Source: Glycine soja
Lineage: Eukaryota > Streptophyta > Magnoliopsida > Fabales > Fabaceae
Direction: 5' to 3'
NCBI RefSeq assembly: GCF_004193775.1
Contig: NC_041016.1
Span: 37,597,334 to 37,661,333 of the forward strand
Length of the DNA stretch: 64,000 nucleotides
Part shown: positions 1 to 64,000 of the stretch, piece after piece
Numbering within the stretch: position 1 is the stretch's first letter
Layout of the letters: the number at the start of each line of letters is the position of its first letter
The notes under the pieces: model-generated
The model's database searches: none
Told to the model about the DNA's origin: nothing
What the model saw: the letters and a program-made list of their open reading frames with translations, nothing else
Translations under genes and position numbers: made by a program

Positions 1-1000
1 TACTCCCAACTGTCATCCATGTGGTTGTGTAAGACCACCAATACCTAGGAGGCTTGGCGGCATTGTTGGACCCTGTTATGTGTCGAGTGTGACAGTCAGT
101 TGTGTCCAGTGTGATTATCAACAAAGTCAAGTGTAGTACATGAATATGTCAAGAGTGACAATCAGCGGTGTTAAGTACTATAGTCATTTATGTCAAGTGT
201 GATAGTTATGCGCTCTAGGGCATCAAGAGTGTTTGCCTAGAAAAACCATACGCTATGCTTATGTAAGTTTGTATGCTTTGTGTGTTGTTTGTGACGTTTG
301 AGGAGCAGAGGAGTCACCCATACAACCAACAACTTTCAGGTACCGACGTCAGAGGAAACCATGATGATCTCATGCCTGCGGAGATAGAGGAGTACAAATA
401 GCTATTGTGGCAGTTAGAGACTTCATCTAAGGAGGATGAGGATGATCCTTTCGAGGATTCGTCTTAGATACAACTTGGTACCTTGGGTCGAGTAGATGTA
501 TGCTTTGAGACTTAGGTTTTTGTTTGGATGTATCCGTTTTAGAGTTGGGTGCACCTTGGTTCAAATAGTCATATTTGTTATATATTTATATGTTACACTT
601 ACTTTAAGACATTTATGGGTTGTAATTACATTTTATTTTCACGTGACACGATATTATGGTACTTTTAATATTATGTATGAAGACTATGTTGTTTCACCCT
701 TCTATTTAATTATTTTGTTGCAAGGTTCATATCTTTTCGAAGGTTGTGATTACTGTAAACCTGTTATGACTTTTTTTTTATTATGTTGAATTTCAAGAAA
801 TGATGTTAATGTGCTTTTATAATTTTTAATGAGATTTATTTACTCGACTTTTACAATGAAGTTTATTTGCACATGTTTTAAAAAAATATATTACTCGAGT
901 TTTGAAGAAGGTATTAATTTATTGAGATATATTTCAAGAATAAAATGAATTAACGAGAGATGTCCATACAATGTTCTGATCAAGAATCCCGGGTGTTACA
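1..1000 (+). mobile_element. 3' part of a probable Ty3/gypsy LTR
   Basis: The stretch has no long open frame and ends in GGGTGTTACA, a plant gypsy-type LTR terminus. LTR F further right starts TGTAACACCC and ends in GTTACA. The first 240 bases repeat a short unit around GTCAAGTGTGAC, as LTR bodies often do. The left end is outside the window, so neither the other terminus nor a target-site duplication can be checked. The 97-codon open frame at 496-789 has hydrophobic, low-complexity content and resembles no family I know. This is an inference from terminus and texture only. Confidence 0.4.
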
Positions 1001-1840
1001 TGAGTAGTAACACCAAAATCTACCCACCAAATGTCCTTTATTACAAAAACTAAATTAACTTTGAAGCAAACAAAATTGAAAAGTTTACTCTTCTTTGGAT
1101 ACTAAGTTGTGTACTTTGGACACTTTTGCTTCATATGTTCCACCTTCTTACAAAAGTAACAAGTAAATTTCTAATCTTGCTCTTATGTTTCTTCTCTAAT
1201 TATGAAAAACTTTATGCAATATATATCTTCAAGTCTCTTCCTTTTCTTATTCTAAGAATGACTTGGTTTGATCTAGGATCATGATAAAGAATGACCTAGT
1301 TTAATCTAGCATCATGATAAATAAAGCCCCATTAGATATTTTTGTAGTTAAAAAGGTTTGATTCATCCAATTCGATGCAATTGAAAAAAATTTGGCTCCT
1401 TTACAAAAACAGTTTTGGGATTCCAAAAAAACCATGAGTAGTGGAAAAAAGGAGTGATAACAACAACACCTAAAGAGAAAACAATAACAATTAATCTTTA
1501 TGGTAAATTTAAAGACCTAAACAAGATACCTATGACACCATTAATTCCCAATCTTTGGATTGAAAAGACTAATTGCAAGTGGTAATTTCAATACAATGAT
1601 CAAACATTAGTGTCAAGTTCTATCAAACAATGGTTGTCTTTGAACACTTCAATGCTTATTTAGAAAATTAATTTGATGATAAGTCTGGGCAAATAATGAT
1701 TGTCTTTTAACACTTCATTATTCACATGAAAAAAGTAATCATTATAATCACCACACATCCACCATCACAAGCATGTAATTATCCGATCAAACTATGTATT
1801 TATTTATGCAGAACACAATTCACATGAATAATTTCATACA

Positions 1841-1901
<61 letters not shown>

Positions 1902-3387
1902 CAAATTAATCTATGCAATAAATATTACTTTTGACAATATATTATTTTAATTAATTCAGCCAAAAATACTAGACACAATTAAAAATGTATATGAAAGGTG
2001 TTAACTTTACACATATGTTTCACACATATGCAAAACCCAAAAAAAAACTGTATATTTATATCACCGCTTAACAATTAGATAATCATATCAGAAATTAATA
2101 CATTATATTTCAATCCATTCACGTAAATTTCACAACGTTCAACAAATGCCTAATTCCTACCTTAAAAAAAATACCTAATGCCTTAATTCCAAGAGTGCAA
2201 GACTATTAGCCATAAGACATCCACCCATTTCACTTTCCATATATATAAAATATTCTGTGATTCGTGAATATTCATATATTAGATATTTCTTTATTATTTA
2301 CTAAAATAAATTTCAAAATCTGTAAATATATACAAAAATATGTATACATACCAATTCTAAATTAATATATAAATAAAGATTTAATACCAAGTGCGAGGCC
2401 AAAATATGTATACTGAAACAAAATCATAGTGATGACGGTGATCATTCTTTAAAACCATAAGAAGTTTTTCTTACATAACATGTTGCCACGTTTCTTGTAA
2501 AACCACACTTATATCAATTTAATGGATCCAATTATTATTCACAAAATCTTGATATGCCATATGTAACTACCTTATAATGAAATCAGTGAATCGTAGAGCA
2601 TGGAGCCTTATATTAACAATCAAAATGGCAAATTCCAAAAATAGCATTCACTGATATACGTGTAAAACATATAAAAACTGCCATAAGCCCGAGCCCATAT
2701 AAGACATATATTACCCTTATAATAATCGTAAAATATTGTTAGTGTCCCTTGCGACTTTCTATCTAACGGAAAAGAAAAACTTTTTTTACACCAAAACCGT
2801 ATTCAAAGCGGGATCAACACAAGAAAAAACTCATCCTGATTTTCATATAATTGAAAATGTAAAGTTCTAATAATCAAACAATCAGGACCTACAATGAGAA
2901 TCAGTTCTAATATCACTTGTTGAAAATCTTAATTTTTAATGTTTATTTTTTATTTCTTATATCAAAGTTAAAATTTATTGATACATATCCTAAAATAGAT
3001 CACTAAAACTCCTAGAATTTAGAATAAGACTAATTATTAAGGATTATAGTAATATATTTAAATCCGTACTATAATTTCCTTATAATATATTAACCTAATA
3101 AGAATTTCATTATCCCATAACAAGTTAACGCCCACATATGTTCATTTAAATTCATATCACATTATTTAGTAATTAAATAAACTCATTTAATTTGATCATA
3201 TATAATAATAAAGTCAACTAATAATAAATAATTATTATAATTGTTTTAAATATTAATTCACTTTAATTATTGGAAACCAAAATTGAAAGTAAACCCACCC
3301 TCTATATTGATATGCAAAAACGAGTTTCTATATGTCTAGTCAAATAACCAAATCAATAAAAAAATGTCTACTGAAATAATAAGAAAT
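1001..3387. other. AT-rich intergenic DNA
   Basis: No credible coding frame, RNA gene or transposon terminus was recognised. The stretch is strongly AT-rich with many short homopolymers. The only distinct feature is the microsatellite listed separately at 1847-1896. Confidence 0.6.
1847..1896. repeat. (AT)25 microsatellite
   Basis: An uninterrupted AT dinucleotide run of about 50 bases. It is directly visible and likely length-polymorphic between accessions. Confidence 0.95.
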
Positions 3388-4050
3388 AGATTTAATTACT
3401 TATTTAATTGTTATAGTTTCATCATTTGTACTTTTTAATCCTTATAATTTTAAAGTGATTTTTTAACATATGTAGTTTGAAAGTGATTTTTTTAGTCCTT
3501 ATAATTTACATTTTAATTCTCTTTTAGTCCCTATAGTTTGAAAGTGGTTTTTTTAGTCTTTATAATTTACATTTTAATTCTTTTTTAGTCCCTATAGTTT
3601 GAAAGTAATTTTTTTAGTCCGTATACTTTATATTTTAATTTTCTTTTAGTCCTTACCATCAAAATATGAGTAATATTATTAATTACAATTAATTACAAAA
3701 ATATCAATAAGTAATTCGTAATTAATTTATCTCAAGATAATTTATAATAAAAAATAGTTGATAATTTATAACTAATTTGTAGTTAATTATTTTTATATAT
3801 TTTTTTGTAATAAAGACTAAAAGCTAGATAATTAAAATACAAATTATAGGAATTAAAAAAATCATTTTCAAATTATAAGAACTAAAAAAGAGAAATAAAA
3901 TATAAACTATAAAAATTAAAAAGATCACTTTTAAACTATAAAAACTTAAAAAAATTAAAATATAAATAATAAAAACTAAAAAAATCACACTTTAAAAACT
4001 AAAAAATATAAATCATAAAACTATATAGATTAAATGAATAATTTAACCTA
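3388..4050. repeat. Fold-back (MITE-like) repeat
   Basis: The left arm (about 3388-3660) repeats a unit built on TTTTAGTCCCTATAGTTTG three to four times. The right arm (about 3825-4050) is its imperfect reverse complement, with units around AACTATAAAAATTAAAAA. About 165 bases separate the arms. This is the form of a non-autonomous fold-back or Mutator-like MITE with internally repetitive arms. No target-site duplication was established. Confidence 0.6.
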
Positions 4051-4714
4051 AAAAATATTATATCAAGGGGGACATCACCATAACAAGTGACGTCATGATT
4101 TGCGATTCGGGGACATGAACACTGATAAGATTGTTATTGGGATTGGTTGGTCATTTATGAGGGAGCAATTTTGTTACGTCAATTGGGTTTCTACACTTTG
4201 GATTTTTTTGCTTGTTATTGGTTAATTGGTATTTGGCATACTTGGACAGGTTTTTAGTGTAATAAATACTAGTTAATTATAACACTCTAGTAGTATCATT
4301 TGATTGGCTGATAAAAAAAATTGAACATCACTAGTGACATTTATATAAGTAATACAGTAATTTTATCCATCTTTTTTTGTAATAACAAACGGAAAGGAAG
4401 AACAATAACTATATCCATCTTGAAGTGAAATAGAATATCTACAATTATGTTAGTTATATACTATAATTATTATCATATAATAGCTTGTTATAATTATTAT
4501 TATTTGATAATCTAATAAATATAAATAATTTAAAACAATTTATTAGTGCTAATCAATGATAAAGTAAAAACAAGTATAAATGATCCAACTTTAAAAAGTT
4601 AAACTTTGACATCATACTCCACTTCAGTTAATTTTATCTCTATCAAGCATCTGCTTTAGTTTCGTTTCCTCTTCTATATTAAATATTACAAGTTTTTATT
4701 TTATTTTATTTGAG
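4051..4714. other. AT-rich intergenic DNA
   Basis: No coding frame, RNA gene or repeat boundary could be supported here. Confidence 0.5.
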
Positions 4715-5059
4715 AGTTTTTATAATGCCCTCAATAATTTTGAGGATGTTGATACTATTAATTTTTTAATCAATCAAATTATATGTCACCATCTTATTAA
4801 TTATTTTTTTATTTTTTTCAAATTAATCCTTAATTATTATTTTTTAAAAATTAAAAAAAAATATGATTAAAGATAATTTTAGAAGTCTAAACCCTAAAAT
4901 ATTTTTAGTTGCTTTTAATACTTTTTCTTTTTTTATAAAACATCAATATCTATATCATACCTAATGAGAGATTCACTTTATTGGGTATGGAAGTAATCAT
5001 GATTGATTCTCACATTTTGAGAGCCTACAACAAAACAACCGATAGGATCCTTTATATAT

Positions 5060-5275
5060 AAGTATTGTAAAGTTTAAAAATATTTTTATTTCCTCAAATT
5101 TAATTTATTGTTGCTTTTGGTTCTCTAGAGTTAATTTCTTTTTTTAGTCTCTTTAGTTTTTTTAAAGCTTTTTTAGACCCTAGTATTGTAAAATATCAGT
5201 TCAAATACAATTTTGGAGACAAAATGCAACAATAACTTAAATTTAAAGGATTAAAAACATATTTAAGCATATTGT
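5060..5275. repeat. Small fold-back repeat
   Basis: The left segment (5067-5115, ending near ATTGTTGC) and the right segment (5228-5275, starting near GCAACAATAA) are imperfect reverse complements. They enclose a core containing TTTTTAGTCTC. The form is MITE-like and it has no coding capacity. Confidence 0.5.
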
Positions 5276-5645
5276 AAAATATAAATTTAAATATATTTTG
5301 GTCATCCTATTTTACCAAATCTATAATTTTGAGATTCCTATTTTGAAATAAAGATATTTGATTTTTTTATTTTAGAAAATTCATAATTTTCGACATATCC
5401 TTAATTTTGTCTATATTTATTTCTTTTATTTTTTACATTTTAATTAACTAAATTATTTTTTGATAGTAGCTTAAATGAATATGTTATCTGTTTGATTCAA
5501 TTAAACCAAAATACAAATAAAACATAGGCCTAAAATAGGATAACAAAATATCTCTATTTTAAAATGGAGGGACCAAAATTATATATTAAACAAAATGGGT
5601 ATGCCAAAATTATTTGCAAACCTAAAATATAAACATATATATTTC
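5276..5645. repeat. Second small fold-back repeat
   Basis: The left arm has TTTTGGTCATCCTATTTT and TATTTTGAAATAAAGATATTTG. The right arm has the inverted equivalents AAAATATCTCTATTTTAAAATGG and GGGACCAAAATTATA. It abuts the previous fold-back, so the two may be adjacent insertions or parts of one. Confidence 0.45.
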
Positions 5646-6740
5646 ATTAAATAATAGACATAATTTCCAAAAGAATTAAAAATATTTTTTTCTTCTCACA
5701 TTAACTTTTTTTTGGACCCCTTTAATCATGGGACCTGGTATGGTTGCCCCTCCAGACAATCCTCAAGTCCGGGATTATCCTCACAATCATATTTTTTGAC
5801 ATGAAAATATATAATAACATCTATTTTTTTTGCCATGCAAAATATTAGTTTTGTCCCCTTAGAACATTTTTCCTAAAATGAATGTAAAAATTTATTAGAG
5901 ACAAAAGAAAAATAAATTGGTATTAATTTTATTATTTTACTGTTCTAATTTTTTTACAATGTCCACAATGAAAAAATTATACAATATTTTAAAATATAAA
6001 AATGTGTAAAGAACTTATAATTTGTAAAAACATAGGAATTTTAGATTTTTTTGCCTATACATTATGTATTTTGTAAAATTAAAGCTAGTAATATTTTTCT
6101 TCTATGTAAATATTATGAATTATTTTTTCCTGACTAGCAAGAATTTATGGATCCGTTAGTGGTCATACCTTTTTTTTTGTGAAAATATCGATATTTAATT
6201 TTTTTGTGGTGATTCCATCAGCATTACTCCTTAATGAATCTCTGTATTATTTTTCATTTCACTCTCTTTCTACACATTGTTAATCATAAATAAAATGGTT
6301 TCAAACTATTGTCAGAATTTTTTTATACATAGTGAGAAATTAGACAAATAGTGAATTTCCCCCTCCCCTTTAATGTAATTAATGCGGAGTCAATTTTGTA
6401 TAAATTAATAAAAATATGTTTAAGGTTAAAGAAAAGAATAAAGAAGAGTACTATCTGAATATGCTGGTCTTATATTTTTTTAAAATTAATTTTTTTTATA
6501 AAAAATGTTGAAAATAACTAAAAAAACGGTTGAGACTTCTACACTTATATATAATCATATTTTATAATTTAAAAAAGTTATAATTTTAAAATTTAAAAAA
6601 TAATAATCAATGACTAATTTGAAAAAATTAAAAAAAAATAATTAATGAGAAGATGATATGTAATTTGATTGGTTAAAATATAAATAGTATCGAAATTCCT
6701 AAAATTATTGAGAGTACCATACAATTTTTTTTTACTATTA

Positions 6741-7214
6741 TTATTTTGTAACGAAATATGGCATGAAGTGTGGAAGAATAAAATGTAGGATAGAGGCAAA
6801 CACACATCAAAATGATATACCCGCGGTCACATATTTGACTGTTATTTTATTTACGAAATTAATTTTAAAGTTAAATTTATGAAAAAAATTCAATAATAAA
6901 ACTCCCAAAACATAATCAAACAACAAACACTAATACTTAATTTCTTGTAACCCGTAAAAACACAAGTCCTTTCTAGCTAGAGAACCCGACTGCTTGCACT
7001 ATATGGTCATTAATTAATATATTTAATGGTTTAATACGTACGTATTATTTATATAATAGAAGTTATCATATTATCACCTAATATTAATAAATCATCAGAA
7101 AATCCCCAAATATTATCATATACCATGTTAATGAAGAGATGATGTGTGGTAAAAAAAGAATCACATCATTATCATATTATATTATGTGTCAACTTAATCG
7201 TCAATGCATTTTTT
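6741..7214. other. Intergenic DNA upstream of duplicated gene segment
   Basis: AT-rich sequence in which no gene or repeat boundary could be supported. Confidence 0.5.
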
Positions 7215-7450
7215 TTTTTTGGTGAAATTAACTATTAATTCTTACTGGTAACAGTAATGATGTTGTTGTGCACTGTGCAGAACTGCATATTGTGTAGCAA
7301 AGTTCGTGTGGTTTCGTTACTTCTCTTTCTTTCTTTTCTTACCAATTTCATTTGTACAAATTAAACACACGCGCATCTTTTTCTCACTCGCCACGAGTGT
7401 GGGCTTAACGAACAATTTGGCCGCATGCACGCACCTCATAGCATCAGCTA
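7215..7450 (+). pseudogene. Duplicated fragment of DYAD intron 1/exon 2 region
   Basis: This tract parallels 8970-9300, about 1.75 kb downstream. Both run through GGTGAAATTAA, a CTGTGCAG splice-acceptor-like site, GTAGCAAAGTTCGTGTG (GGAGCAAAGTTCGTGTG in the intact copy), a CTCTTTCTTT tract, ACACGCGCGCAT-like bases and GCATGCACGCA. The copy of exon 2 carries a TAG where the intact exon has GAG, so it could not be used in the same frame. It lies upstream of the gene's TATA box and probably arose by local segmental duplication. Confidence 0.65.
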
Positions 7451-7599
7451 TATTTGGAATAAAATATATTATTATATTATTCTATTTCATTATATTAAAT
7501 AAAATAATATTATTTTTAATGTCAACTCACGGGTGTTTATTGGAGGTACGGTACAATTGGCATGTTCGTTTAACAATTTTGCAGATTAAAAAATGATGA

Positions 7600-7965
7600 T
7601 TACACATTTCTTTTTTCGCACGCACATCAAATTTTCCTTCTTTTCATTTTCTTTTATTTTTGTCTTTTTTTTCCACCCGTTTCACATTGTTACCATATTG
7701 TAAAATTATAAATAAATGGCAATTTGGTAAAAACCACCCATTGTGATGGTAAGTAGTATTATTATTACTATATAGAAAATAGAGAAGCTCCTTTTAAACA
7801 TCACACTTACTTTTTTGCACGCACATGAAATTTCCTTCTTTTTATTTTCTTTTATTTTCGTTCTTTTTTCACCCGTTTGACATTGCTATGTTGTACAAAA
7901 AATTGTTATATAAATAATAAATGGCAATTTGGTAAAAACCACCCACTGCGATGGTAAGTATTATT
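7600..7965. repeat. Tandem duplication (about 200-bp unit) in gene promoter
   Basis: The unit at about 7600-7800 and the unit at about 7803-7965 share, in order, CGCACGCACAT, TTTCCTTCTTTT, TTTTCTTTTATTTT, CACCCGTTT, AATAAATGGCAATTTGG, TAAAAACCACCCA and GATGGTAAGTA. The second ends just before the TATA box, so the proximal promoter is duplicated. Confidence 0.75.
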
Positions 7966-7980
7966 ATTGGCTTATTGCTT

Positions 7981-7988
7981 TATAAATA
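7981..7988 (+). promoter_or_regulatory. TATA box of the DYAD-like gene
   Basis: TATAAATA lies about 185 bases upstream of the proposed start codon and is followed by a CT-rich leader typical of plant 5' untranslated regions. A transcription start near 8010-8020 would follow from usual spacing. There is also an open frame of about 110 codons over 7967-8305, but it starts at the TATA box and is read as leader and intron. Confidence 0.55.
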
Positions 7989-8164
7989 GAGAAGCATTCG
8001 TTAATCTTTTTTCCAACTCTCACCGATCATTCTTCTTCTCCTCGCATTCGTTAATCTTTTTTTTTCCTTTTTCTCTTTCACCGATTAATTCTTCAGAGAA
8101 GCATTTTCGCAGTGTTGTTGTTTTGTTTTTCTACTCTGAAGAAGAAGAAGAAGCAGAGATAGTG

Positions 8165-11100
8165 ATGACGATCGAAAAGCGAGTGAGTAGAGTGAGAAAA
8201 AAAATGCTGAAACAGCAACGTTCAAGTGATGTTGTTGAATGTTGGTGTTTTGATCTTCATCCATTGTTTTGTTCTTTAGAGATCGTATTTGTTTTTATTA
8301 GTTAGTTCGTTTTTTCAGAAAATGCAAGTGGCGATGTCCGTTCATCGCCGATGGTTTCGATTTCGCGAGAAAAACTAAAACAAACGGTGAATCGATCGTA
8401 TTAGTTTTTCAAAAGTTGAAAACGCGAAAATTGGATTTGTTTTTTTTTTTTTCCTTCTTCCGACACGTACAATAATGCGTTTCCGAAAACTGTTTTTTTT
8501 GTCATTTCGTTTCGTTTTGCTGCTTCATAACGATGATCAGAGAGTACGAACGATCGAACTCTTCTGCATTGTGCTTCTGTTCTTGTCGATCGATCATTCA
8601 GATTCAGTAGTAGTACATGCTAGTAGTACTAGTTTCATTAATTTTAACTGTTGCATATTAATTGAAGAATTGAATTGAATATGTTTTGCACATTAATTAA
8701 TGAAACAAATCGAATTTCGCTGTTCAAACAACACTGAGAAAGAAACCCTCAGCTTCGCATTCATTTAATTTCATGCTTTTTTTGTCTCTCTGTCTCTTAT
8801 TTAATTTCTTTTCTATATTAGGAACTCATTAATTGATAGTTTCACATTCATCGTTTACACTTATAGCATATAAATGGTAGTAGTACTTCTCTTTTGTTTT
8901 CTCTGATTAATTAATTATATAGGTGTATTTTTTTTAAGCTTCGTTATTCTTAATCGTTGATTCTATTTTTATTTTTTGTGGTGAAATTAATTACTAATTA
9001 TTAGCTACTGTTTAATAATGATATTGTTTCTGTGCAGATTGTGGAGCAAAGTTCGTGTGATTTCGTTGCTGCTGCTGCTGCTGAAGATATGGTCTCTTTC
9101 TTTTTCTTAACGATTTCATTTCACTGTCATAGCACAAACTATAACACGCGCGCATTTTTATGTTAATTTAATACTCTATAGTCTACCCCAGTCTCTTTCT
9201 AATCTACGCGATTCTTTTGGGATCCCGTGATTCTGAGTGAGTGTGATCGAGTGTGAGATTAACGAATTATATTCCCACATGCATGCACGCATTAAAGATA
9301 AATGATTGCACTTGTTTTTTTTCTTTCATTCTTATGATCAGGTTGATAATTATCAGTCATATGGCGAAGAGCATTATTTAAATTTATGTTGTAAATGGAA
9401 AATTTATGATTATATATTATATGGTTCTAATAATGGATTTTAGAGATTATATATAGTTTATCGTTATTTATGGTTTTGTAGGAGAGTTTGTACTTGAAGA
9501 GGCAAGAAAAAAGGAATGTCCACGTCGACGAGGGCAGAAGCAAAAGGAGTCCATTTTTGGACAAACCTCTGATGCTTCCACCTTCCTATGATTCAATCCG
9601 TGTCATAGGTAACATCCATTTGATTGATTATATTATAAACCTTTTGGCCACATTTTAAATTGTGAAGGAATAATTCTCTTCGTCTTTTTTTCTCTCATAA
9701 TAATGGGCTCATTTTATTATGAAAAATAAAAAAATAATTACACCCATTTGTTTTACTACTTTGTCTTGCTATAACGTTATATAGATATAAATATATTGTA
9801 CACTCATTTCGCTACTTTTATCTTTATGCCTAAATAAAATTGCTACTTTTATTTTTATATGCTTTCCAATTAACGGCGCTATGGTAAATAACTCTTGGTA
9901 AATATTGCAGGGGCCTTTGAACACTTTAAAGTTGGTCGATTTCATGAAATTGATCACTCCACGCTCTCACCCATTTCCCCAGTACAACTAAAATCTGTTC
10001 GCATTGTGATGGTAAAACTATATACATGGATCATTTTAAACACTGCATACATTTTTAAAAACATATTCTCTTTGTTGATTTTCTTTATATATCATTATTA
10101 TTAGGTCAGTGACATAGGGGAGCACCTGGTGTCGCTAAGGTACCCAAGCCTCCATTCCCTTCGCAAGCACTTCAGCGACCAAAGCTTTGGGAAACCAGAC
10201 GGGAAGAAGATCCCAACTCTGGACGAGAAGTACGTGATGGGGATGGACATGGCCATCAAAGCCCTTGTTAGGAGCATCCCAACCGAGGAGTTTGCACAAA
10301 GGAGAAACTCTTGGAGCTTCTGGGTCTCCTCTCCCTCTAACGAAAACCCTCAAGAGTATGAGAATCCAGCTCTCATTGATGCTGCAAGGAGCCTCATTTG
10401 CAAGCAGGGTTCTTGCTGGTCTCAGCTCAAGTTCACAGGGATGGTGCAGTGGGGTGCACGCCGCCAAGTTCGGTTCTTGGGGCGTCACGAGGAGCAAAAG
10501 GTTGAATCTTTACCAAAAATGAGTAAAGGAAAAAGGGTCGGTGTTGAAGTCCGAGAAGGAGGGGGTTGTGAGAAGAAGAGGAAGAACGGTGAAGAAGAGG
10601 AGGAAATGGAGGGTACAAAGGCAGGGTCTTTGGGAGTTATGATGAGGGTGACTCGTCAATGTTGGAAAAATCATATTCAAAATGTGAGTAGTAGCAGCAG
10701 CGGGGTTAAAAAATCTAACAAAGCAAAGAATGACGACCCCATTAAGAAGCAAGTCGTGGTTTACAACGACAACAAGCGAAAAATCACGATCAACAGATGG
10801 TCTGCTGAGAGGTAAATAACTTTTGTATCCAAATGATCGATAATATTATAAACTAGTATAGTATACATTTAGTTCGGTCTTTTCTCTTTACATGGTTCAA
10901 TAATTGAAAATTTGATTTTTGTAATTACCTCGCACATTTGAAATTGAAATTTTTCCTATGAGTAAAAAATAAGACCTTTTGGAACACATTGCTTCATCAA
11001 TTAAGAAAGATAATTCTTTTTTTTCAAATTGAAGATAAGGAAGGAAAGTTTGGCTTTTAAATGTTGAGAGGTAGATAATTATTCGTATCCAAATGATAAT

Positions 11101-12908
11101 GAATATTATAAGCTATAGTATAATATACATTTAGTTCAGCTTTTTCTTGCATGGTTCAATAATTGATTGTTTTTTCTTCGTTACCTTGCACATTTGAAGG
11201 TATAATTTGGCTGAGGAGAACATGTTGAAGGTAATGAAAGAGAAGGAAGCTGTATATGGGAACCCAATATTGAGGCCAGACTTGAGAACAGAAGCAAGAA
11301 AATATATTGGCGACACGGGTCTGCTTGATCATTTGCTGAAGCACATGGCTGGAAAATTGGCACCAGGAGGTGCTGAGAGATTCAGAAGGCGACACAATGC
11401 TGAGGGTGCAATGGAGTATTGGTTGGAAAGTGCTGATCTTGTTGATATCAGAAAGGAAGCAGGGGTACAAGACGCTTATTGGACTCCTCCCCCTGGATGG
11501 AAGCTTGGGGACCGCATTTCACATGATTATGTTACTCAGAGAGAACTCAGAGAGGTCATGGATGAAATCCTGAAGCTGAAACAGTAAAAGCCAGTTTCTT
11601 TATGCTTAATTTGTTGTTAATGACTTTGTTGGTTATTAATTATTCTGTTGAGTCTGAGTCATTATTGGGTACTTTTCCTGTTGTACAGAGAGATGCGAGA
11701 TTTGGCATCAAAGAAGGGAGAGGAGGAGGCATTGGTCCTTGTTACTACTCCTAGCTTCTGTTTGTCTAGTTTGAATTCGGATGACTGTGGTTCCTTGGCT
11801 CCAACGCAGGTGAAGCATAGAAGTAGTAGTGTTAAATATTAATTGTTAATGTGAATAGAAAATGGAAATAGGACCGGTTTTAATTACTTTTGACGTTATA
11901 TTGCAGGAGATTTATGCAGAGTTGGTGAGTAAGAAGGCTAAACTAGAGGAACAATTGAAGGAAATTTCACTGACTTTGAGTGGCATGGAGGTAATATAAT
12001 CATTACTTTTTGTATCTCATTTAGAGTTCATGGTTTGAATGATTTTTTTTGCTTCTGTTTCTCGATCCTCCTTTTTTGCTTCAAGTTTGAATGATTTTGA
12101 TTGCAATAATTGTTGCTAATGATTGGTTTCTTTTCCTCAAAATCTATTTATAGACATCTATCTACCCATGGGCAGCCAACAAAAATCCAAAAAATCCTAT
12201 TTGTTAACTTGTTATTATTATTACTCTTATTATTATTTTCATTTTCACTGGGAAGGGAATGAATATTGAGAACTAATGAATCGCTACCAAAAAAGGGGAT
12301 TTGCTTGCCACTGATGGAGCCTCATGATGCAGGAGCAACTGAAAATGCTGAAACCAACAACAGTAGAAGAACAAACAGTGCCAGAATTGGCAACTCCACC
12401 AGCACTTTTACCTGGACCAACATCAGTGGTAGAAAACATTGGGGGAGAGACAAGAAAGGAAAAGAAAAGCCGCAACAAGAACAAAGCAACAAAATCAGCA
12501 GATGATACACAAATGCAAGAAAGTAACACTACTGCAGCAGAGGACAAAGCAGCAAAGATAAAAAGGCTGAAAAGTGGTTTCCAAATTTGCAACCCAAAGG
12601 GTACCTTTGCGTGGCCAAACATGGGCTTGTCTCCCCAAGTTGTGGTCAGCAATGATGGTAATGATGATCACACTGTGGTCCCAACAACACCATCAGTTTC
12701 CTCTTCCTCCACCTCAGCTCCAAAACTCAGCATCTCCATACCCCAAACTCAACCTTTGCCACTGCAAATCCTGCACCTTCCTTCTTCCCCTGTGAAGCCA
12801 CTTGCTGAGAGGCGCCCTGTGAGCACAGCTACTTTGACCCATGTTACTGGCCCATTCTCACCATCAGGGTCGACCCCAAGATCCAAAATCACCCACCATC
12901 ACTATTAA
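8165..12908 (+). CDS. DYAD: DYAD/SWI1/AMEIOTIC1-like meiosis protein, nine exons
   Basis: Proposed exons: 8165-8182, 9038-9091, 9482-9608, 9911-10011, 10105-10811, 11200-11583, 11689-11809, 11907-11990 and 12333-12908. All introns are GT-AG and phases match at each junction, giving 723 aa. Family hallmarks, in order: EIDHSTLSP near residue 79, SWSFWVS near 169, an acidic/basic linker, then the core from RWSAERYN (about 333) through GDTGLLDHLLKHMAGK (about 375) to YWTPPPGWKLGD (about 440). A Glu/Lys-rich probable coiled coil follows, then SGFQICNPKGTFAWPNM near 613. Known family role: nuclear protein of early meiosis needed for sister-chromatid cohesion and entry into the meiotic programme; SWI1 is described as protecting cohesin from WAPL. 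The first exon (six codons) and the 12332/12333 acceptor are the least certain parts. No break was seen, so it is probably functional. Confidence 0.88.
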
Positions 12909-15790
12909 CATCAATGAGACACCCCTCGCACCCTAGAGTAGCAGCTAGTGCCGACTACATTATATATAATTCATAGAATTAAACCACACCATTTTGATGA
13001 GTCTAGTGTTGGTAAAAGAAGACCCAGCCAACTTCTCAATATTGACAGTAAATTGGTAATGAAAAGTTTTGCTAGGTTGATACTACATATGATTGAAGTT
13101 ACATATATTGCTAATATGTGCATTGAAAATTGCTAGATACTCGCAGAAGTTATATATACAAGTAAAAAATTGCTGGTGATTTCTGCATATGTTTCATTTT
13201 TTTTTCTCACTTTTATTTAATGATTTAGAATTTCCCAATGACTACTTTTCTGTGCTAATAATGCTTAAACTTTGCCATTAAATGAGAGGCTAAAATGTTA
13301 TCGACTATTGCATGGTTTAATTAAAACCCATCATTTTTTATTTGTGATGTTTCTGTTTCCAGATTTTCAGCAAACACATTTTTTCTTTACTTTTAGCAGA
13401 AATATGGAGAGCTTACCCGATAAGAAAAAGAACATTCTATCATTGTTTACGTGGAAATTCGTTTGAGTAATCCAAAATAAATATATTATCTTCCATTCTT
13501 GATTCTAATCAACCACAAACAATTTAGTAAAATTATAATTATGATTTTTTTTGGTTAAACTAACCGTTGATGTGACTTTCGACTAAAAGAATTATGAGAT
13601 CTATCAAACTTATAGAAATTCTTAACACAACCATGTATTATTGTATTACTATAAAAAAATATTCATTTTGATGGTTATAATTTGTTATAGAAATGGTTTT
13701 CAATAATCAATAGGTAAATATGTTATAGATGGAAAATATAAATGTTCGGAGATAATCAAAATAATTTTCTCATAAGTTTATAGTTTTTTTTATGATAAAG
13801 ATATTCATAGATAAATAGAAAGGTACAAATTGATTAATGAATAAAGTTACAAGATAAAGAAAACAACAAATTTGTAATGTAAAAGACTTCCAAAAACAAA
13901 TTGAATTAAAATGCAATCACTAATTAAAATGACATAAATGTAAAGTGTACGAAATATAAATTGAAATTAAAGTGTGAAATAATATGAAAGTGGTAAGAAA
14001 GTAAAGAACAAGTTTGAATTTAGAGAAAAAACTGTAGGAAAAGAGAATTGCATCCAAGTAAATTCATCAAAGTAAAACAATTGTAAAAATTTTAAATTGC
14101 ATAAATGAATGGGTTTGAACGTCCACATTGTCCATGTAATCAGCAGCCATTTTCCTTGGGTGACACATTGGTGTGGAGGTTTCTTGGGTAATAAAAGAAA
14201 AATCTCGTTATACCTATTTATAGCTTACAAGATTTATACAAGTGTACAACTTATTCAAATTAACTATATACGACATTGACACATGTGCCTTTGCGCTCTC
14301 TATTAGAAAGTCATTAATAATTGTCTTTGTGTACTTGATCGAAATAACATGTCTTCGATGATCTTTTCTTTACTCTTTTCGAGAAATATATAACTTCAAT
14401 GACTTGTTTTTAGAAATAATCTTCATCTTCTAAGTTTTGTTTTCTCAATTTATAATCGAACCAAATCAATTTATATTATTTTTTATGATGATTCAAATAT
14501 GACCTCAGTTTCTTATTCTCTGAATCCATTCGATTTCTATACTTGAAAAATTTTGTTTACACCCCCAACAATCATATATTACATTAAACTCCAAATTTTG
14601 AAATTTGACAATTCACCAAAGCCAATTCAACCACTCCTTATTGTAATTTTCGATTCCTGTGTCATGCTTTGCTCACCAGAAAATAAAACAACGTCCAACA
14701 TGGACCTAAAACAAACTTGACTACGATGGATGGTTATGTATTAGCTTTAGACAACCGGCTATAGCAGCTCAATGTAATCTTACTATAATTGTAGCCAAAA
14801 TATTTACGTTGTAGAATCTTACTATAATTGTAGCCAAAATATTTACGTTGTAGAGACCGTTTATCAAATTAAAAATTGCTCTTCAATTTTTCGTTCATAG
14901 CATACGACTTTGGGGCCAGTAAAGCCGACCTGTTACTACCACCATTATTTGGTTGACTTAATTTTCACCTAATAAATATTTCTAGTACATATACATTGTA
15001 ATAAACATTAAAAATTGTGATAATATTTGTTTTAACATAACGTTAAAACAATAAGAGAATAAATAATATAATTAATTGTAATTTCTTATTTTCTAAATAA
15101 GAAGAATTATTCTAAAATTGTTGTAATAAAAATTCAATAAAATTTACTTAATGAATTATTAAAAATTAAACGAATAAAACATGATATTATTATATATTAT
15201 TTAATTCTCACAATTTTAATTTTAAAACATTAATTTTATTCTATCTTATTAATGATTAATGTAATTAAGCTTTCATTAATTAAATTTTTTATTGCAACAA
15301 ATTTTATTCTATTGTCGTTTTAACTTTTTCATTATTTAAGTATTGAATAACTTTTAATTTTTACTGCACTATAAGGATTTATTTACAGTTCATCTATAAC
15401 GTGTGTGTGTGTGTGAATTAAAAGGGATTTTGGGTAAGGAATCGAAATCTATAAAATGATATTTTTGTTAAATTTATACAAAAAGACAGGGTTTAGATTT
15501 TCTTATGAAAACAAATTTTTAGATTTAAGTGTAGCAAAAAGGTATCATATAAGGAATTTTGTGTACGTTGTATAGTTAGAGGGAAATTTTTTATAGAAAA
15601 TACAAAATGGAAAGAATAATTTACTCTTTTAATTAATATGAATGACTATACATATGTCTTATAAGACAGAAGTTAATTTTATAATATTAATAAAACAAAC
15701 ACACAAAATCACAATAAAAATACGATTTATTTTTCAATTATTTTAGTTATCAGTTTGATCAATTTTAAGTACTCTTAAAAAATGTATTTG
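12909..15790. other. 3' flank of DYAD-like gene and AT-rich intergenic DNA
   Basis: No coding frame, RNA gene or clear transposon was recognised. The first few hundred bases are the gene's likely 3' untranslated region and terminator. About 14130-14580 is less AT-rich and has a repeat-like look, but no termini or primer site could be fixed. A short (GT)n run lies near 15403-15415. Confidence 0.5.
14776..14853. repeat. Exact 39-bp tandem duplication
   Basis: Two adjacent identical 39-base units (14776-14814 and 14815-14853), each starting AATCTTACTATAATTG and ending TTTACGTTGTAG. Perfect identity suggests a recent slippage or repair event. No motif of known function was seen. Confidence 0.95.
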
Positions 15791-16683
15791 CACTAGTAGA
15801 AAGAATGGATATAATATCCTTATGTTAACATTGGTTTTTTAAAAAACCAATGTTAACAAAAACGTGATGACATATTTGTAAATAACGCGAGTTCGTTAAT
15901 GTCGATTTTTGAAAAAATTGATGTTAACATGAGTTCATTAACATCGGTTTTTGAAAAACCGATGTTAACAAACTCATGTTAATGTCATTTTTTGAAAAAC
16001 CAATGTTAACAAACTCATGTTAACATCAATTTTATAAAAAAACCGACGTTAACAAACTCATGTTAACATCAATTTTTTTGGAAAATCGATGCTGTGTTAG
16101 TTAAATTAAATTTGTCTCTTCCTCTTCTCACGCTCATTCTGAACCATCTTTCACTCTCACTCATCTTTGGCGCTCTCGTTCTCGCTTACTCACTCACCTC
16201 TTGCGCTATCCTTCTCACTCTCACTCTTATGCACTCTCTACGATGGCACGATCACACTGTTCTTGTTCGCTCTATCATCTCCTTCTCGCACTCGCGATCG
16301 CGTTCTCGCAATCACTCTCATGCTGTCATTCTCATTCTCTCACTCTCGCGCTCTCACTCACACACTCACAAAAGGTTAGTCTTCTATAATTTCTTGTTTC
16401 TGTGTTTGGTTTTGATGATGATGGTAAGCAAAAAGGGGCTTGTTCTTGGTTTTGATGGTGATGGTAATGCTTGTTTCTATGTTTATGTGTGTATTGCTTC
16501 TTTTTAATGTACGTATTACTGACATGAAAATGCTTGTTTCTCTGTATGTTGCTGAAAACATGTGTTATTTTCTGGATATATAAATACTGATATTGGGACT
16601 TTGTGTGTATTACTAACATAAAAATGCTTGTTAATGAGACTTTGTGCTGGTGTGAGAATTCTGCCATAGCCTTAGGTCCCCAA
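15791..16683 (+). mobile_element. Probable CACTA (En/Spm-type) transposon end, partial
   Basis: CACTAGTAGAAAGAATGG at 15791 fits the terminal sequence of plant CACTA elements (CACTA followed by an A/G-rich tract). It is followed directly by a subterminal array of palindromes (15824-16092), another trait of this group. From about 16092 the DNA changes to CT-rich, repeated CTCTCACTC and then intron-like T-rich sequence, which would suit a 5' leader. No transposase domain is seen before LTR A begins at 16689. The opposite terminus was not found, so the element is cut or continues beyond the nested LTR elements. Confidence 0.55.
15824..16092. repeat. Array of six hairpin palindromes
   Basis: The first unit (15824-15857) is a perfect 34-base palindrome with arm GTTAACATTGGTTTTTT. 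Five related units follow, built as TTAACATCGG + T-run / A-run + CCGATGTTAAC, most separated by AAACTCATG. Units vary (ATCGG, ATTGG, GTCGA, ATCAA); some arms keep pairing and others have decayed. They probably serve as subterminal transposase sites of the CACTA element. Confidence 0.85.
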
Positions 16684-16930
16684 AATAGTGTGGAAGTAAT
16701 GCCTTCCAAGATTATTTTGATGATGCCAAAGACTCAATTCAAGAATCAAGAGTCCAGCAAGTTTCAAGAATCAAAGAGTTGTTCAATCAAAATTCAAGAT
16801 TCAAGTAAAGAATCATGAGAAGACTCAATTAAGATAAGTATTAAAAGAGTTTTTTAAAATATTGAATAGCACAATTTTGTTCAAAAGAATTTTTCAAAGA
16901 AAAATCTTTTACCAAGAGTTTTACTCTTTG

Positions 16931-17237
16931 GTAATTGATTACCAGAAGGCAGTAATCGATTACCAGTAGCCAACATTCTTTTCAAACTAATTTACAAAGC
17001 TGTAATCGATTACCATAATCATGTAATTGATTACCAATGTTTTAAAACGTTAGATTTCAAATTTCAAGAGTCATAACATGTGATAACACTTTTTCAAGTC
17101 ATTTCAAACTTGTGTAATCGATTACACAATACTTGTAATCGATTACTAGTGTTTCTAAACGTTGGTTTTCAAATTTAAACATGAAGAGTCACATCTGTTG
17201 ATGTGTAATCGATTACACTACAATGGTAATCGATTAC
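16931..17237. promoter_or_regulatory. Palindrome-pair cluster in LTR A
   Basis: Eight copies of GTAATCGATTAC or one-base variants start at 16931/16952, 17002/17023, 17114/17135 and 17205/17226. All four pairs have exactly 21 bp start-to-start spacing. The cluster lies 190-500 bases upstream of the LTR TATA box at 17427-17434, the expected place for enhancer sites. Confidence 0.8.
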
Positions 17238-17426
17238 CAGTGACTTATTTTGAAAAATACATTACCAAAATTCACAATTCTTAAAGTGACTTGTTTCTGA
17301 AGATTTTTTCAAAAGTTACAACTTTTAAAGTGACTAGTTTTCAAAAGAGTCACAACTTTTAAAAAGTGACTAGTTTTGAAGAAATTGCCAAGAGTCATAA
17401 ACTTTTAACTTGAGTCATCAAATGAC

Positions 17427-17434
17427 TATAAATA
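17427..17434 (+). promoter_or_regulatory. TATA box of LTR A
   Basis: TATAAATA followed by TGTGACC; the same TATATGTGAC context occurs in B's LTRs (near 18807 and 39235). Transcription would start near 17460, placing both hairpin arrays in the R-U5 part of the RNA. Confidence 0.65.
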
Positions 17435-17585
17435 TGTGACCATGGCATGAATTTTATAGTGAGACAACTTTCAGATTTCTTTCATTCATTCAAAGCATTA
17501 TACTAAGAGTTTTTGTTCCAAACTTTCTTTATTCAAGAAAAGTTCATTGGCCAAAAACTTGTGCTATTCTTCTTCTTCATTCCTT

Positions 17586-17807
17586 CTCTCTCTTGCCAGA
17601 AGCATTCAAAGGACTAACCGCCTGAGAATTCTTTTGATTCTTCCTTCTCCCTCTTGCCAAAAGATTCAAAGGACTAATTGCCTGAGAATTCTTTTGATTC
17701 TTCCTCTTCCCTTTAAACAAAATATTTCAAAGGACTAACCTTCTGAGATATCTTTTGTTTCCCCTTACAAAGATTCAAGGGACTAACCGCCTAAGAATTC
17801 TTTGTCT
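17586..17807 (+). repeat. Type I hairpin array in copia R-U5
   Basis: Four tandem units of about 60 bases, each containing TTCAAAGGACTAACCGCCT or a near match. In the second unit, CAAAAGA and AATTC-type arms upstream pair with GAATTCTTTTG downstream. In G the corresponding units (49345-49615, other strand) reach arms of 12 paired bases, with the GGACTAAC/GCCTGA loop core kept. Confidence 0.7.
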
Positions 17808-17810
17808 TAA

Positions 17811-17958
17811 CACATTGGAGGGTACATCCTTTGTGGTACAAGAGAGGGTACATCTCTTGTGGATCAGTTCAAGTGGAGGGTACATCCACTTGGTTGTTCA
17901 AAGAGAACAAGGGAGGGTACATCCCTTGTAGATCTTTGCTTGTAAAGGATTTTACAAG
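17811..17958 (+). repeat. Type II hairpin array with invariant loop and covarying stems
   Basis: Four consecutive hairpins (17811-17835, 17839-17859, 17870-17892, 17908-17928) share the loop GGGTACAT. Their stems differ: CAAGAGA/TCTCTTG, CAAGTGGA/TCCACTTG and CAAGGGA/TCCCTTG pair fully, while the first has two mismatches. A fifth stem, CTTGTAAA with TTTACAAG, follows at 17939-17958 and is kept in LTRs B and G. Confidence 0.85.
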
Positions 17959-18307
17959 GTTATTGGAAATCCCAAGAACAGTGGGTTGCTTGGGGACTGG
18001 ACGTAGGCACGGGTTGTGGCCAAACCAGTATAAATCTTGTGTTTGTCTTCTTCTTCCCTACACTCTTTACTTTTCCGTTGTGTACTTTTATTTTTGCTTT
18101 ATTTTTGTCTAATTTATTGTTTTTGTTTTTTACTTCCTCAAAACTTAGTAGTAAAGCCTAATTCAATCTAGTAATATTAAGAAGGATAATTTTTAATTAG
18201 TCAAGACACATTAATAATTAATTCAACCCCCCCTTCTTAATTATTTCGAGGCTACTTGATCCAACAAATAGGAATATCATTATTGGTTTTCAAAATAGGA
18301 ATATCAT

Positions 18308-19400
18308 TGTAGACAAAGGATCAAGCTGATGTTTTGATGATGCCAAAGGATTACATGTTTCTCAAAGTTTTATTCAAGACAAAGAAATCAAAGATATTCA
18401 AGATGGATGATCAAGACAGTCTCTAGAGTCTTAGGAAGATTACATTAAATAGGAAGGGTATTCCAATTGAAGTAGCAAAAGGTTTGGCCAAGAAATTTAA
18501 GTTAAAAAATGTCTTTTTCAAGAGATTTACTCTCTGGTAATCGATTACCAGAGGATGTAATCGATTACCAGTGACCAAAACTGATTTACAACAGCTATTA
18601 AAATTTGAATTCAAAATTTGCATTGTGTAATCGATTACACATATTTGGTAATCGATTACCAGCAGTTACTGAACGTTTTTAATTCAAATTTTAAAGCTTG
18701 TAATCGATTACACACATACTGTAATCGATTACCAGAGGAGATTTTTAGAAAATATTCTCAATTGTCGCATCTTTTCATTTGGTTCTTAAATGGCTATCAA
18801 AGGCCTAAATATATGTGACTTGAGACACGAATTTGCTAAGAGTTTTTTAGAACAAAAAGGTCTTATCCTCTTAAAAAGCAAAATCGTTTTATCCTCTTAA
18901 AATTCCTTGGCCAAAACACTTGTGATTCAATAAGGAATTATTTGAGTGCTCAAATTGTTCAGTCTATCTCTTTCAAGAGAGATTTATTCTTCTCTTCTTC
19001 TTTATTCTGAAAAGGGATTAAGAGACCGAGGGTCTCTTGTTGTGAAAGAATTCTAAACACAAAGGAAGGATTGTCCTTGTGTGTTTAGAACTTGTAAAAG
19101 GAATTTACAAGACAGTGGAACTCTCAAGCTGGTTGCTTGGGGACTGGATGTAGGCACAAGGGTGTGGCCGAACCAGTATAAATCTGAGTTTGCACTTTCT
19201 CTTCCCTTAAACTCCTTCATTTATTATTGTTTTATATTCATATTCAAATTGTTCTATTTGAATCAACATTTAAGAAATTCATTATTAAGGGAATTAATAA
19301 CTTGAATAGAAAGTTAAATAGAATTTTTAATTGGGGAAATAATTTGTAATATCTTAATTCAACCCCCCTTCTTAAGATATCTGAGGCCACTTGTCCAACA
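18308..19400 (+). repeat. 5' LTR of element B
   Basis: 1,093 bp, TGTAGACAAAGG to CTTGTCCAACA. It holds three palindrome pairs (18537/18557, 18627/18648, 18700/18721), a TATA-like tract near 18803, and near its end the stem CTTGTAAA/TTTACAAG. A longer near-perfect hairpin lies around 19052-19088 (AAACACAAAGGA against TCCTTGTGTGTTT). Confidence 0.95.
18537..18732. promoter_or_regulatory. Palindrome-pair cluster in 5' LTR of B
   Basis: Six exact GTAATCGATTAC copies in three pairs, spaced 20, 21 and 21 bp. The cluster ends about 70 bases before the TATA-like tract. In the 3' LTR the same positions hold two pairs and a single leftover copy. Confidence 0.8.
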
Positions 19401-19402
19401 AG

Positions 19403-19414
19403 TGGTATCAGAGC
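19403..19414 (+). other. Primer binding site of element B
   Basis: TGGTATCAGAGC starts two bases after the 5' LTR. It is complementary to the 3' end of plant initiator methionine tRNA, the usual first-strand primer of Ty1-copia elements. Confidence 0.93.
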
Positions 19415-19450
19415 TTCATTCTTGTATAAAGTTTAGAAGCTTCAAGAATT

Positions 19451-21160
19451 ATGGCCTCATCAAACTACTTGTTTCCCGAGGGAAATTCTATAAATAGACC
19501 TCCCATCTTTAATGGAGTGGGTTACCACTACTGGAAAACCCGCATGCAAATCTTTATAGAGGCAATAGATTTAAATATTTGGGAAGCCATAGAACAAGGA
19601 CCTTATGTTCCCTCTATAATGGCCGGAAGTGCAACAATAGAAAAACCTTGAGCAGATTGGACTGAGGAAGAAAGAAGATTAGTACAATATAATTTAAAGG
19701 CCAAAAATATTATTACATCTGCCCTAGGAATAGATGAATACTTTAGGGTTTCAAATTGTAAAAGTGCTAAGGATATGTGGGATACACTACAAGTAACACA
19801 TGATGGCACAACAGATGTTAAAAGATCTAGGATAAACACTTTAACTCGTGAATATGAATTGTTTAGGATGAATGTAAATGAAAGTATACAAGACATGCAA
19901 AAGAGGTTCACACACATAGTTAATCATCTTGCATCTCTAGGAAAAACTTTTCAAAATGAAGATCTAGTAAATAAAGTTTTAAGATGTCTTAATAGAGAAT
20001 GGCAACCAGAGGTAACAGCCGTCACAGAATCTCAAGATTTGTCTAGTATGTCTCTTGCTACGTTATTTGGAAAATTGCAGGAGCATGAAATGGAATTATT
20101 GAGATTAAATCAACATGAAGAAACAGATAAGAAGAAGAAGGGAATCGCTCTTAAAGCCTCATCTTCAATCCAAGAAGACAATGATAAAGAAGATTCAATT
20201 GACTTGGATAATGATGAAGATATTAGTCTTTTTGTAAAAAGATTCAACAAGTTCCTGAGAGTCAGAGGAAATCAAAAGCGACCCAATTTTAAATCTAAAA
20301 GAAGGACAGAAACTTCATCCTCTACTCTAAAATGCTTTGAGTGCAATCAACCTGGACATCTGAGGGTTGATTGTCCCATCTTCAAGAAAAAGATGGAGAA
20401 GTCTGAAAAGAAAAATATTAATGAAAAGAAATTGAAGAAAGCATACATTACATGGGATGAAAACGATATAGAATCTTCTGAAGATTCAGAAAATGAAGAG
20501 ATAAACCTCTGCCTTATGGCTAAAAGTTATGAAAGTGATGAAGAGGTAACATCTTCAAACAACTTATCTATTTCTTTTGATGAATTGCAAGATGCATTTG
20601 CTGATCTGCATAAAGAGTCAATTAAACTTGCAAAGTTAGTTTCATCTTCAAAGAAAACAATTTAAAATTTAGAAAATGAAATTTCAAAATTAAACAAAGA
20701 ATTAGATCATCTTAGAAATGATGTCTCAATTTGTAAACCAAATGAAAAAGTTCATATCTCTACTATTTCTGACAAGAAAATGTCAGATTCTTGTAGTTGT
20801 TGTGAAAAGTATGAAAAATAAATTAAAGAGTTGAAAAACTCACTTGCAAAATTTTCTTATAGTAAAAATAATTTAGATGTCATATTAGGAAAACAAAGAC
20901 ATGCCTCCAATAAGGCTGGACTAGGATATAAATCTGAAAAACAACAAAAATTTCATAAAAACTTCTCTACTTCCACACAAAAATATAATTCTAGTTCTAT
21001 CACATGTTTTTACTGTGGAAGAAAAGGGCATGGCACATCTACATGCTATTTTAGAAGAAATTGTAACAATATTAAAATGATTTGGGTCCCAAAAGGATCT
21101 GTTATTCATACTAACACACAAGGACCCAATAAAGTTTGGGTACCTAAGTTACAACCTTGA
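19451..21160 (+). pseudogene. Copia gag of element B (stops in frame)
   Basis: Gag forms the particle and packages element RNA. The start at 19451 follows the primer site closely and reads MASSNYLFPEG; the PIFNGVGYHYWKTRM stretch is typical of the copia gag (UBN2-type) N-terminus. A first zinc knuckle, CFECNQPGHLRVDC, lies near 20336-20377 and a second, CFYCGRKGHGTSTC, near 21006-21047. The region between is Lys/Glu/Ser-rich. The frame is interrupted by TGA at 19649-19651, TAA at 20663-20665, TAA at about 20819 and TGA at 21158-21160, so no full protein is made. Two knuckles suit the SIRE/Maximus type. Confidence 0.88.
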
Positions 21161-21174
21161 TCTTATAGGAACCC

Positions 21175-22863
21175 TTGAGGAAAAAGTGGTACATAGATAG
21201 CGGATGCTCAAAACATATGACGGGAGACGAATCAAAATTCACACATATCTCTCCCAAGAAAAGCGGACATGTTACTTATGGTGACAACAACAAAGGTAGA
21301 ATTCTTGGAGTTGGAAAAATAGGTACAAATTCTTCAACCTCCATTGAAAATATTCTACTTGTTGAAGGTCTTAAACATAGTCTACTTAGTGTGAGTCAAT
21401 TATGTGACAAAGGCTATCTGGTATCATTTGATTCTCAAAAGTGTGTCATTGAACATAAACATGATACGAATATAAAGCATATAGGGTTTACAGTCAACAA
21501 TGTTTACATGATAGACTTAAGACAAAAACTAGATAATAATCAATGTTTTCTTAGTAAAGATGATGATCCATGGTTGTGGCATAAACGGATTGCACATATA
21601 AACACGGAACACTTAAATAGATTAATATCAAAAGATTTAGTTGTTGGTTTGCCAAAACTAAGATTTGAAAAAGATAGGCTATGTGATGCATGTCAAAAGG
21701 GAAAACAAACTAGAGTTTCTTTCAAGTCTAAAAACATTGTTTCAACTACTCAACCCTTACAATTACTACATATGGATTTGTTTGGTCCTTCCAGAATCAT
21801 GAGTTTTGGAGGAAGTTACTATGCTCTTGTTATAGTTGATGATTATTCTAGATACACATGGACTCTTTTTATCACTCATAAGAATGATGCATTTCAAGCA
21901 TTTAGAAAACTTGCAAAAATCATTCAAAATAAGAAAAATCTCAAGATTATATCTATTAGGAGTGATCATGGGGGTGAGTTTGAAAATAAAGAATTTGAAC
22001 TATTTTGTGATAAGTATGGGATTGAGCATAACTTTTCTGCACCAAGAACCCCTTAACAAAATGGTGTTGTTGAAAGGAAAAATAGATCTTTGGAAGAGAT
22101 TGCTAGAACTTTATTAAATGATACTCCTCTTCCAAAATATTTTTGGGCTGAAGCCGTTAACACTGCATGCTACATTTTAAATAGGGCTTTAATAAGACCC
22201 ATTTTAAATAAAACTCCATATGAATTGTTCAATGGCAGAAAACCAAACATCTCACATCTTCATATCTTTGGTTGTAAATGTTTTGTATTGAATAATGGAA
22301 AAGATAACTTAGGAAAATTTGATGCTAAGTCGGATGAAGGTATTTTCCTTGGATATTCTCTGCATAGTAAAGCTTATAGAATATATAATAAAAGAACAAT
22401 GACAATTGAAGAGTCTATACATGTTTCCTTTGATGAGTCTAATGCCATTCTTCCAAGGAAGAATTTTTTAGATGATATTTCAGATTCCTTAGAAGATACA
22501 CATATTCATGGAAATGACTCTAAAGAAAAAGATGAAGGAAGCAATGAGGATTCTCAAGATAATGGAGTTAGATCAAATAATGAACTTCCAAGAGAATGGA
22601 AAGCCTCAAGAGATCATCCCCTCGACAACATTATTGGTGATATATCAAAAGGGGTAACAACTAGACATTCTCTTAAAGATTTATGCAATAATATGGCTTT
22701 TGTATCTATGATTGAACCTAAAAATATAAAAGAAGCCATAGTAGATGATAACTGGATCATTGCCATGCAAGAAGAACTAAATCAATTTGAAAGAAACAAT
22801 GTGTTGAAACTAGTAGAAAAACCTGAAAATTATCCTGTCATAGGAAAAAAAATGGGTTTTTAG
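21175..22863 (+). pseudogene. Copia pol, protease and integrase part (broken)
   Basis: The frame opens with the aspartic protease motif WYIDSGCSKHMTGD. It continues through the pre-integrase region (LWHKRIAHINTEHLNRL, then CDACQKGKQ, the HHCC zinc site) to the integrase core, with LHMDLFGP and IRSDHGGEFE supplying two catalytic acidic residues. A TAA at 22054-22056 falls just before NGVVERK, which contains the third acidic residue; copy G has CAA (Gln) there. The frame reopens at 22090 and runs to TAG at 22861, where an extra A in an A-run near 22845-22855 shifts the frame relative to G. Confidence 0.9.
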
Positions 22864-22870
22864 AAATAAA

Positions 22871-24259
22871 TTGGATGAACATGGCATAATTATTAGAAAT
22901 AAGGATTGGTTAGTAGCAAAAGGGTATAATCAAGAAGAGGGAATAGACTATGAAGAAACATATGCTCCAGTTGCAACATTAGAAGCCATTAGAATTAGAA
23001 TGCTCTTAGCATATGCATCCATAATGAATTTTAAGCTCTATCAAATGGATGTTAAAAGTGCTTTTCTAAATGGCTTAATTCAAGAAGAAGTATATGTTGA
23101 GCAACCCCCAGGTTTTGAAATCCCGGATAAACCAAATCATGTTTATAAATTGCAAAAGGCTCTTTATGGTTTGAAACAAGCCCCTAGGGCGTGGTATGAA
23201 CGTTTAAGTAATTTTCTCCTAGAAAAAGAATTTTCTAGAGGAAAAGTGGATACCACATTGTTCATAAAGAGAAAGCATAATGATATTTTGTTGGTTCAAA
23301 TATATGTTGATGATATAATTTTTGGATCTACTAATGATTCATTGTGCAAGGAGTTTTCCCTTGATATGCAAAGTGAATTTGAAATGTCAATGATGGGAGA
23401 ACTAAAGTACTTCCTGGGATTACAAATCAAGCAAACTCAAGAAGGTATATTCATCAATCAAGCCAAGTACTGCAATGAATTGATCAAAAGATTTGGGATG
23501 GGAAGTGCAAAACACATGGCTACACCGATGAGCACTAGCTGTTACTTAGATAAAGATGAATCCGGTCAGTCTATAGACATGAAACAGTATCGAGGTATGA
23601 TCGGATCTCTTCTTTATTTATCTGCTAGTAGACCTGATATTATGTTTAGTATATGCATGTGTGCTAGGTTTCAATCCAACCCCAAACAATCACATTTGAG
23701 TGCAGTTAAGAGAATCATGAGATATTTATTAGGTACAATGAATTTAGGATTATGGTATCCTAAGAACTCAACATGTAACTTAATAGGATATTCTGATTCT
23801 GACTTTGCCGGATCTAAAACTGATAGAAAAAGCACAAGTGGAACTTTTCAATTCATTGGATCCGCTCTTGTCTCATGGCATAGTAAGAAACAAAACAATG
23901 TTGCTTTATCCACTGCTGAAGCAGAATATATCTCTGCCGGCAGTTGTTGTGCACAGATTTTATGGATGAAGCAACAATTATCTGATTATGGTATCCTTCT
24001 TGATCGAATACCTATTAGGTGTGATAACACTAGTGCCATAAATCTATCCAAAAACCCTGTACAACATTCTACAACGAAACATATAGAAATTAGGCATCAT
24101 TTTCTAAGAGACCATGTTCTAAAGGGAGATTGTTTGCTAGAGTTTGTTGATACAAAGAATCAGCTTGCTGATATCTTTACAAAACCTCTCCCAAAGGATA
24201 TATTCTTTTCAATAAGAAGAGAATTAGGACTTTTAGACCTTAGTGATTTGGATAGGTAA
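22871..24259 (+). pseudogene. Copia pol, reverse transcriptase and RNase H part
   Basis: The 462-codon frame covers the RT fingers/palm ([12 protein letters not shown] near residue 57), the catalytic YVDDIIFGS near residue 145, and the RNase H region: [30 protein letters not shown] and [12 protein letters not shown]. The segment ends about 160 bases before the internal palindrome block. RT motifs are intact, but the part is separated from integrase by the frameshift near 22850 and has no start of its own in the usual polyprotein scheme. Confidence 0.9.
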
Positions 24260-24417
24260 AGTTTATGATTGACTGATTGTGTTTTGATTAAGTATGACAC
24301 TTGTTTTTGTTTAATTTAGTTTACTTTTCTTGTTAGTATAATTAACTCTTAAGATAGGATAAGTTTTTAGACTTAGAAATAAGTTTTCTTTTAGGAAAAG
24401 GCTATTGTTTTGTTTTG

Positions 24418-24573
24418 GTAATCGATTACATGAATACTATAATCGATTACACTAGAACAGATGGCCTGTAATCGATTACAGTCTTCATGTAATCGATTAC
24501 CAGTAGTCTGCCTCCCACTGTAATCGATTACCATTACTTGTAATCGATTACAATGCGTCCTGGTCTATAAATA
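24418..24573 (+). promoter_or_regulatory. Internal promoter-like block before env-like ORF of B
   Basis: Six palindrome copies start at 24418, 24439, 24468, 24489, 24520 and 24540. Within-pair spacing is 21, 21 and 20 bp; gaps between pairs are 29 and 31 bp, about three turns. TATAAATA follows at 24566-24573, 15 bases after the last copy, and the ATG of the third ORF is at 24755. The arrangement copies the LTR promoter in miniature. H has the same arrangement on the other strand at 52072-52206. Promoter function is inferred. Confidence 0.6.
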
Positions 24574-25853
24574 CCACGTTTTTCAGAAACCCCTGCGCAG
24601 CCTCTTCCCCCTTGCGATGTTCCTCCATTCCCAAACCTTCAAACCTTCCTATCTTACTCATTTCTTCATCAAATCGACTCCCGTAACTTGCAATCTTCTT
24701 CTTTTTCAATTTTCTTTTGATTTCACCGATTGAAATCTGCAAAAACTCCATCATATGGCAGAATCATCAAAGAAACGTAAGGGTTCATCCGCCTCCGCTT
24801 TGGCTTCAAGAGCTCATCGTTCCGGAGCCACCAGCGCATCCACAACACCAATTCCACCCTCCTTATCCTCTTCCACATTGTTTTCTTCCGAAGAACAGCA
24901 GAAACGGTATTCAAATCTTTTCTCATCTCGTTCCATTATCGACCCTAAGTTCATTGATATGGAATTCTTTTCTGCTGAAACCTTTGATTGCATTCAAGCA
25001 TTTCAGAATTTAGGTCTCATACCTTTCATGTCATTACAATTGCCTGTTTATCCTGAATTGGTTAAAGCCTTTTATTGCAATCTTGAAATTCAGGACAACA
25101 CTTTGATTTCTGAGGTTTTTGGGATAAAAATGGTCATTGACCAATCCCTTTTCCATGACTTAACCCAATTGTCTAGTGACGGTGTACCATTTGAAGGTAC
25201 ACTGAATGACGATTGGAAATTTGATTTCTCTGCACAGGATGCCCGCCAGTTGGTTTGCACAAACCATGCAGATATTGTGGCGTCCCCAAAATAATGATTG
25301 GTTTAATAGTAATGATTTAAATAACAAACCATGGTAATTTTTTTTTCTTCTTTTTCTTTTTCATTTCTTTCTCTTTTCACAATTATTAGGTTCAGAAGGA
25401 AAATCCTCACTATAGAGTCCTGAATGGCCAGTTCACAACTCTATTCGGAGTCATTTCTTTCTTACCACTCGTAATCTCTAAACTATTTTGTTGTTTCAAA
25501 AGGAAGAGTATACCAGCCATTACTTTAGGTCGTCACGTGAAAATAATAAAATAAAATACGGTCGGTAAACTCTTTTGTAAATAAAGTTTGCTAATGCTTT
25601 CTTTTCAAATAACAAGGTTAAACATAAGTACATTCATCATTTAATAGCTGTCCAAAATATAGGAGTTTTACAAAATACATAGTGTCATCCAGAGCAAAGG
25701 TGTCAACAGTGGTGGCTTCAGCCACATGTATACAATCATCAAATTCCTATACAATAGGTCTACCCGTACAAAAACAAAAGAGTAAACCTAACAGTCACTC
25801 CTAGATACACCCACCCTCAAAAAGTATATAAAACTAGTCCATAGAACTGCCTG

Positions 25854-26285
25854 CTATGATGAAGAGCCTCCACTGATCGCCATCTCTTCAGGGCCACTAT
25901 CCTCCGTAGAGTCTGCCTCGGATGCCGACATGACGTCCTCGGGGGAATCCACCTCAGGGAGTGGGTCCTTATCACCCTCTAGAAAGTCAAGAGCATCCAC
26001 AGCAGGCTCAGAAGGTAGCTCCTCGAAATCCTCCTCAGGGTCTTCCTCGGATGACGTTACCTCAATCACTTGGACTGGCTCCACTAGACGGTATGGGGTA
26101 GGCGTGGGTAGTGTCCACTCCATAGTACGCTGAAGCGTGCGCGTGGGTTCATCTGGATGCACCAATGAAGTAGCCGTAAATCGAATCGTACCCCGAAATC
26201 GGCACCTCGTGTTGCCTTCGAGGGTCTCCCAAGCTCCCTCTAGGCACTCCATCTCCACTCGATCATGGATTAGCTGCGCCGCCAT
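25854..26285 (-). CDS. Acidic reading frame inside chromovirus LTR (left copy)
   Basis: A 143-codon frame from ATG at 26285, reading MAAQLIHDRVEMECLEGAW. The N-terminal half (about residues 1-75) is mixed and could fold. The C-terminal half is very rich in Glu, Asp, Ser and Pro (EEDPEEDFEELP, DSTEDSGPEE). It matches no family I recognise. It is in the element's sense orientation, near the 3' side of the LTR, and the palindrome array lies just 5' of it (26412-26802). The solo LTR copy at 52834-53268 is also open; the copy at 34473-34906 is frame-shifted. Whether it is translated or is a chance open frame is unresolved. Confidence 0.4.
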   Translation of the reverse strand: MAAQLIHDRVEMECLEGAWETLEGNTRCRFRGTIRFTATSLVHPDEPTRTLQRTMEWTLPTPTPYRLVEPVQVIEVTSSEEDPEEDFEELPSEPAVDALDFLEGDKDPLPEVDSPEDVMSASEADSTEDSGPEEMAISGGSSS

Positions 26286-26411
26286 CACGATCTACAAGAA
26301 AGAAAAGAAAGGGGTAGACTCTTTCACGAGAATCTAACTACGCCGCAACACAATGCGTCTCATAACCACTACATGCAAGTAAAAGGGGTATCTTTAGGCT
26401 TTTCATCTCTG

Positions 26412-26802
26412 GTAATCGATTACACAGCCTTGGTAATCGATTACCATAGGCTAAACTCGAGTTACACAGCCTCAGGACATGAAATCTGTAAAAATGCACT
26501 GTGTAATCGATTACACATAACTGGTAATCGAATACCAGTGGCATGTTCCTCTGTGTAATCGATTACACAGCCTGGTAATCGATTACCAGAGGCCTCCACA
26601 ACATGCTGCCTTCATTTCTAAGCCTGGTAATCGATTACACCCCTTGGTAATCGATTACCAGAAGCCTTCCTAGCTTCCTGACCTCGTTTTCAAGCCTGGT
26701 AATCGATTACACCCCTTGGTAATCGATTACCAGAGACCATCTTAGTCTCCAGTCTTCATTTTTAAGCCTTGTAATCGATTACACCCCTTGGTAATCGATT
26801 AC
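26412..26802. promoter_or_regulatory. Palindrome array with 72-bp period in LTR of C
   Basis: Pairs start at 26412/26433, 26503/26524, 26555/26575, 26627/26647, 26699/26719 and 26771/26791. Within-pair spacing is 21, 21, 20, 20, 20 and 20 bp. The last four pairs repeat every 72 bases exactly. The second copy of a pair is usually inside the 18-bp palindrome CTGGTAATCGATTACCAG or its TTGG variant. One copy (26524) is degenerate. Confidence 0.85.
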
Positions 26803-29160
26803 CAGAGGCCATATCCCGTATATCAATCAAAGTTCACAGCTGGCCAGCCACCACACAAGCCTCCTTGCTTTGTGGTCTTAGTTCCTTTAATCTGTTGACT
26901 GCTAGGAGCTCGCCTTCTTAGGTACATCACATGTTCTCACTGACTGACTATGCCCGGGTTGGGTCGGGATTGGTCAAGCTTGGTTTTGGGCAATAGCACC
27001 CCACCTGACGTCCCCAAGGTCTCCTGACCCCCGCGACATATCTCCAGGTACCACTCTGTGGTCAACAATAAAAGAAGGAAGTCTCACCCTTCCACACTTC
27101 CTCATTTCAAGCTTGTGGGATTATGGGGTACCCATCACATGTGGTACTAGGTGGCGGTCGGGCGATGGTGCAAAACGATTCTCCACATCCACAAATCACA
27201 TATAACCCACCATCCCCTGTTGCCCACCTCCAACTGAGCTCACGTACTCCCACGTAGCCCTTATCCTCGTTCCTCTCAACGCCGGGTCCCCATCAATCCT
27301 CCCAAGCTTCCACAACATCCAAGTAATTCCACATTCAATCATCACAAACTAACACAGCCAAGAAAACAGGGCAAAGGCAGAAAACTCTGCCCAAAACACA
27401 AACCAACATCACAACTTTTCACATTCAATTACCCAGTAACATGCTGTTCGTTCGAGTTCGTTAACCGTTGGATCGACTCAAAAATTTTACTGGAAGTCTC
27501 TAGTACATAAGTCTACATTTTGACTTTCTAGAAAATGTCCAGAACCCCACATGTACTACCCTTTTCACAACCAGCCATACACAAGCATTTTTCTGCACTT
27601 ATACAAAATTCTGCTGCACATTCCAACAGCAAAATTCTGTATAAAGTGCAGATTTCGAAAACCACTCTTTCCCTCATCCAATTTTGCCCAAATTGAATCC
27701 TACAAGTCCCAAATCATGTACCAATCATGTCTAAACCAAGGACAAGCTTCAGACCAAAGCAACACAAAATCTAGGTATCCAAAACCCCTCAATTTAATGG
27801 ATTTTCAAGGTTTGAGAAGTGAAATTGAGAATGGGGTAAATTTGGAGCAAACTCTCACCTCACACAAGTCTATAACATCAATTTAAACTTGCTCAAACTG
27901 GATTTACACCTAAAATTCCACCGAATCAAAATTTGACTCCTCAACACCAAATTTTACCCTAGAAATGTCTCTTTGTTCACTTTGGTCATTTGTTTTTCTC
28001 TCTTGCACAGCCCAAGCTTCCTCATAAGTCCTAAATGACATTTCAAACTAGGATTAACTCACTTTAACCTCCAAATACCACTAAATCCAGATTTGGCCTT
28101 CCAACTCTAAAAAAAACTCACTCTTTTCCCACTCATAACACCATATTCTCACTTTCTAACCCTAGGTTAACTCTACCCTTCATCCCTAGCAGTTTTCCAT
28201 AAGCAATTTCAGCACACCAACATCAAAAGCATCATCATAAAAACCCTAAAACTGAATGGGTAAGCTTAACTCACTCAAACATAACAAGTTTAGCATGCTT
28301 TCGTCAAATCTCTTCACAAATAACTATCACAAAGCATTAACCAAGCAAAACTGCCCATCATATCTCCCAAAGCCCCATACCCACGAAAATCAAGTGAGAA
28401 AGAAGTCTACCCAAACATGAAATTTCGAGGTCCCACATGTAGAGATGCGCTTCACGACTCCGAAAATGCCTTCCTTTCGCGATTTGGAGCAGAAATGGGC
28501 ACCAAAGGTTGGAGTTTTGTTGGAGTTTCAATGGAGGATGAAGAAGAAAGAAAAAGCAACGTGAGGGTGAGGGAGAAAGCTTCTGAAATGTGGGCTGAGT
28601 GAGGAGAGAGAGAGTTGCTTTTTGGTTTAAAAAGGCTTTTTCTCTTTTCTATTCTTTTATTTTAAGCTATGCCACATGTCTCCATTTGAGTGGAGCAAAA
28701 GGGCCCACTTTTTCTCTTGATGTGACTCATGCTCTGCCACATGAAGAGAAAAATCTGACCTTTTGAAATGCCAAAATCCTGCCTCGGTTTGCGTGCCATT
28801 TCTCTGGTTCCAATCCCTTGCTCTTCTCTGCGCCTGTCGGGGCCAGTTTTCGAATGTAGGCAATATATATATCAAAACGCTCAGAATAAAACCCCGAGCG
28901 TGGTTCAGAGGTTGGTTTTGTTAAATTTTAAGTCGCACGCAAAACAATGATTTTTAGACTAATTAATTGAGAATTAACCTATAACCTTCCAGTTATGGAT
29001 TTCTCTTCCTTAATTAGCCTAACCCGCATATCTTGCCCCCACTATTCCTACTTCTACGAGGAACATATATGCATATACACTGAATAATACTTATATATAT
29101 AATCATTCAAAATGCACCGTTTACAAAAATTCTGGGTAGAATTTCCAGGATGTCACAATA

Positions 29161-29174
29161 CTCCCACCCTTTTA
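29161..29174 (-). other. Polypurine tract of element C
   Basis: On the minus strand this reads as an A/G-only stretch, AAAAGGGTGGGAG, ending three bases before the 3' LTR. It is the expected start site of plus-strand DNA synthesis. Confidence 0.8.
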
Positions 29175-29196
29175 GGAATTTCGTCCCCGAAATTAA

Positions 29197-29604
29197 CTAC
29201 TCTATGAACAAACTTGGGTACAATTCTCTCATTCTATCCTCCAACTCCCATGTAGAATCACCCTCATCGGTTCCCCACTGCACCTTCACCAATGCGATCT
29301 CCTTTCCTCTTAGTGACTTCATCCTTCGATCAATGATCTTCTGAGGTTGTGCTTTATAGGTGAGGTTATCCTTCACTTGTACCTCGTCCACTGCAAGTAT
29401 ATGTGATGGATCTGGGTTGTACCGTCTCAGTTGAGAGACATGAAACACAGGATACAGATTCGATAAACTCGGAGGTAAGGCGATATGATAAGCTACAGGC
29501 CCAACCTTCTTCAAAATCTGATACGGACCTAGATACTTGGGCGTCAACTTCCTAGATTTGAGAGCTCTTCCAACTCCGGTTACATGAGAAACCTTCAAAA
29601 ACAC
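29197..29604 (-). pseudogene. Integrase C-terminus and chromodomain of C
   Basis: The frame begins in the integrase C-terminal GPY/F-type module (LGPYQILKKVGPVAYHIALP, then PVFHVSQLRRY). It ends with a chromodomain-like segment (VQWGTDEGDSTWELEDRMRELYP) that steers integration to chromatin in chromoviruses. It is in the same frame as the integrase core upstream but is cut off by a stop at about 29686-29688. Confidence 0.88.
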
Positions 29605-29688
29605 ATGTTCTCCTTCCTGAAAATCTAGTGGCTTCCTCCTTCTATCATAATAGCTCTTCTGCCTATCCTGAGATGCTTTTATCTTCTC

Positions 29689-30939
29689 TCAAATCAATTT
29701 CACTTGTTCGTTAATCTGTTGTAGCATTTTAGGTCCAAGAAGTACTGCTTCTCCATCACCATACCAACAAATAGGAGTTTTGCATTTTCGTCCATATAGA
29801 GCTTCAAAAGGAGCCATACCAATACTGGCTTGGTAGCTATTGTTGTAAGTAAATTCAATCAATGGAAAACAATCCATCCAGCTACCTTGTTGCTCTATAA
29901 TACACGCCCGAAGTAGATCTTCTAGAGTCTGGATTGTTCGTTCAGTCTGACCATCTGTTTGAGGATGATAAGCTGAACTAAGCTTCAGCTTTGTCCCCAA
30001 TGCTTCATGTAGACTTGCCCAAAATCGCGAAGTGAACCTCGGATCCCTGTCGGATACAATACTGGAAGGAATTCCATGCAACCTTACTACTTCTTTGATA
30101 TACAACTCCACTAGCTTCTCCATTCTATACTTAATATTCACTGGAATAAAATGGGCAGATTTGGTAAGTCGATCTACTATGACCCATACAGCATCATGTC
30201 CCCGACTAGTCTTAGGTAAACTAGATACAAAATCCATAGATATGCTCTCCCATTTCCATTTCGGCATTTCCAATGGCTTCAATTCTCCTGATGGTCGCTG
30301 GTGCTCAGCCTTAGCCTTTTGACATGTCAAACACCTTGCTACATATTCAGCTACATCTTTCTTCATGCCATGCCACCAAAAACTTCTTTTCAAATCTTGG
30401 TACATCTTAGTCATTCCTGGATGGAAACTAAGACGACTTTTATGCGCTTCTTCCAAGATCTTAACTTTCAAATCATCCAAAGATGGCACACATATCCTCC
30501 CCTTGAATCTAATTAACCCGGTTGTGTCCTTCTCAAACTCTACATTCTTATCCCCCATTACATCTAATACCTTGCCTTGCAAAAACGGGTCATCCTCTTG
30601 AGCCTCGCGTATGTGATCTACGAATTCATTGGTGATCTGCAATGCTCCCACAAATAAGCTCTTGGGTCGCATCTCGATTGCTAGATTCAGATCTCGGAAC
30701 TCTTCTATCAATCTCTGCTCCAAACTCATCATAGTCGCAACATGTAAGGACTTTCGACTTAGCGCATCGGCTACTACATTAGCCTTTCCGGGATGGTAGG
30801 AAAGACCAAAATCATAGTCCTTGAGGAACTCCATCCATCTTCGTTGCCTCATATTGAGTTCCTTCTGATCGAACAAGTATTTGAGACTCTTGTGATCACT
30901 GAAAACTTCAAAACGAGTACCGTATAAGTAATGCCCCAA
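29689..30939 (-). pseudogene. RNase H end and integrase core of C
   Basis: The 416-codon frame starts in RNase H ([31 protein letters not shown]). It continues with the HHCC zinc site ([20 protein letters not shown], then [11 protein letters not shown]) and the integrase core: [19 protein letters not shown] and a later Glu in the [11 protein letters not shown] region. It is displaced from the upstream RT frame by an apparent one-base deletion near 30936 and closed by the stop near 29688. Confidence 0.9.
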
Positions 30940-32906
30940 ATCTTTAAAGCAAAGACCACTGCTGCTAGTTCCAAGTCATGGGTCGGATAGTTAACTTCAT
31001 GAGGACGTAATTGACGTGAAGCATAAGCCACTACTCTTCCCTCTTGCATCAACACACACCCCAAACCTTGCCCGCTTGCATCGCAATACACTTCAAATGG
31101 TCTCTTAGGGTCGGGCAAAATTAACACTGGAGCTGTTGTCAACCGCCTCTTCAACTCTTGGAAACTTTGATCACATTTCTCATTCCAAACAAACTTCTCA
31201 TTCTTACGAGTCAACTTAGTTAGGGGCAATGCAAATTTAGAAAATCCCTCAATGAATTTTCTATAATAGCCAGCCAACCCCAAGAAGCTTCGAAATTCTG
31301 TTGGAGTTGTCGGTTGTTGCCACTCCATAACTGACTCCACCTTGTTCGGATCCACCGCAACCCCGTCTTTAGAAATCACATGCCCCAAGAACTGCACTTT
31401 CTCCAACCAAAAGTCACATTTCGACAGTTTGGCGAATAACATCCTATCCTTCAGGATATGCAACACAATCCTCAAGTGCTTCTCATGCTCCTCCTTATTC
31501 CTTAAATACACTAGGATATCATCAATGAACACAACCACGAACTGATCCAAGTAATCATGGAATATGCGATTCATATAGTCCATGAAAATAGCCGGAGCAT
31601 TAGTCACTCCAAATGGCATGACTAAATACTCGTAGTGCCCATACCGAGTCCGAAACGCAGTCTTTGGGATATCTTCCTTCTTAACTCGAATTTGATGATA
31701 CCCCGATCGCAGATCGATCTTCGAAAATACCATCGTTCCCCTCAATTGGTCAATCAAATCATCTATCCTTGGTAGAGGATATTTGTTCTTGATAGTGACC
31801 TTGTTTAACTGCCGGTAGTCTACACACATTCTCATACTTCCATCCTTCTTTTTAACCAATAAGACCGGCGCTCCCCACGGTGATGCGCTTGGACGAACAA
31901 ATTGTTTGCTCAAAAGATCCTGCACTTGTGCCTTCACCTCTGCTAGTTCTACCGGGGACATTCTATAAGGCGCGATTGACACTGGATTCGCCCCAGGCAC
32001 CAAGTCAATAATGAATTCCACTTCTCTCTCAGGTGGTAATTCATAAATGTCGTCAGGAAAAACTTTCGGAAATTCTGACACCACCGGTATACTACTAACT
32101 TCAACGTCCTCTTCCACATTCATAGAGAACAACACCATGTAAGTTCGAACATCCCCCGCTCCATCATTGGTCGCATCCCTTTTCGATGGTTCATTTGGAA
32201 CTACATCTCCACCAAACACTAGCATCTTCTCCTTGCAGTCTAGAAAGATATGGTTAGTAGATAACCAATCCATCCCCAAGATCACATCTAGATGAGCTAA
32301 AGATAGGCAAATCAAATCCGCCGTAAAAGATCGACCCTCAACAATTATAGGACACTTCAAACACACCCGAGAGGTGGTTACAGGCTCGTTAGTCGGAGTA
32401 GACACCACCATATCATATGGTAACTTCGTCGCACATAACCCCAACCTCTCCACACATGCATGAGATATGAAAGAATGCGTGGCACCCAAATCATAAAGTA
32501 CATCTAGTAGTTTATCAACAATCAAACACTTACCCCGTATCAAATCGTCGGAGGCAGCCGCTTCTGAGCCACTCATAGCAAATACCCGGGAGGGTACTTT
32601 TGGTCTTCCACCACTAGTGTTGTTGTTGCTAACATTACCACTCCTTGTGGAATTAGCGGGTCCACGATTGACGGTGTTGGAATTGGCGGTTACCGTCGGT
32701 CTCCCGGTCACCCTACATTCTCGAGCATAGTGGCCCACCTTGCCACAAACATAACAACGGTTGTCCTGTGTCTGCGGGAGCTGTGGGCAATTCCTCTTAA
32801 GATGCGGTCCCCCACACTGAAAACACTGTACCCCAGTCCCCCTTGACTGGCTCATATTGGAGGTAGCCATAGGTTGTTTCCCCTTGTTGCTAGCATACGG
32901 CTTCAT
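30849..32906 (-). pseudogene. Gag zinc knuckles, protease, RT, RNase H of C
   Basis: A 685-codon frame. Zinc knuckles [13 protein letters not shown] (residue 28) and [14 protein letters not shown] (about 52) are followed by the protease site near residue 137, reading [11 protein letters not shown]; most relatives have Ser or Thr in place of that Leu. RT follows, with [26 protein letters not shown] and the catalytic FIDDILVY near residue 465. RNase H begins at about 612 with [14 protein letters not shown]. The frame is lost at about 30936, after FALKIW, where a base appears to be missing. Confidence 0.9.
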
Positions 32907-32987
32907 CCTCTTATTACTATTTCCTCTAAAAGGATGGTTTCTCTATGGTCCTCCAACGCCTCTAGCTTGCCTCTCCTTCATCTTGTC

Positions 32988-33602
32988 CTAAAAAATCCTA
33001 CACTTTGTCACCAGCTGATTAAAATCCGTGATCTGCATGTAGCTAACCGCCTGTTGGATCTCCAACCGAAGCCCATTCTCAAACTGAGCACATAAATCTT
33101 CCTCATTCCGAGCATCTTGGTATTGAGGCCAATACTGCAGAAGCTCATTAAACTTAGCCGTGTACTCCCCAACAGACATGTTTCCCTGCTTCAAATCCAA
33201 AAATTCCCTCGCCTTCCGCTTCCTGAGATCTCATGGAAAGTAATTTTCCAGAAATTTGTCCTTGAAGGCATTCCAAGGAATCACGCCTCCAGGTGCCGCA
33301 AATGAAGGCTTTACGAACTTCCACCAATTCTCGGCCTCTCCTTGGAGCATAAATGTTGCATATGGAACCTTATGCTCCTCGAGGCAACCCATCGCCTCGA
33401 AAATCTTCTCCGTCTCAGCTAACCACAACCTAGCACCTTCCGGATCATAGTCTCCACTGAACTTTGGCGGGTGGTTCTTACGGAAAGCCATGAGTCCCCG
33501 ATACTCCGCCGGCTCCACATCACGTTCCTGCACCAGAGTTTCTAGTACAGCTGTGATGCGGTAGAGGACATCACGGTTCTGATCCCTACCACGTCCTGCC
33601 AT
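32988..33602 (-). pseudogene. Gag N-terminal and middle part of C (stops)
   Basis: The start MAGRGRDQNRDV at 33602 lies about 280 bases after the primer site. The retrotransposon gag region follows (PPKFSGDYDPEGARLWLAE, then KDKFLENYFP). A TGA just below 33231 and a further stop near 32988 split a frame that is otherwise continuous with the knuckle-protease frame downstream. The middle piece (32988-33200) has GNMSVGEYTAKFNELLQYWP, typical of this gag family. Confidence 0.87.
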
Positions 33603-33877
33603 ACCTATCCTGTAGGAAAACTATTAGTATCCAAGAAATCCTACTGAGAGAGTGTACCACACAGGCTGTGACAGTTACAACAATATCCTTCTCTCTATAC
33701 ATACATATACACACAACAATTCTACTGAATCAATCACACGTTCATGCTCAAGACAAAAGGTAGGAATACACACAATGTGTGACTTAACGTCACTCCCCGA
33801 AACCTACTTCTAAGTTTCAGAGATACACAACATTCACACAACAAGACCATAAACAGGTTCACTAGAATCCAACTTTT

Positions 33878-33889
33878 GCTCTGATACCA
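33878..33889 (-). other. Primer binding site of element C
   Basis: On the minus strand this reads TGGTATCAGAGC, complementary to initiator methionine tRNA, five bases inside the 5' LTR boundary at 33895. Confidence 0.9.
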
Positions 33890-34472
33890 CCAATTGTGGT
33901 GTCCCCAAAATAATGACTGGTTTAATAGTAATGATTTAAATAACAAACCATGGTAATTTTTTTTTCTTCTTTTTCTTTTTCATTTCTTTCTCTTTTCACA
34001 ATAATTAGGTTCAGAAGGAAAATCCTCACTATAGAGTCCTGAATGGCCAGTTCACAACTCTATTCAGAGTCATTTCTTTCTTACCACTCGTAATCTCTAA
34101 ACTATTTTGCTGTTTCAAAAGGAAGAGTATACCAGCCATTACTTTAGGTCGTCACGTGAAAATAATAAAATAAAATACGGTCGGTAAACTCTTTTGTAAA
34201 TAAAGTTTGCTAATGCTTTCTTTTCAAATAACAAGGTTAAACATAAGTACATTCATCATTTAATAGCTGTCCAAAATATGGGAGTTTTACAAAATACATA
34301 GTGTCATCCAGAGCAAAGGTGTCCACAGTGGTGGCTTCAACCACATGTATACAATCATCAAATTCCTATACAATAGGTCTACCCGTACAAAAACAAAAGA
34401 CTAAACCTAACAGTCAGTCCTAGATACACCCACCCTCAAAAAGTATATAAAACTAGTCCATAGAACTGCCTG

Positions 34473-34906
34473 CTATGATGAAGAGCCTCCACTGATCGCC
34501 ATCTCTTCAGGGCCACTATCCTCCGTAGAGTCTGCCTCGGATGCCGACATGACGTCCTCGGGAGAATCCACCTCAGGGAGTGGGTCCTCATCACCCTCTA
34601 GAAAGTCAAGAGCATCCACAGCAGGCTCAGGAGGTAGCTCCTCGAGATCCTCCTCAGGGTCTTCCTCGGATAACATTACCTCAATCACTTGGACTGGCTC
34701 CACTAGACGGTATGGGGTAGGCGTGGGTAGTATCCACTCCACAGTACACTGAAGCGTGCGCACGGGTTCATATGGATGCACCAATGAAGTAGCCGTAAAT
34801 CGAATCGTGCCCCGAAATCGGCACTCGTGTTGCCTTCGAGGGTCTCCCAAGCTCCCTCTAGGCACTCCATCTCCACTCGATCATGGATTAACTGCGCCAC
34901 CATCAC
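34473..34906 (-). pseudogene. Acidic LTR reading frame, frame-shifted copy
   Basis: Same frame as at 25854-26285, but it shifts near 34820. The first 30-odd codons (MVAQLIHDRVEMECLEGAW) are in one frame and the acidic remainder in another. This copy cannot encode the intact product. Confidence 0.6.
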
Positions 34907-35029
34907 GATCTACAAGAAAGAAAAGAAAGGGGTAGACTCTTTCACGAGAATCTAACTACGCCGCAACACAATGCGTCTCATAACCACTAGATGCAAGTAA
35001 AAGGGGTATCTTTAGGCTTTTCATCTCTG

Positions 35030-35403
35030 GAAATCGATTACCAGAGGCTAAACTCGAATTACACAGCCTCAGGACATGAAACCTGCAAAAATGCACTGTG
35101 TAATCAATTACACATAACTGGTAATCGATTACCAGTGGCATATTCCTCTGTGTAATCGATTACACAGCCTGGTAATCGATTACCAGAGGCCTCCACAACA
35201 TGCTGCCTTCATTTCTAAGCCTGGTAATCGATTACACCCCTTGGTAATCGATTACCAGAAGCCTTCCTAGCTTCCTGACCTCATTTTCAAGCTTGGTAAT
35301 CGATTACACCCCTTGGTAATCGATTACCAGAGACCATCTTAGTCTCCTGTCTTCATTTTTAAGCCTTGTAATCGATTACACCCCTTGGTAATCGATTACC
35401 AGA
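35030..35403. promoter_or_regulatory. Palindrome array in right LTR of C
   Basis: Equivalent of 26412-26802. The first pair is collapsed to a single degenerate copy (35031), followed by pairs at 35100/35121, 35152/35172 and 35224 onward at 20-21 bp spacing with the 72-bp period kept. Confidence 0.8.
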
Positions 35404-38400
35404 GGCCATATCCCATATATCAATCAAAGTTCACAGCTGGCCAGCCACCACACAAGCCTCCCTGCTTTGTGGTCTTAGTTCCTTTTATCTGTTGACTGCC
35501 AGGAGCTCGCCTGCTTAGGTACATCACAGGTTCTCACTGACTGACTATGCCCGGGTTGGGTCGGGATTGGTCAAGCTTGGTTTTGGGCAATAGCACCCCA
35601 CCTGACGTCCCCAAGGTCTCCTGACCCCCGCGACATATCTCCAGGTACCACTCTATGGTCAACAATAAAAGAAGGAAGTCTCACCCTTCCACACTTCCTC
35701 ATTTCAAGCTTGTGGGATTATAGGGTACCCATCACATGTGATACTAGGTGGCGGTCGGGCGATGGTGTAAAACGATTCTCCACATCCACAAATCACGTAT
35801 AACCCACCATCCCCTACTGCCCACCTCCAACTGAGCTCACGTACTCCCACGTAGCCCTTATCCTCGTTCCTCTCAACGCCGGGTCCCCATCAATCCTCCC
35901 AAGCTTCCACAACATCCAAGTAATTCCACATTCAATCATCACAAACTAACACAGCCAAGAAAATAGGGCAAAGGCAGAAAACTCTGCCCAAAACACAAAC
36001 CAACATCACAGCTTTTCACATTCAATTACCCCAGTAACATGCTCTTCGTTCCAAATCGTTAACCGTTGGATCGACTCGAAACTTTTACTGGAAGTCTCTA
36101 GTACATAAGTCTACATTTTGAAAGTTGGGATCCACTAGAAAATGTCCAGAACCCCACATGTACTACCCTTTTCACAACCAGCCATACACAAGTATTTTTC
36201 TGCACTTATACAAATTTCTGCTGCACATTCTAACAGCAAAATTCTGCATAAAGTGCAGATTTTGAAAACCACTCTTTCCCTCATCCAATTTTGCCCAAAT
36301 TGAATCCTACAAGTCCCAAATCATGTACCAATCATGTCTAAACCAAGGACAAGCTTCAGACCAAAGCAACACAAAATCTAGGTATCCAAAACCCCTCAAT
36401 TTAATGGATTTTCAAGGTTTGAGAAGTGAAATTGAGAATGGGGTAAATTTGGAGCAAACTCTCACCTCACACAAGTCTATAACATCAATTTAAACTTGCT
36501 CAAACTGGATTTACACCTAAAATTCCACCGAATCAAAATTTGACTCCTCAACACCCAATTTTACTCTAGAAATGGCTCTTTGTTCACTTTGGTCATTTGT
36601 TTTTCTCTCTTGCACAGCCCAAGCTTCCTCATAAGTCCTAAATGACATTTCAAACTAGGATTAACTCACTTTAACCTCCAAATACCACTAAATCCAGATT
36701 TGGCCTTCAAACTCTCAAAAAAACTCACTCTTTTTCCACTCATAACACCATATTCTCACTTTCTAACCCTAGGTTAACTCTACCCTTCATCCCTAGCAGT
36801 TTTCCATAAGCAATTTCAGCACACCAACATCAAAAGCATCATCATAAAAACCCTAAAACTGAATGGGTAAGCTTAACTCACTCAAACATAACAAGTTTAG
36901 CATGCTTTCGTCAAATCTCTTCACAAATAACTATCACAAAGCATTAACCAAGCAAAACTGCCCATCATATCTCCCAAAGCCCCATACCCACGAAAATCAA
37001 GTGAGAAAGAAGTCTACCCAAACATGAAATTTCGAGGTCCCACACGTAGAGATGCGCTTCACGACTCCGTAAATGCCTTCCTTTCGCGATTTGGAGCAGA
37101 AATGGGCACCAAAGGTTGGAGCTTTGTTGGAGTTTCAATAGAGGATGAAGAAGAAAGAAAAAGCAACGTGAGGGAGAGGGAGAAAGCTTCTGAAATGTGG
37201 GCTGAGTGAGGAGAGAGAGAGTTGCTTTTTGGTTTAAAAAGGCTTTTTCTCTTTTCTATTATTTTATTTTAAGCTATGCCACATGTCTCCATTTGAGTGT
37301 AGCAAAAGGGCCCACTTTTTCTCTTGACGTGACTCATGCTCTGCCACATGAAGAGAAAAATCTGACCTTTTGAAATTCCAAAATCCTGCCTCGGTTTGCG
37401 TGTCGTTTCTCTGGTTCTAATCCCTCGCGTTTCTCTGTGCCCGTCGGGGCCAGTTTTCGAAAGTAGGCAATATATATATCAAAACGCTCAAAATAAAACC
37501 CCGAGCGTGGTTTTGTTAAATTTTAAGTCGCACGCAAAATGATGATTTTTAGACTAATTAATTGAGAATGAACCTATAACCTTCCAGTTATGGATTTCTC
37601 TTCCTTAATTAACCTAACCCGCATATCTTGCCTCCACTATTCCTACTTCTACCAGGAACATATATGCATATACACTGAATAATACTTATATATATAATCA
37701 TTCAAAATGCACCGTTTACAAAAATTCCGGGTAGAATTTCCAGGATGTCACAGATATGACCGAACGCCTTCTTGCCGGTGCATTTGCTTTTGAAAGCCGC
37801 ATCCTTCATTATCTTATTGTGCAGATTTAGCTTCCACGATCTTCCAACCTTGCCCAGGTTTCTGAGGAAGATCTTGTTATCATGTGGGCCTTTCATACCA
37901 GGCGTCATTTTGACTGGGCACACTTAGTCAGATATCGCATGCATAAGGCATTGCGATTAAATGCTCCTTTGCCATATCCACACCTTGTTACTCTCTTTTT
38001 TAGCCATTTTCAAATTCCTCTTGATTCTGAACCTTATGTTCCAATCAAGAGATCTTTTTTAATTGGTGCTGCTGTGATTGCTTCTTTTGGTTACCGCAAA
38101 GAGCATGATGGCTCTTGGGTCAAAAAGGGTGCTCAACCCGCTGATGATGAAGGCAACCTACCAACTGAAGATAGTTCCTCTCTTCTTCGAAAGCTTTTGG
38201 ACAAGTTCGATGGTCTTTAGACTTTTGTTGGTGACAAGTTTGATTCCATGGAATTGCAAGTCGACATGCGGTTCGATGCCATGGAATCAAGGATCACCAA
38301 AGTTGAAGAAGATGTCTCCTTCATCCGTACTTGCTTTGATCCACCCCCACCGCCTCCATCATCCTCTTAGTTATTTGTTATTATTATGACTAAGTATTAT

Positions 38401-38754
38401 TAGTGATTAAGTATTATTAGTACTTTGTTTTATCGCCGTGTATTTGGCTTTTTGTTGCTCTAGTTCTCGTTATTTTGCACCATTAATTATATTTCTTGAC
38501 TTTTGTTTTGGTTGATTATGACAATGTATGGATTTATTTTGGTTTAATGTTTGGCTCTGTTTGGATATTGATAGTGTTGCTTAGTTCTTTTTGATGTTGC
38601 CAAAGGGGGAGAGAACTTGAGAGAGAACTTGGGTTAGAAATCAATTAAAATCATTAAAGTTAGGCATACATGCCAAAAGATAGGGGGAGTAAGGACTGTG
38701 TGAACATGCTATCATCTTGTATATAGCTTGTCTTGATTTTAGGATTGTCATCAT

Positions 38755-38768
38755 AAAAAAGGGGGAGA
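38755..38768 (+). other. Polypurine tract of element B
   Basis: AAAAAAGGGGGAGA sits one base before the 3' LTR at 38770, as expected for priming of plus-strand synthesis. Confidence 0.88.
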
Positions 38769-38769
38769 T

Positions 38770-39827
38770 TGTAGACAAAGGATCAAGCTGATGTTTTGAT
38801 GATGCCAAAGGATTACATGTTTCTCAAAGTTTTATTCAAGACAAAGAAATCAAAGATATTCAAGATGGATGATCAAGATAGTCTCTAGAGTCTTAGGAAG
38901 ATTACATTAAATAGGAAGGGAATTCCAATTGAAGTAGCAAAAGGTTTGGCCAAGAAATTTAAGTCAAAAAAAGTCTTTTTCAAGAGATTTACTCTCTGGT
39001 AATCGATTACCAAAGGATGTAATCGATTACCAGTGGCCAAAACTGATTTACAACAGCTATTAAAATTTGAATTCAAAATTTGCACTGTGTAATCGATTAC
39101 ACATATTTGGTAATTGATTACCAGCAGTTACTGAACGTTTTTAATTCAAATTTTAAAGCTTGTAATCGATTACAGAAAATATTCTCAATTGTCACATCTT
39201 TTCATTTGGTTCTTGAATGGCTATCAAAGGCCTATATATATGTGACTTGAGACACGAATTTGCTAAGAGTTTTTTAGAACAAAAAGGTCTTATCCTCTTA
39301 AAAAGTAAAATCGCTTTATCCTCTTAAAATTCCTTGGCCAAAACACTTGTGATTCAATAAGGAATTATTTGAGTGCTCAAATTGTTCAATCTATCTCTTT
39401 CAAGAGAGATTTCTTCTTCTCCTCTTCTTTATTATGAAAAGGGATTAAGAGACCGAGGGTCTCTTGTTGTGAAAGAATTTTAAACACAAAGAAAGGATTG
39501 TCCTTGTGTGTTTAGAACTTGTAAAAGGAATTTACAAGATAGTGGAACTCTCAAGCTGGTTGCTTGGGGACTGGACGTAGGCACAAGGGTGTGGCCGAAC
39601 CAGTATAAATCTGAGTTTTCACTTTCTCTTCCCTTAAAATCCTTCATTGATTATTTTTTTATATTCATATTCAAATTGTTCTATTTGAATCAACATTTAA
39701 TAAATTCATTATTAAGGGAATTAATAACTTGAATAGAAAGTTAAATAGAATATTTAATTGGGGAAATAATTTGTAATATCTTAATTCAACCCCCCTTCTT
39801 AAGATATCTGAGGCCACTTGTCCAACA
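38770..39827 (+). repeat. 3' LTR of element B
   Basis: 1,058 bp, the partner of 18308-19400, about 2.6% different by eye. A 35-36 base deletion near 39174 removes the second palindrome of the third pair. It is followed directly by the ATCAT duplication. Confidence 0.95.
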
Positions 39828-39842
39828 ATCATTATGCCACAT

Positions 39843-40077
39843 ACTTTGTGCTGGTGTGAGAGTTCTTGATTTTGCAGATTTATTGGTATCTGATAGAGGG
39901 CTATCCAAAGAGCACAAGGACCTAGAAACACTTCATGAATTGAAGGGGCCAATGACAAGGTCTAGAGTCAAGCTTCTACAAGAAGAAATGGCCAAGAGGA
40001 TCAAGGATGGATTACTCATCAAAGGAATGGAAAGAGAAAAATCACAAGAAGCTGAATTGGAGCACGTTGAAGATTGA
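39843..40077 (+). pseudogene. C-terminal tail of a gypsy polyprotein (element D)
   Basis: The reading frame from about 39856 contains LKGPMTRSRVKLLQEEMAKR, which resembles the extreme C-terminus of pol in some soybean gypsy elements, after integrase. Its TGA at 40075-40077 overlaps the start of the following LTR. The upstream pol is missing, because B's insertion site lies only about 15 bases before it and no pol is seen left of LTR A. Confidence 0.5.
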
Positions 40078-40647
40078 TGAACAACACGCCTAGGCTTAGT
40101 GCACGCTGTCAGGCTTAGCGCGAGTTGTTTGGCTTAGCGCACACCTTCAGTGGGCTTAGCGCGAGCTGTCTGGCTTAGCCAAATTCCAACCCTAGGAGAA
40201 ATTGGGTTTAGCACACACCTTCAGCCTGAATTTACAAAAATTCCTAATTTTTGTATATTTGTGTATGGGCTTGAGCTTGATGTAAATAGGCCTTATTAGA
40301 GGCTTAGTTACCCTCTTAAGATAGTTCTATAAATACTCATTAACTCTTAATTGTAGGAACTTTTGACATAATTGAAATTAAGCTTGTGCTTGGAGAGAGC
40401 TTAGTCTCTTCTTTGGTTTTTGACTAAAAACCAAATTGATTCTTATCAAGGAAGCTATTCCTTTGTGGCGAATCCTCCTTCAGCTTATCAATTCTTCGTG
40501 GATCGTGGCCTCATTCTGTTCATCTTCTTCATCTTATCCATATTTTCTGTTTTTCTGTTCTTGATTTCTTGAAAGGTCAACAATGGTGATTGTTGAATTT
40601 GCATCCAGAACAATCCGAACCAAGCGTCCATGGCTTGGATTGCATCA
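40075..40647 (+). repeat. LTR of gypsy element D
   Basis: A 573-bp segment with TGATG at the left and CATCA at the right, a matched inverted terminus. It is preceded by a pol tail and followed by a primer-site-like TGGTAATCAGAGC at 40650. A TATA box, TATAAATA, is at 40328-40335. Five GGCTTAGCGC-type motifs lie at 40093-40181, mostly 19 bases apart. Boundaries are inferred from termini and neighbours only. Confidence 0.5.
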
Positions 40648-40649
40648 CG

Positions 40650-41355
40650 TGGTAATCAGAGCTTGAATCCGAAAAGCAGTTCAAAATTACATCCATCAAT
40701 TAGGTGCAGTTCTATCATTTTCGTTTTTGAGTTTTTCGGAAAAAATGAGAAACTTATTTTCATTTAATTCATGTTTGTTTATGTGTTTCTTGTGTGTTTT
40801 TGAGTTAATCTTGCATGTGCCTTTGATTTCCCTATCTTTTTGTTGAATTTGGAGTTGATTTGGTCATAATCTGAGTTTGGGTTGTTCTTCATGTTCTTAA
40901 TGACATTCATAGCATTGCAGAAAAAATTATGAGTTTGATCCAAAAAAAATTCTGTTGGAGAGTGTTGCGGAGTTTTTGCAAATATAAAAAAGTTTCTGGT
41001 CCTAAAAGAGAAAAATATAAGAGACCAAAGTGGAAAAAGCAAAAATATTTTGGGGTCAAAATGAAAATATCAAAAAATCTGAGGACCCAAGTGTAAAAAA
41101 AGTTTTAAAAAATTACAGTCAAAATTTAATAGCCCTCTCTCCTGGTGTGTGCTTATTGTTGTATTTTAATACTTTCATTTGTTTTGCATAATTGTAGTGG
41201 TTTATACTTAGCAGAAGCACTAAAGAGTTGAGTGGGAGAATGGAAGACATAGAAAGGAGGAGGCATCATATGGGTCACCTCATTCTTCTCAAGGAAGTGA
41301 TGATGGCTATGAAGAAGGTAGAGGACATAGACATAGGAGGAATAGGGATGGAATG
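40650..41355 (+). mobile_element. 5' internal fragment of gypsy element D (leader and gag start)
   Basis: TGGTAATCAGAGC (40650-40662) resembles an initiator-Met primer site with one extra A. A T-rich leader follows, then short purine-rich coding-like DNA near 41215-41355 with an Arg/Glu/Ser-rich translation, as in gypsy gag N-termini. It is cut by Ogre LTR E at 41356. Confidence 0.4.
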
Positions 41356-42875
41356 TGTCATACCCTAATTTCATTCGGGGACGATCGTTTGCCAACATTT
41401 GGATTTTTGCCAGCCGACTTGAGCTGCTTAACACTAATTTTCGCGCAATCTGTAGGGTTTTTTGACGTTTCGGAAGAAAATGTGCAAAATACTCAAAAAG
41501 AGGGCAAAAGGGTCACTTTTAGAGCATTTTTCAGCCCTTGAATCACCTAGACAACTTCATGATGAAGTAACCAGCTCGCCTGGGTGAGCAGGGTTACTTC
41601 AGGATGAAGTTATCAGCTTGCCTGGGCGAGCTACCTTCATCCCAAATGCCTTGTTTTTCTATAAATAGGCGTGGGAAGGCTGAAGTAAAGGGTCCCTGAG
41701 TTCCCTGAGGTCCAGAAAGAAGAATAAAGAAGAGAAAGGAAGAAGAAAGAAGAGAAAACAAGGCCGAAACGCTTTCGAATCGCATCCGTGATCGATTCCT
41801 ACACCGTTCGTCGTTCGTTCTTCGGTCGTTCTTCGTTCGTTCTTCATCCGTTCTTCGTTTTTTGTTCTTCGTCCGGTTAGTGCTTGCTTTAAGGATTTGA
41901 ACTTAATTTATGGATCCTTAGGGGTCCCCTTTATTGTTTGTGCATCTTCATCTCCTTCTTCGATCATTGGTGATCTTTTTCTTTGTTCAAAGCAAGTTTC
42001 GACTGATCGTTCATACTATAATCTCATTTAATCACCGTTAAAATAAAATTCAACCGATCATTTGCATTGTAATCTCACTTAATCGCTATTTAAATAAATT
42101 TTGACTGATATTTTGTGTCGTAAACTCTTTTCATCAATGTAAAATAAGTTTTAACCGGTCATTAACACCGTAAGTTATCTTAAAAAAGGGATTGAAGATT
42201 AGTGAGCCAAAACCAAATAAAACCAACTCATAAACTTCTTCATTTCATAAAAAAAATCAAGAGATCATTCAAAGGTCCAACGCCTTAACGATTCTCTCCT
42301 TTCAAGATCCAACGCCTTAATGATTCTCTCCTTTCAAAAATCAAGAGGTCGTTTCAAGGTCAAACGCCTTAACGACTCTCTCCTCTTTTCAAAAATCAAA
42401 AGATCGTTTCAAAGGTCCAACACCTTAAAACGACTTTTGTTAGGTTAAAATCAATCTTTCAAAAAAGATAAAAATAATGTAAACCACAAAATTTTAGACT
42501 TAATGAACTACGTAAGTCTGATTTCCTCATTGTACCCGAGGATATGTAGGAGCGAGGGAAACACCCTTGTCGACCCCAAAAAGGTAAAAAAATATAAAAA
42601 GGGAAAATAAATAATATTGAAGTCATGATTTGCACACTTGATTAGAGGCTGCCGTCCCTTGTGACGGGTGCGTGGGGTGCTAATACCTTCCCCGTGCGTA
42701 AATGACTCCCGAACCCTCACTTTAAAAATCTGTAGACTTTCGTCTTTTTGGTTTTTCTAGCATTTTCCTCGAATAAATGTTAGTGGCTACTCCGCTCATT
42801 TTCTCCCTTGGAGACAAACCCCGTGGCCCATCCAAGAGGTCTTTTCGTGCCCCTACCGAAGGGTAGGTTGCGACA
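41356..42875 (+). repeat. 5' LTR of Ogre/Tat element E
   Basis: Starts TGTCATACCCTAATTTC, as does LTR I, and ends TTGCGACA. The TATA box is at 41660-41667. Two hairpins (41574-41589 and 41616-41631), with arms GCTCGCC/GGCGAGC or one-base variants, lie 42 bases apart just upstream. The leader has four or more CCAACGCCTT hairpin units (about 42255-42440) and the conserved CTACGTAAGTCTGATTTCC block near 42508. It is 1,520 bp long. Confidence 0.85.
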
Positions 42876-43249
42876 GTTGGTGACTCCATTGGGGACGTGT
42901 TAGAGAGTTAGGCTGTTCATTTAGTATGCAATGTTTTTATCGTGACTTCTTCTTTATTTATTTTCCCTTTTCCCTTTTATCTTTTGCGTTGTCCATATTT
43001 TTATATAACCTTTGCTATGTTGTTGTGTTTAGTGTATGTTTATCTATCGATTACATTCATAGTTAGAAATACTTTTTTCTACAAACACATGACACCTACA
43101 CCTTGCACACACATTGAGATACTAGGCCCTATACCCGGGTCTATGTGAGCCATAAGGAGTGGAGGTCGATCTGTGGTCATGATGGGTCTCCGACTCACTT
43201 GATGACAATGAAGTCTCATCTTGAGTTTTCCTCTTATAGTGATGCATTG
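42876..43249 (+). mobile_element. Primer site and leader of Ogre element E, cut by LTR F
   Basis: TTGGTGACTCCATTGGGGA (from 42877) matches, with two changes, the Ogre primer site seen at 58434, which I recall being assigned to an arginine tRNA. About 350 bases of leader follow and align with 58560-58730, including GGTCTCCGACT and CTTGATGA/CTTGATAA. The alignment ends abruptly at 43249, where LTR F begins. Confidence 0.8.
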
Positions 43250-44874
43250 TGTAACACCCTGAAATGTTATTAATTATAAATCGATGTTTGATTGTGTTTA
43301 GCTTGTTGTTTAAATATATGTTTGACTTGAATGATTTGAGATATGAATTGAGTTAGTCATGTGTGAATTTCTTGATGTGGATGTTGAGTTATGTGGAGTT
43401 TTGTTGAGCAAAGTTGAAATTATGAGATTTTAGATTTTTGCCTAACCTAGTTCAGTAAAATCACAATCCCATATTCGTTAACCGTTGGATCATCTTCAAA
43501 TTTTGTACGAAGCTTCCTAAGACATATCTCCATAGTCTAACTGTTGGGATTTTGAAAATAACAACATTTAGCCTCTCGGTAAGCGCTAATGGCGCGCTAA
43601 GCCCAATTCCAACAGAGTGGGAAAGGCGCTAAGCGCCCAGAGATTTGCTAAGCCCAATTCCAATAGAGAGGGAATGGCACTGAGCGCCTAGAGGTACGCT
43701 AAGCATGATTTGCAGGTTATATATATGTCCTCAGTGTGAAAAACAAGATTTTTCACTCTACTCTTCTCCAAAACGCCACCTAAACCCTAAAACCTCATTT
43801 TTCATCACCCAAGACCACTGGTTCCGTTGAACCCCCACACCAAGAGGAACACTTTAATTGGAGGGGAATCCTTAGAATCCTACTCAAGGATTCGGTTGAG
43901 AAAATTTCCCAATCCTCCGTTTCAAAGCTTCTCTGAGGTAATCTTCATTCCTAAACCCTTCTCCTAGCTAGTTTGAGTTCCTCTTAGTGTCTCTTTGTGT
44001 GTTGGGTACTGTATTAGGGTGTTTTTACACTTCCTTTGAAAAACCCTAGAGAATGAGACATTGTAAAAGTTATCTTTTTATAACATTGAGGTTATTTTTG
44101 TGGCATTCACTGAACCCCGGTCACATTGGCCTGATCGGAATTTCAAAACAATGTTTCCTTTTTGTAGAATCCAAAATACCCCTCAGCCCTTTACGTTTTG
44201 ATAAGGGTATTTGACCCTGAATGTTGTCATTGACCTTGATTTCGAAATCTATATTGATTTTCCATCAATTTGACATATAGAGACTTGCGTTTAGACTGAC
44301 GAGCGTGAACGAGAGAGAGACCTTTGATTAATGCAAAGAGGAACTGACGGAGAGGTCAAGATAGGTGAGGGAAGTTTATTATAAAATGTACCGTTTTTGA
44401 TACCATAGTTTGGGTCAGGGAACCTAACTAAGGGAATACATGCCTGTCCCTGTTGCATGCTGAGTTTTTCTTTAGAAAACAATGCTTTTGACGAATGGGA
44501 TGTGATAAATCTATTGTTGATGAATAAAATAATTGTCCTTATTTGACTTGTGTTGTTTGAAGACATGTGAAGTGTGAATCTTAGGCATGAAAAAAATATA
44601 TGTATATGCGGAATGTGACTTACTGTTGATGTTGCTATTGATGACATTAATTGAAATGTGGTGATGTTGATATTTATGATGATATTGATTTGAGATGACG
44701 TTGCTAATGAAGATCATGTCAACGTGAATTGATGTTATTATTGATGATTATGTGAATATGAAATGAGATTGTTGTTGTGGTTGTTGATAACATCATTGAG
44801 ATGAGATGATGTTTATGTTGAGAATGATATTGAAATGGAATGTTGATGATGTTGGAAATACATTGAGATGTGCA

Positions 44875-45360
44875 TGTTGTATATGTTCATGGGGGGCTGT
44901 AGTGACCTTGTTGGATGTCCCTTATGTGGGAGACTAGAGTGGTTAAAGAATTTAAGCATCTCTAAGGGGAATGCTTAGGAGCTTTAATTCATCCATGGTC
45001 ATTGTACTTGATGGTGCCCATGTTTCATATGTTGGATGTTGTGTATGTTCGTAGGGGGGTGCATTGACCTTGCCGGATGTCCTTGGTGGGGGAAAATAGA
45101 GTGGTTAAAGAGTTTAAACATCTCAGAGGGGATGTTTAGGATCTTTAATTCATCCTGGTCTTTGTACTTGATGGTGCTCACGTTCATGCGTCGTATGTTG
45201 TGTATGTCCTTGGGGGGGTGCATTGACCTTGTCGGATGTTCCCGGTGGGGGAAAAATAGAGTGGTTAAAGAGTTTAAACATCTATGAGGGGTTGCTTAGG
45301 ATCTTTAATTCATCCATGGTCTTTGCACTTGATGGTGCCCATGTTTCATGCCTCATATGA
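44875..45360 (+). repeat. Three tandem 160-bp units in LTR F
   Basis: Units start near 44877, 45038 and 45198. Each has GTTGTGTATGTTC, GGGGGG, TGACCTTG, CGGATGTCC, AGAGTGGTTAAAGA, TTTAAACATCT, TTTAATTCATCC and TTGATGGTGC in order. Short open frames across them come from the repeat structure. Confidence 0.85.
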
Positions 45361-45412
45361 CACGAGAAATAGTATAAACTATGGCAGTATGTACTTTGTA
45401 CTACGGGGTGCG

Positions 45413-46168
45413 TGATGCAATCCTACCCCCCAAGGGCATTGGATAGAAGACTCCAAGAAGATTGGGCCAAAGATGCAAGAGAAGGCCCTAGGGTTCTCAT
45501 GAGCCTTAGGATAGATTTTGGGCCCATGGGCTAAGTATGAGCCCACTTATCTTTGTACATATTAGATTAAGGTTTCATTAATTTTGGGCCTTGTATTTAG
45601 GGCTACATAATGTAGGTAGGGTACCCTAGAAATGTAGGATTTTCCAGCCCTTATATTTTAGGGCACCTAGACTAGTTTTTGTATTAGGGGTAGTTTTGTA
45701 ATTTCATATGCATTAAGTGAATATTTGATGTGTGTGTTAAGAAATAAATTTAATTGAATTGGGAGAAGCCCAATCCAATTAAATTTTAGAGGTGGAGGTG
45801 AGCATTTGCTTGCTACACCCCATTGCCACATCATATAGTCACACTTTGTGCATGTCCTTCATGCTTTACATGCCTCATGACACCTAAGCACACTTAGTGG
45901 AGAATCTTGAACTTGATCTTGGATTAGTGGGCTGAACCATATCTGAAATTCACTAATCATAATTAGTGAAATTTTGGCTCCACAAATTCAATTTTAAATT
46001 CAAGTGAAATTTGAATAGAAATTCAAATTTGCCTCCAATTTTGTGTGACACTTAGGCTATAAATAGAGACTATGTGTGTGTGTTTCAAACTTTGAACATT
46101 TGAAAATTAAACTTCAGATTTCAGAGCTCTTTTAGAGCACAAATTTTCGTGCTCTCCTCTTTCAGAGC
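45413..46168 (+). mobile_element. Truncated LTR of unrelated element X
   Basis: Starts TGATGCAATCCTACCCCCC and carries TATAAATA at 46058-46065, then GCTC-rich short repeats (AGAGCTC, GAGCAC). At about 46168 it joins the minus-strand RT frame of G in mid-domain, without any LTR terminus. It therefore appears to be a 5' LTR fragment fused to G, head to head. Confidence 0.5.
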
Positions 46169-48810
46169 TCTTTTTACTGCCATTAAATTTGAAAACTTTG
46201 GATCTGATTGAAATCTTGTACACATGCATACACTAAACATAATGTCTGGCCTACTTGCAGATAAGTAAAGTAGAGATCCAATCATACCTCTGTATTGCTT
46301 TGGATCAACAGGTTGACCGGATTCATCTTTGTCAAGATAACAACTTGTATTCATAGGGGTAGCCAAGTGTTTTGAGTTTTCCATTCCAAATCTCTTAATG
46401 AGTTCTTTGCAATATTTTGCTTGATTGACGAAGATCCCATCATTTGTTTGTTTGATTTGTAGTCCAAGAAAGTAATTTAACTCACCCATCATGGACATCT
46501 CAAACTCACTTTGCATATCAATAGAAAACTCCTTGCACAAAGATTCATTAGTAGATCCAAAAATTATATCATCAACATAAATTTGTACTAACAAGATATC
46601 ATTATCCTTCTTTTTTATGAATAAGGTAGTATCTACTTTCCCTCTAGTAAAATTCTTTTCTAATAGGAATTTACTTAATCTTTCATACCAAGCCCTAGGT
46701 GCTTGTTTTAGGCCATAAAGTGCCTTCTTTAATCTATAGACATGGTCTAGTTTTTGTGAATCTTCAAACCCAGGAGGTTGTTCCACATATACCTCCTCCT
46801 GAATTAGACCATTTAAGAAAGCACTTTTGACATCCATTTGATATAGTTTAAAATTCATAATAGATGCATATGCTAATAACATCCTAATGGCTTCTAATCT
46901 AGCTATAGGTGCAAAAGTTTCTTCATAGTCTATACCTTGTACTTGGTTATATCCTTTTGCTACAAGTCTAGCTTTATTCCTGATTACTATACCATTTTCA
47001 TCCAATTTATTTCTAAATACCCATTTAGTTCCTATGATTGGATAATCTGAAGGTTTTTCTACAAATTCCCATACATCATTTCTTTCAAATTGATTTAATT
47101 CTTCTTGCATAGCTACTATCCAATGGTCATCTATAATAGCTTCTTTAAAGTTTTTAGGTTCTATTAATGAAACAAATGCCATATTATTGCATAAATCTTT
47201 AAGAGAGTGTCTAGTTGTTACCCCTTTTGAGATATCACCGATGATGTTGTCAAGAGGATGATTTCTTGAAGTTTTCCATTCTTTAGGAAGATTATCATTT
47301 TCTTGTGTTGTGTCATCTTGATCATCCTTGTCTTCATCATCTCTCTTTCTTTATTTTGAGTATCTTCCAAAGTATCTACAATATCATCAACAAACTCCTT
47401 TCTTGGGGAGGAAATATTAGTTTCATCAAAAGTAACATGTATAGATTCCTCAATTGTCATGGTTCTTTTGTTGTATATTCTAAATGCTTTACTATGTAAG
47501 GAATACCCAAGGAAGATACCCTCATCTGCCTTGGCATCAAACTTTCCTAGACTTTCTTTACCATTGTTTAGAACAAAACATTTACATCCAAAAACATGTA
47601 AATGTGCAATGTTTGGTTTTCTATTGTTGAAAAGTTCATATGGGGTTTTCTTAAGAATAGGTCTAATTAAGGCTCTGTTCATAATATAACATGCGATGTT
47701 AACTGCTTCTGCCCAAAAGTATTTTGGAAGAGGTGTGTCATTTAAAAGAGTTCTAGCAATTTCTTCTAGGGCTCTATTTTTTCTTTCTACTACTTCATTT
47801 TGTTGGGGTGTCCTTGGTGCAGAAAAGTTGTGTTCTATGCCATACTCATCACAAAACATTTCAAAATCATTGTTTTCAAATTCACCTCCATGATCACTTC
47901 TAATGGAGATAATTTTGAGATTCTTTTTGTTTTGAATGACTTTGGCAAGTCTTCTAAATGCATGAAATGCATCATTCTCATGAGTAAGAAATAAAGTCCA
48001 AGTATATCTAGAATAATCATCAACAATTACTAATACATAGTAACTTCCACCAAAAATCATGACCCTAGATGGTCCAAACAAATCCATGTGTAATAATTGC
48101 AATGGTTGAGTGGTGGAAACAATATTTTTAGATTTAAAGGATACTTTTGTTTGTTTACCTTTTTGGCATGCATCACATAACTTATCTTTTTCAAATTTTA
48201 ATCTAGGCAATCCAATAACTAGATCTTTTGAAATTAATCTATTTAGATGATCCATGTTAATATGAGCAATTCTCTTATGCCATAACCATGGATCATAATC
48301 TTTACTTAAAAAGCATCTATCATTTACAGATTTTTGTTTTAGATCAATCATGTAAACATTATTTTCTCTAAAACCTATATGTTCAATATCTTTGTCATGC
48401 TCATGCTTAATAACACATTTTTCAGAATCAAAAGATACTTTATATCCTTTATCACACAATTGACTAACACTTAATAAACTATGCTTCAAACCTTCTACAA
48501 GCAACACATTTTCAATAGGAGTAGAAGAACTCGTACCTATTTTACCGACTCCAATAATTTTACCCTTGTTGTTGTCTCCGTATGTAACATGTCCACTTTT
48601 CTTGGGGGAAATAGTTGTGAATTTGGATACATCACCCATCATGTGCTTGGAACATCCACTGTCTATGTACTATTTCTTCCTTACAAAATCTTCTTTGTTA
48701 TTCTCATCAGATTTTGTCATGAGACACAAGTTGACTCGGTCTTCATCATGATCTTTGAGTAACCTGTTCCTGAAAATACTTTTGAAAGACAAAGAATCTA
48801 AAGAGGCCAT
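46168..48810 (-). pseudogene. Truncated copia polyprotein G, gag mostly deleted
   Basis: From an ATG at 48810 a short gag start (MASLDSLSFKSIF) passes straight into the gag C-terminus (RVNLCLMTKSDENN), so most of gag, including the zinc knuckles, is gone. A TAG follows and then the protease site (YIDSGCSKHMMGD). The 48642-47218 frame has pre-integrase [37 protein letters not shown] and an intact PQQNEVVERK. A frameshift near 47340 leads to RT (47182 downward): [21 protein letters not shown] and [12 protein letters not shown]. It ends at MAVKR, about 46168, so RNase H and the 3' LTR are missing. Confidence 0.88.
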
Positions 48811-48846
48811 TAATCTTGAAGTTGTTAGACTTTCTACAAGAAACCT

Positions 48847-48858
48847 GCTCTGATACCA
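48847..48858 (-). other. Primer binding site of element G
   Basis: The minus strand reads TGGTATCAGAGC (initiator Met tRNA type), two bases inside the LTR boundary at 48861. Confidence 0.9.
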
Positions 48859-49151
48859 CTTGTTGGATCGAGTGGCGTCAGAATAATTAAAAAGGGGGGT
48901 TGAATTAATTATTCCTAAACCTTTACTAATTAAAAAATTACTCTTCTAAGGCTTTTACTAAATTGTTAAGAGAATGAGAAGTAGAAGAGAAAACTTAACA
49001 GAAAGTAAAAGCGGAAATTAAATGCACAGCGGAAAGTAAAAGAGTATGGAAGAAGGAAATAAACACACAAGAGTTTTTATACTGGTTCGGAAACAACCCG
49101 TGCCTACATCCAGTCCCCAAGCGACCTGTGGTCCTTGAGATTTCTTTCAAC

Positions 49152-49335
49152 CTTGTAAAAATCCTTTTACAAGCAAAGATCCACAAGGGATGTACCCTCC
49201 CTTGTTCTCTTTGAACCTAGTGGATGTACCCTCCACTAGAACTGATCCACAAGAGATGTACCCTCTCTTGTTCTTAGTCAAACCCAAGTAGATGTACCCT
49301 CTACTTGTACCACAAAGGATGTACCCTCCAATGTG
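49152..49335 (-). repeat. Type II hairpin array in LTR G
   Basis: Five hairpins at 49184-49204, 49217-49239, 49250-49270, 49285-49307 and 49311-49335, all with loop GGGTACAT on the sense (minus) strand. Plus-strand stems are CAAGGGA/TCCCTTG, CTAGTGGA/TCCACTAG, CAAGAGA/TCTCTTG, CAAGTAGA/TCTACTTG and an imperfect CACAAAGGA/TCCAATGTG. A stem CTTGTAAAA/TTTTACAAG is at 49152-49173. Confidence 0.88.
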
Positions 49336-49344
49336 TTAAGAAAA

Positions 49345-49615
49345 AGATCTTAGGCGTTTAAACCTTTGATACTTTGTGAATGGGGATACAAAAGAATTCT
49401 CAGGCGGTTAGTCCTTTGAAATCTTTTGTATATGGGAAAGGGAAGAATCAAAAGAATTCTCAGACTATGTCATTTTGAATTCTTTGACAAGGGAGAAGGG
49501 AGACACAAAAGAATTCAGGCGGTTAGTCCTTTGTTCTTTTGGAAAAGGGAGAAGAGAGACACAAAAAGAATTCAGGCAGTTAGTCCTTGGCGAATTCTTT
49601 TTGGAAAAGGGAGAA
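49345..49615 (-). repeat. Type I hairpin array in LTR G
   Basis: About five units. The best has arms CAAAAAGAATTC and GAATTCTTTTTG around a core GGCAGTTAGTCC. Others keep GGCGGTTAGTCC with shorter or mismatched arms. Confidence 0.7.
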
Positions 49616-49951
49616 GAGAATGAAAAGATGAATAACACAAGTTTTCAAGGTTTAGAAAACCAGAAAACTTCAGAAAGCTTTTGGTACAAATAAAAAGAAG
49701 AAGTTCAAAGAGATTCAAGGCTTGTAAAGCATTGTAAGAGATTGATTGGAAAAGTATTCAAGATTGAATGAATGAATCTAAAAAAGTGTATTGAAAAGCA
49801 AATCAAAGCCTTGCTTTTATAGACTCTTCATGTCTAGCCAAGAGGACCATTTAGAAGAGTTATAACTTTTAGAAAAACTTAAAACCAATTTGAAAAAGTC
49901 AAAAACCTTTTGAAGAGTTACATCTTTTGATTTATTCAGAAACAAACACTG

Positions 49952-50192
49952 GTAATCGATTACCAAATCAGTGTAATCGATTACCAAATCAGTGTAATCG
50001 ATTACACAAAGCTTTTGTGTGAAAGGATGTGACTCTTCACATTTGAATTTGAATTTCAACGTTCAAAAGAACTGGTAATCGATTACCAAAACATTGTAAT
50101 CGATTACAGCTTTATGAAATTAATTGGAACGTTGTAAATTCAACTTGAAAAACTCTTTGGTAAACGATTACAACAATCTGGTAATCAATTAC
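49952..50192. promoter_or_regulatory. Palindrome cluster in LTR G
   Basis: A triplet at 49952, 49973 and 49994 (21 and 21 bp), a pair at 50075/50096 (21 bp), and a diverged pair at 50160/50181 (21 bp). Confidence 0.8.
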
Positions 50193-51332
50193 CAGAGAGT
50201 AAAAACTCTTTGGTAAACATGTTTTGAGAAAAACCATGTGCTATTCAATTTTTGAGAAAAACCTTTTCATACTTATCTTGATTAAGCCTTCTCTTGATTC
50301 TTGAATCTTGAGTCTTGAACCTTGAATCTTGATTCTTGACTCTAAACTTTCTTCTTGAGTCTTGAATTCTTCTTGATTCTTATCTTGAACTCTTGAATTG
50401 TTCTTGATTCACTTGAGTTGTTCTTTGATTGATCTTTGATTCACTTGAGTTGTTCTTTGATTGATCTTTGAGCTTTTTGTCATCACCTTTGTCATCATCT
50501 TTTGTTATCATCTTTGTTATCATCAAAACACCTTTGAATCACCTTTGATTCACCATGAAGCTTTGCTTCTACATTACGGTGCACGACTGGGTGGCCTCGA
50601 CAAATACTACATAGTTTCCCTAAGTGAGGTGTTGTGTGGACACGCTTAGGCTATTTCCTTGGTTGATGGTACGTACCACATTGCATCTGAGAGTTGAGGT
50701 CAGGTGCATGCATCATTCTAAGCAGTATTGATTGGATCCATGGATGGATGATGAATAATTGTTGAATGTGGATGATGAATAATTGTTGAATGTGGGTGTT
50801 GAATAATGAATGTTGTGTGACTTATGATGTTTGCCTATGTTTTCTTGCTAATTGTGATTATTTGGACTTAGCATTGGTTCTTTTTATAATGAACTCACCC
50901 TTGCAATTTTGTATCGTGTGGTTGATACCTGTGATGATCACGAACCTTGTTCGTGGGAGCAGAATGACTGCAATAGGGTGCAGGAAGTGAGACTCTGTTG
51001 AGGAGTCGCCGAGACGACATGATGACGTTGGGATTATTTTGGGAGAGAGTTATGTTTTGTTAATCAACTCCTCCATAGTTGGTTCCATGATTCTTTTGTT
51101 GAATTAAAGATGTAAATCACAGATTTGAATTATATGTATGAACAAGTTTAATTTCCATTATGTGAATGATGTGTACTTGAGTATTGGTGCAATGTTTAGC
51201 AAATGTATATCGAGGAAAGAAGGAAAATTTACTTTCATTTTTTTTGAGCAAATTAATGGAGTTTTCATTTAAAATTTGAAAATTTTCACGGTTTAGAGTG
51301 GTGATATCGTAGCGACGAGGCGGGTCGTTACA

Positions 51333-51660
51333 TTAGTGCTATTAGAGCAGGTCGAATTTTTGGCCAGTGAGTTGTGAGTCTGCTATGTTTTTTTGTGCGT
51401 TTTTTGGTTGCCTTGTTGAATGCTTGATGTTTGTTGTTTGTAACTGGATCTTATTCACTTGTTGTCTTTCCGTGTGTTGTAGAAATTTGATTGTTGTATT
51501 CATAACGTGTTTGGTATCCTGATGTCTACTATACCATGAGTTTCAATATCGTGTCATAAATTATCAGACTGGCCATCTGTATAATTTGTGAAGTATAATT
51601 TGATGATATGGCAAGCGATCAGACTGGCCATTAGACGTGTTTGGTATCCTGATGAATTAT
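51333..51660 (+). mobile_element. Leader of element F with scrambled filler repeats
   Basis: After the degenerate primer site the DNA reads as a non-coding leader to about 51500. Then CGTGTTTGGTATCCTGATG occurs twice (near 51508 and 51638) and ATCAGACTGGCCAT twice (near 51566 and 51619). Immediately after, the minus-strand copia H third ORF begins. This looks like a repaired break with templated filler rather than a transposon terminus. Confidence 0.5.
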
Positions 51661-52258
51661 CACACTTCATCATCAAAGAAAGCTAAGTCTACAAACTTAG
51701 GGTCGATAATGGAACGAGAAGAGAAATTAGAATTGTACCGGGTACGTTGTTCTTCTGAGGAAAACGACGTAGGAGATGATATGGAGGGAGGAATTTGAGA
51801 TGTCTACGCCTTGGATGTTCCGTGGCTTCGTGTTCCAGAGACTGCGGATGAAGTCGCAATCCCCTTTCGCTTCTTCGATGGTTCCGCCATTTGAGAGATT
51901 TATTCAAAATTTCAATCTGTTGAAATGAAAGAGGATGAAAAAAGATGAATTTTGGGCTTTATGGGACGTGATTTGGTTGAGAATTGAGGGAGAAATCAAG
52001 TTTTGAAGATTTAGGGATTTTGGGTTCGAGTTCTGCAGAAATCGCGTTCTCGCGGTTTCTGAAATTTCGAATTTATAGACACAGACGCTCTGTAATCGAT
52101 TACAAGAATGGTGTAATCGATTACGTAAGCGATTACAGGAATGTTGTAATCGATTACACTTAGTCTAAATGCTTGTAATCGATTACATGAGAAGGTAATC
52201 GATTACTAGACACTTCTTCTAAAACAATAATAAAAAAAAATTAACACTTACTAAGATG
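51661..52258 (-). pseudogene. Env-like ORF start and internal promoter block of copia H
   Basis: The minus strand carries an ATG at 51890 reading MAEPSKKRKGIATSSA, homologous to B's third ORF, but with a TAG after about 28 codons. Downstream DNA still resembles the SRSIIDPKF region before ending at the filler junction. Upstream on that strand are a TATA box (CTATAAAT, 52079-52072) and seven palindromes at 52092-52206. B has the same order, so the block belongs to the family. Confidence 0.75.
52072..52206 (-). promoter_or_regulatory. Internal promoter-like block of copia H
   Basis: Palindrome copies start at 52092, 52113, 52125 (GTAAGCGATTAC), 52146, 52175 and 52195. Spacings 52092-52113 and 52125-52146 are 21 bp; 52175-52195 is 20 bp. 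The TATA box lies 13 bases beyond the nearest copy, toward the ORF. Confidence 0.6.
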
Positions 52259-52833
52259 TGTGGCGTCCCTAAATAATGACTGGTTTAATAGTAATGATTT
52301 AAATAACAAAACCATGGGAATTTTTTTTTTCTTTTTCTTTTTCATTTCTTTCTCTTTTTCACAGTAATTAAGTTCAGAAGGAAAATCATCACTATAGAGT
52401 CCTGAATGGCCAGTTCACAACTCTATTCGAAGTCATTTCTTTCTGATCCCACATAACATTTAAAATATGTTGCTCTTTCAAAAATAAAAGTATGCCAGCC
52501 ATTACTTTAGGTCGTCACGTGAAAATAATAAAATAAAATATGGTCGGTGAACTCTCTTTCAAATAAAGTTTGTTAATGCTTTCTTTTCAAATAACAGATT
52601 AAACATAAGTACATTCATCATCTAAAGCTGTCCAAAATATGGGAGTTTTGCAAAATACATAGAGTCATCCAGAGCAAAGGTATCCAATGTAGTGGCTTCA
52701 GCCACATGTATACATTCATCAAATTCCTATACAATAGGTCTACCCATACAAAAACAAAAGAGTAAACCTAACTGTCTGTACTAGATACACCCACCCCCAA
52801 AAAGTAGATAATCCTAATGTAAGGAGCCGTCTG

Positions 52834-53268
52834 CTATGATGAAGAACCTCCACTAGTCGCTATCCCTCTGGGACCGCTCTCCTCCGTAGAGTCTGCCTCA
52901 GATGCCGACATGACGTCCTCGGGAGAATCCACCTCAGGAAGTGGGTCCTCCTCACCCTCTAGAAAGTCAAGAACATCCACAACAGGCTCAGGAGGTAGCT
53001 CCTCTGGGTCCTCCTCGGGGTCTTCCTTAGATGACGTCACCTCAATCACTTGGACTGGCTCCACTAGTAGATATGGAGTAGGTGTAGGTAATATCCACTC
53101 CACAGTGCATTGAAGCGTGCGTGCTGGTTCCTCTGGATGTACTAACGAAGTAGCCGTGAGTCGGATCGTGCCACGGAATCGGCACCTTGCATTGCCTTCG
53201 AGGGTCTCCCAAACTCCCTCTAGGAACTCCATCTCCACTCGGTCATGGATGAACTGCGCTGCCATCAT
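52834..53268 (-). CDS. Acidic reading frame in solo chromovirus LTR
   Basis: 144 codons, starting ATGATG, and open throughout. It aligns end to end with 25854-26285, with about 26 residue differences by eye, and keeps the VEPVQVIEVTSS and EDVMSASEADSTE blocks. That many replacements is near what drift alone would give, so the open state is not proof of selection. No known domain. Confidence 0.4.
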   Translation of the reverse strand: MMAAQFIHDRVEMEFLEGVWETLEGNARCRFRGTIRLTATSLVHPEEPARTLQCTVEWILPTPTPYLLVEPVQVIEVTSSKEDPEEDPEELPPEPVVDVLDFLEGEEDPLPEVDSPEDVMSASEADSTEESGPRGIATSGGSSS

Positions 53269-53393
53269 GATCTACAAGGAATAAAAGAAAGGGGTAGACT
53301 CTTTCACGAGAGATCTAACTACAGTATCAACACAAAGCGTCCCATAACCACTACATGCAATTAAAAGGTGTGCCTCAAGGCTTTTCTCCTCTG

Positions 53394-53788
53394 GTAATTG
53401 ATTACACAACATTGGTAATTGATTACCAGAGACCAAACTCGAGTTACACAGCTTCAGAACATGAAAACCTACAATATGCACTGTGTAATCGATTACACAT
53501 AACTGGTAATCGATTACCAGTGGCCTGTTACTCTATGTAATCGATTACACAGTATTGGTAATTGATTACCAGAGGCCTCCACAACATACTGTCTCCATTT
53601 CCAAGCCTGGTAATCGATTACACAGCATTGGTAATCGATTACCAAAAGCCCTCTCACGTTCCTGATCCCATTTCTAGGCCTGGTAATCGATTACACATCC
53701 TTGGTAATCGATTACCAGAGGCCATCTTAACTTCCTGTCTTCATTTTTAAGCCTTGTAATCGATTACCCACCCTTGGTAATCGATTAC
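53394..53788. promoter_or_regulatory. Palindrome array with 73-bp period in solo LTR
   Basis: Pairs start at 53394/53415, 53485/53506, 53537/53558, 53610/53631, 53683/53704 and 53756/53777, all at 21 bp. The last four repeat every 73 bases. Compared with C (20-bp pairs, 72-bp period), the extra base lies inside the pair; the gap between pairs is unchanged. Confidence 0.85.
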
Positions 53789-56173
53789 CAGAGGCCATAT
53801 TCCAAATATTACTCAAGATCCATAGCTGGCCAGCCACCACACAAGCCTTCTTGCTTTGTGGTCTTTGTTCTTTTATCGGTTGACTGCCAGGAGCTCGCCT
53901 GTTTAGGTACGTCATAGGTTCTCACTGACTGACTATGCCTGGGTTGGGTCGGGATTGGTCAAGCTTGGTTTTGGGCAATAGCACCCCACCTGACGTCCCC
54001 AAGGTCTCCTGACCCCCGCAACATATCTCCAGGTACCACTCTCTGGTCAACGAATAAAAGTAGGAAGTCTCACCCTTCCCCACTTCCTCACTTCAAGCTT
54101 GTAGGATTATGGGGTATCCGTCACATGTGGTACTAGGTGGCGGTCGGGCGATGGTACAAGTCGACTATCCACATCCACAAATCACACATAAATCCACCAT
54201 CCCCAGTTGCCCACCTTCAACTAAGCTCACGTACTCCCACGTAGCCCTTATCCTCGTTCCTCTCAACACCGGGTCCCCATCAATCCCCCCCAAGCTTCCA
54301 CAACATCCAAGCAATTTCAACATCCAAACATCATGAACTATCAAAACCAAACAAAAACAGGGCAGAGGCAGAAAACTCTGCCCAAAACACAAACCAATAC
54401 CACAATTTTTCTTACTCAAATACCCCAGTAACATTCCCTTCGTTCCAATTCGTTCACCGCTGGATCGACTCAAAAATTTTATTGGAGGTTCCTAGTACAT
54501 AAGTCTACATTTTGACTGTTGGGATCTGCTAGAAAACGTCCAGAACCCAATATGTACAACCCTTTCCACAACCATCCATGCATAAGCATTTTCCGCACAA
54601 GCACAAAATTCTGCTGCACATTTCAACAGCAAAATTCTGCATAATAGTGCAGATTTTCGAAATCACTCTTTCCTTCATCCAATTTTGCCCAAATTAGATC
54701 CTAGAAGTCCTAAATCAGGTATAAATCACATCTAAACCAAAGACAAGCTTCAGAACAAAGTAACTCAAAATCTAGGTATCTAAAACCCCTCAATTTAGTG
54801 GATTTTCAAGGTTTGAGAAGTGAAAATGAGAATGGGGTAATTTTGGAGCAAACTCTCATCTCACACAAGTCTATAACATTAATCTAAACTTGCTCAAACT
54901 GGTTTTACGACAAAAACTCTACCGAATCAAAATTTGACTCCTCAACACCCAATTTACCCTAGAAATGGCTCTTGCCTTCACTTTGGTCACTCATTTTCCT
55001 CCTTTGCACAGCCCAAGCTTTCTCACAGTCCTAAATGACATTTCAAACTAGGATTACCTCACTCTAACCTCCAATTACCACTAAATCCAGATTTGGCTTT
55101 TCAAATCCTCAAAGCATCACACTTTTCCACTCATATCACTACATTATCACTTTTTAACCCTAGGTTAACTCTACCCTTCATCTCTATCAGTTCTCCATAA
55201 GCCATTTCAGCACACAAGCATCACAAGCATCATCATAAAAACCCTAAAACAAAATGGGTAAGCTTGACTCATACCAAACATGACAAGTTTAGCATACTTT
55301 CATCAAATTTCTTCACAAATAACTATCATAAGGCATAAACCTAGTAAAACTACCCATCATATCTCCCAAAGCCCAATACCCACAAAAATTTATGTGAGAA
55401 GAAGTCTACCCAAACCTGAAATGTGAAGTCCCACAATGGAGAGGTGCGCTTCACGACTCCTAAAATGGCTTCCTTTCGCGATTTGGAGCAGAAATGGTGT
55501 ACAAAGGTTGGAGCTTAGATGGAGCTTCAATGGTGAGGAAGAAGAAAGGAATAGCAATGTGAGAAAGAGAGGGAGAAAAGCTTCTGAATTTTTTTGGGGC
55601 TGAGTGAGGAGAGAGAGAGAACGTGGCTTGTGTTTGAAAGGCTTCCTCTTTTCTTTCTGTTTTTTTTTAACCAAAAGATGTGCCACATGTCTTCTTTTGT
55701 GTGGAGCAAAAGGGTCCATTTTTTTTTCTTGATGTGACTCATACTCATTCACTAGAAGAGAAAAATCTGACCTTTTTGAAACGCTAAAATCTTGCCTCGG
55801 TTTGCATGCTGTTTCTCTGGTTCCAGTCCCTCGTGTTTCTCTGCACCCGTCGGGGCTAGTTTTCGAAAGTAGGCAATATATATATCAAAACGCTCAGAAT
55901 GAAACCCCGAGCGTGGTTCAGAGGTTGGTTTCGTTAAATTTTAAGTTGCACGCAAAACGATAATTTTTAAACTAATTAATTGAGAATTAACCTATAACTA
56001 TCCAGTTATGGATTTCTCTTCGTTAATTAGCCTAACCCACGTATCTTTCCCCCAATATACCTACTTCTACCAGGAGTATACATACATATACACTGAATAA
56101 TACTTATATGTAATCATTCAAAATACATCGTTTACAAAATTCCAGGTAGAAATTTCCAGGATGTCACAAGATG

Positions 56174-56565
56174 AACATAGAAAGTTTTAATATATAAAAA
56201 AGATAATTTTATATGATATAATGGTTTTAAAAAAAAACATGAGCAATCAATCAAATATTTCTAAACATATCATACAAGTAATCATACTACAATTTAAAAA
56301 TATAGATCATGGCATCATCAATCATGATTATCTTCATATTTTGAGAATGGAAGATAACTCTACTAAATATATGAGCACAAACTCATTATAGAAATCAAAC
56401 AAGACAAACAAATAAAATTTTATTAGTCATCATATAAACAAGTTAAATAAAAGAGAAATTTCAACCAACTTAATTTTAAAAGATAATGGTTTTGATGTTA
56501 CCTTTTTCATGATTCAAGTGCTTAGATCTTTAAAGATGGAAGTTAGACTTTTTGTTTTACTTACT
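56174..56565. other. Non-coding remnant within copia H
   Basis: AT-rich DNA between the solo LTR and the gag remnant, with no recognisable domain. On the minus strand it follows gag, so pol should lie here, yet none is visible: pol has been lost. Confidence 0.4.
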
Positions 56566-56831
56566 TAAACTTCTTGAGAGATGTTCTCATCACTTTCATA
56601 GTCCTCGGATAGAAGGTTGATCTCCTTCTCCGAACCATCGGATGAGTCATTGTCATCCTAAGCAATATATGCCTTCTTGGATCTTCTTTCTTTATAGCTT
56701 TTCTTCTCGGGCCATGACTCATTTGAGGGGCAATTTGCCTTTATGTGTCCGGGTTGATTACACTTATAGCATTTAAGTGTAGGAGAAACTTCTTGTGATC
56801 TATTCCCATTGTTGAAGTTATGACTTCTCTC
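56566..56831 (-). pseudogene. Copia gag C-terminal fragment (element H)
   Basis: The minus strand encodes a zinc knuckle CYKCNQPGHIKANC (about 56774-56733) followed by a Lys/Arg-rich stretch and KKAYIA, then TAG where relatives have Trp, then DDNDSSDGSEKEINLLSE. This parallels gag of B around its first knuckle. The fragment is cut at 56831/56832 by Ogre LTR I. Confidence 0.82.
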
Positions 56832-58432
56832 TGTCATACCCTAATTTCGTCTGGGGATTATTATTTAATGATATACAACCTTTGATTGGCTGCTTCGAGA
56901 CACTTGGCGTCCTTTGTTGTACAATGAATGAAGTCCCGAGACGTGTCAGAAATCAAAAGGAAGCAGGCATGCGCAATCCGTGAAATTCCGTAATGTGGCG
57001 GAAATCGAAAAGAGGTGTTTTTGCGCAATCCGTAAGTTTCCGTAACTTCTTCGAAAGCTAAAAAAGAGTAAATACATAATCCGTAAGGATTCATAACCTT
57101 GCGGAAGGAAAATAAGTATCGTTACGAAATTCGTAAAGTTTCGTAACGTTACGGAAAAAGAATTACCAAAAAACTAGAAAGGGGGGGTGCACTTAGTAAA
57201 AAAAGGGGTGCAAATAGCAACCAGGCCCACTTGGCCCCTCATTCCTCCAGAAGGCTGTTGCTTCTGGAGGAAGCAACCTTGCTCGCCTGGGCGAGCTGGG
57301 TGGCAAGCTTCTCCCCCATTTTGCTATAAATAGGGGGAGAAGTGAAGAAGAAAAGGGTTCAGCCCCTTAGGCACTTCTTTCTCTCTCGAAATTGCTGAGG
57401 AAAATTAGTTCCGTGAAGAAAATTCAAGCCGAGGCGCTTCCGTAACGTTTCCGTGAGTAATTACGCGAAGATTCTCGACCGTTCTTCAACGTTCATCGTT
57501 TGTTCTTTGTTTTCTTCAGTCTTCAACGGGTAAGTACCTCAAACCGAGCTTTTAAATTCATTCTATGTACCCGTGGTGGTCCACATTTTGTTTCATGTAA
57601 TTTTATTCTCGTTTTCATTTACTTTTTATACCCCCTTTTGACGTGCTTAAGCCATTTATTTAAGTCATTTCTCGCTTAATCTAAAAATAAAATAAATTTC
57701 CACCGATCGTTTGAGTTGTATCATCCGTTAATTTTGGTTAAAATGAATTCCGACCGTTTGGTCATGCCGTAAGCACGTTGGAAATCAAAAAAAGAGGTAA
57801 AATAATAATATAATAATAAAAAAAATACCTTTTAGTAAAATAAAAGCGAAAGATCAATCAGACGTTTTCTCTTTGGGATTTCTCATTCTTAATTGAATTG
57901 ACTAATAACTAAAAGTAGAACTAAGGCTAAAATCAACTCGCCTAGTCAAGCTCGTCCACAAAGATAGGATTTTGAAAGTTTATCATTTCTGTTTCTTACC
58001 AAGTAAAATGGATCATTTTTAAGGTCCAACGCCTTAAAATGATCACCTTTCAAGTAAAAAAGAACCACTTGATTCACGCATAAGAAAGAACTACGTAGGT
58101 CTGATTTCCTCTCCAAAGGAGGGTACGTAGGAGCAAAAGCCCCGCTTTTGTCGACCTCAAAAAATAAAAAGAAATAAAAGTTAAGATAACACAATTCCAC
58201 AATTCTAAAAAATAGACTGTTGTCCCTTGGGACAAACGTGAGAGGTGCTAATACCTTCATCAAGCGTAAATACAACTCCCGAACTTAGGATTTTCCTTTT
58301 GACCAGTTTCCTTCGGTTTTTCCGACGTTTTCCACAAATAAACGTTGGTGGCGACTCCGCGCATCTTTCCTCCTTTGGAAAGCGCACCCGTGAGCCTCAC
58401 CCTCGCTCGCCCGCGAAGGGCACGTTGCGACA
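56832..58432 (+). repeat. 5' LTR of Ogre element I
   Basis: 1,601 bp, TGTCATACCCTAATTTCG to TTGCGACA. Diverged units containing CAATCCGTAA and TTCCGTAAC recur at about 56970-57160. Hairpins are at 57245-57269 (arms CTCCAGAAG/CTTCTGGAG) and 57281-57296 (arms GCTCGCC/GGCGAGC), then TATAAATA at 57325-57332. The leader side has a strong hairpin at 58011-58044 with loop TCCAACG and stem GATCATTTT-AAGG. Confidence 0.9.
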
Positions 58433-58433
58433 G

Positions 58434-58452
58434 TTGGCGACTCCACTGGGGA
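58434..58452 (+). other. Primer binding site of Ogre element I
   Basis: TTGGCGACTCCACTGGGGA starts one base after the LTR end. It matches the Ogre-type primer site, which I recall as complementary to an arginine tRNA. The copy in E differs at two positions. Confidence 0.85.
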
Positions 58453-59143
58453 CTATTTTTGTAAGTTAGGCATATTTTTAGGAATTGTGGATTTGTGAAA
58501 CTTCGTGTGTGCATTTGTTGAAACTGTGTAAAATGTAAATAACTGTTGTCTATTTTTCATTCTTTACACTGCATTCTAAGCACCCACGGGTTTGAGTAAA
58601 AAAGGGGCCCTACACCCGGGTTCATGGGAATTTAAGGAATGGAGGTGAATCTATCATCATGCTAGGTCTCCGACTTGCTTGATAATAGTGAATCCTCGTC
58701 TAGAGCTTTCTCTCTTTATAATGTGTTGTCGCTGGTATTCCATACCGCCACAATATTATTATCTTGAGTGATGATACCTCTAGAGAACGGCCGTGTGAGT
58801 TGTAAATTGTTGGGAAGTAGTTATTAGCGACCCCTAGATATTATCCCATAGGTTCCCAAATAGGGGCAAAGAGCAAACACGCTCCGTGCCATTTGTTCTC
58901 ATGCATCTTTTGATAAATAGCACTACTTTATAGTTTTTTGCTAGTGGTGTTTGGTTTCTGTAGAGTAATACGTAACCTTTTTAATGCTACGTCAAGGCGC
59001 CATCATGCCCAAACGTAGAATTAAAATTGGCTCTATGCGGTCTCGTATGTGTGAATTACCCCTTTGTGTTGTTTTCTTTCTGCTTCATGCATACGCATTG
59101 CATCATTCATGTCGGAGTCTTGATCCACCCCTTTTTTAGGTAA
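58453..59143 (+). other. Untranslated leader of Ogre element I
   Basis: No coding frame is seen. Blocks are shared with E's leader (42896-43249), notably GGTCTCCGACT, so this is element leader between the primer site and ORF1. Known Ogre elements also have a long leader here. Confidence 0.6.
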
Positions 59144-61014
59144 ATGATGGGGACAAATCAAAACGGCAAAAGGTTTTATCAAGTCAAGGTTAAAAGTCTA
59201 GATGTCACTAGCCTCAAGGAATTAGGACGATTGATGGGACCTCTCCAAAGGCAAGCCTTCCGCAAAGTGTACGGGAAGATTCTAGATTTGGCCGCAGCGG
59301 AGGTATTTATGGAAGCTGTCGTATCCCTCGCCCAATACTATGACCAGCCGTTGAGGTGTTTCACGTTTGGGGACTTCCAATTGGTCCCAACTATTGAAGA
59401 GTTTGAGGAAATATTAGGATGCCCTCCTTGGGGGAGGAAATCGTATCTTTTCTCCGGCTTTCTTCCTTCCTTGAGCAAGATTGCGGCTGTGGTTGGTGAT
59501 TCAGCAAAGGAGTTGGATCGCACGAAGCAAACTCGGAACGGCGTAGTGGGGTTGCCTCGAAAATACTTGGAAGGTAAGGCAAGGGATATGGCGAGCCAAG
59601 AAAAGTGGGGGCCGTTTGCGGATATTTTAGCTTTGCTGATTTTTGGGGTTGTTCTCTTTCCGAACGTTGACGGTTTGGTAGACTTAGCCGCCATTGATGC
59701 TTTCCTCGCATATCACCATAGCAAGGAAAGTCCGGTGGTGGCTATCTTGGCAGATTTGTTTGACACCTTTGACCGGAGGTGTGAGAAAAACAGTGCACGA
59801 ATTGTCTGTTGTTTACCCGCTCTGTGTGTGTGTGGCTGATATCACACCTATTCCATCAAGACACGAGACACCTGTGTCCGCTTCAAAGCTATCGCTCATG
59901 CGCCAAAAAAGGAAGAGTCGATTGGGACCAACATTTGGCGGGGATACGGGCCAGCGCGATCAATTGGTTTCCTCATTGGAAGGAAGGCAAGGAAGGAGTT
60001 CTTTTCTCGTGTGGGGACTACCCTAATATTCCATTGATAGGGACTAGGGGTTGTATTAATTACAATCCCGCACTCGCCATAAGATAGCTAGGGTATTCCA
60101 TGAGGGGAGCGCCAACCGAGGAAAGTCTCTCGCCTTTCCTTGTGAGGAATCTAGGCGCGCAACGTCTCAAGGCGATACAAAGAGTCCATAAGGCATGGAG
60201 AAGTCCGTTGAGGAAAGACAAGGAGCTTAGGGGCATCCGAAATGGTGTCATCGGGGGTTATCATGGATGGCTAAGAATTCACACGCGGGGGTTAGATTGG
60301 CTCTCCAAGTTGAAAGTTATCGATGAGGAGGACTTCGAAGCTCCGGAGGAAGATGAAGAAGTCCGAGCTCTAAAATTAGAGTTAGGGAAGGCAAGACTCG
60401 CCAAGGAGAAGTTCAAGTCAGCTGCTACACACATCCGGAAAGAGTGTACCGAGTTACAAGAGGAAAACGCGGCCACCGCAAGAGCCCTTGAACAAGAAAC
60501 CAAAAGGGCCCGCAAGGAGGAATATGGCCGAGAGAAATTCCGAGGAGCATTATGGGGTAGCAACAATGAGCTCAAGCTCCGAAGAGAGGAAAGAGATCGG
60601 TCACGGGTGCATGGCATGATCTTAAAAGAAGAGTTAGTTGCTTGCGCGAGGTCCAAAAGGAGTTTGGCTCAACACTTGGAAGCCACGGAACAAAGCATGC
60701 TAGCTATCATAGGGCAATACAAAGAAGGATTGAACCAGTCCATGGCCCATGAACAAAAGCTAGTGGAGGATTTTGCACAAGTGTATGCCGAAAAAGAAGC
60801 AAGAGGGAGGGTGATTGATGCGTTGCATCAAGAAGCGACTATGTGGATGGATAGGTTCGTCTTGACCTTGAATGGAAGTCAAGACCTCCTGCGTCTGTTA
60901 GCCAAAGCGAAAGCCATGGCCGGAGTGTGTACGGCCCCCAAGGAGATTCATGGGCTAATCAATTACTGTCAACACATGATAGATTTGATGGCCCACATAA
61001 TTAGGAATCGTTAG
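59144..61014 (+). pseudogene. Ogre ORF1 (frameshift and stop)
   Basis: ORF1 precedes gag in Ogre elements and its role is unknown. The first frame (59144-59839) has FGDFQLVPTIEEFEEILGCP and YHHSKESPVVAILADL, resembling the plant-specific domain of Ogre ORF1 that is also found in lone plant genes. A frameshift near 59805 moves reading to the next frame (VDWDQHLAGIRASAINWFP, GTRGCINYNPALA), a TAG follows at 60085-60087, and the same frame continues from 60100. The C-terminal 300 codons are highly charged and heptad-like (about residues 75-215 of that part), probably a coiled coil. Two breaks make it non-functional. Confidence 0.8.
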
Positions 61015-61253
61015 GTTCACTTGTAACACCTTTTGTATAATCTTGGCTAGATGAAAGCTTTGTTATTTTTATAAAATGAGAAGTTCTGAACTCATCATGT
61101 TATCTAAAAAAACCTTGGGGTGGATCCAAGTGCTCCGATCATCCATTTGCATACTCATGTTTTGGTGGCATACTCATCGTTGTTTATTTCTTTAGGAATT
61201 TCATCATAACTAAGAAAACACTAAGGCACCCCTATAACACTCGATCCAGAAAA
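61015..61253 (+). other. Spacer between Ogre ORF1 and gag
   Basis: 239 bases without coding signal. No clear promoter was seen; in Ogre elements the downstream genes are thought to be expressed from the LTR transcript. Confidence 0.5.
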
Positions 61254-63236
61254 ATGGATAATGAAGAGGGCGTGCAGGAACAGATGAAGGCCGATCTATC
61301 GGCCTTAAAAGATCAAATGGCTTCCATCTCGGAGGTCATGTTAAAACTCCAGAAAACCATAGAGGATAAAGCCACCGCAACCGCCTCCAGTACAGTTAGG
61401 GAAGCGGAGCCGGTGCTGCAGCCCGCCTTGAATCCGGGCCTAGACAGAAACACGGCCGTGTTCGGTCGAAGGTATAGTCCGCAAGCTTATCCTTATGGCC
61501 TGCCTCCGGACTTCACCCCCCGTTCCACCCCGGAAGATTTAAGCCAAGCCCCTACTTTCGAGGGGCAACTCCCACCTTATGAAGACTATCCCGGGCAAGA
61601 TGATGGGGAAGGAGATACCCATTTTGGCCCCCTCAAAGATCCATCCCTGCATGAACTACCCCAACCGAACATAGTCCGCCATATCCCGGCCTCACCCTCA
61701 CCCGTAAACGAATCTGTTCCCTTTGCGGAAGATAAGGGAAAGATTGAGGCGCTCGAAGAGAGGTTAAGAGCAATCGAGGGCCTTGGCAATTACCTATTCT
61801 CGGATTTGGCGGATTTATGTCTTGTGCCCAACATCGTCATCCCTCCCAAGTTCAAAGTACCAGACTTTGATAAGTACAAAGGGACGACATGTCCAAAAGG
61901 GCATCTCCGGATGTATTGCTGGAAGATGGGGGCGTATTCTGCGGACGAGAAATTGTTGGTCCATTTCTTTCAAGACAGCTTGGCCGGAGCAGCTGTAGCA
62001 TGGTATACCAATCTGGAAGCTTCCCAGATTCGATCATGGAAGGACTTGGCAACTGCCTTCATTAGGCATTACCAGTACAATACGGACATGGCTCCCGACC
62101 GGAACCAGCTTCAGGGTATGACTAAACGAGAGCATGAGTCCATTAAGGAATATGCCCAAAGATGGAGAGATCTCGCAGCCCAAGTCGTACCGCCCATGAC
62201 GGAGAGGGAGATGATCATAATTATGATAGATACGTTACCCACGTTCTACTATGAAAAGCTGATAGTCTACATGCCAGCTAACTTTGTGGATTTCATCTTC
62301 GTCGGAGAAAGGATTGAATCCGGGCTACGAAAAGGCAAGTTCGAATATGCTGCCAATATGGCCCCCAACAACAACAGAAGAGCCCCAGTAGTGGGCACAA
62401 GGAAAAAGGAAGGAGATGCCCACGCGGTCACCACCGCCCCAACATGGATGAAAGCACCCCAAAATATCTAAAGCTCATACCAGCCCAATCCCCCAAATTT
62501 TTTAATCCGAGCTGAGAACTCCCTCCCGACTCAAGTAAAAGGACCACCCGCAGCAGAAAGAGCCCCGGCCCAACGCACAGCTCTAGCCGCATCCTGGCCA
62601 GTTAATAATACAGCCCCCGGCGCGACCTATAAATATGCACAGCACCCGAAAGACAACTTCCCTCCTATTCCCATGGCATACTCCGAGCTATGGCCTTCAT
62701 TATTGGAGAATCATTTGGTGGTGGCCATACCCGGGAAGGTTCTCCAGCCACCTTACCCCAAGTGGTATGACCCGGGTGCCAAGTGTGTGTACCATAGTGG
62801 AGTTCCCGGACACAATATTGACTCGTGCATCCCGTTCAAGTATAAGGTGCAGCACCTGATTAGTGCCGGCTGGCTATCGTTTCAGGAGGAAGGCCCAAAT
62901 GTCAAAACCAACCCGCTAGCTAGTCATGGAGGGACTAGCGTGAACGCCGTCAAAGAGAATGGGCCGCCACGGACGAAAAAGTTAGGAGAGGTAGCTTCTT
63001 CTAGACGCTTCATTTATCAATCACTGCAAGCGGCAGGCATGGTCTCCAGTGGTGGAGGCGAAAGGGATGAATGTTTGTTTCACCTCGGGGAGTCGCATGA
63101 CATGGAAACCTATCCCGCGGTAGAAGAATTGCTTCAGTGGCTCATGGATTGTGGGCAGCTTGAAGTGTCCATAGAAGGGGGGGGGGGGAAGAACCACAAG
63201 TTTGCATGCAGTCGGAAGAGAAGAGGGTTCCTCTAA
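61254..63236 (+). pseudogene. Ogre gag (in-frame stop, frameshift at G-run)
   Basis: The start MDNEEGVQEQMKADLSALKD opens with a heptad-like coiled coil (residues 8-45), then a Pro-rich linker. The Tat-type capsid region follows: FKVPDFDKYKGTTCPKGHL near 200, VAWYTNLEASQIRSWKDL near 250 and KEYAQRWRDLAAQVVPPM near 300. A TAA at 62469-62471 breaks the frame, which continues in register to CVYHSGVPGHNIDSC (about 62788-62830), the modified knuckle of Tat/Ogre elements. At 63177-63187 a run of G bases precedes a frame change, so this frame ends at 63236 while protease continues in another. Confidence 0.85.
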
Positions 63237-64000
63237 CCCCCAAGGCCCTAGTGATATGTTTTACTAGGAAAGGGACCGGTTCCACACCCATATACCCCCG
63301 GGCGGCGCCCAAGCCAACGCCATTTGCATATCAGAGTAATAAGGCCGTTCTGTGGAAGTATACCCCTCCCGCGTCCAGCGAAAGAGTTGCAACCGAAGTT
63401 GACTCCCTATCAGCTAAGGTAACCAACATCACCGGCCTCAGTGGCGTAATCCGCAGTGGTCGGGTGTTCGCTTCCCCTCACCTGGCGAAATTGCCCTCCA
63501 AAGGGAAAGCACCCATGGTCCAAGAGCCCACAGACATAGCCACCCCCTCGAAAGAAGTAGATCCTCCAGTAGTAAGAGGGGCCAAAAAGAAAGAAGGACT
63601 TCAAGGAAAAATAGTGACTTTGGAAGAGGCCCATGAGTTCCTCCGCCTCATCCAACAAAGCGAGTTTAAGGTAGTCGAGCAACTGAATAAAACTCCAGCA
63701 AGGATCTCTTTGCTTGAACTACTCATAAACTCCGAGCCTCATCGTGCGCTGTTGATGAAGGTCCTTAACGATGCCCATGTAGCACATGATATCTCAGTGG
63801 AGCGTTTCGAAGGCATCGTTAATCATATAACCACCAACAACTACATCGCGTTTGCGGAAGAAGAGATTCCCGTTGAGGGGAGAGGACACAACAAGGCTCT
63901 ACATGTGTTGGTGAGATGTATGGACCACGTTGTCGCGAAAGTACTTATCGAAAATGGATCGAGTTTAAATGTAATGCCGAAGACCACTTTGGAAAAGCTT
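63188..64000 (+). pseudogene. Ogre protease region, runs off right edge
   Basis: A frame open to the window end includes VPLTPKALVICFTRKGTG, LEEAHEFLRLIQQSEFKVVEQL, ALLMKVLNDAHVAHDISVE and ALHVLVRCMDHVVAKVLIENGSSLNVMP. The last is the retropepsin active-site region of Tat/Ogre elements, where the first residue of the triplet is normally Asp; here the codon is GAA (Glu) at about 63951-63953. RT and integrase are not reached. Confidence 0.8.

Follow-up and report, generated by a model that had tools for sequence, protein, structure and literature searches.

Retroelements and arrays at the locus

The window (by which is meant the whole 64-kb stretch of DNA analysed) carries nine arrays of a 12-bp palindrome, GTAATCGATTAC, located in or beside LTRs of both Ty1/copia and Ty3/gypsy retrotransposons. 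The leftmost, array 1 (16931..17237, + strand; eight sites in four pairs, all at 21 bp), lies in a solo LTR of a Sirevirus-like copia family (about 16736-18266, + strand, the left end being approximate), and a TATA box follows at 17427, 189 bp past the array. Beyond it comes a + strand element here called copia A (18308-39827), with the TSD ATCAT on both sides. Its 5′ LTR (18308..19400, + strand, with a primer-binding word at 19403) contains array 2 (18537..18732, + strand; six sites, three pairs at 20, 21 and 21 bp). Array 3 (24418..24551, + strand; six sites, three pairs at 21, 21 and 20 bp) lies between pol and an additional ORF in the envelope position, with a TATA box at 24566, 14 bp past the array. 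The start of this additional ORF (24755..25275, + strand) is split from the rest by an inserted gypsy element, and its later pieces, broken by stops, extend beyond the insertion up to 38367. Three AGGGGGAG polypurine tracts (at 38604, 38682 and 38760, together 38604..38769, + strand) then precede the 3′ LTR (38770-39827, + strand), in which array 6 (38999..39173, + strand) comprises five sites, that is two pairs and a decayed pair at 39162.

The nested Ty3/gypsy element occupies 25276..37752 on the - strand, with the TSD GATAT, and has LTRs at 25276-29157 and 33895-37752 and a pol region at 29200-32942 (- strand); its match to a chromodomain, the domain that in chromoviruses sits at the integrase C terminus, is weak (PF00385, E 0.068, 13.5 bits against a cut-off of 25.1). 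Array 4 (26412..26802, no strand assigned; 12 sites, six pairs) lies in the first LTR copy, antisense to the element, and a 143-codon ORF (25857..26285, - strand) starts 126 nt downstream of it in the sense of the element. The second LTR holds array 5 (35030..35399, no strand assigned; 11 sites, comprising five pairs and a decayed pair at 35030).

Further to the right, a second copia element on the - strand, copia B, has array 7 (49952..50192; seven sites, four pairs, including one triple) in its 5′ LTR, with the boundary between LTR and primer site at about 48860 and a TATA box at 49821, 130 bp past the array in sense. Array 8 (52092..52206, - strand; six sites, three pairs) lies ahead of another copy of the additional ORF, this one truncated and starting at 51890, with a TATA box at 52077, 14 bp past the array. 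Finally, a solo gypsy LTR (52259-56168, TSD AGATG) contains array 9 (53394..53788, no strand assigned; 12 sites, six pairs, all at 21 bp).

Motif copies, pairing and dyad symmetry

Scanning the window for GTAATCGATTAC yields 60 exact copies, 73 sites with at most one mismatch and 75 with at most two, as against no exact copy in 100 dinucleotide shuffles of the same 64 kb. All 73 sites with at most one mismatch fall between 16931 and 53788, so that the original prediction of about 60 copies over this span is borne out; the two sites with two mismatches, at 41788 and 60955, are both solitary. Of these 73 sites, 71 belong to 36 adjacent pairs, 24 of them at 21 bp and 12 at 20 bp start-to-start, with one triple among them (49952/49973/49994), in good agreement with the expectation that almost every copy would have a partner at one of these two distances. 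Only the sites at 35030 and 39162 are unpaired, and because the sister LTRs hold intact pairs at the corresponding places (26412/26433 and 18700/18721, respectively), these are read as pairs that have decayed by deletion. The bases between paired sites do differ as had been proposed: there are 26 distinct spacers among the 36 pairs, their length of 8 or 9 bp following by construction from the spacing. It must be remembered that the copies are related to one another and not independent, given that three of the nine arrays represent one gypsy LTR family and two are both LTRs of one element, and permutation p values therefore overstate independence.

The centre of the palindrome is fixed at 2 bp. 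Half-sites GTAAT and ATTAC are separated by two bases in 68 sites (CG in 60, TG in six and CA in two), and in a scan of the window covering centres of 0-3 bp none was found with a centre of 0, 1 or 3 bp. Complementarity of the flanks about the centre of each site exceeds expectation at ±1 (49/73 against 34.2, p 0.0002) and ±2 (41/73 against 31.2, p 0.003), with nothing beyond chance at ±3 (p 0.71), so that the dyad preference extends over one to two further bases as KGTAATCGATTACM. Across the pair as a whole there is no corresponding excess (outer flanks 15/36 against 14.5 expected, inner flanks 7/36 against 15.2).

The half-sites recall those of the HD-Zip III class, for which the part of a review used here (PMC6320839) gives the pseudo-palindromic site GTAAT(G/C)ATTAC; the difference is that the centre there is 1 bp, whereas all 68 sites with intact arms in the window have one of 2 bp. 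The exact HD-Zip III site was accordingly rejected, having no copy in the window. A homeodomain factor is a plausible candidate binder. The literature searched yielded no plant factor binding GTAATCGATTAC with its 2-bp centre, and among open-licence papers there was no plant study, by title, that combines AATCGATT with a homeodomain, and none, by title or start of abstract, that combines HD-Zip with LTRs.

Position of the arrays and relation to Sirevirus repeated motifs

In all six arrays on the Sirevirus side a TATA-like box lies 14-189 bp downstream in sense. The strongest cases are the two additional-ORF promoters, where the TATA lies exactly 14 bp past the last site; these two promoters are homologous to each other, and the chance of a TATA-like word within 14 bp of a random position is 0.013. 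In the LTRs of copia A the box lies 59 bp (3′ LTR) and 73 bp (5′ LTR) past the array, that of the 5′ LTR being a variant TATA picked out by eye. Since the chance for random positions rises from about 0.05 within 59 bp to 0.09-0.16 within 130-189 bp, little weight can be put on the LTR boxes that lie further off. For the gypsy arrays, the sequence shortly downstream in sense contains no canonical TATA box.

Published descriptions of Sireviruses (in the part of PMC2829016 used here) list among their hallmarks multiple identical polypurine tracts, the terminal tract being followed by AT and then by the TG of the LTR, as well as repeated motifs, palindromes that cluster upstream of both the TATA in the LTR and the ORF in the envelope position. 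Copia A (18308-39827) shows four of the five structural hallmarks tested. It has a copia-type RVT_2 polymerase, and near its 3′ LTR there are the three identical AGGGGGAG tracts (with only two other copies in the 64-kb window, counting both strands), of which the one at 38760 has AT next to it and then the TG of the 3′ LTR, as at the Sirevirus junction. For the inverted repeat that flanks the junction between polypurine tract and 3′ LTR in Sireviruses, whose published arms average 28 bp in the portion of the source used, there is a possible short counterpart, an arm next to the tract that agrees at 10/11 bp with LTR positions 25-35. A poly-C-rich signal, CCCCCCTTCT, occurs near the 3′ ends of both LTRs (19363 and 39790), matched to the published signal by its description there. 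The array occupies offsets 229-424 of the 1093-bp LTR, that is its upper half, and extra copies (24418-24551) lie ahead of the ATG of the envelope-position ORF at 24755.

The arrays therefore resemble the published repeated motifs, which are palindromic boxes, nearly identical and present in many copies, placed before the TATA in the LTR's upper half and again before the envelope-position ORF (PMC2829016, as far as used here). According to the same account, most such motifs have a CGG-CCG core and their boxes form CpG islands. The core here is instead AATCGATT, and in the seven of nine arrays measured, CpG observed/expected ratios are 0.72-2.24 but G+C is only 30-43%, the CpGs being mostly within the 12-mers. 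There is a precedent in the tobacco element Tnd-1, an exception to the CGG-CCG rule that has no envelope-position ORF, whose motif ACAATCGATTGT has the core AATCGATT in common with the sites here; the soybean type element, SIRE1-1, is absent from the 13 motif-bearing elements in that portion of PMC2829016. On this comparison the arrays are not an entirely new code, and we think it somewhat probable that they represent a new sequence form of the palindromic repeated motif known from Sireviruses. What would be new, measured against the same text, is the strict pairing at 20-21 bp, of which it makes no mention, and the occurrence in a Ty3/gypsy LTR, given that the motif is there called specific to Sireviruses among Ty1/copia elements.

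Searches of open-licence papers for the exact words GTAATCGATTAC and TAATCGATTA returned no plant retroelement paper, and the same body of papers contained no study, by title or start of abstract, of motif sharing between superfamilies. No relatives emerged when viral contigs were scanned by pattern and by protein.

A probably homologous block in copia A and gypsy LTRs

When the arrays of copia A and the gypsy LTRs are aligned in register, anchored on the 70-bp spacing that both have in common, the 58-bp gap between pairs is identical at 31-35 of 58 positions (53-60%), as against a null mean of 17-18, and at most one in 5000 shuffles does as well. Even when the register may move by as much as 3 bp, p is 0.0005-0.001 against pieces of the window. 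Agreement continues into the flanks, with 13/20 upstream, 7/9 in the spacer and 17-20/40 across the gap that follows (p 0.003-0.04). This gap ranks first among the between-family gap comparisons, of which the best 18 of 26 are considered here, uncorrected. In that same uncorrected set, similarity is weaker between the solo LTR and gypsy (p 0.005-0.04) and between the additional-ORF array and the gypsy gaps (11/19, p 0.0045; 10/19, p 0.018), the latter suggesting that the arrays at the additional ORF, too, may be less than fully independent; the solo LTR and copia A agree at 25/58 (p 0.01-0.02). Motif-masked BLAST of copia against gypsy found nothing at E<0.01, the best hit having E 0.96 and the in-register match E 1.3, and the anchored comparison was relied on in preference to it. 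Homology of the block rests mainly on the 58 bp and their flanks.

The array block of the gypsy LTR is thus probably homologous to that of copia A. Copia and gypsy LTRs had been regarded as non-homologous, and this holds overall but probably not locally, as the array blocks agree outside the motifs themselves. Such identity runs against the earlier idea that unrelated LTRs had converged on one paired-site grammar; rather, the passage of a whole block from one superfamily to the other, named at the outset as the outcome that would overturn it, appears to have taken place for the copia A-gypsy pair. In the gypsy element the array lies antisense to the element, and tandem units of 72-73 bp make up much of all three gypsy arrays. 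Other tandem units are of 21 bp (49952-50107) and 33 bp (52092-52157).

Comparison of the first gypsy LTR with the solo gypsy LTR shows that the 12-mers have been conserved. Excluding CG, 1/120 motif positions have changed, as against 43/247 in the array gaps and 428/3476 in the remaining LTR (Fisher p 2.3e-7 and 5.1e-6, respectively); with CG positions included the count is 4/144 (p 7e-6). Between the two LTRs of the nested element, taken to have diverged only since insertion, motif and gap do not differ (2/110 against 8/240, p 0.73), and the copia A LTR pair (0/50 motif against 3/115 gap changes) offers counts too small for a test of constraint. The 143-codon ORF has dN 0.08 and dS 0.46 relative to a copy at 52837-53265.

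Proposed role of the arrays, and alternatives

The reading we incline towards, with a little more confidence than doubt, is that these are promoter-proximal cis-regulatory arrays of Sirevirus retrotransposons, and that a block of them was transferred to a gypsy LTR and kept there by selection. Each 12-mer would bind a host protein dimer, possibly a homeodomain protein, and two dimers 20-21 bp apart would lie on the same face of the DNA and cooperate, which would hold the spacing constant and leave the spacer sequence free to drift. Two promoters would be driven by the same sites, that of the LTR (gag-pol) and a separate one serving the additional ORF. A copia A-related Sirevirus LTR would have passed a block with at least two pairs to the Ty3/gypsy LTR, unless the transfer ran the other way. 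Tandem duplication of 72-73 bp would have enlarged the block in its gypsy setting, and it would have been retained by selection upstream of the ORF that the LTR encodes; its antisense orientation is what one would expect if it acts as an enhancer. The dimer-like character of closely paired palindromes in both superfamilies, part of the original prediction, gains from the dyad flanks, from the constraint on exact sequence in gypsy and from the location ahead of a coding region or of TATA-like boxes.

Had copia and gypsy instead acquired the paired site independently, one host factor rewarding it in both, one might expect just such a failure of motif-masked BLAST, and the additional-ORF arrays do keep the 20-21 bp rule mostly without the LTR flanking consensus (CAG follows the second site in 1/6 of their pairs as against 24/30). 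However, the common register, the identity within the 58-bp gap and the agreeing flanks and spacer point to block transfer and probably not to convergence, which we consider improbable. A more serious rival, though still unlikely, is a route through RNA, in which hairpins formed by array transcripts would enter small-RNA silencing, a mechanism already proposed for maize Sireviruses with palindrome-rich LTR regions, and the arrays would be hotspots of host silencing and not activator sites. Palindromes of maize Sirevirus LTRs are indeed hotspots of small-RNA mapping (Bousios 2016, as cited in the part of PMC5311732 used here), and the two arrays folded, of nine, are far more stable than shuffles (the array in the copia A 5′ LTR at z -11.4, the first one in gypsy at z -11.6). 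Yet strong folding is automatic for a repeated palindrome, because any two copies pair together; moreover, the stem formed by a pair is not extended by its flanks, a hairpin has no need of a loop of exactly 8-9 nt, and the exact letters are conserved. Being a target of silencing would not itself select for retention, although both roles could coexist.

Slippage and recombination acting on a functionless palindromic minisatellite would account for the tandem units, but this idea sits badly with 26 distinct spacers of near-fixed length, with motif conservation relative to neighbouring bases in gypsy and with the placing of arrays ahead of TATA-like boxes, and we regard it as very unlikely. Hardly more credible, and if anything less so, is autoregulation of the arrays by the additional-ORF protein. 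The ORF does follow immediately on arrays 3 and 8, its matches to PF20167 are collinear though weak and sub-threshold, and both copies have a basic SKKRKG stretch, which we take to be nuclear-signal-like. Against this, a search of five of its pieces (one 24-codon piece being left out) yielded no DNA-binding domain at E<=1. Tnd-1, too, has a similar motif without any envelope-position ORF (PMC2829016, in the part used).

There are partial parallels in other retroelements. Maize Sirevirus LTRs likewise have a palindrome-rich regulatory region, those families having small-RNA evidence in the part of PMC5311732 used, as compared with sequence alone here. Retrosat2 can be likened by description (PMC3485330, in part) in having LTRs of >3 kb and an extra ORF; its ORF0, however, lies upstream of gag-pol and is not found outside grasses according to that text, whereas the small ORF here is within the LTR. 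A further parallel lies in the movement of regulatory LTR sequence between elements. LTR swapping between soybean retrotransposons was reportedly described by Du et al. in 2010, as exchange within related families, in contrast to the short block common to two superfamilies here.

A fuller version, to which we give slightly less than even weight, is that an enhancer cassette built as a dimer of dimers, its helical phasing fixed, circulates as a module between Sireviruses and Ty3/gypsy elements within a single plant genome. Unrelated retroelements would in this way be tied to the same host regulatory factor, and purifying selection would have maintained the cassette in the gypsy family after transfer. 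The fixed spacing of the pairs lends itself to a simple phase test, and the 12-mer offers a direct bait for the factor. If the proposal is true, control of retrotransposon activity can pass from one superfamily to another in the form of a short module, and one host factor might activate several unrelated families at once or be titrated by them.

The paired palindrome

The original prediction held that a palindromic 12-mer occurs about 60 times here and that almost every copy has a partner 20 or 21 bp away, and a scan of the window bears out both parts: there are 60 exact copies of GTAATCGATTAC, or 73 sites at up to one mismatch, all within 16931–53788, and 71 of the 73 are paired, at 20 or 21 bp only. 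The paired-palindrome feature is thus real, and the exact 12-mer is absent from 100 dinucleotide shuffles, though permutation values are not independent-sample probabilities, because the motif copies are related to one another. Nine arrays comprise 36 pairs (12 spaced 20 bp and 24 spaced 21 bp, with 26 distinct spacers between pair members), while for each of the two unpaired sites (35030 and 39162) an intact pair is present at the matching place of the sister LTR.

Intact GTAAT and ATTAC arms are found in 68 sites, with a 2-bp centre (CG in 60, TG in six, CA in two); the same arms with a 0-, 1- or 3-bp centre do not occur in the window. Eight of the 13 one-mismatch variants are C-to-T or G-to-A, the change expected of methylated CG. 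CpG is retained inside the 12-mers, though these variants are mostly CG decay; outside exact 12-mers it is depleted in five of the seven arrays measured (of nine; o/e 0.17–0.40), the exceptions being the arrays of copia B (o/e 0.72) and of the second ORF promoter (o/e 0.79).

Array placement in nested elements

Self-comparison and domain searches resolved the nesting. Copia A, a Sirevirus-like element (18308–39827, + strand) with matching ATCAT target duplications and LTRs 94% alike, encloses a Ty3/gypsy element (25276–37752, - strand; duplications GATAT) with 3.9-kb LTRs, of whose family a solo LTR lies at 52259–56168 (duplications AGATG). There are also a solo copia LTR (about 16736–18266, left end approximate) and a second copia element, copia B (- strand, LTR boundary about 48860), whose 3' LTR was not found. 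Arrays occur in the LTRs of all five, and further arrays lie upstream of an additional ORF, after pol in copia A and at a truncated second copy at 51890. In copia A this ORF (+ strand) is divided by the gypsy insertion into 24755–25275 and 37757–38367; its halves give collinear matches to PF20167 (plant transposon protein) below cut-off, and its last piece a sub-threshold HSBP1 match (E 0.005).

In the gypsy LTRs, 72–73 bp tandem units (26555–26810, 35152–35407 and 53537–53798) bear the extra palindrome pairs, and homologous pairs have a 21-bp spacing in one LTR and a 20-bp spacing in the other two. At 59144–63236 (+ strand), gypsy-related reading frames match DUF7745 and Ty3-type gag and carry no paired palindromes. 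A 162-bp unit is present in three tandem copies at 44874–45359.

Downstream, in the sense of all six Sirevirus-side arrays, lies a TATA-like box (at 189, 73, 59, 14, 130 and 14 bp), which in the copia A 5' LTR is the variant TAAATATATG. The chance of a TATA word from a random position is 0.013 within 14 bp, about 0.05 within 59 bp and 0.13–0.16 within 189 bp, so that the 14-bp spacings, both in mutually homologous promoters, are the telling cases.

Conservation within the gypsy LTRs

Between gypsy LTR 1 (25276–29157) and the solo LTR, 1/120 non-CG motif positions have changed, against 43/247 in the array gaps and 428/3476 in the LTR remainder (Fisher 2.3e-7 and 5.1e-6 respectively); at CG positions of the motifs the figure is 3/24. 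LTR 2 (33895–37752) against the solo copy gives 1/110 for motif and 41/240 for gaps, a comparison not independent of the first. For LTRs 1 and 2, assumed to have been identical when the element inserted, motif (2/110) and gap (8/240) do not differ (p 0.73). This pattern is what selection while the gypsy family was active would predict, although conversion between motif copies could also have kept them alike. In the copia A LTR pair the counts (motif 0/50, gap 3/115) are too few to speak to constraint.

In LTR 1 and the solo LTR the array lies 126–128 nt upstream of an acidic-residue-rich 143-codon ORF (25857–26285 and 52837–53265, - strand). The two copies differ with dN 0.08 and dS 0.46 (dN/dS about 0.18), with changes biased by codon position (12, 10 and 39); the LTR 2 copy is frameshifted.

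Protein dimer or RNA hairpin

Bases flanking the sites at ±1 are complementary across the site in 49 of 73 cases (34.2 expected, p 0.0002) and at ±2 in 41 of 73 (p 0.003), with no excess at ±3 over the 73 sites. Since the flanks complement within the site and not across the pair, a protein dimer on double-stranded DNA is favoured over array transcripts acting as an RNA hairpin. The hairpin can draw on the strong folding of array transcripts (z -11.4 and -11.6 for the two that were folded), and on maize Sirevirus palindromes being described, in PMC5311732, as small-RNA hotspots; it is nonetheless less favoured, as pair-flanking bases do not lengthen the stem between pair members in the complementarity test. 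Were dimers bound, two would face the same side of the DNA, because 20–21 bp is two helical turns. The HD-Zip III site given in PMC6320839, GTAAT(G/C)ATTAC, has equal half-sites, but the sites here have one more central base, for which reason a homeodomain factor as candidate binder is a lead and not a result.

A block common to copia and gypsy, and its relation to Sireviruses

The first two pairs are 70 bp apart in both copia A and the gypsy LTRs, and the 58-base gap between them is identical at 31–35/58 positions, where dinucleotide shuffles give 17–18; this identity is reached by at most 1/5000 shuffles and by random window 58-mers at 0.00015 or less (window-based p 0.0005–0.001 if offsets as large as 3 bp are allowed). 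Beside the gap, 13/20 upstream bases and 7/9 spacer bases agree, and in the next 40-bp gap 17–20/40 (p 0.003–0.04). The expectation that both superfamilies share paired sites stands; the premise that their LTRs lack homology holds for the LTRs as wholes but probably fails within this block. The case for homology depends on the shared register, as motif-masked BLAST of copia against gypsy gave nothing better than E 0.96 (an in-register copia A–gypsy match had E 1.3). For the gap of the solo copia LTR, no clear relationship to gypsy emerges (19–22/58, p 0.03–0.2). The block, sense in copia A, is antisense in gypsy, and its presence in both probably reflects transfer.

Copia A agrees with the Sirevirus description in PMC2829016: AGGGGGAG occurs three times in its linker, the last copy followed by AT and then the TG of the 3' LTR, with a poly-C stretch close to the LTR end and an ORF after pol. 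Of the junction's inverted repeat, only a part was recovered. According to that paper, 13/21 Sireviruses (SIRE1-1 not among them) have palindromic repeated motifs in their LTRs, and such motifs also occur upstream of the envelope-position gene; the motif of Tnd-1, which has neither conserved TATA box nor envelope-position gene, is ACAATCGATTGT. Two traits published there are absent from the arrays here: a CGG-CCG core and, in the seven arrays measured, CpG islands. Because copia A matches the description and Sireviruses carry palindromic motifs at both places, the arrays nevertheless fit this known kind. Transfer would more likely have run from Sirevirus to gypsy, given that motifs of this kind are known from published Sireviruses and that the Sirevirus side accounts for six of the arrays here. 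The arrays are best classed as a previously undescribed form of the palindromic motif of Sireviruses, unusual in their fixed pairing and in the block shared with a Ty3/gypsy LTR.
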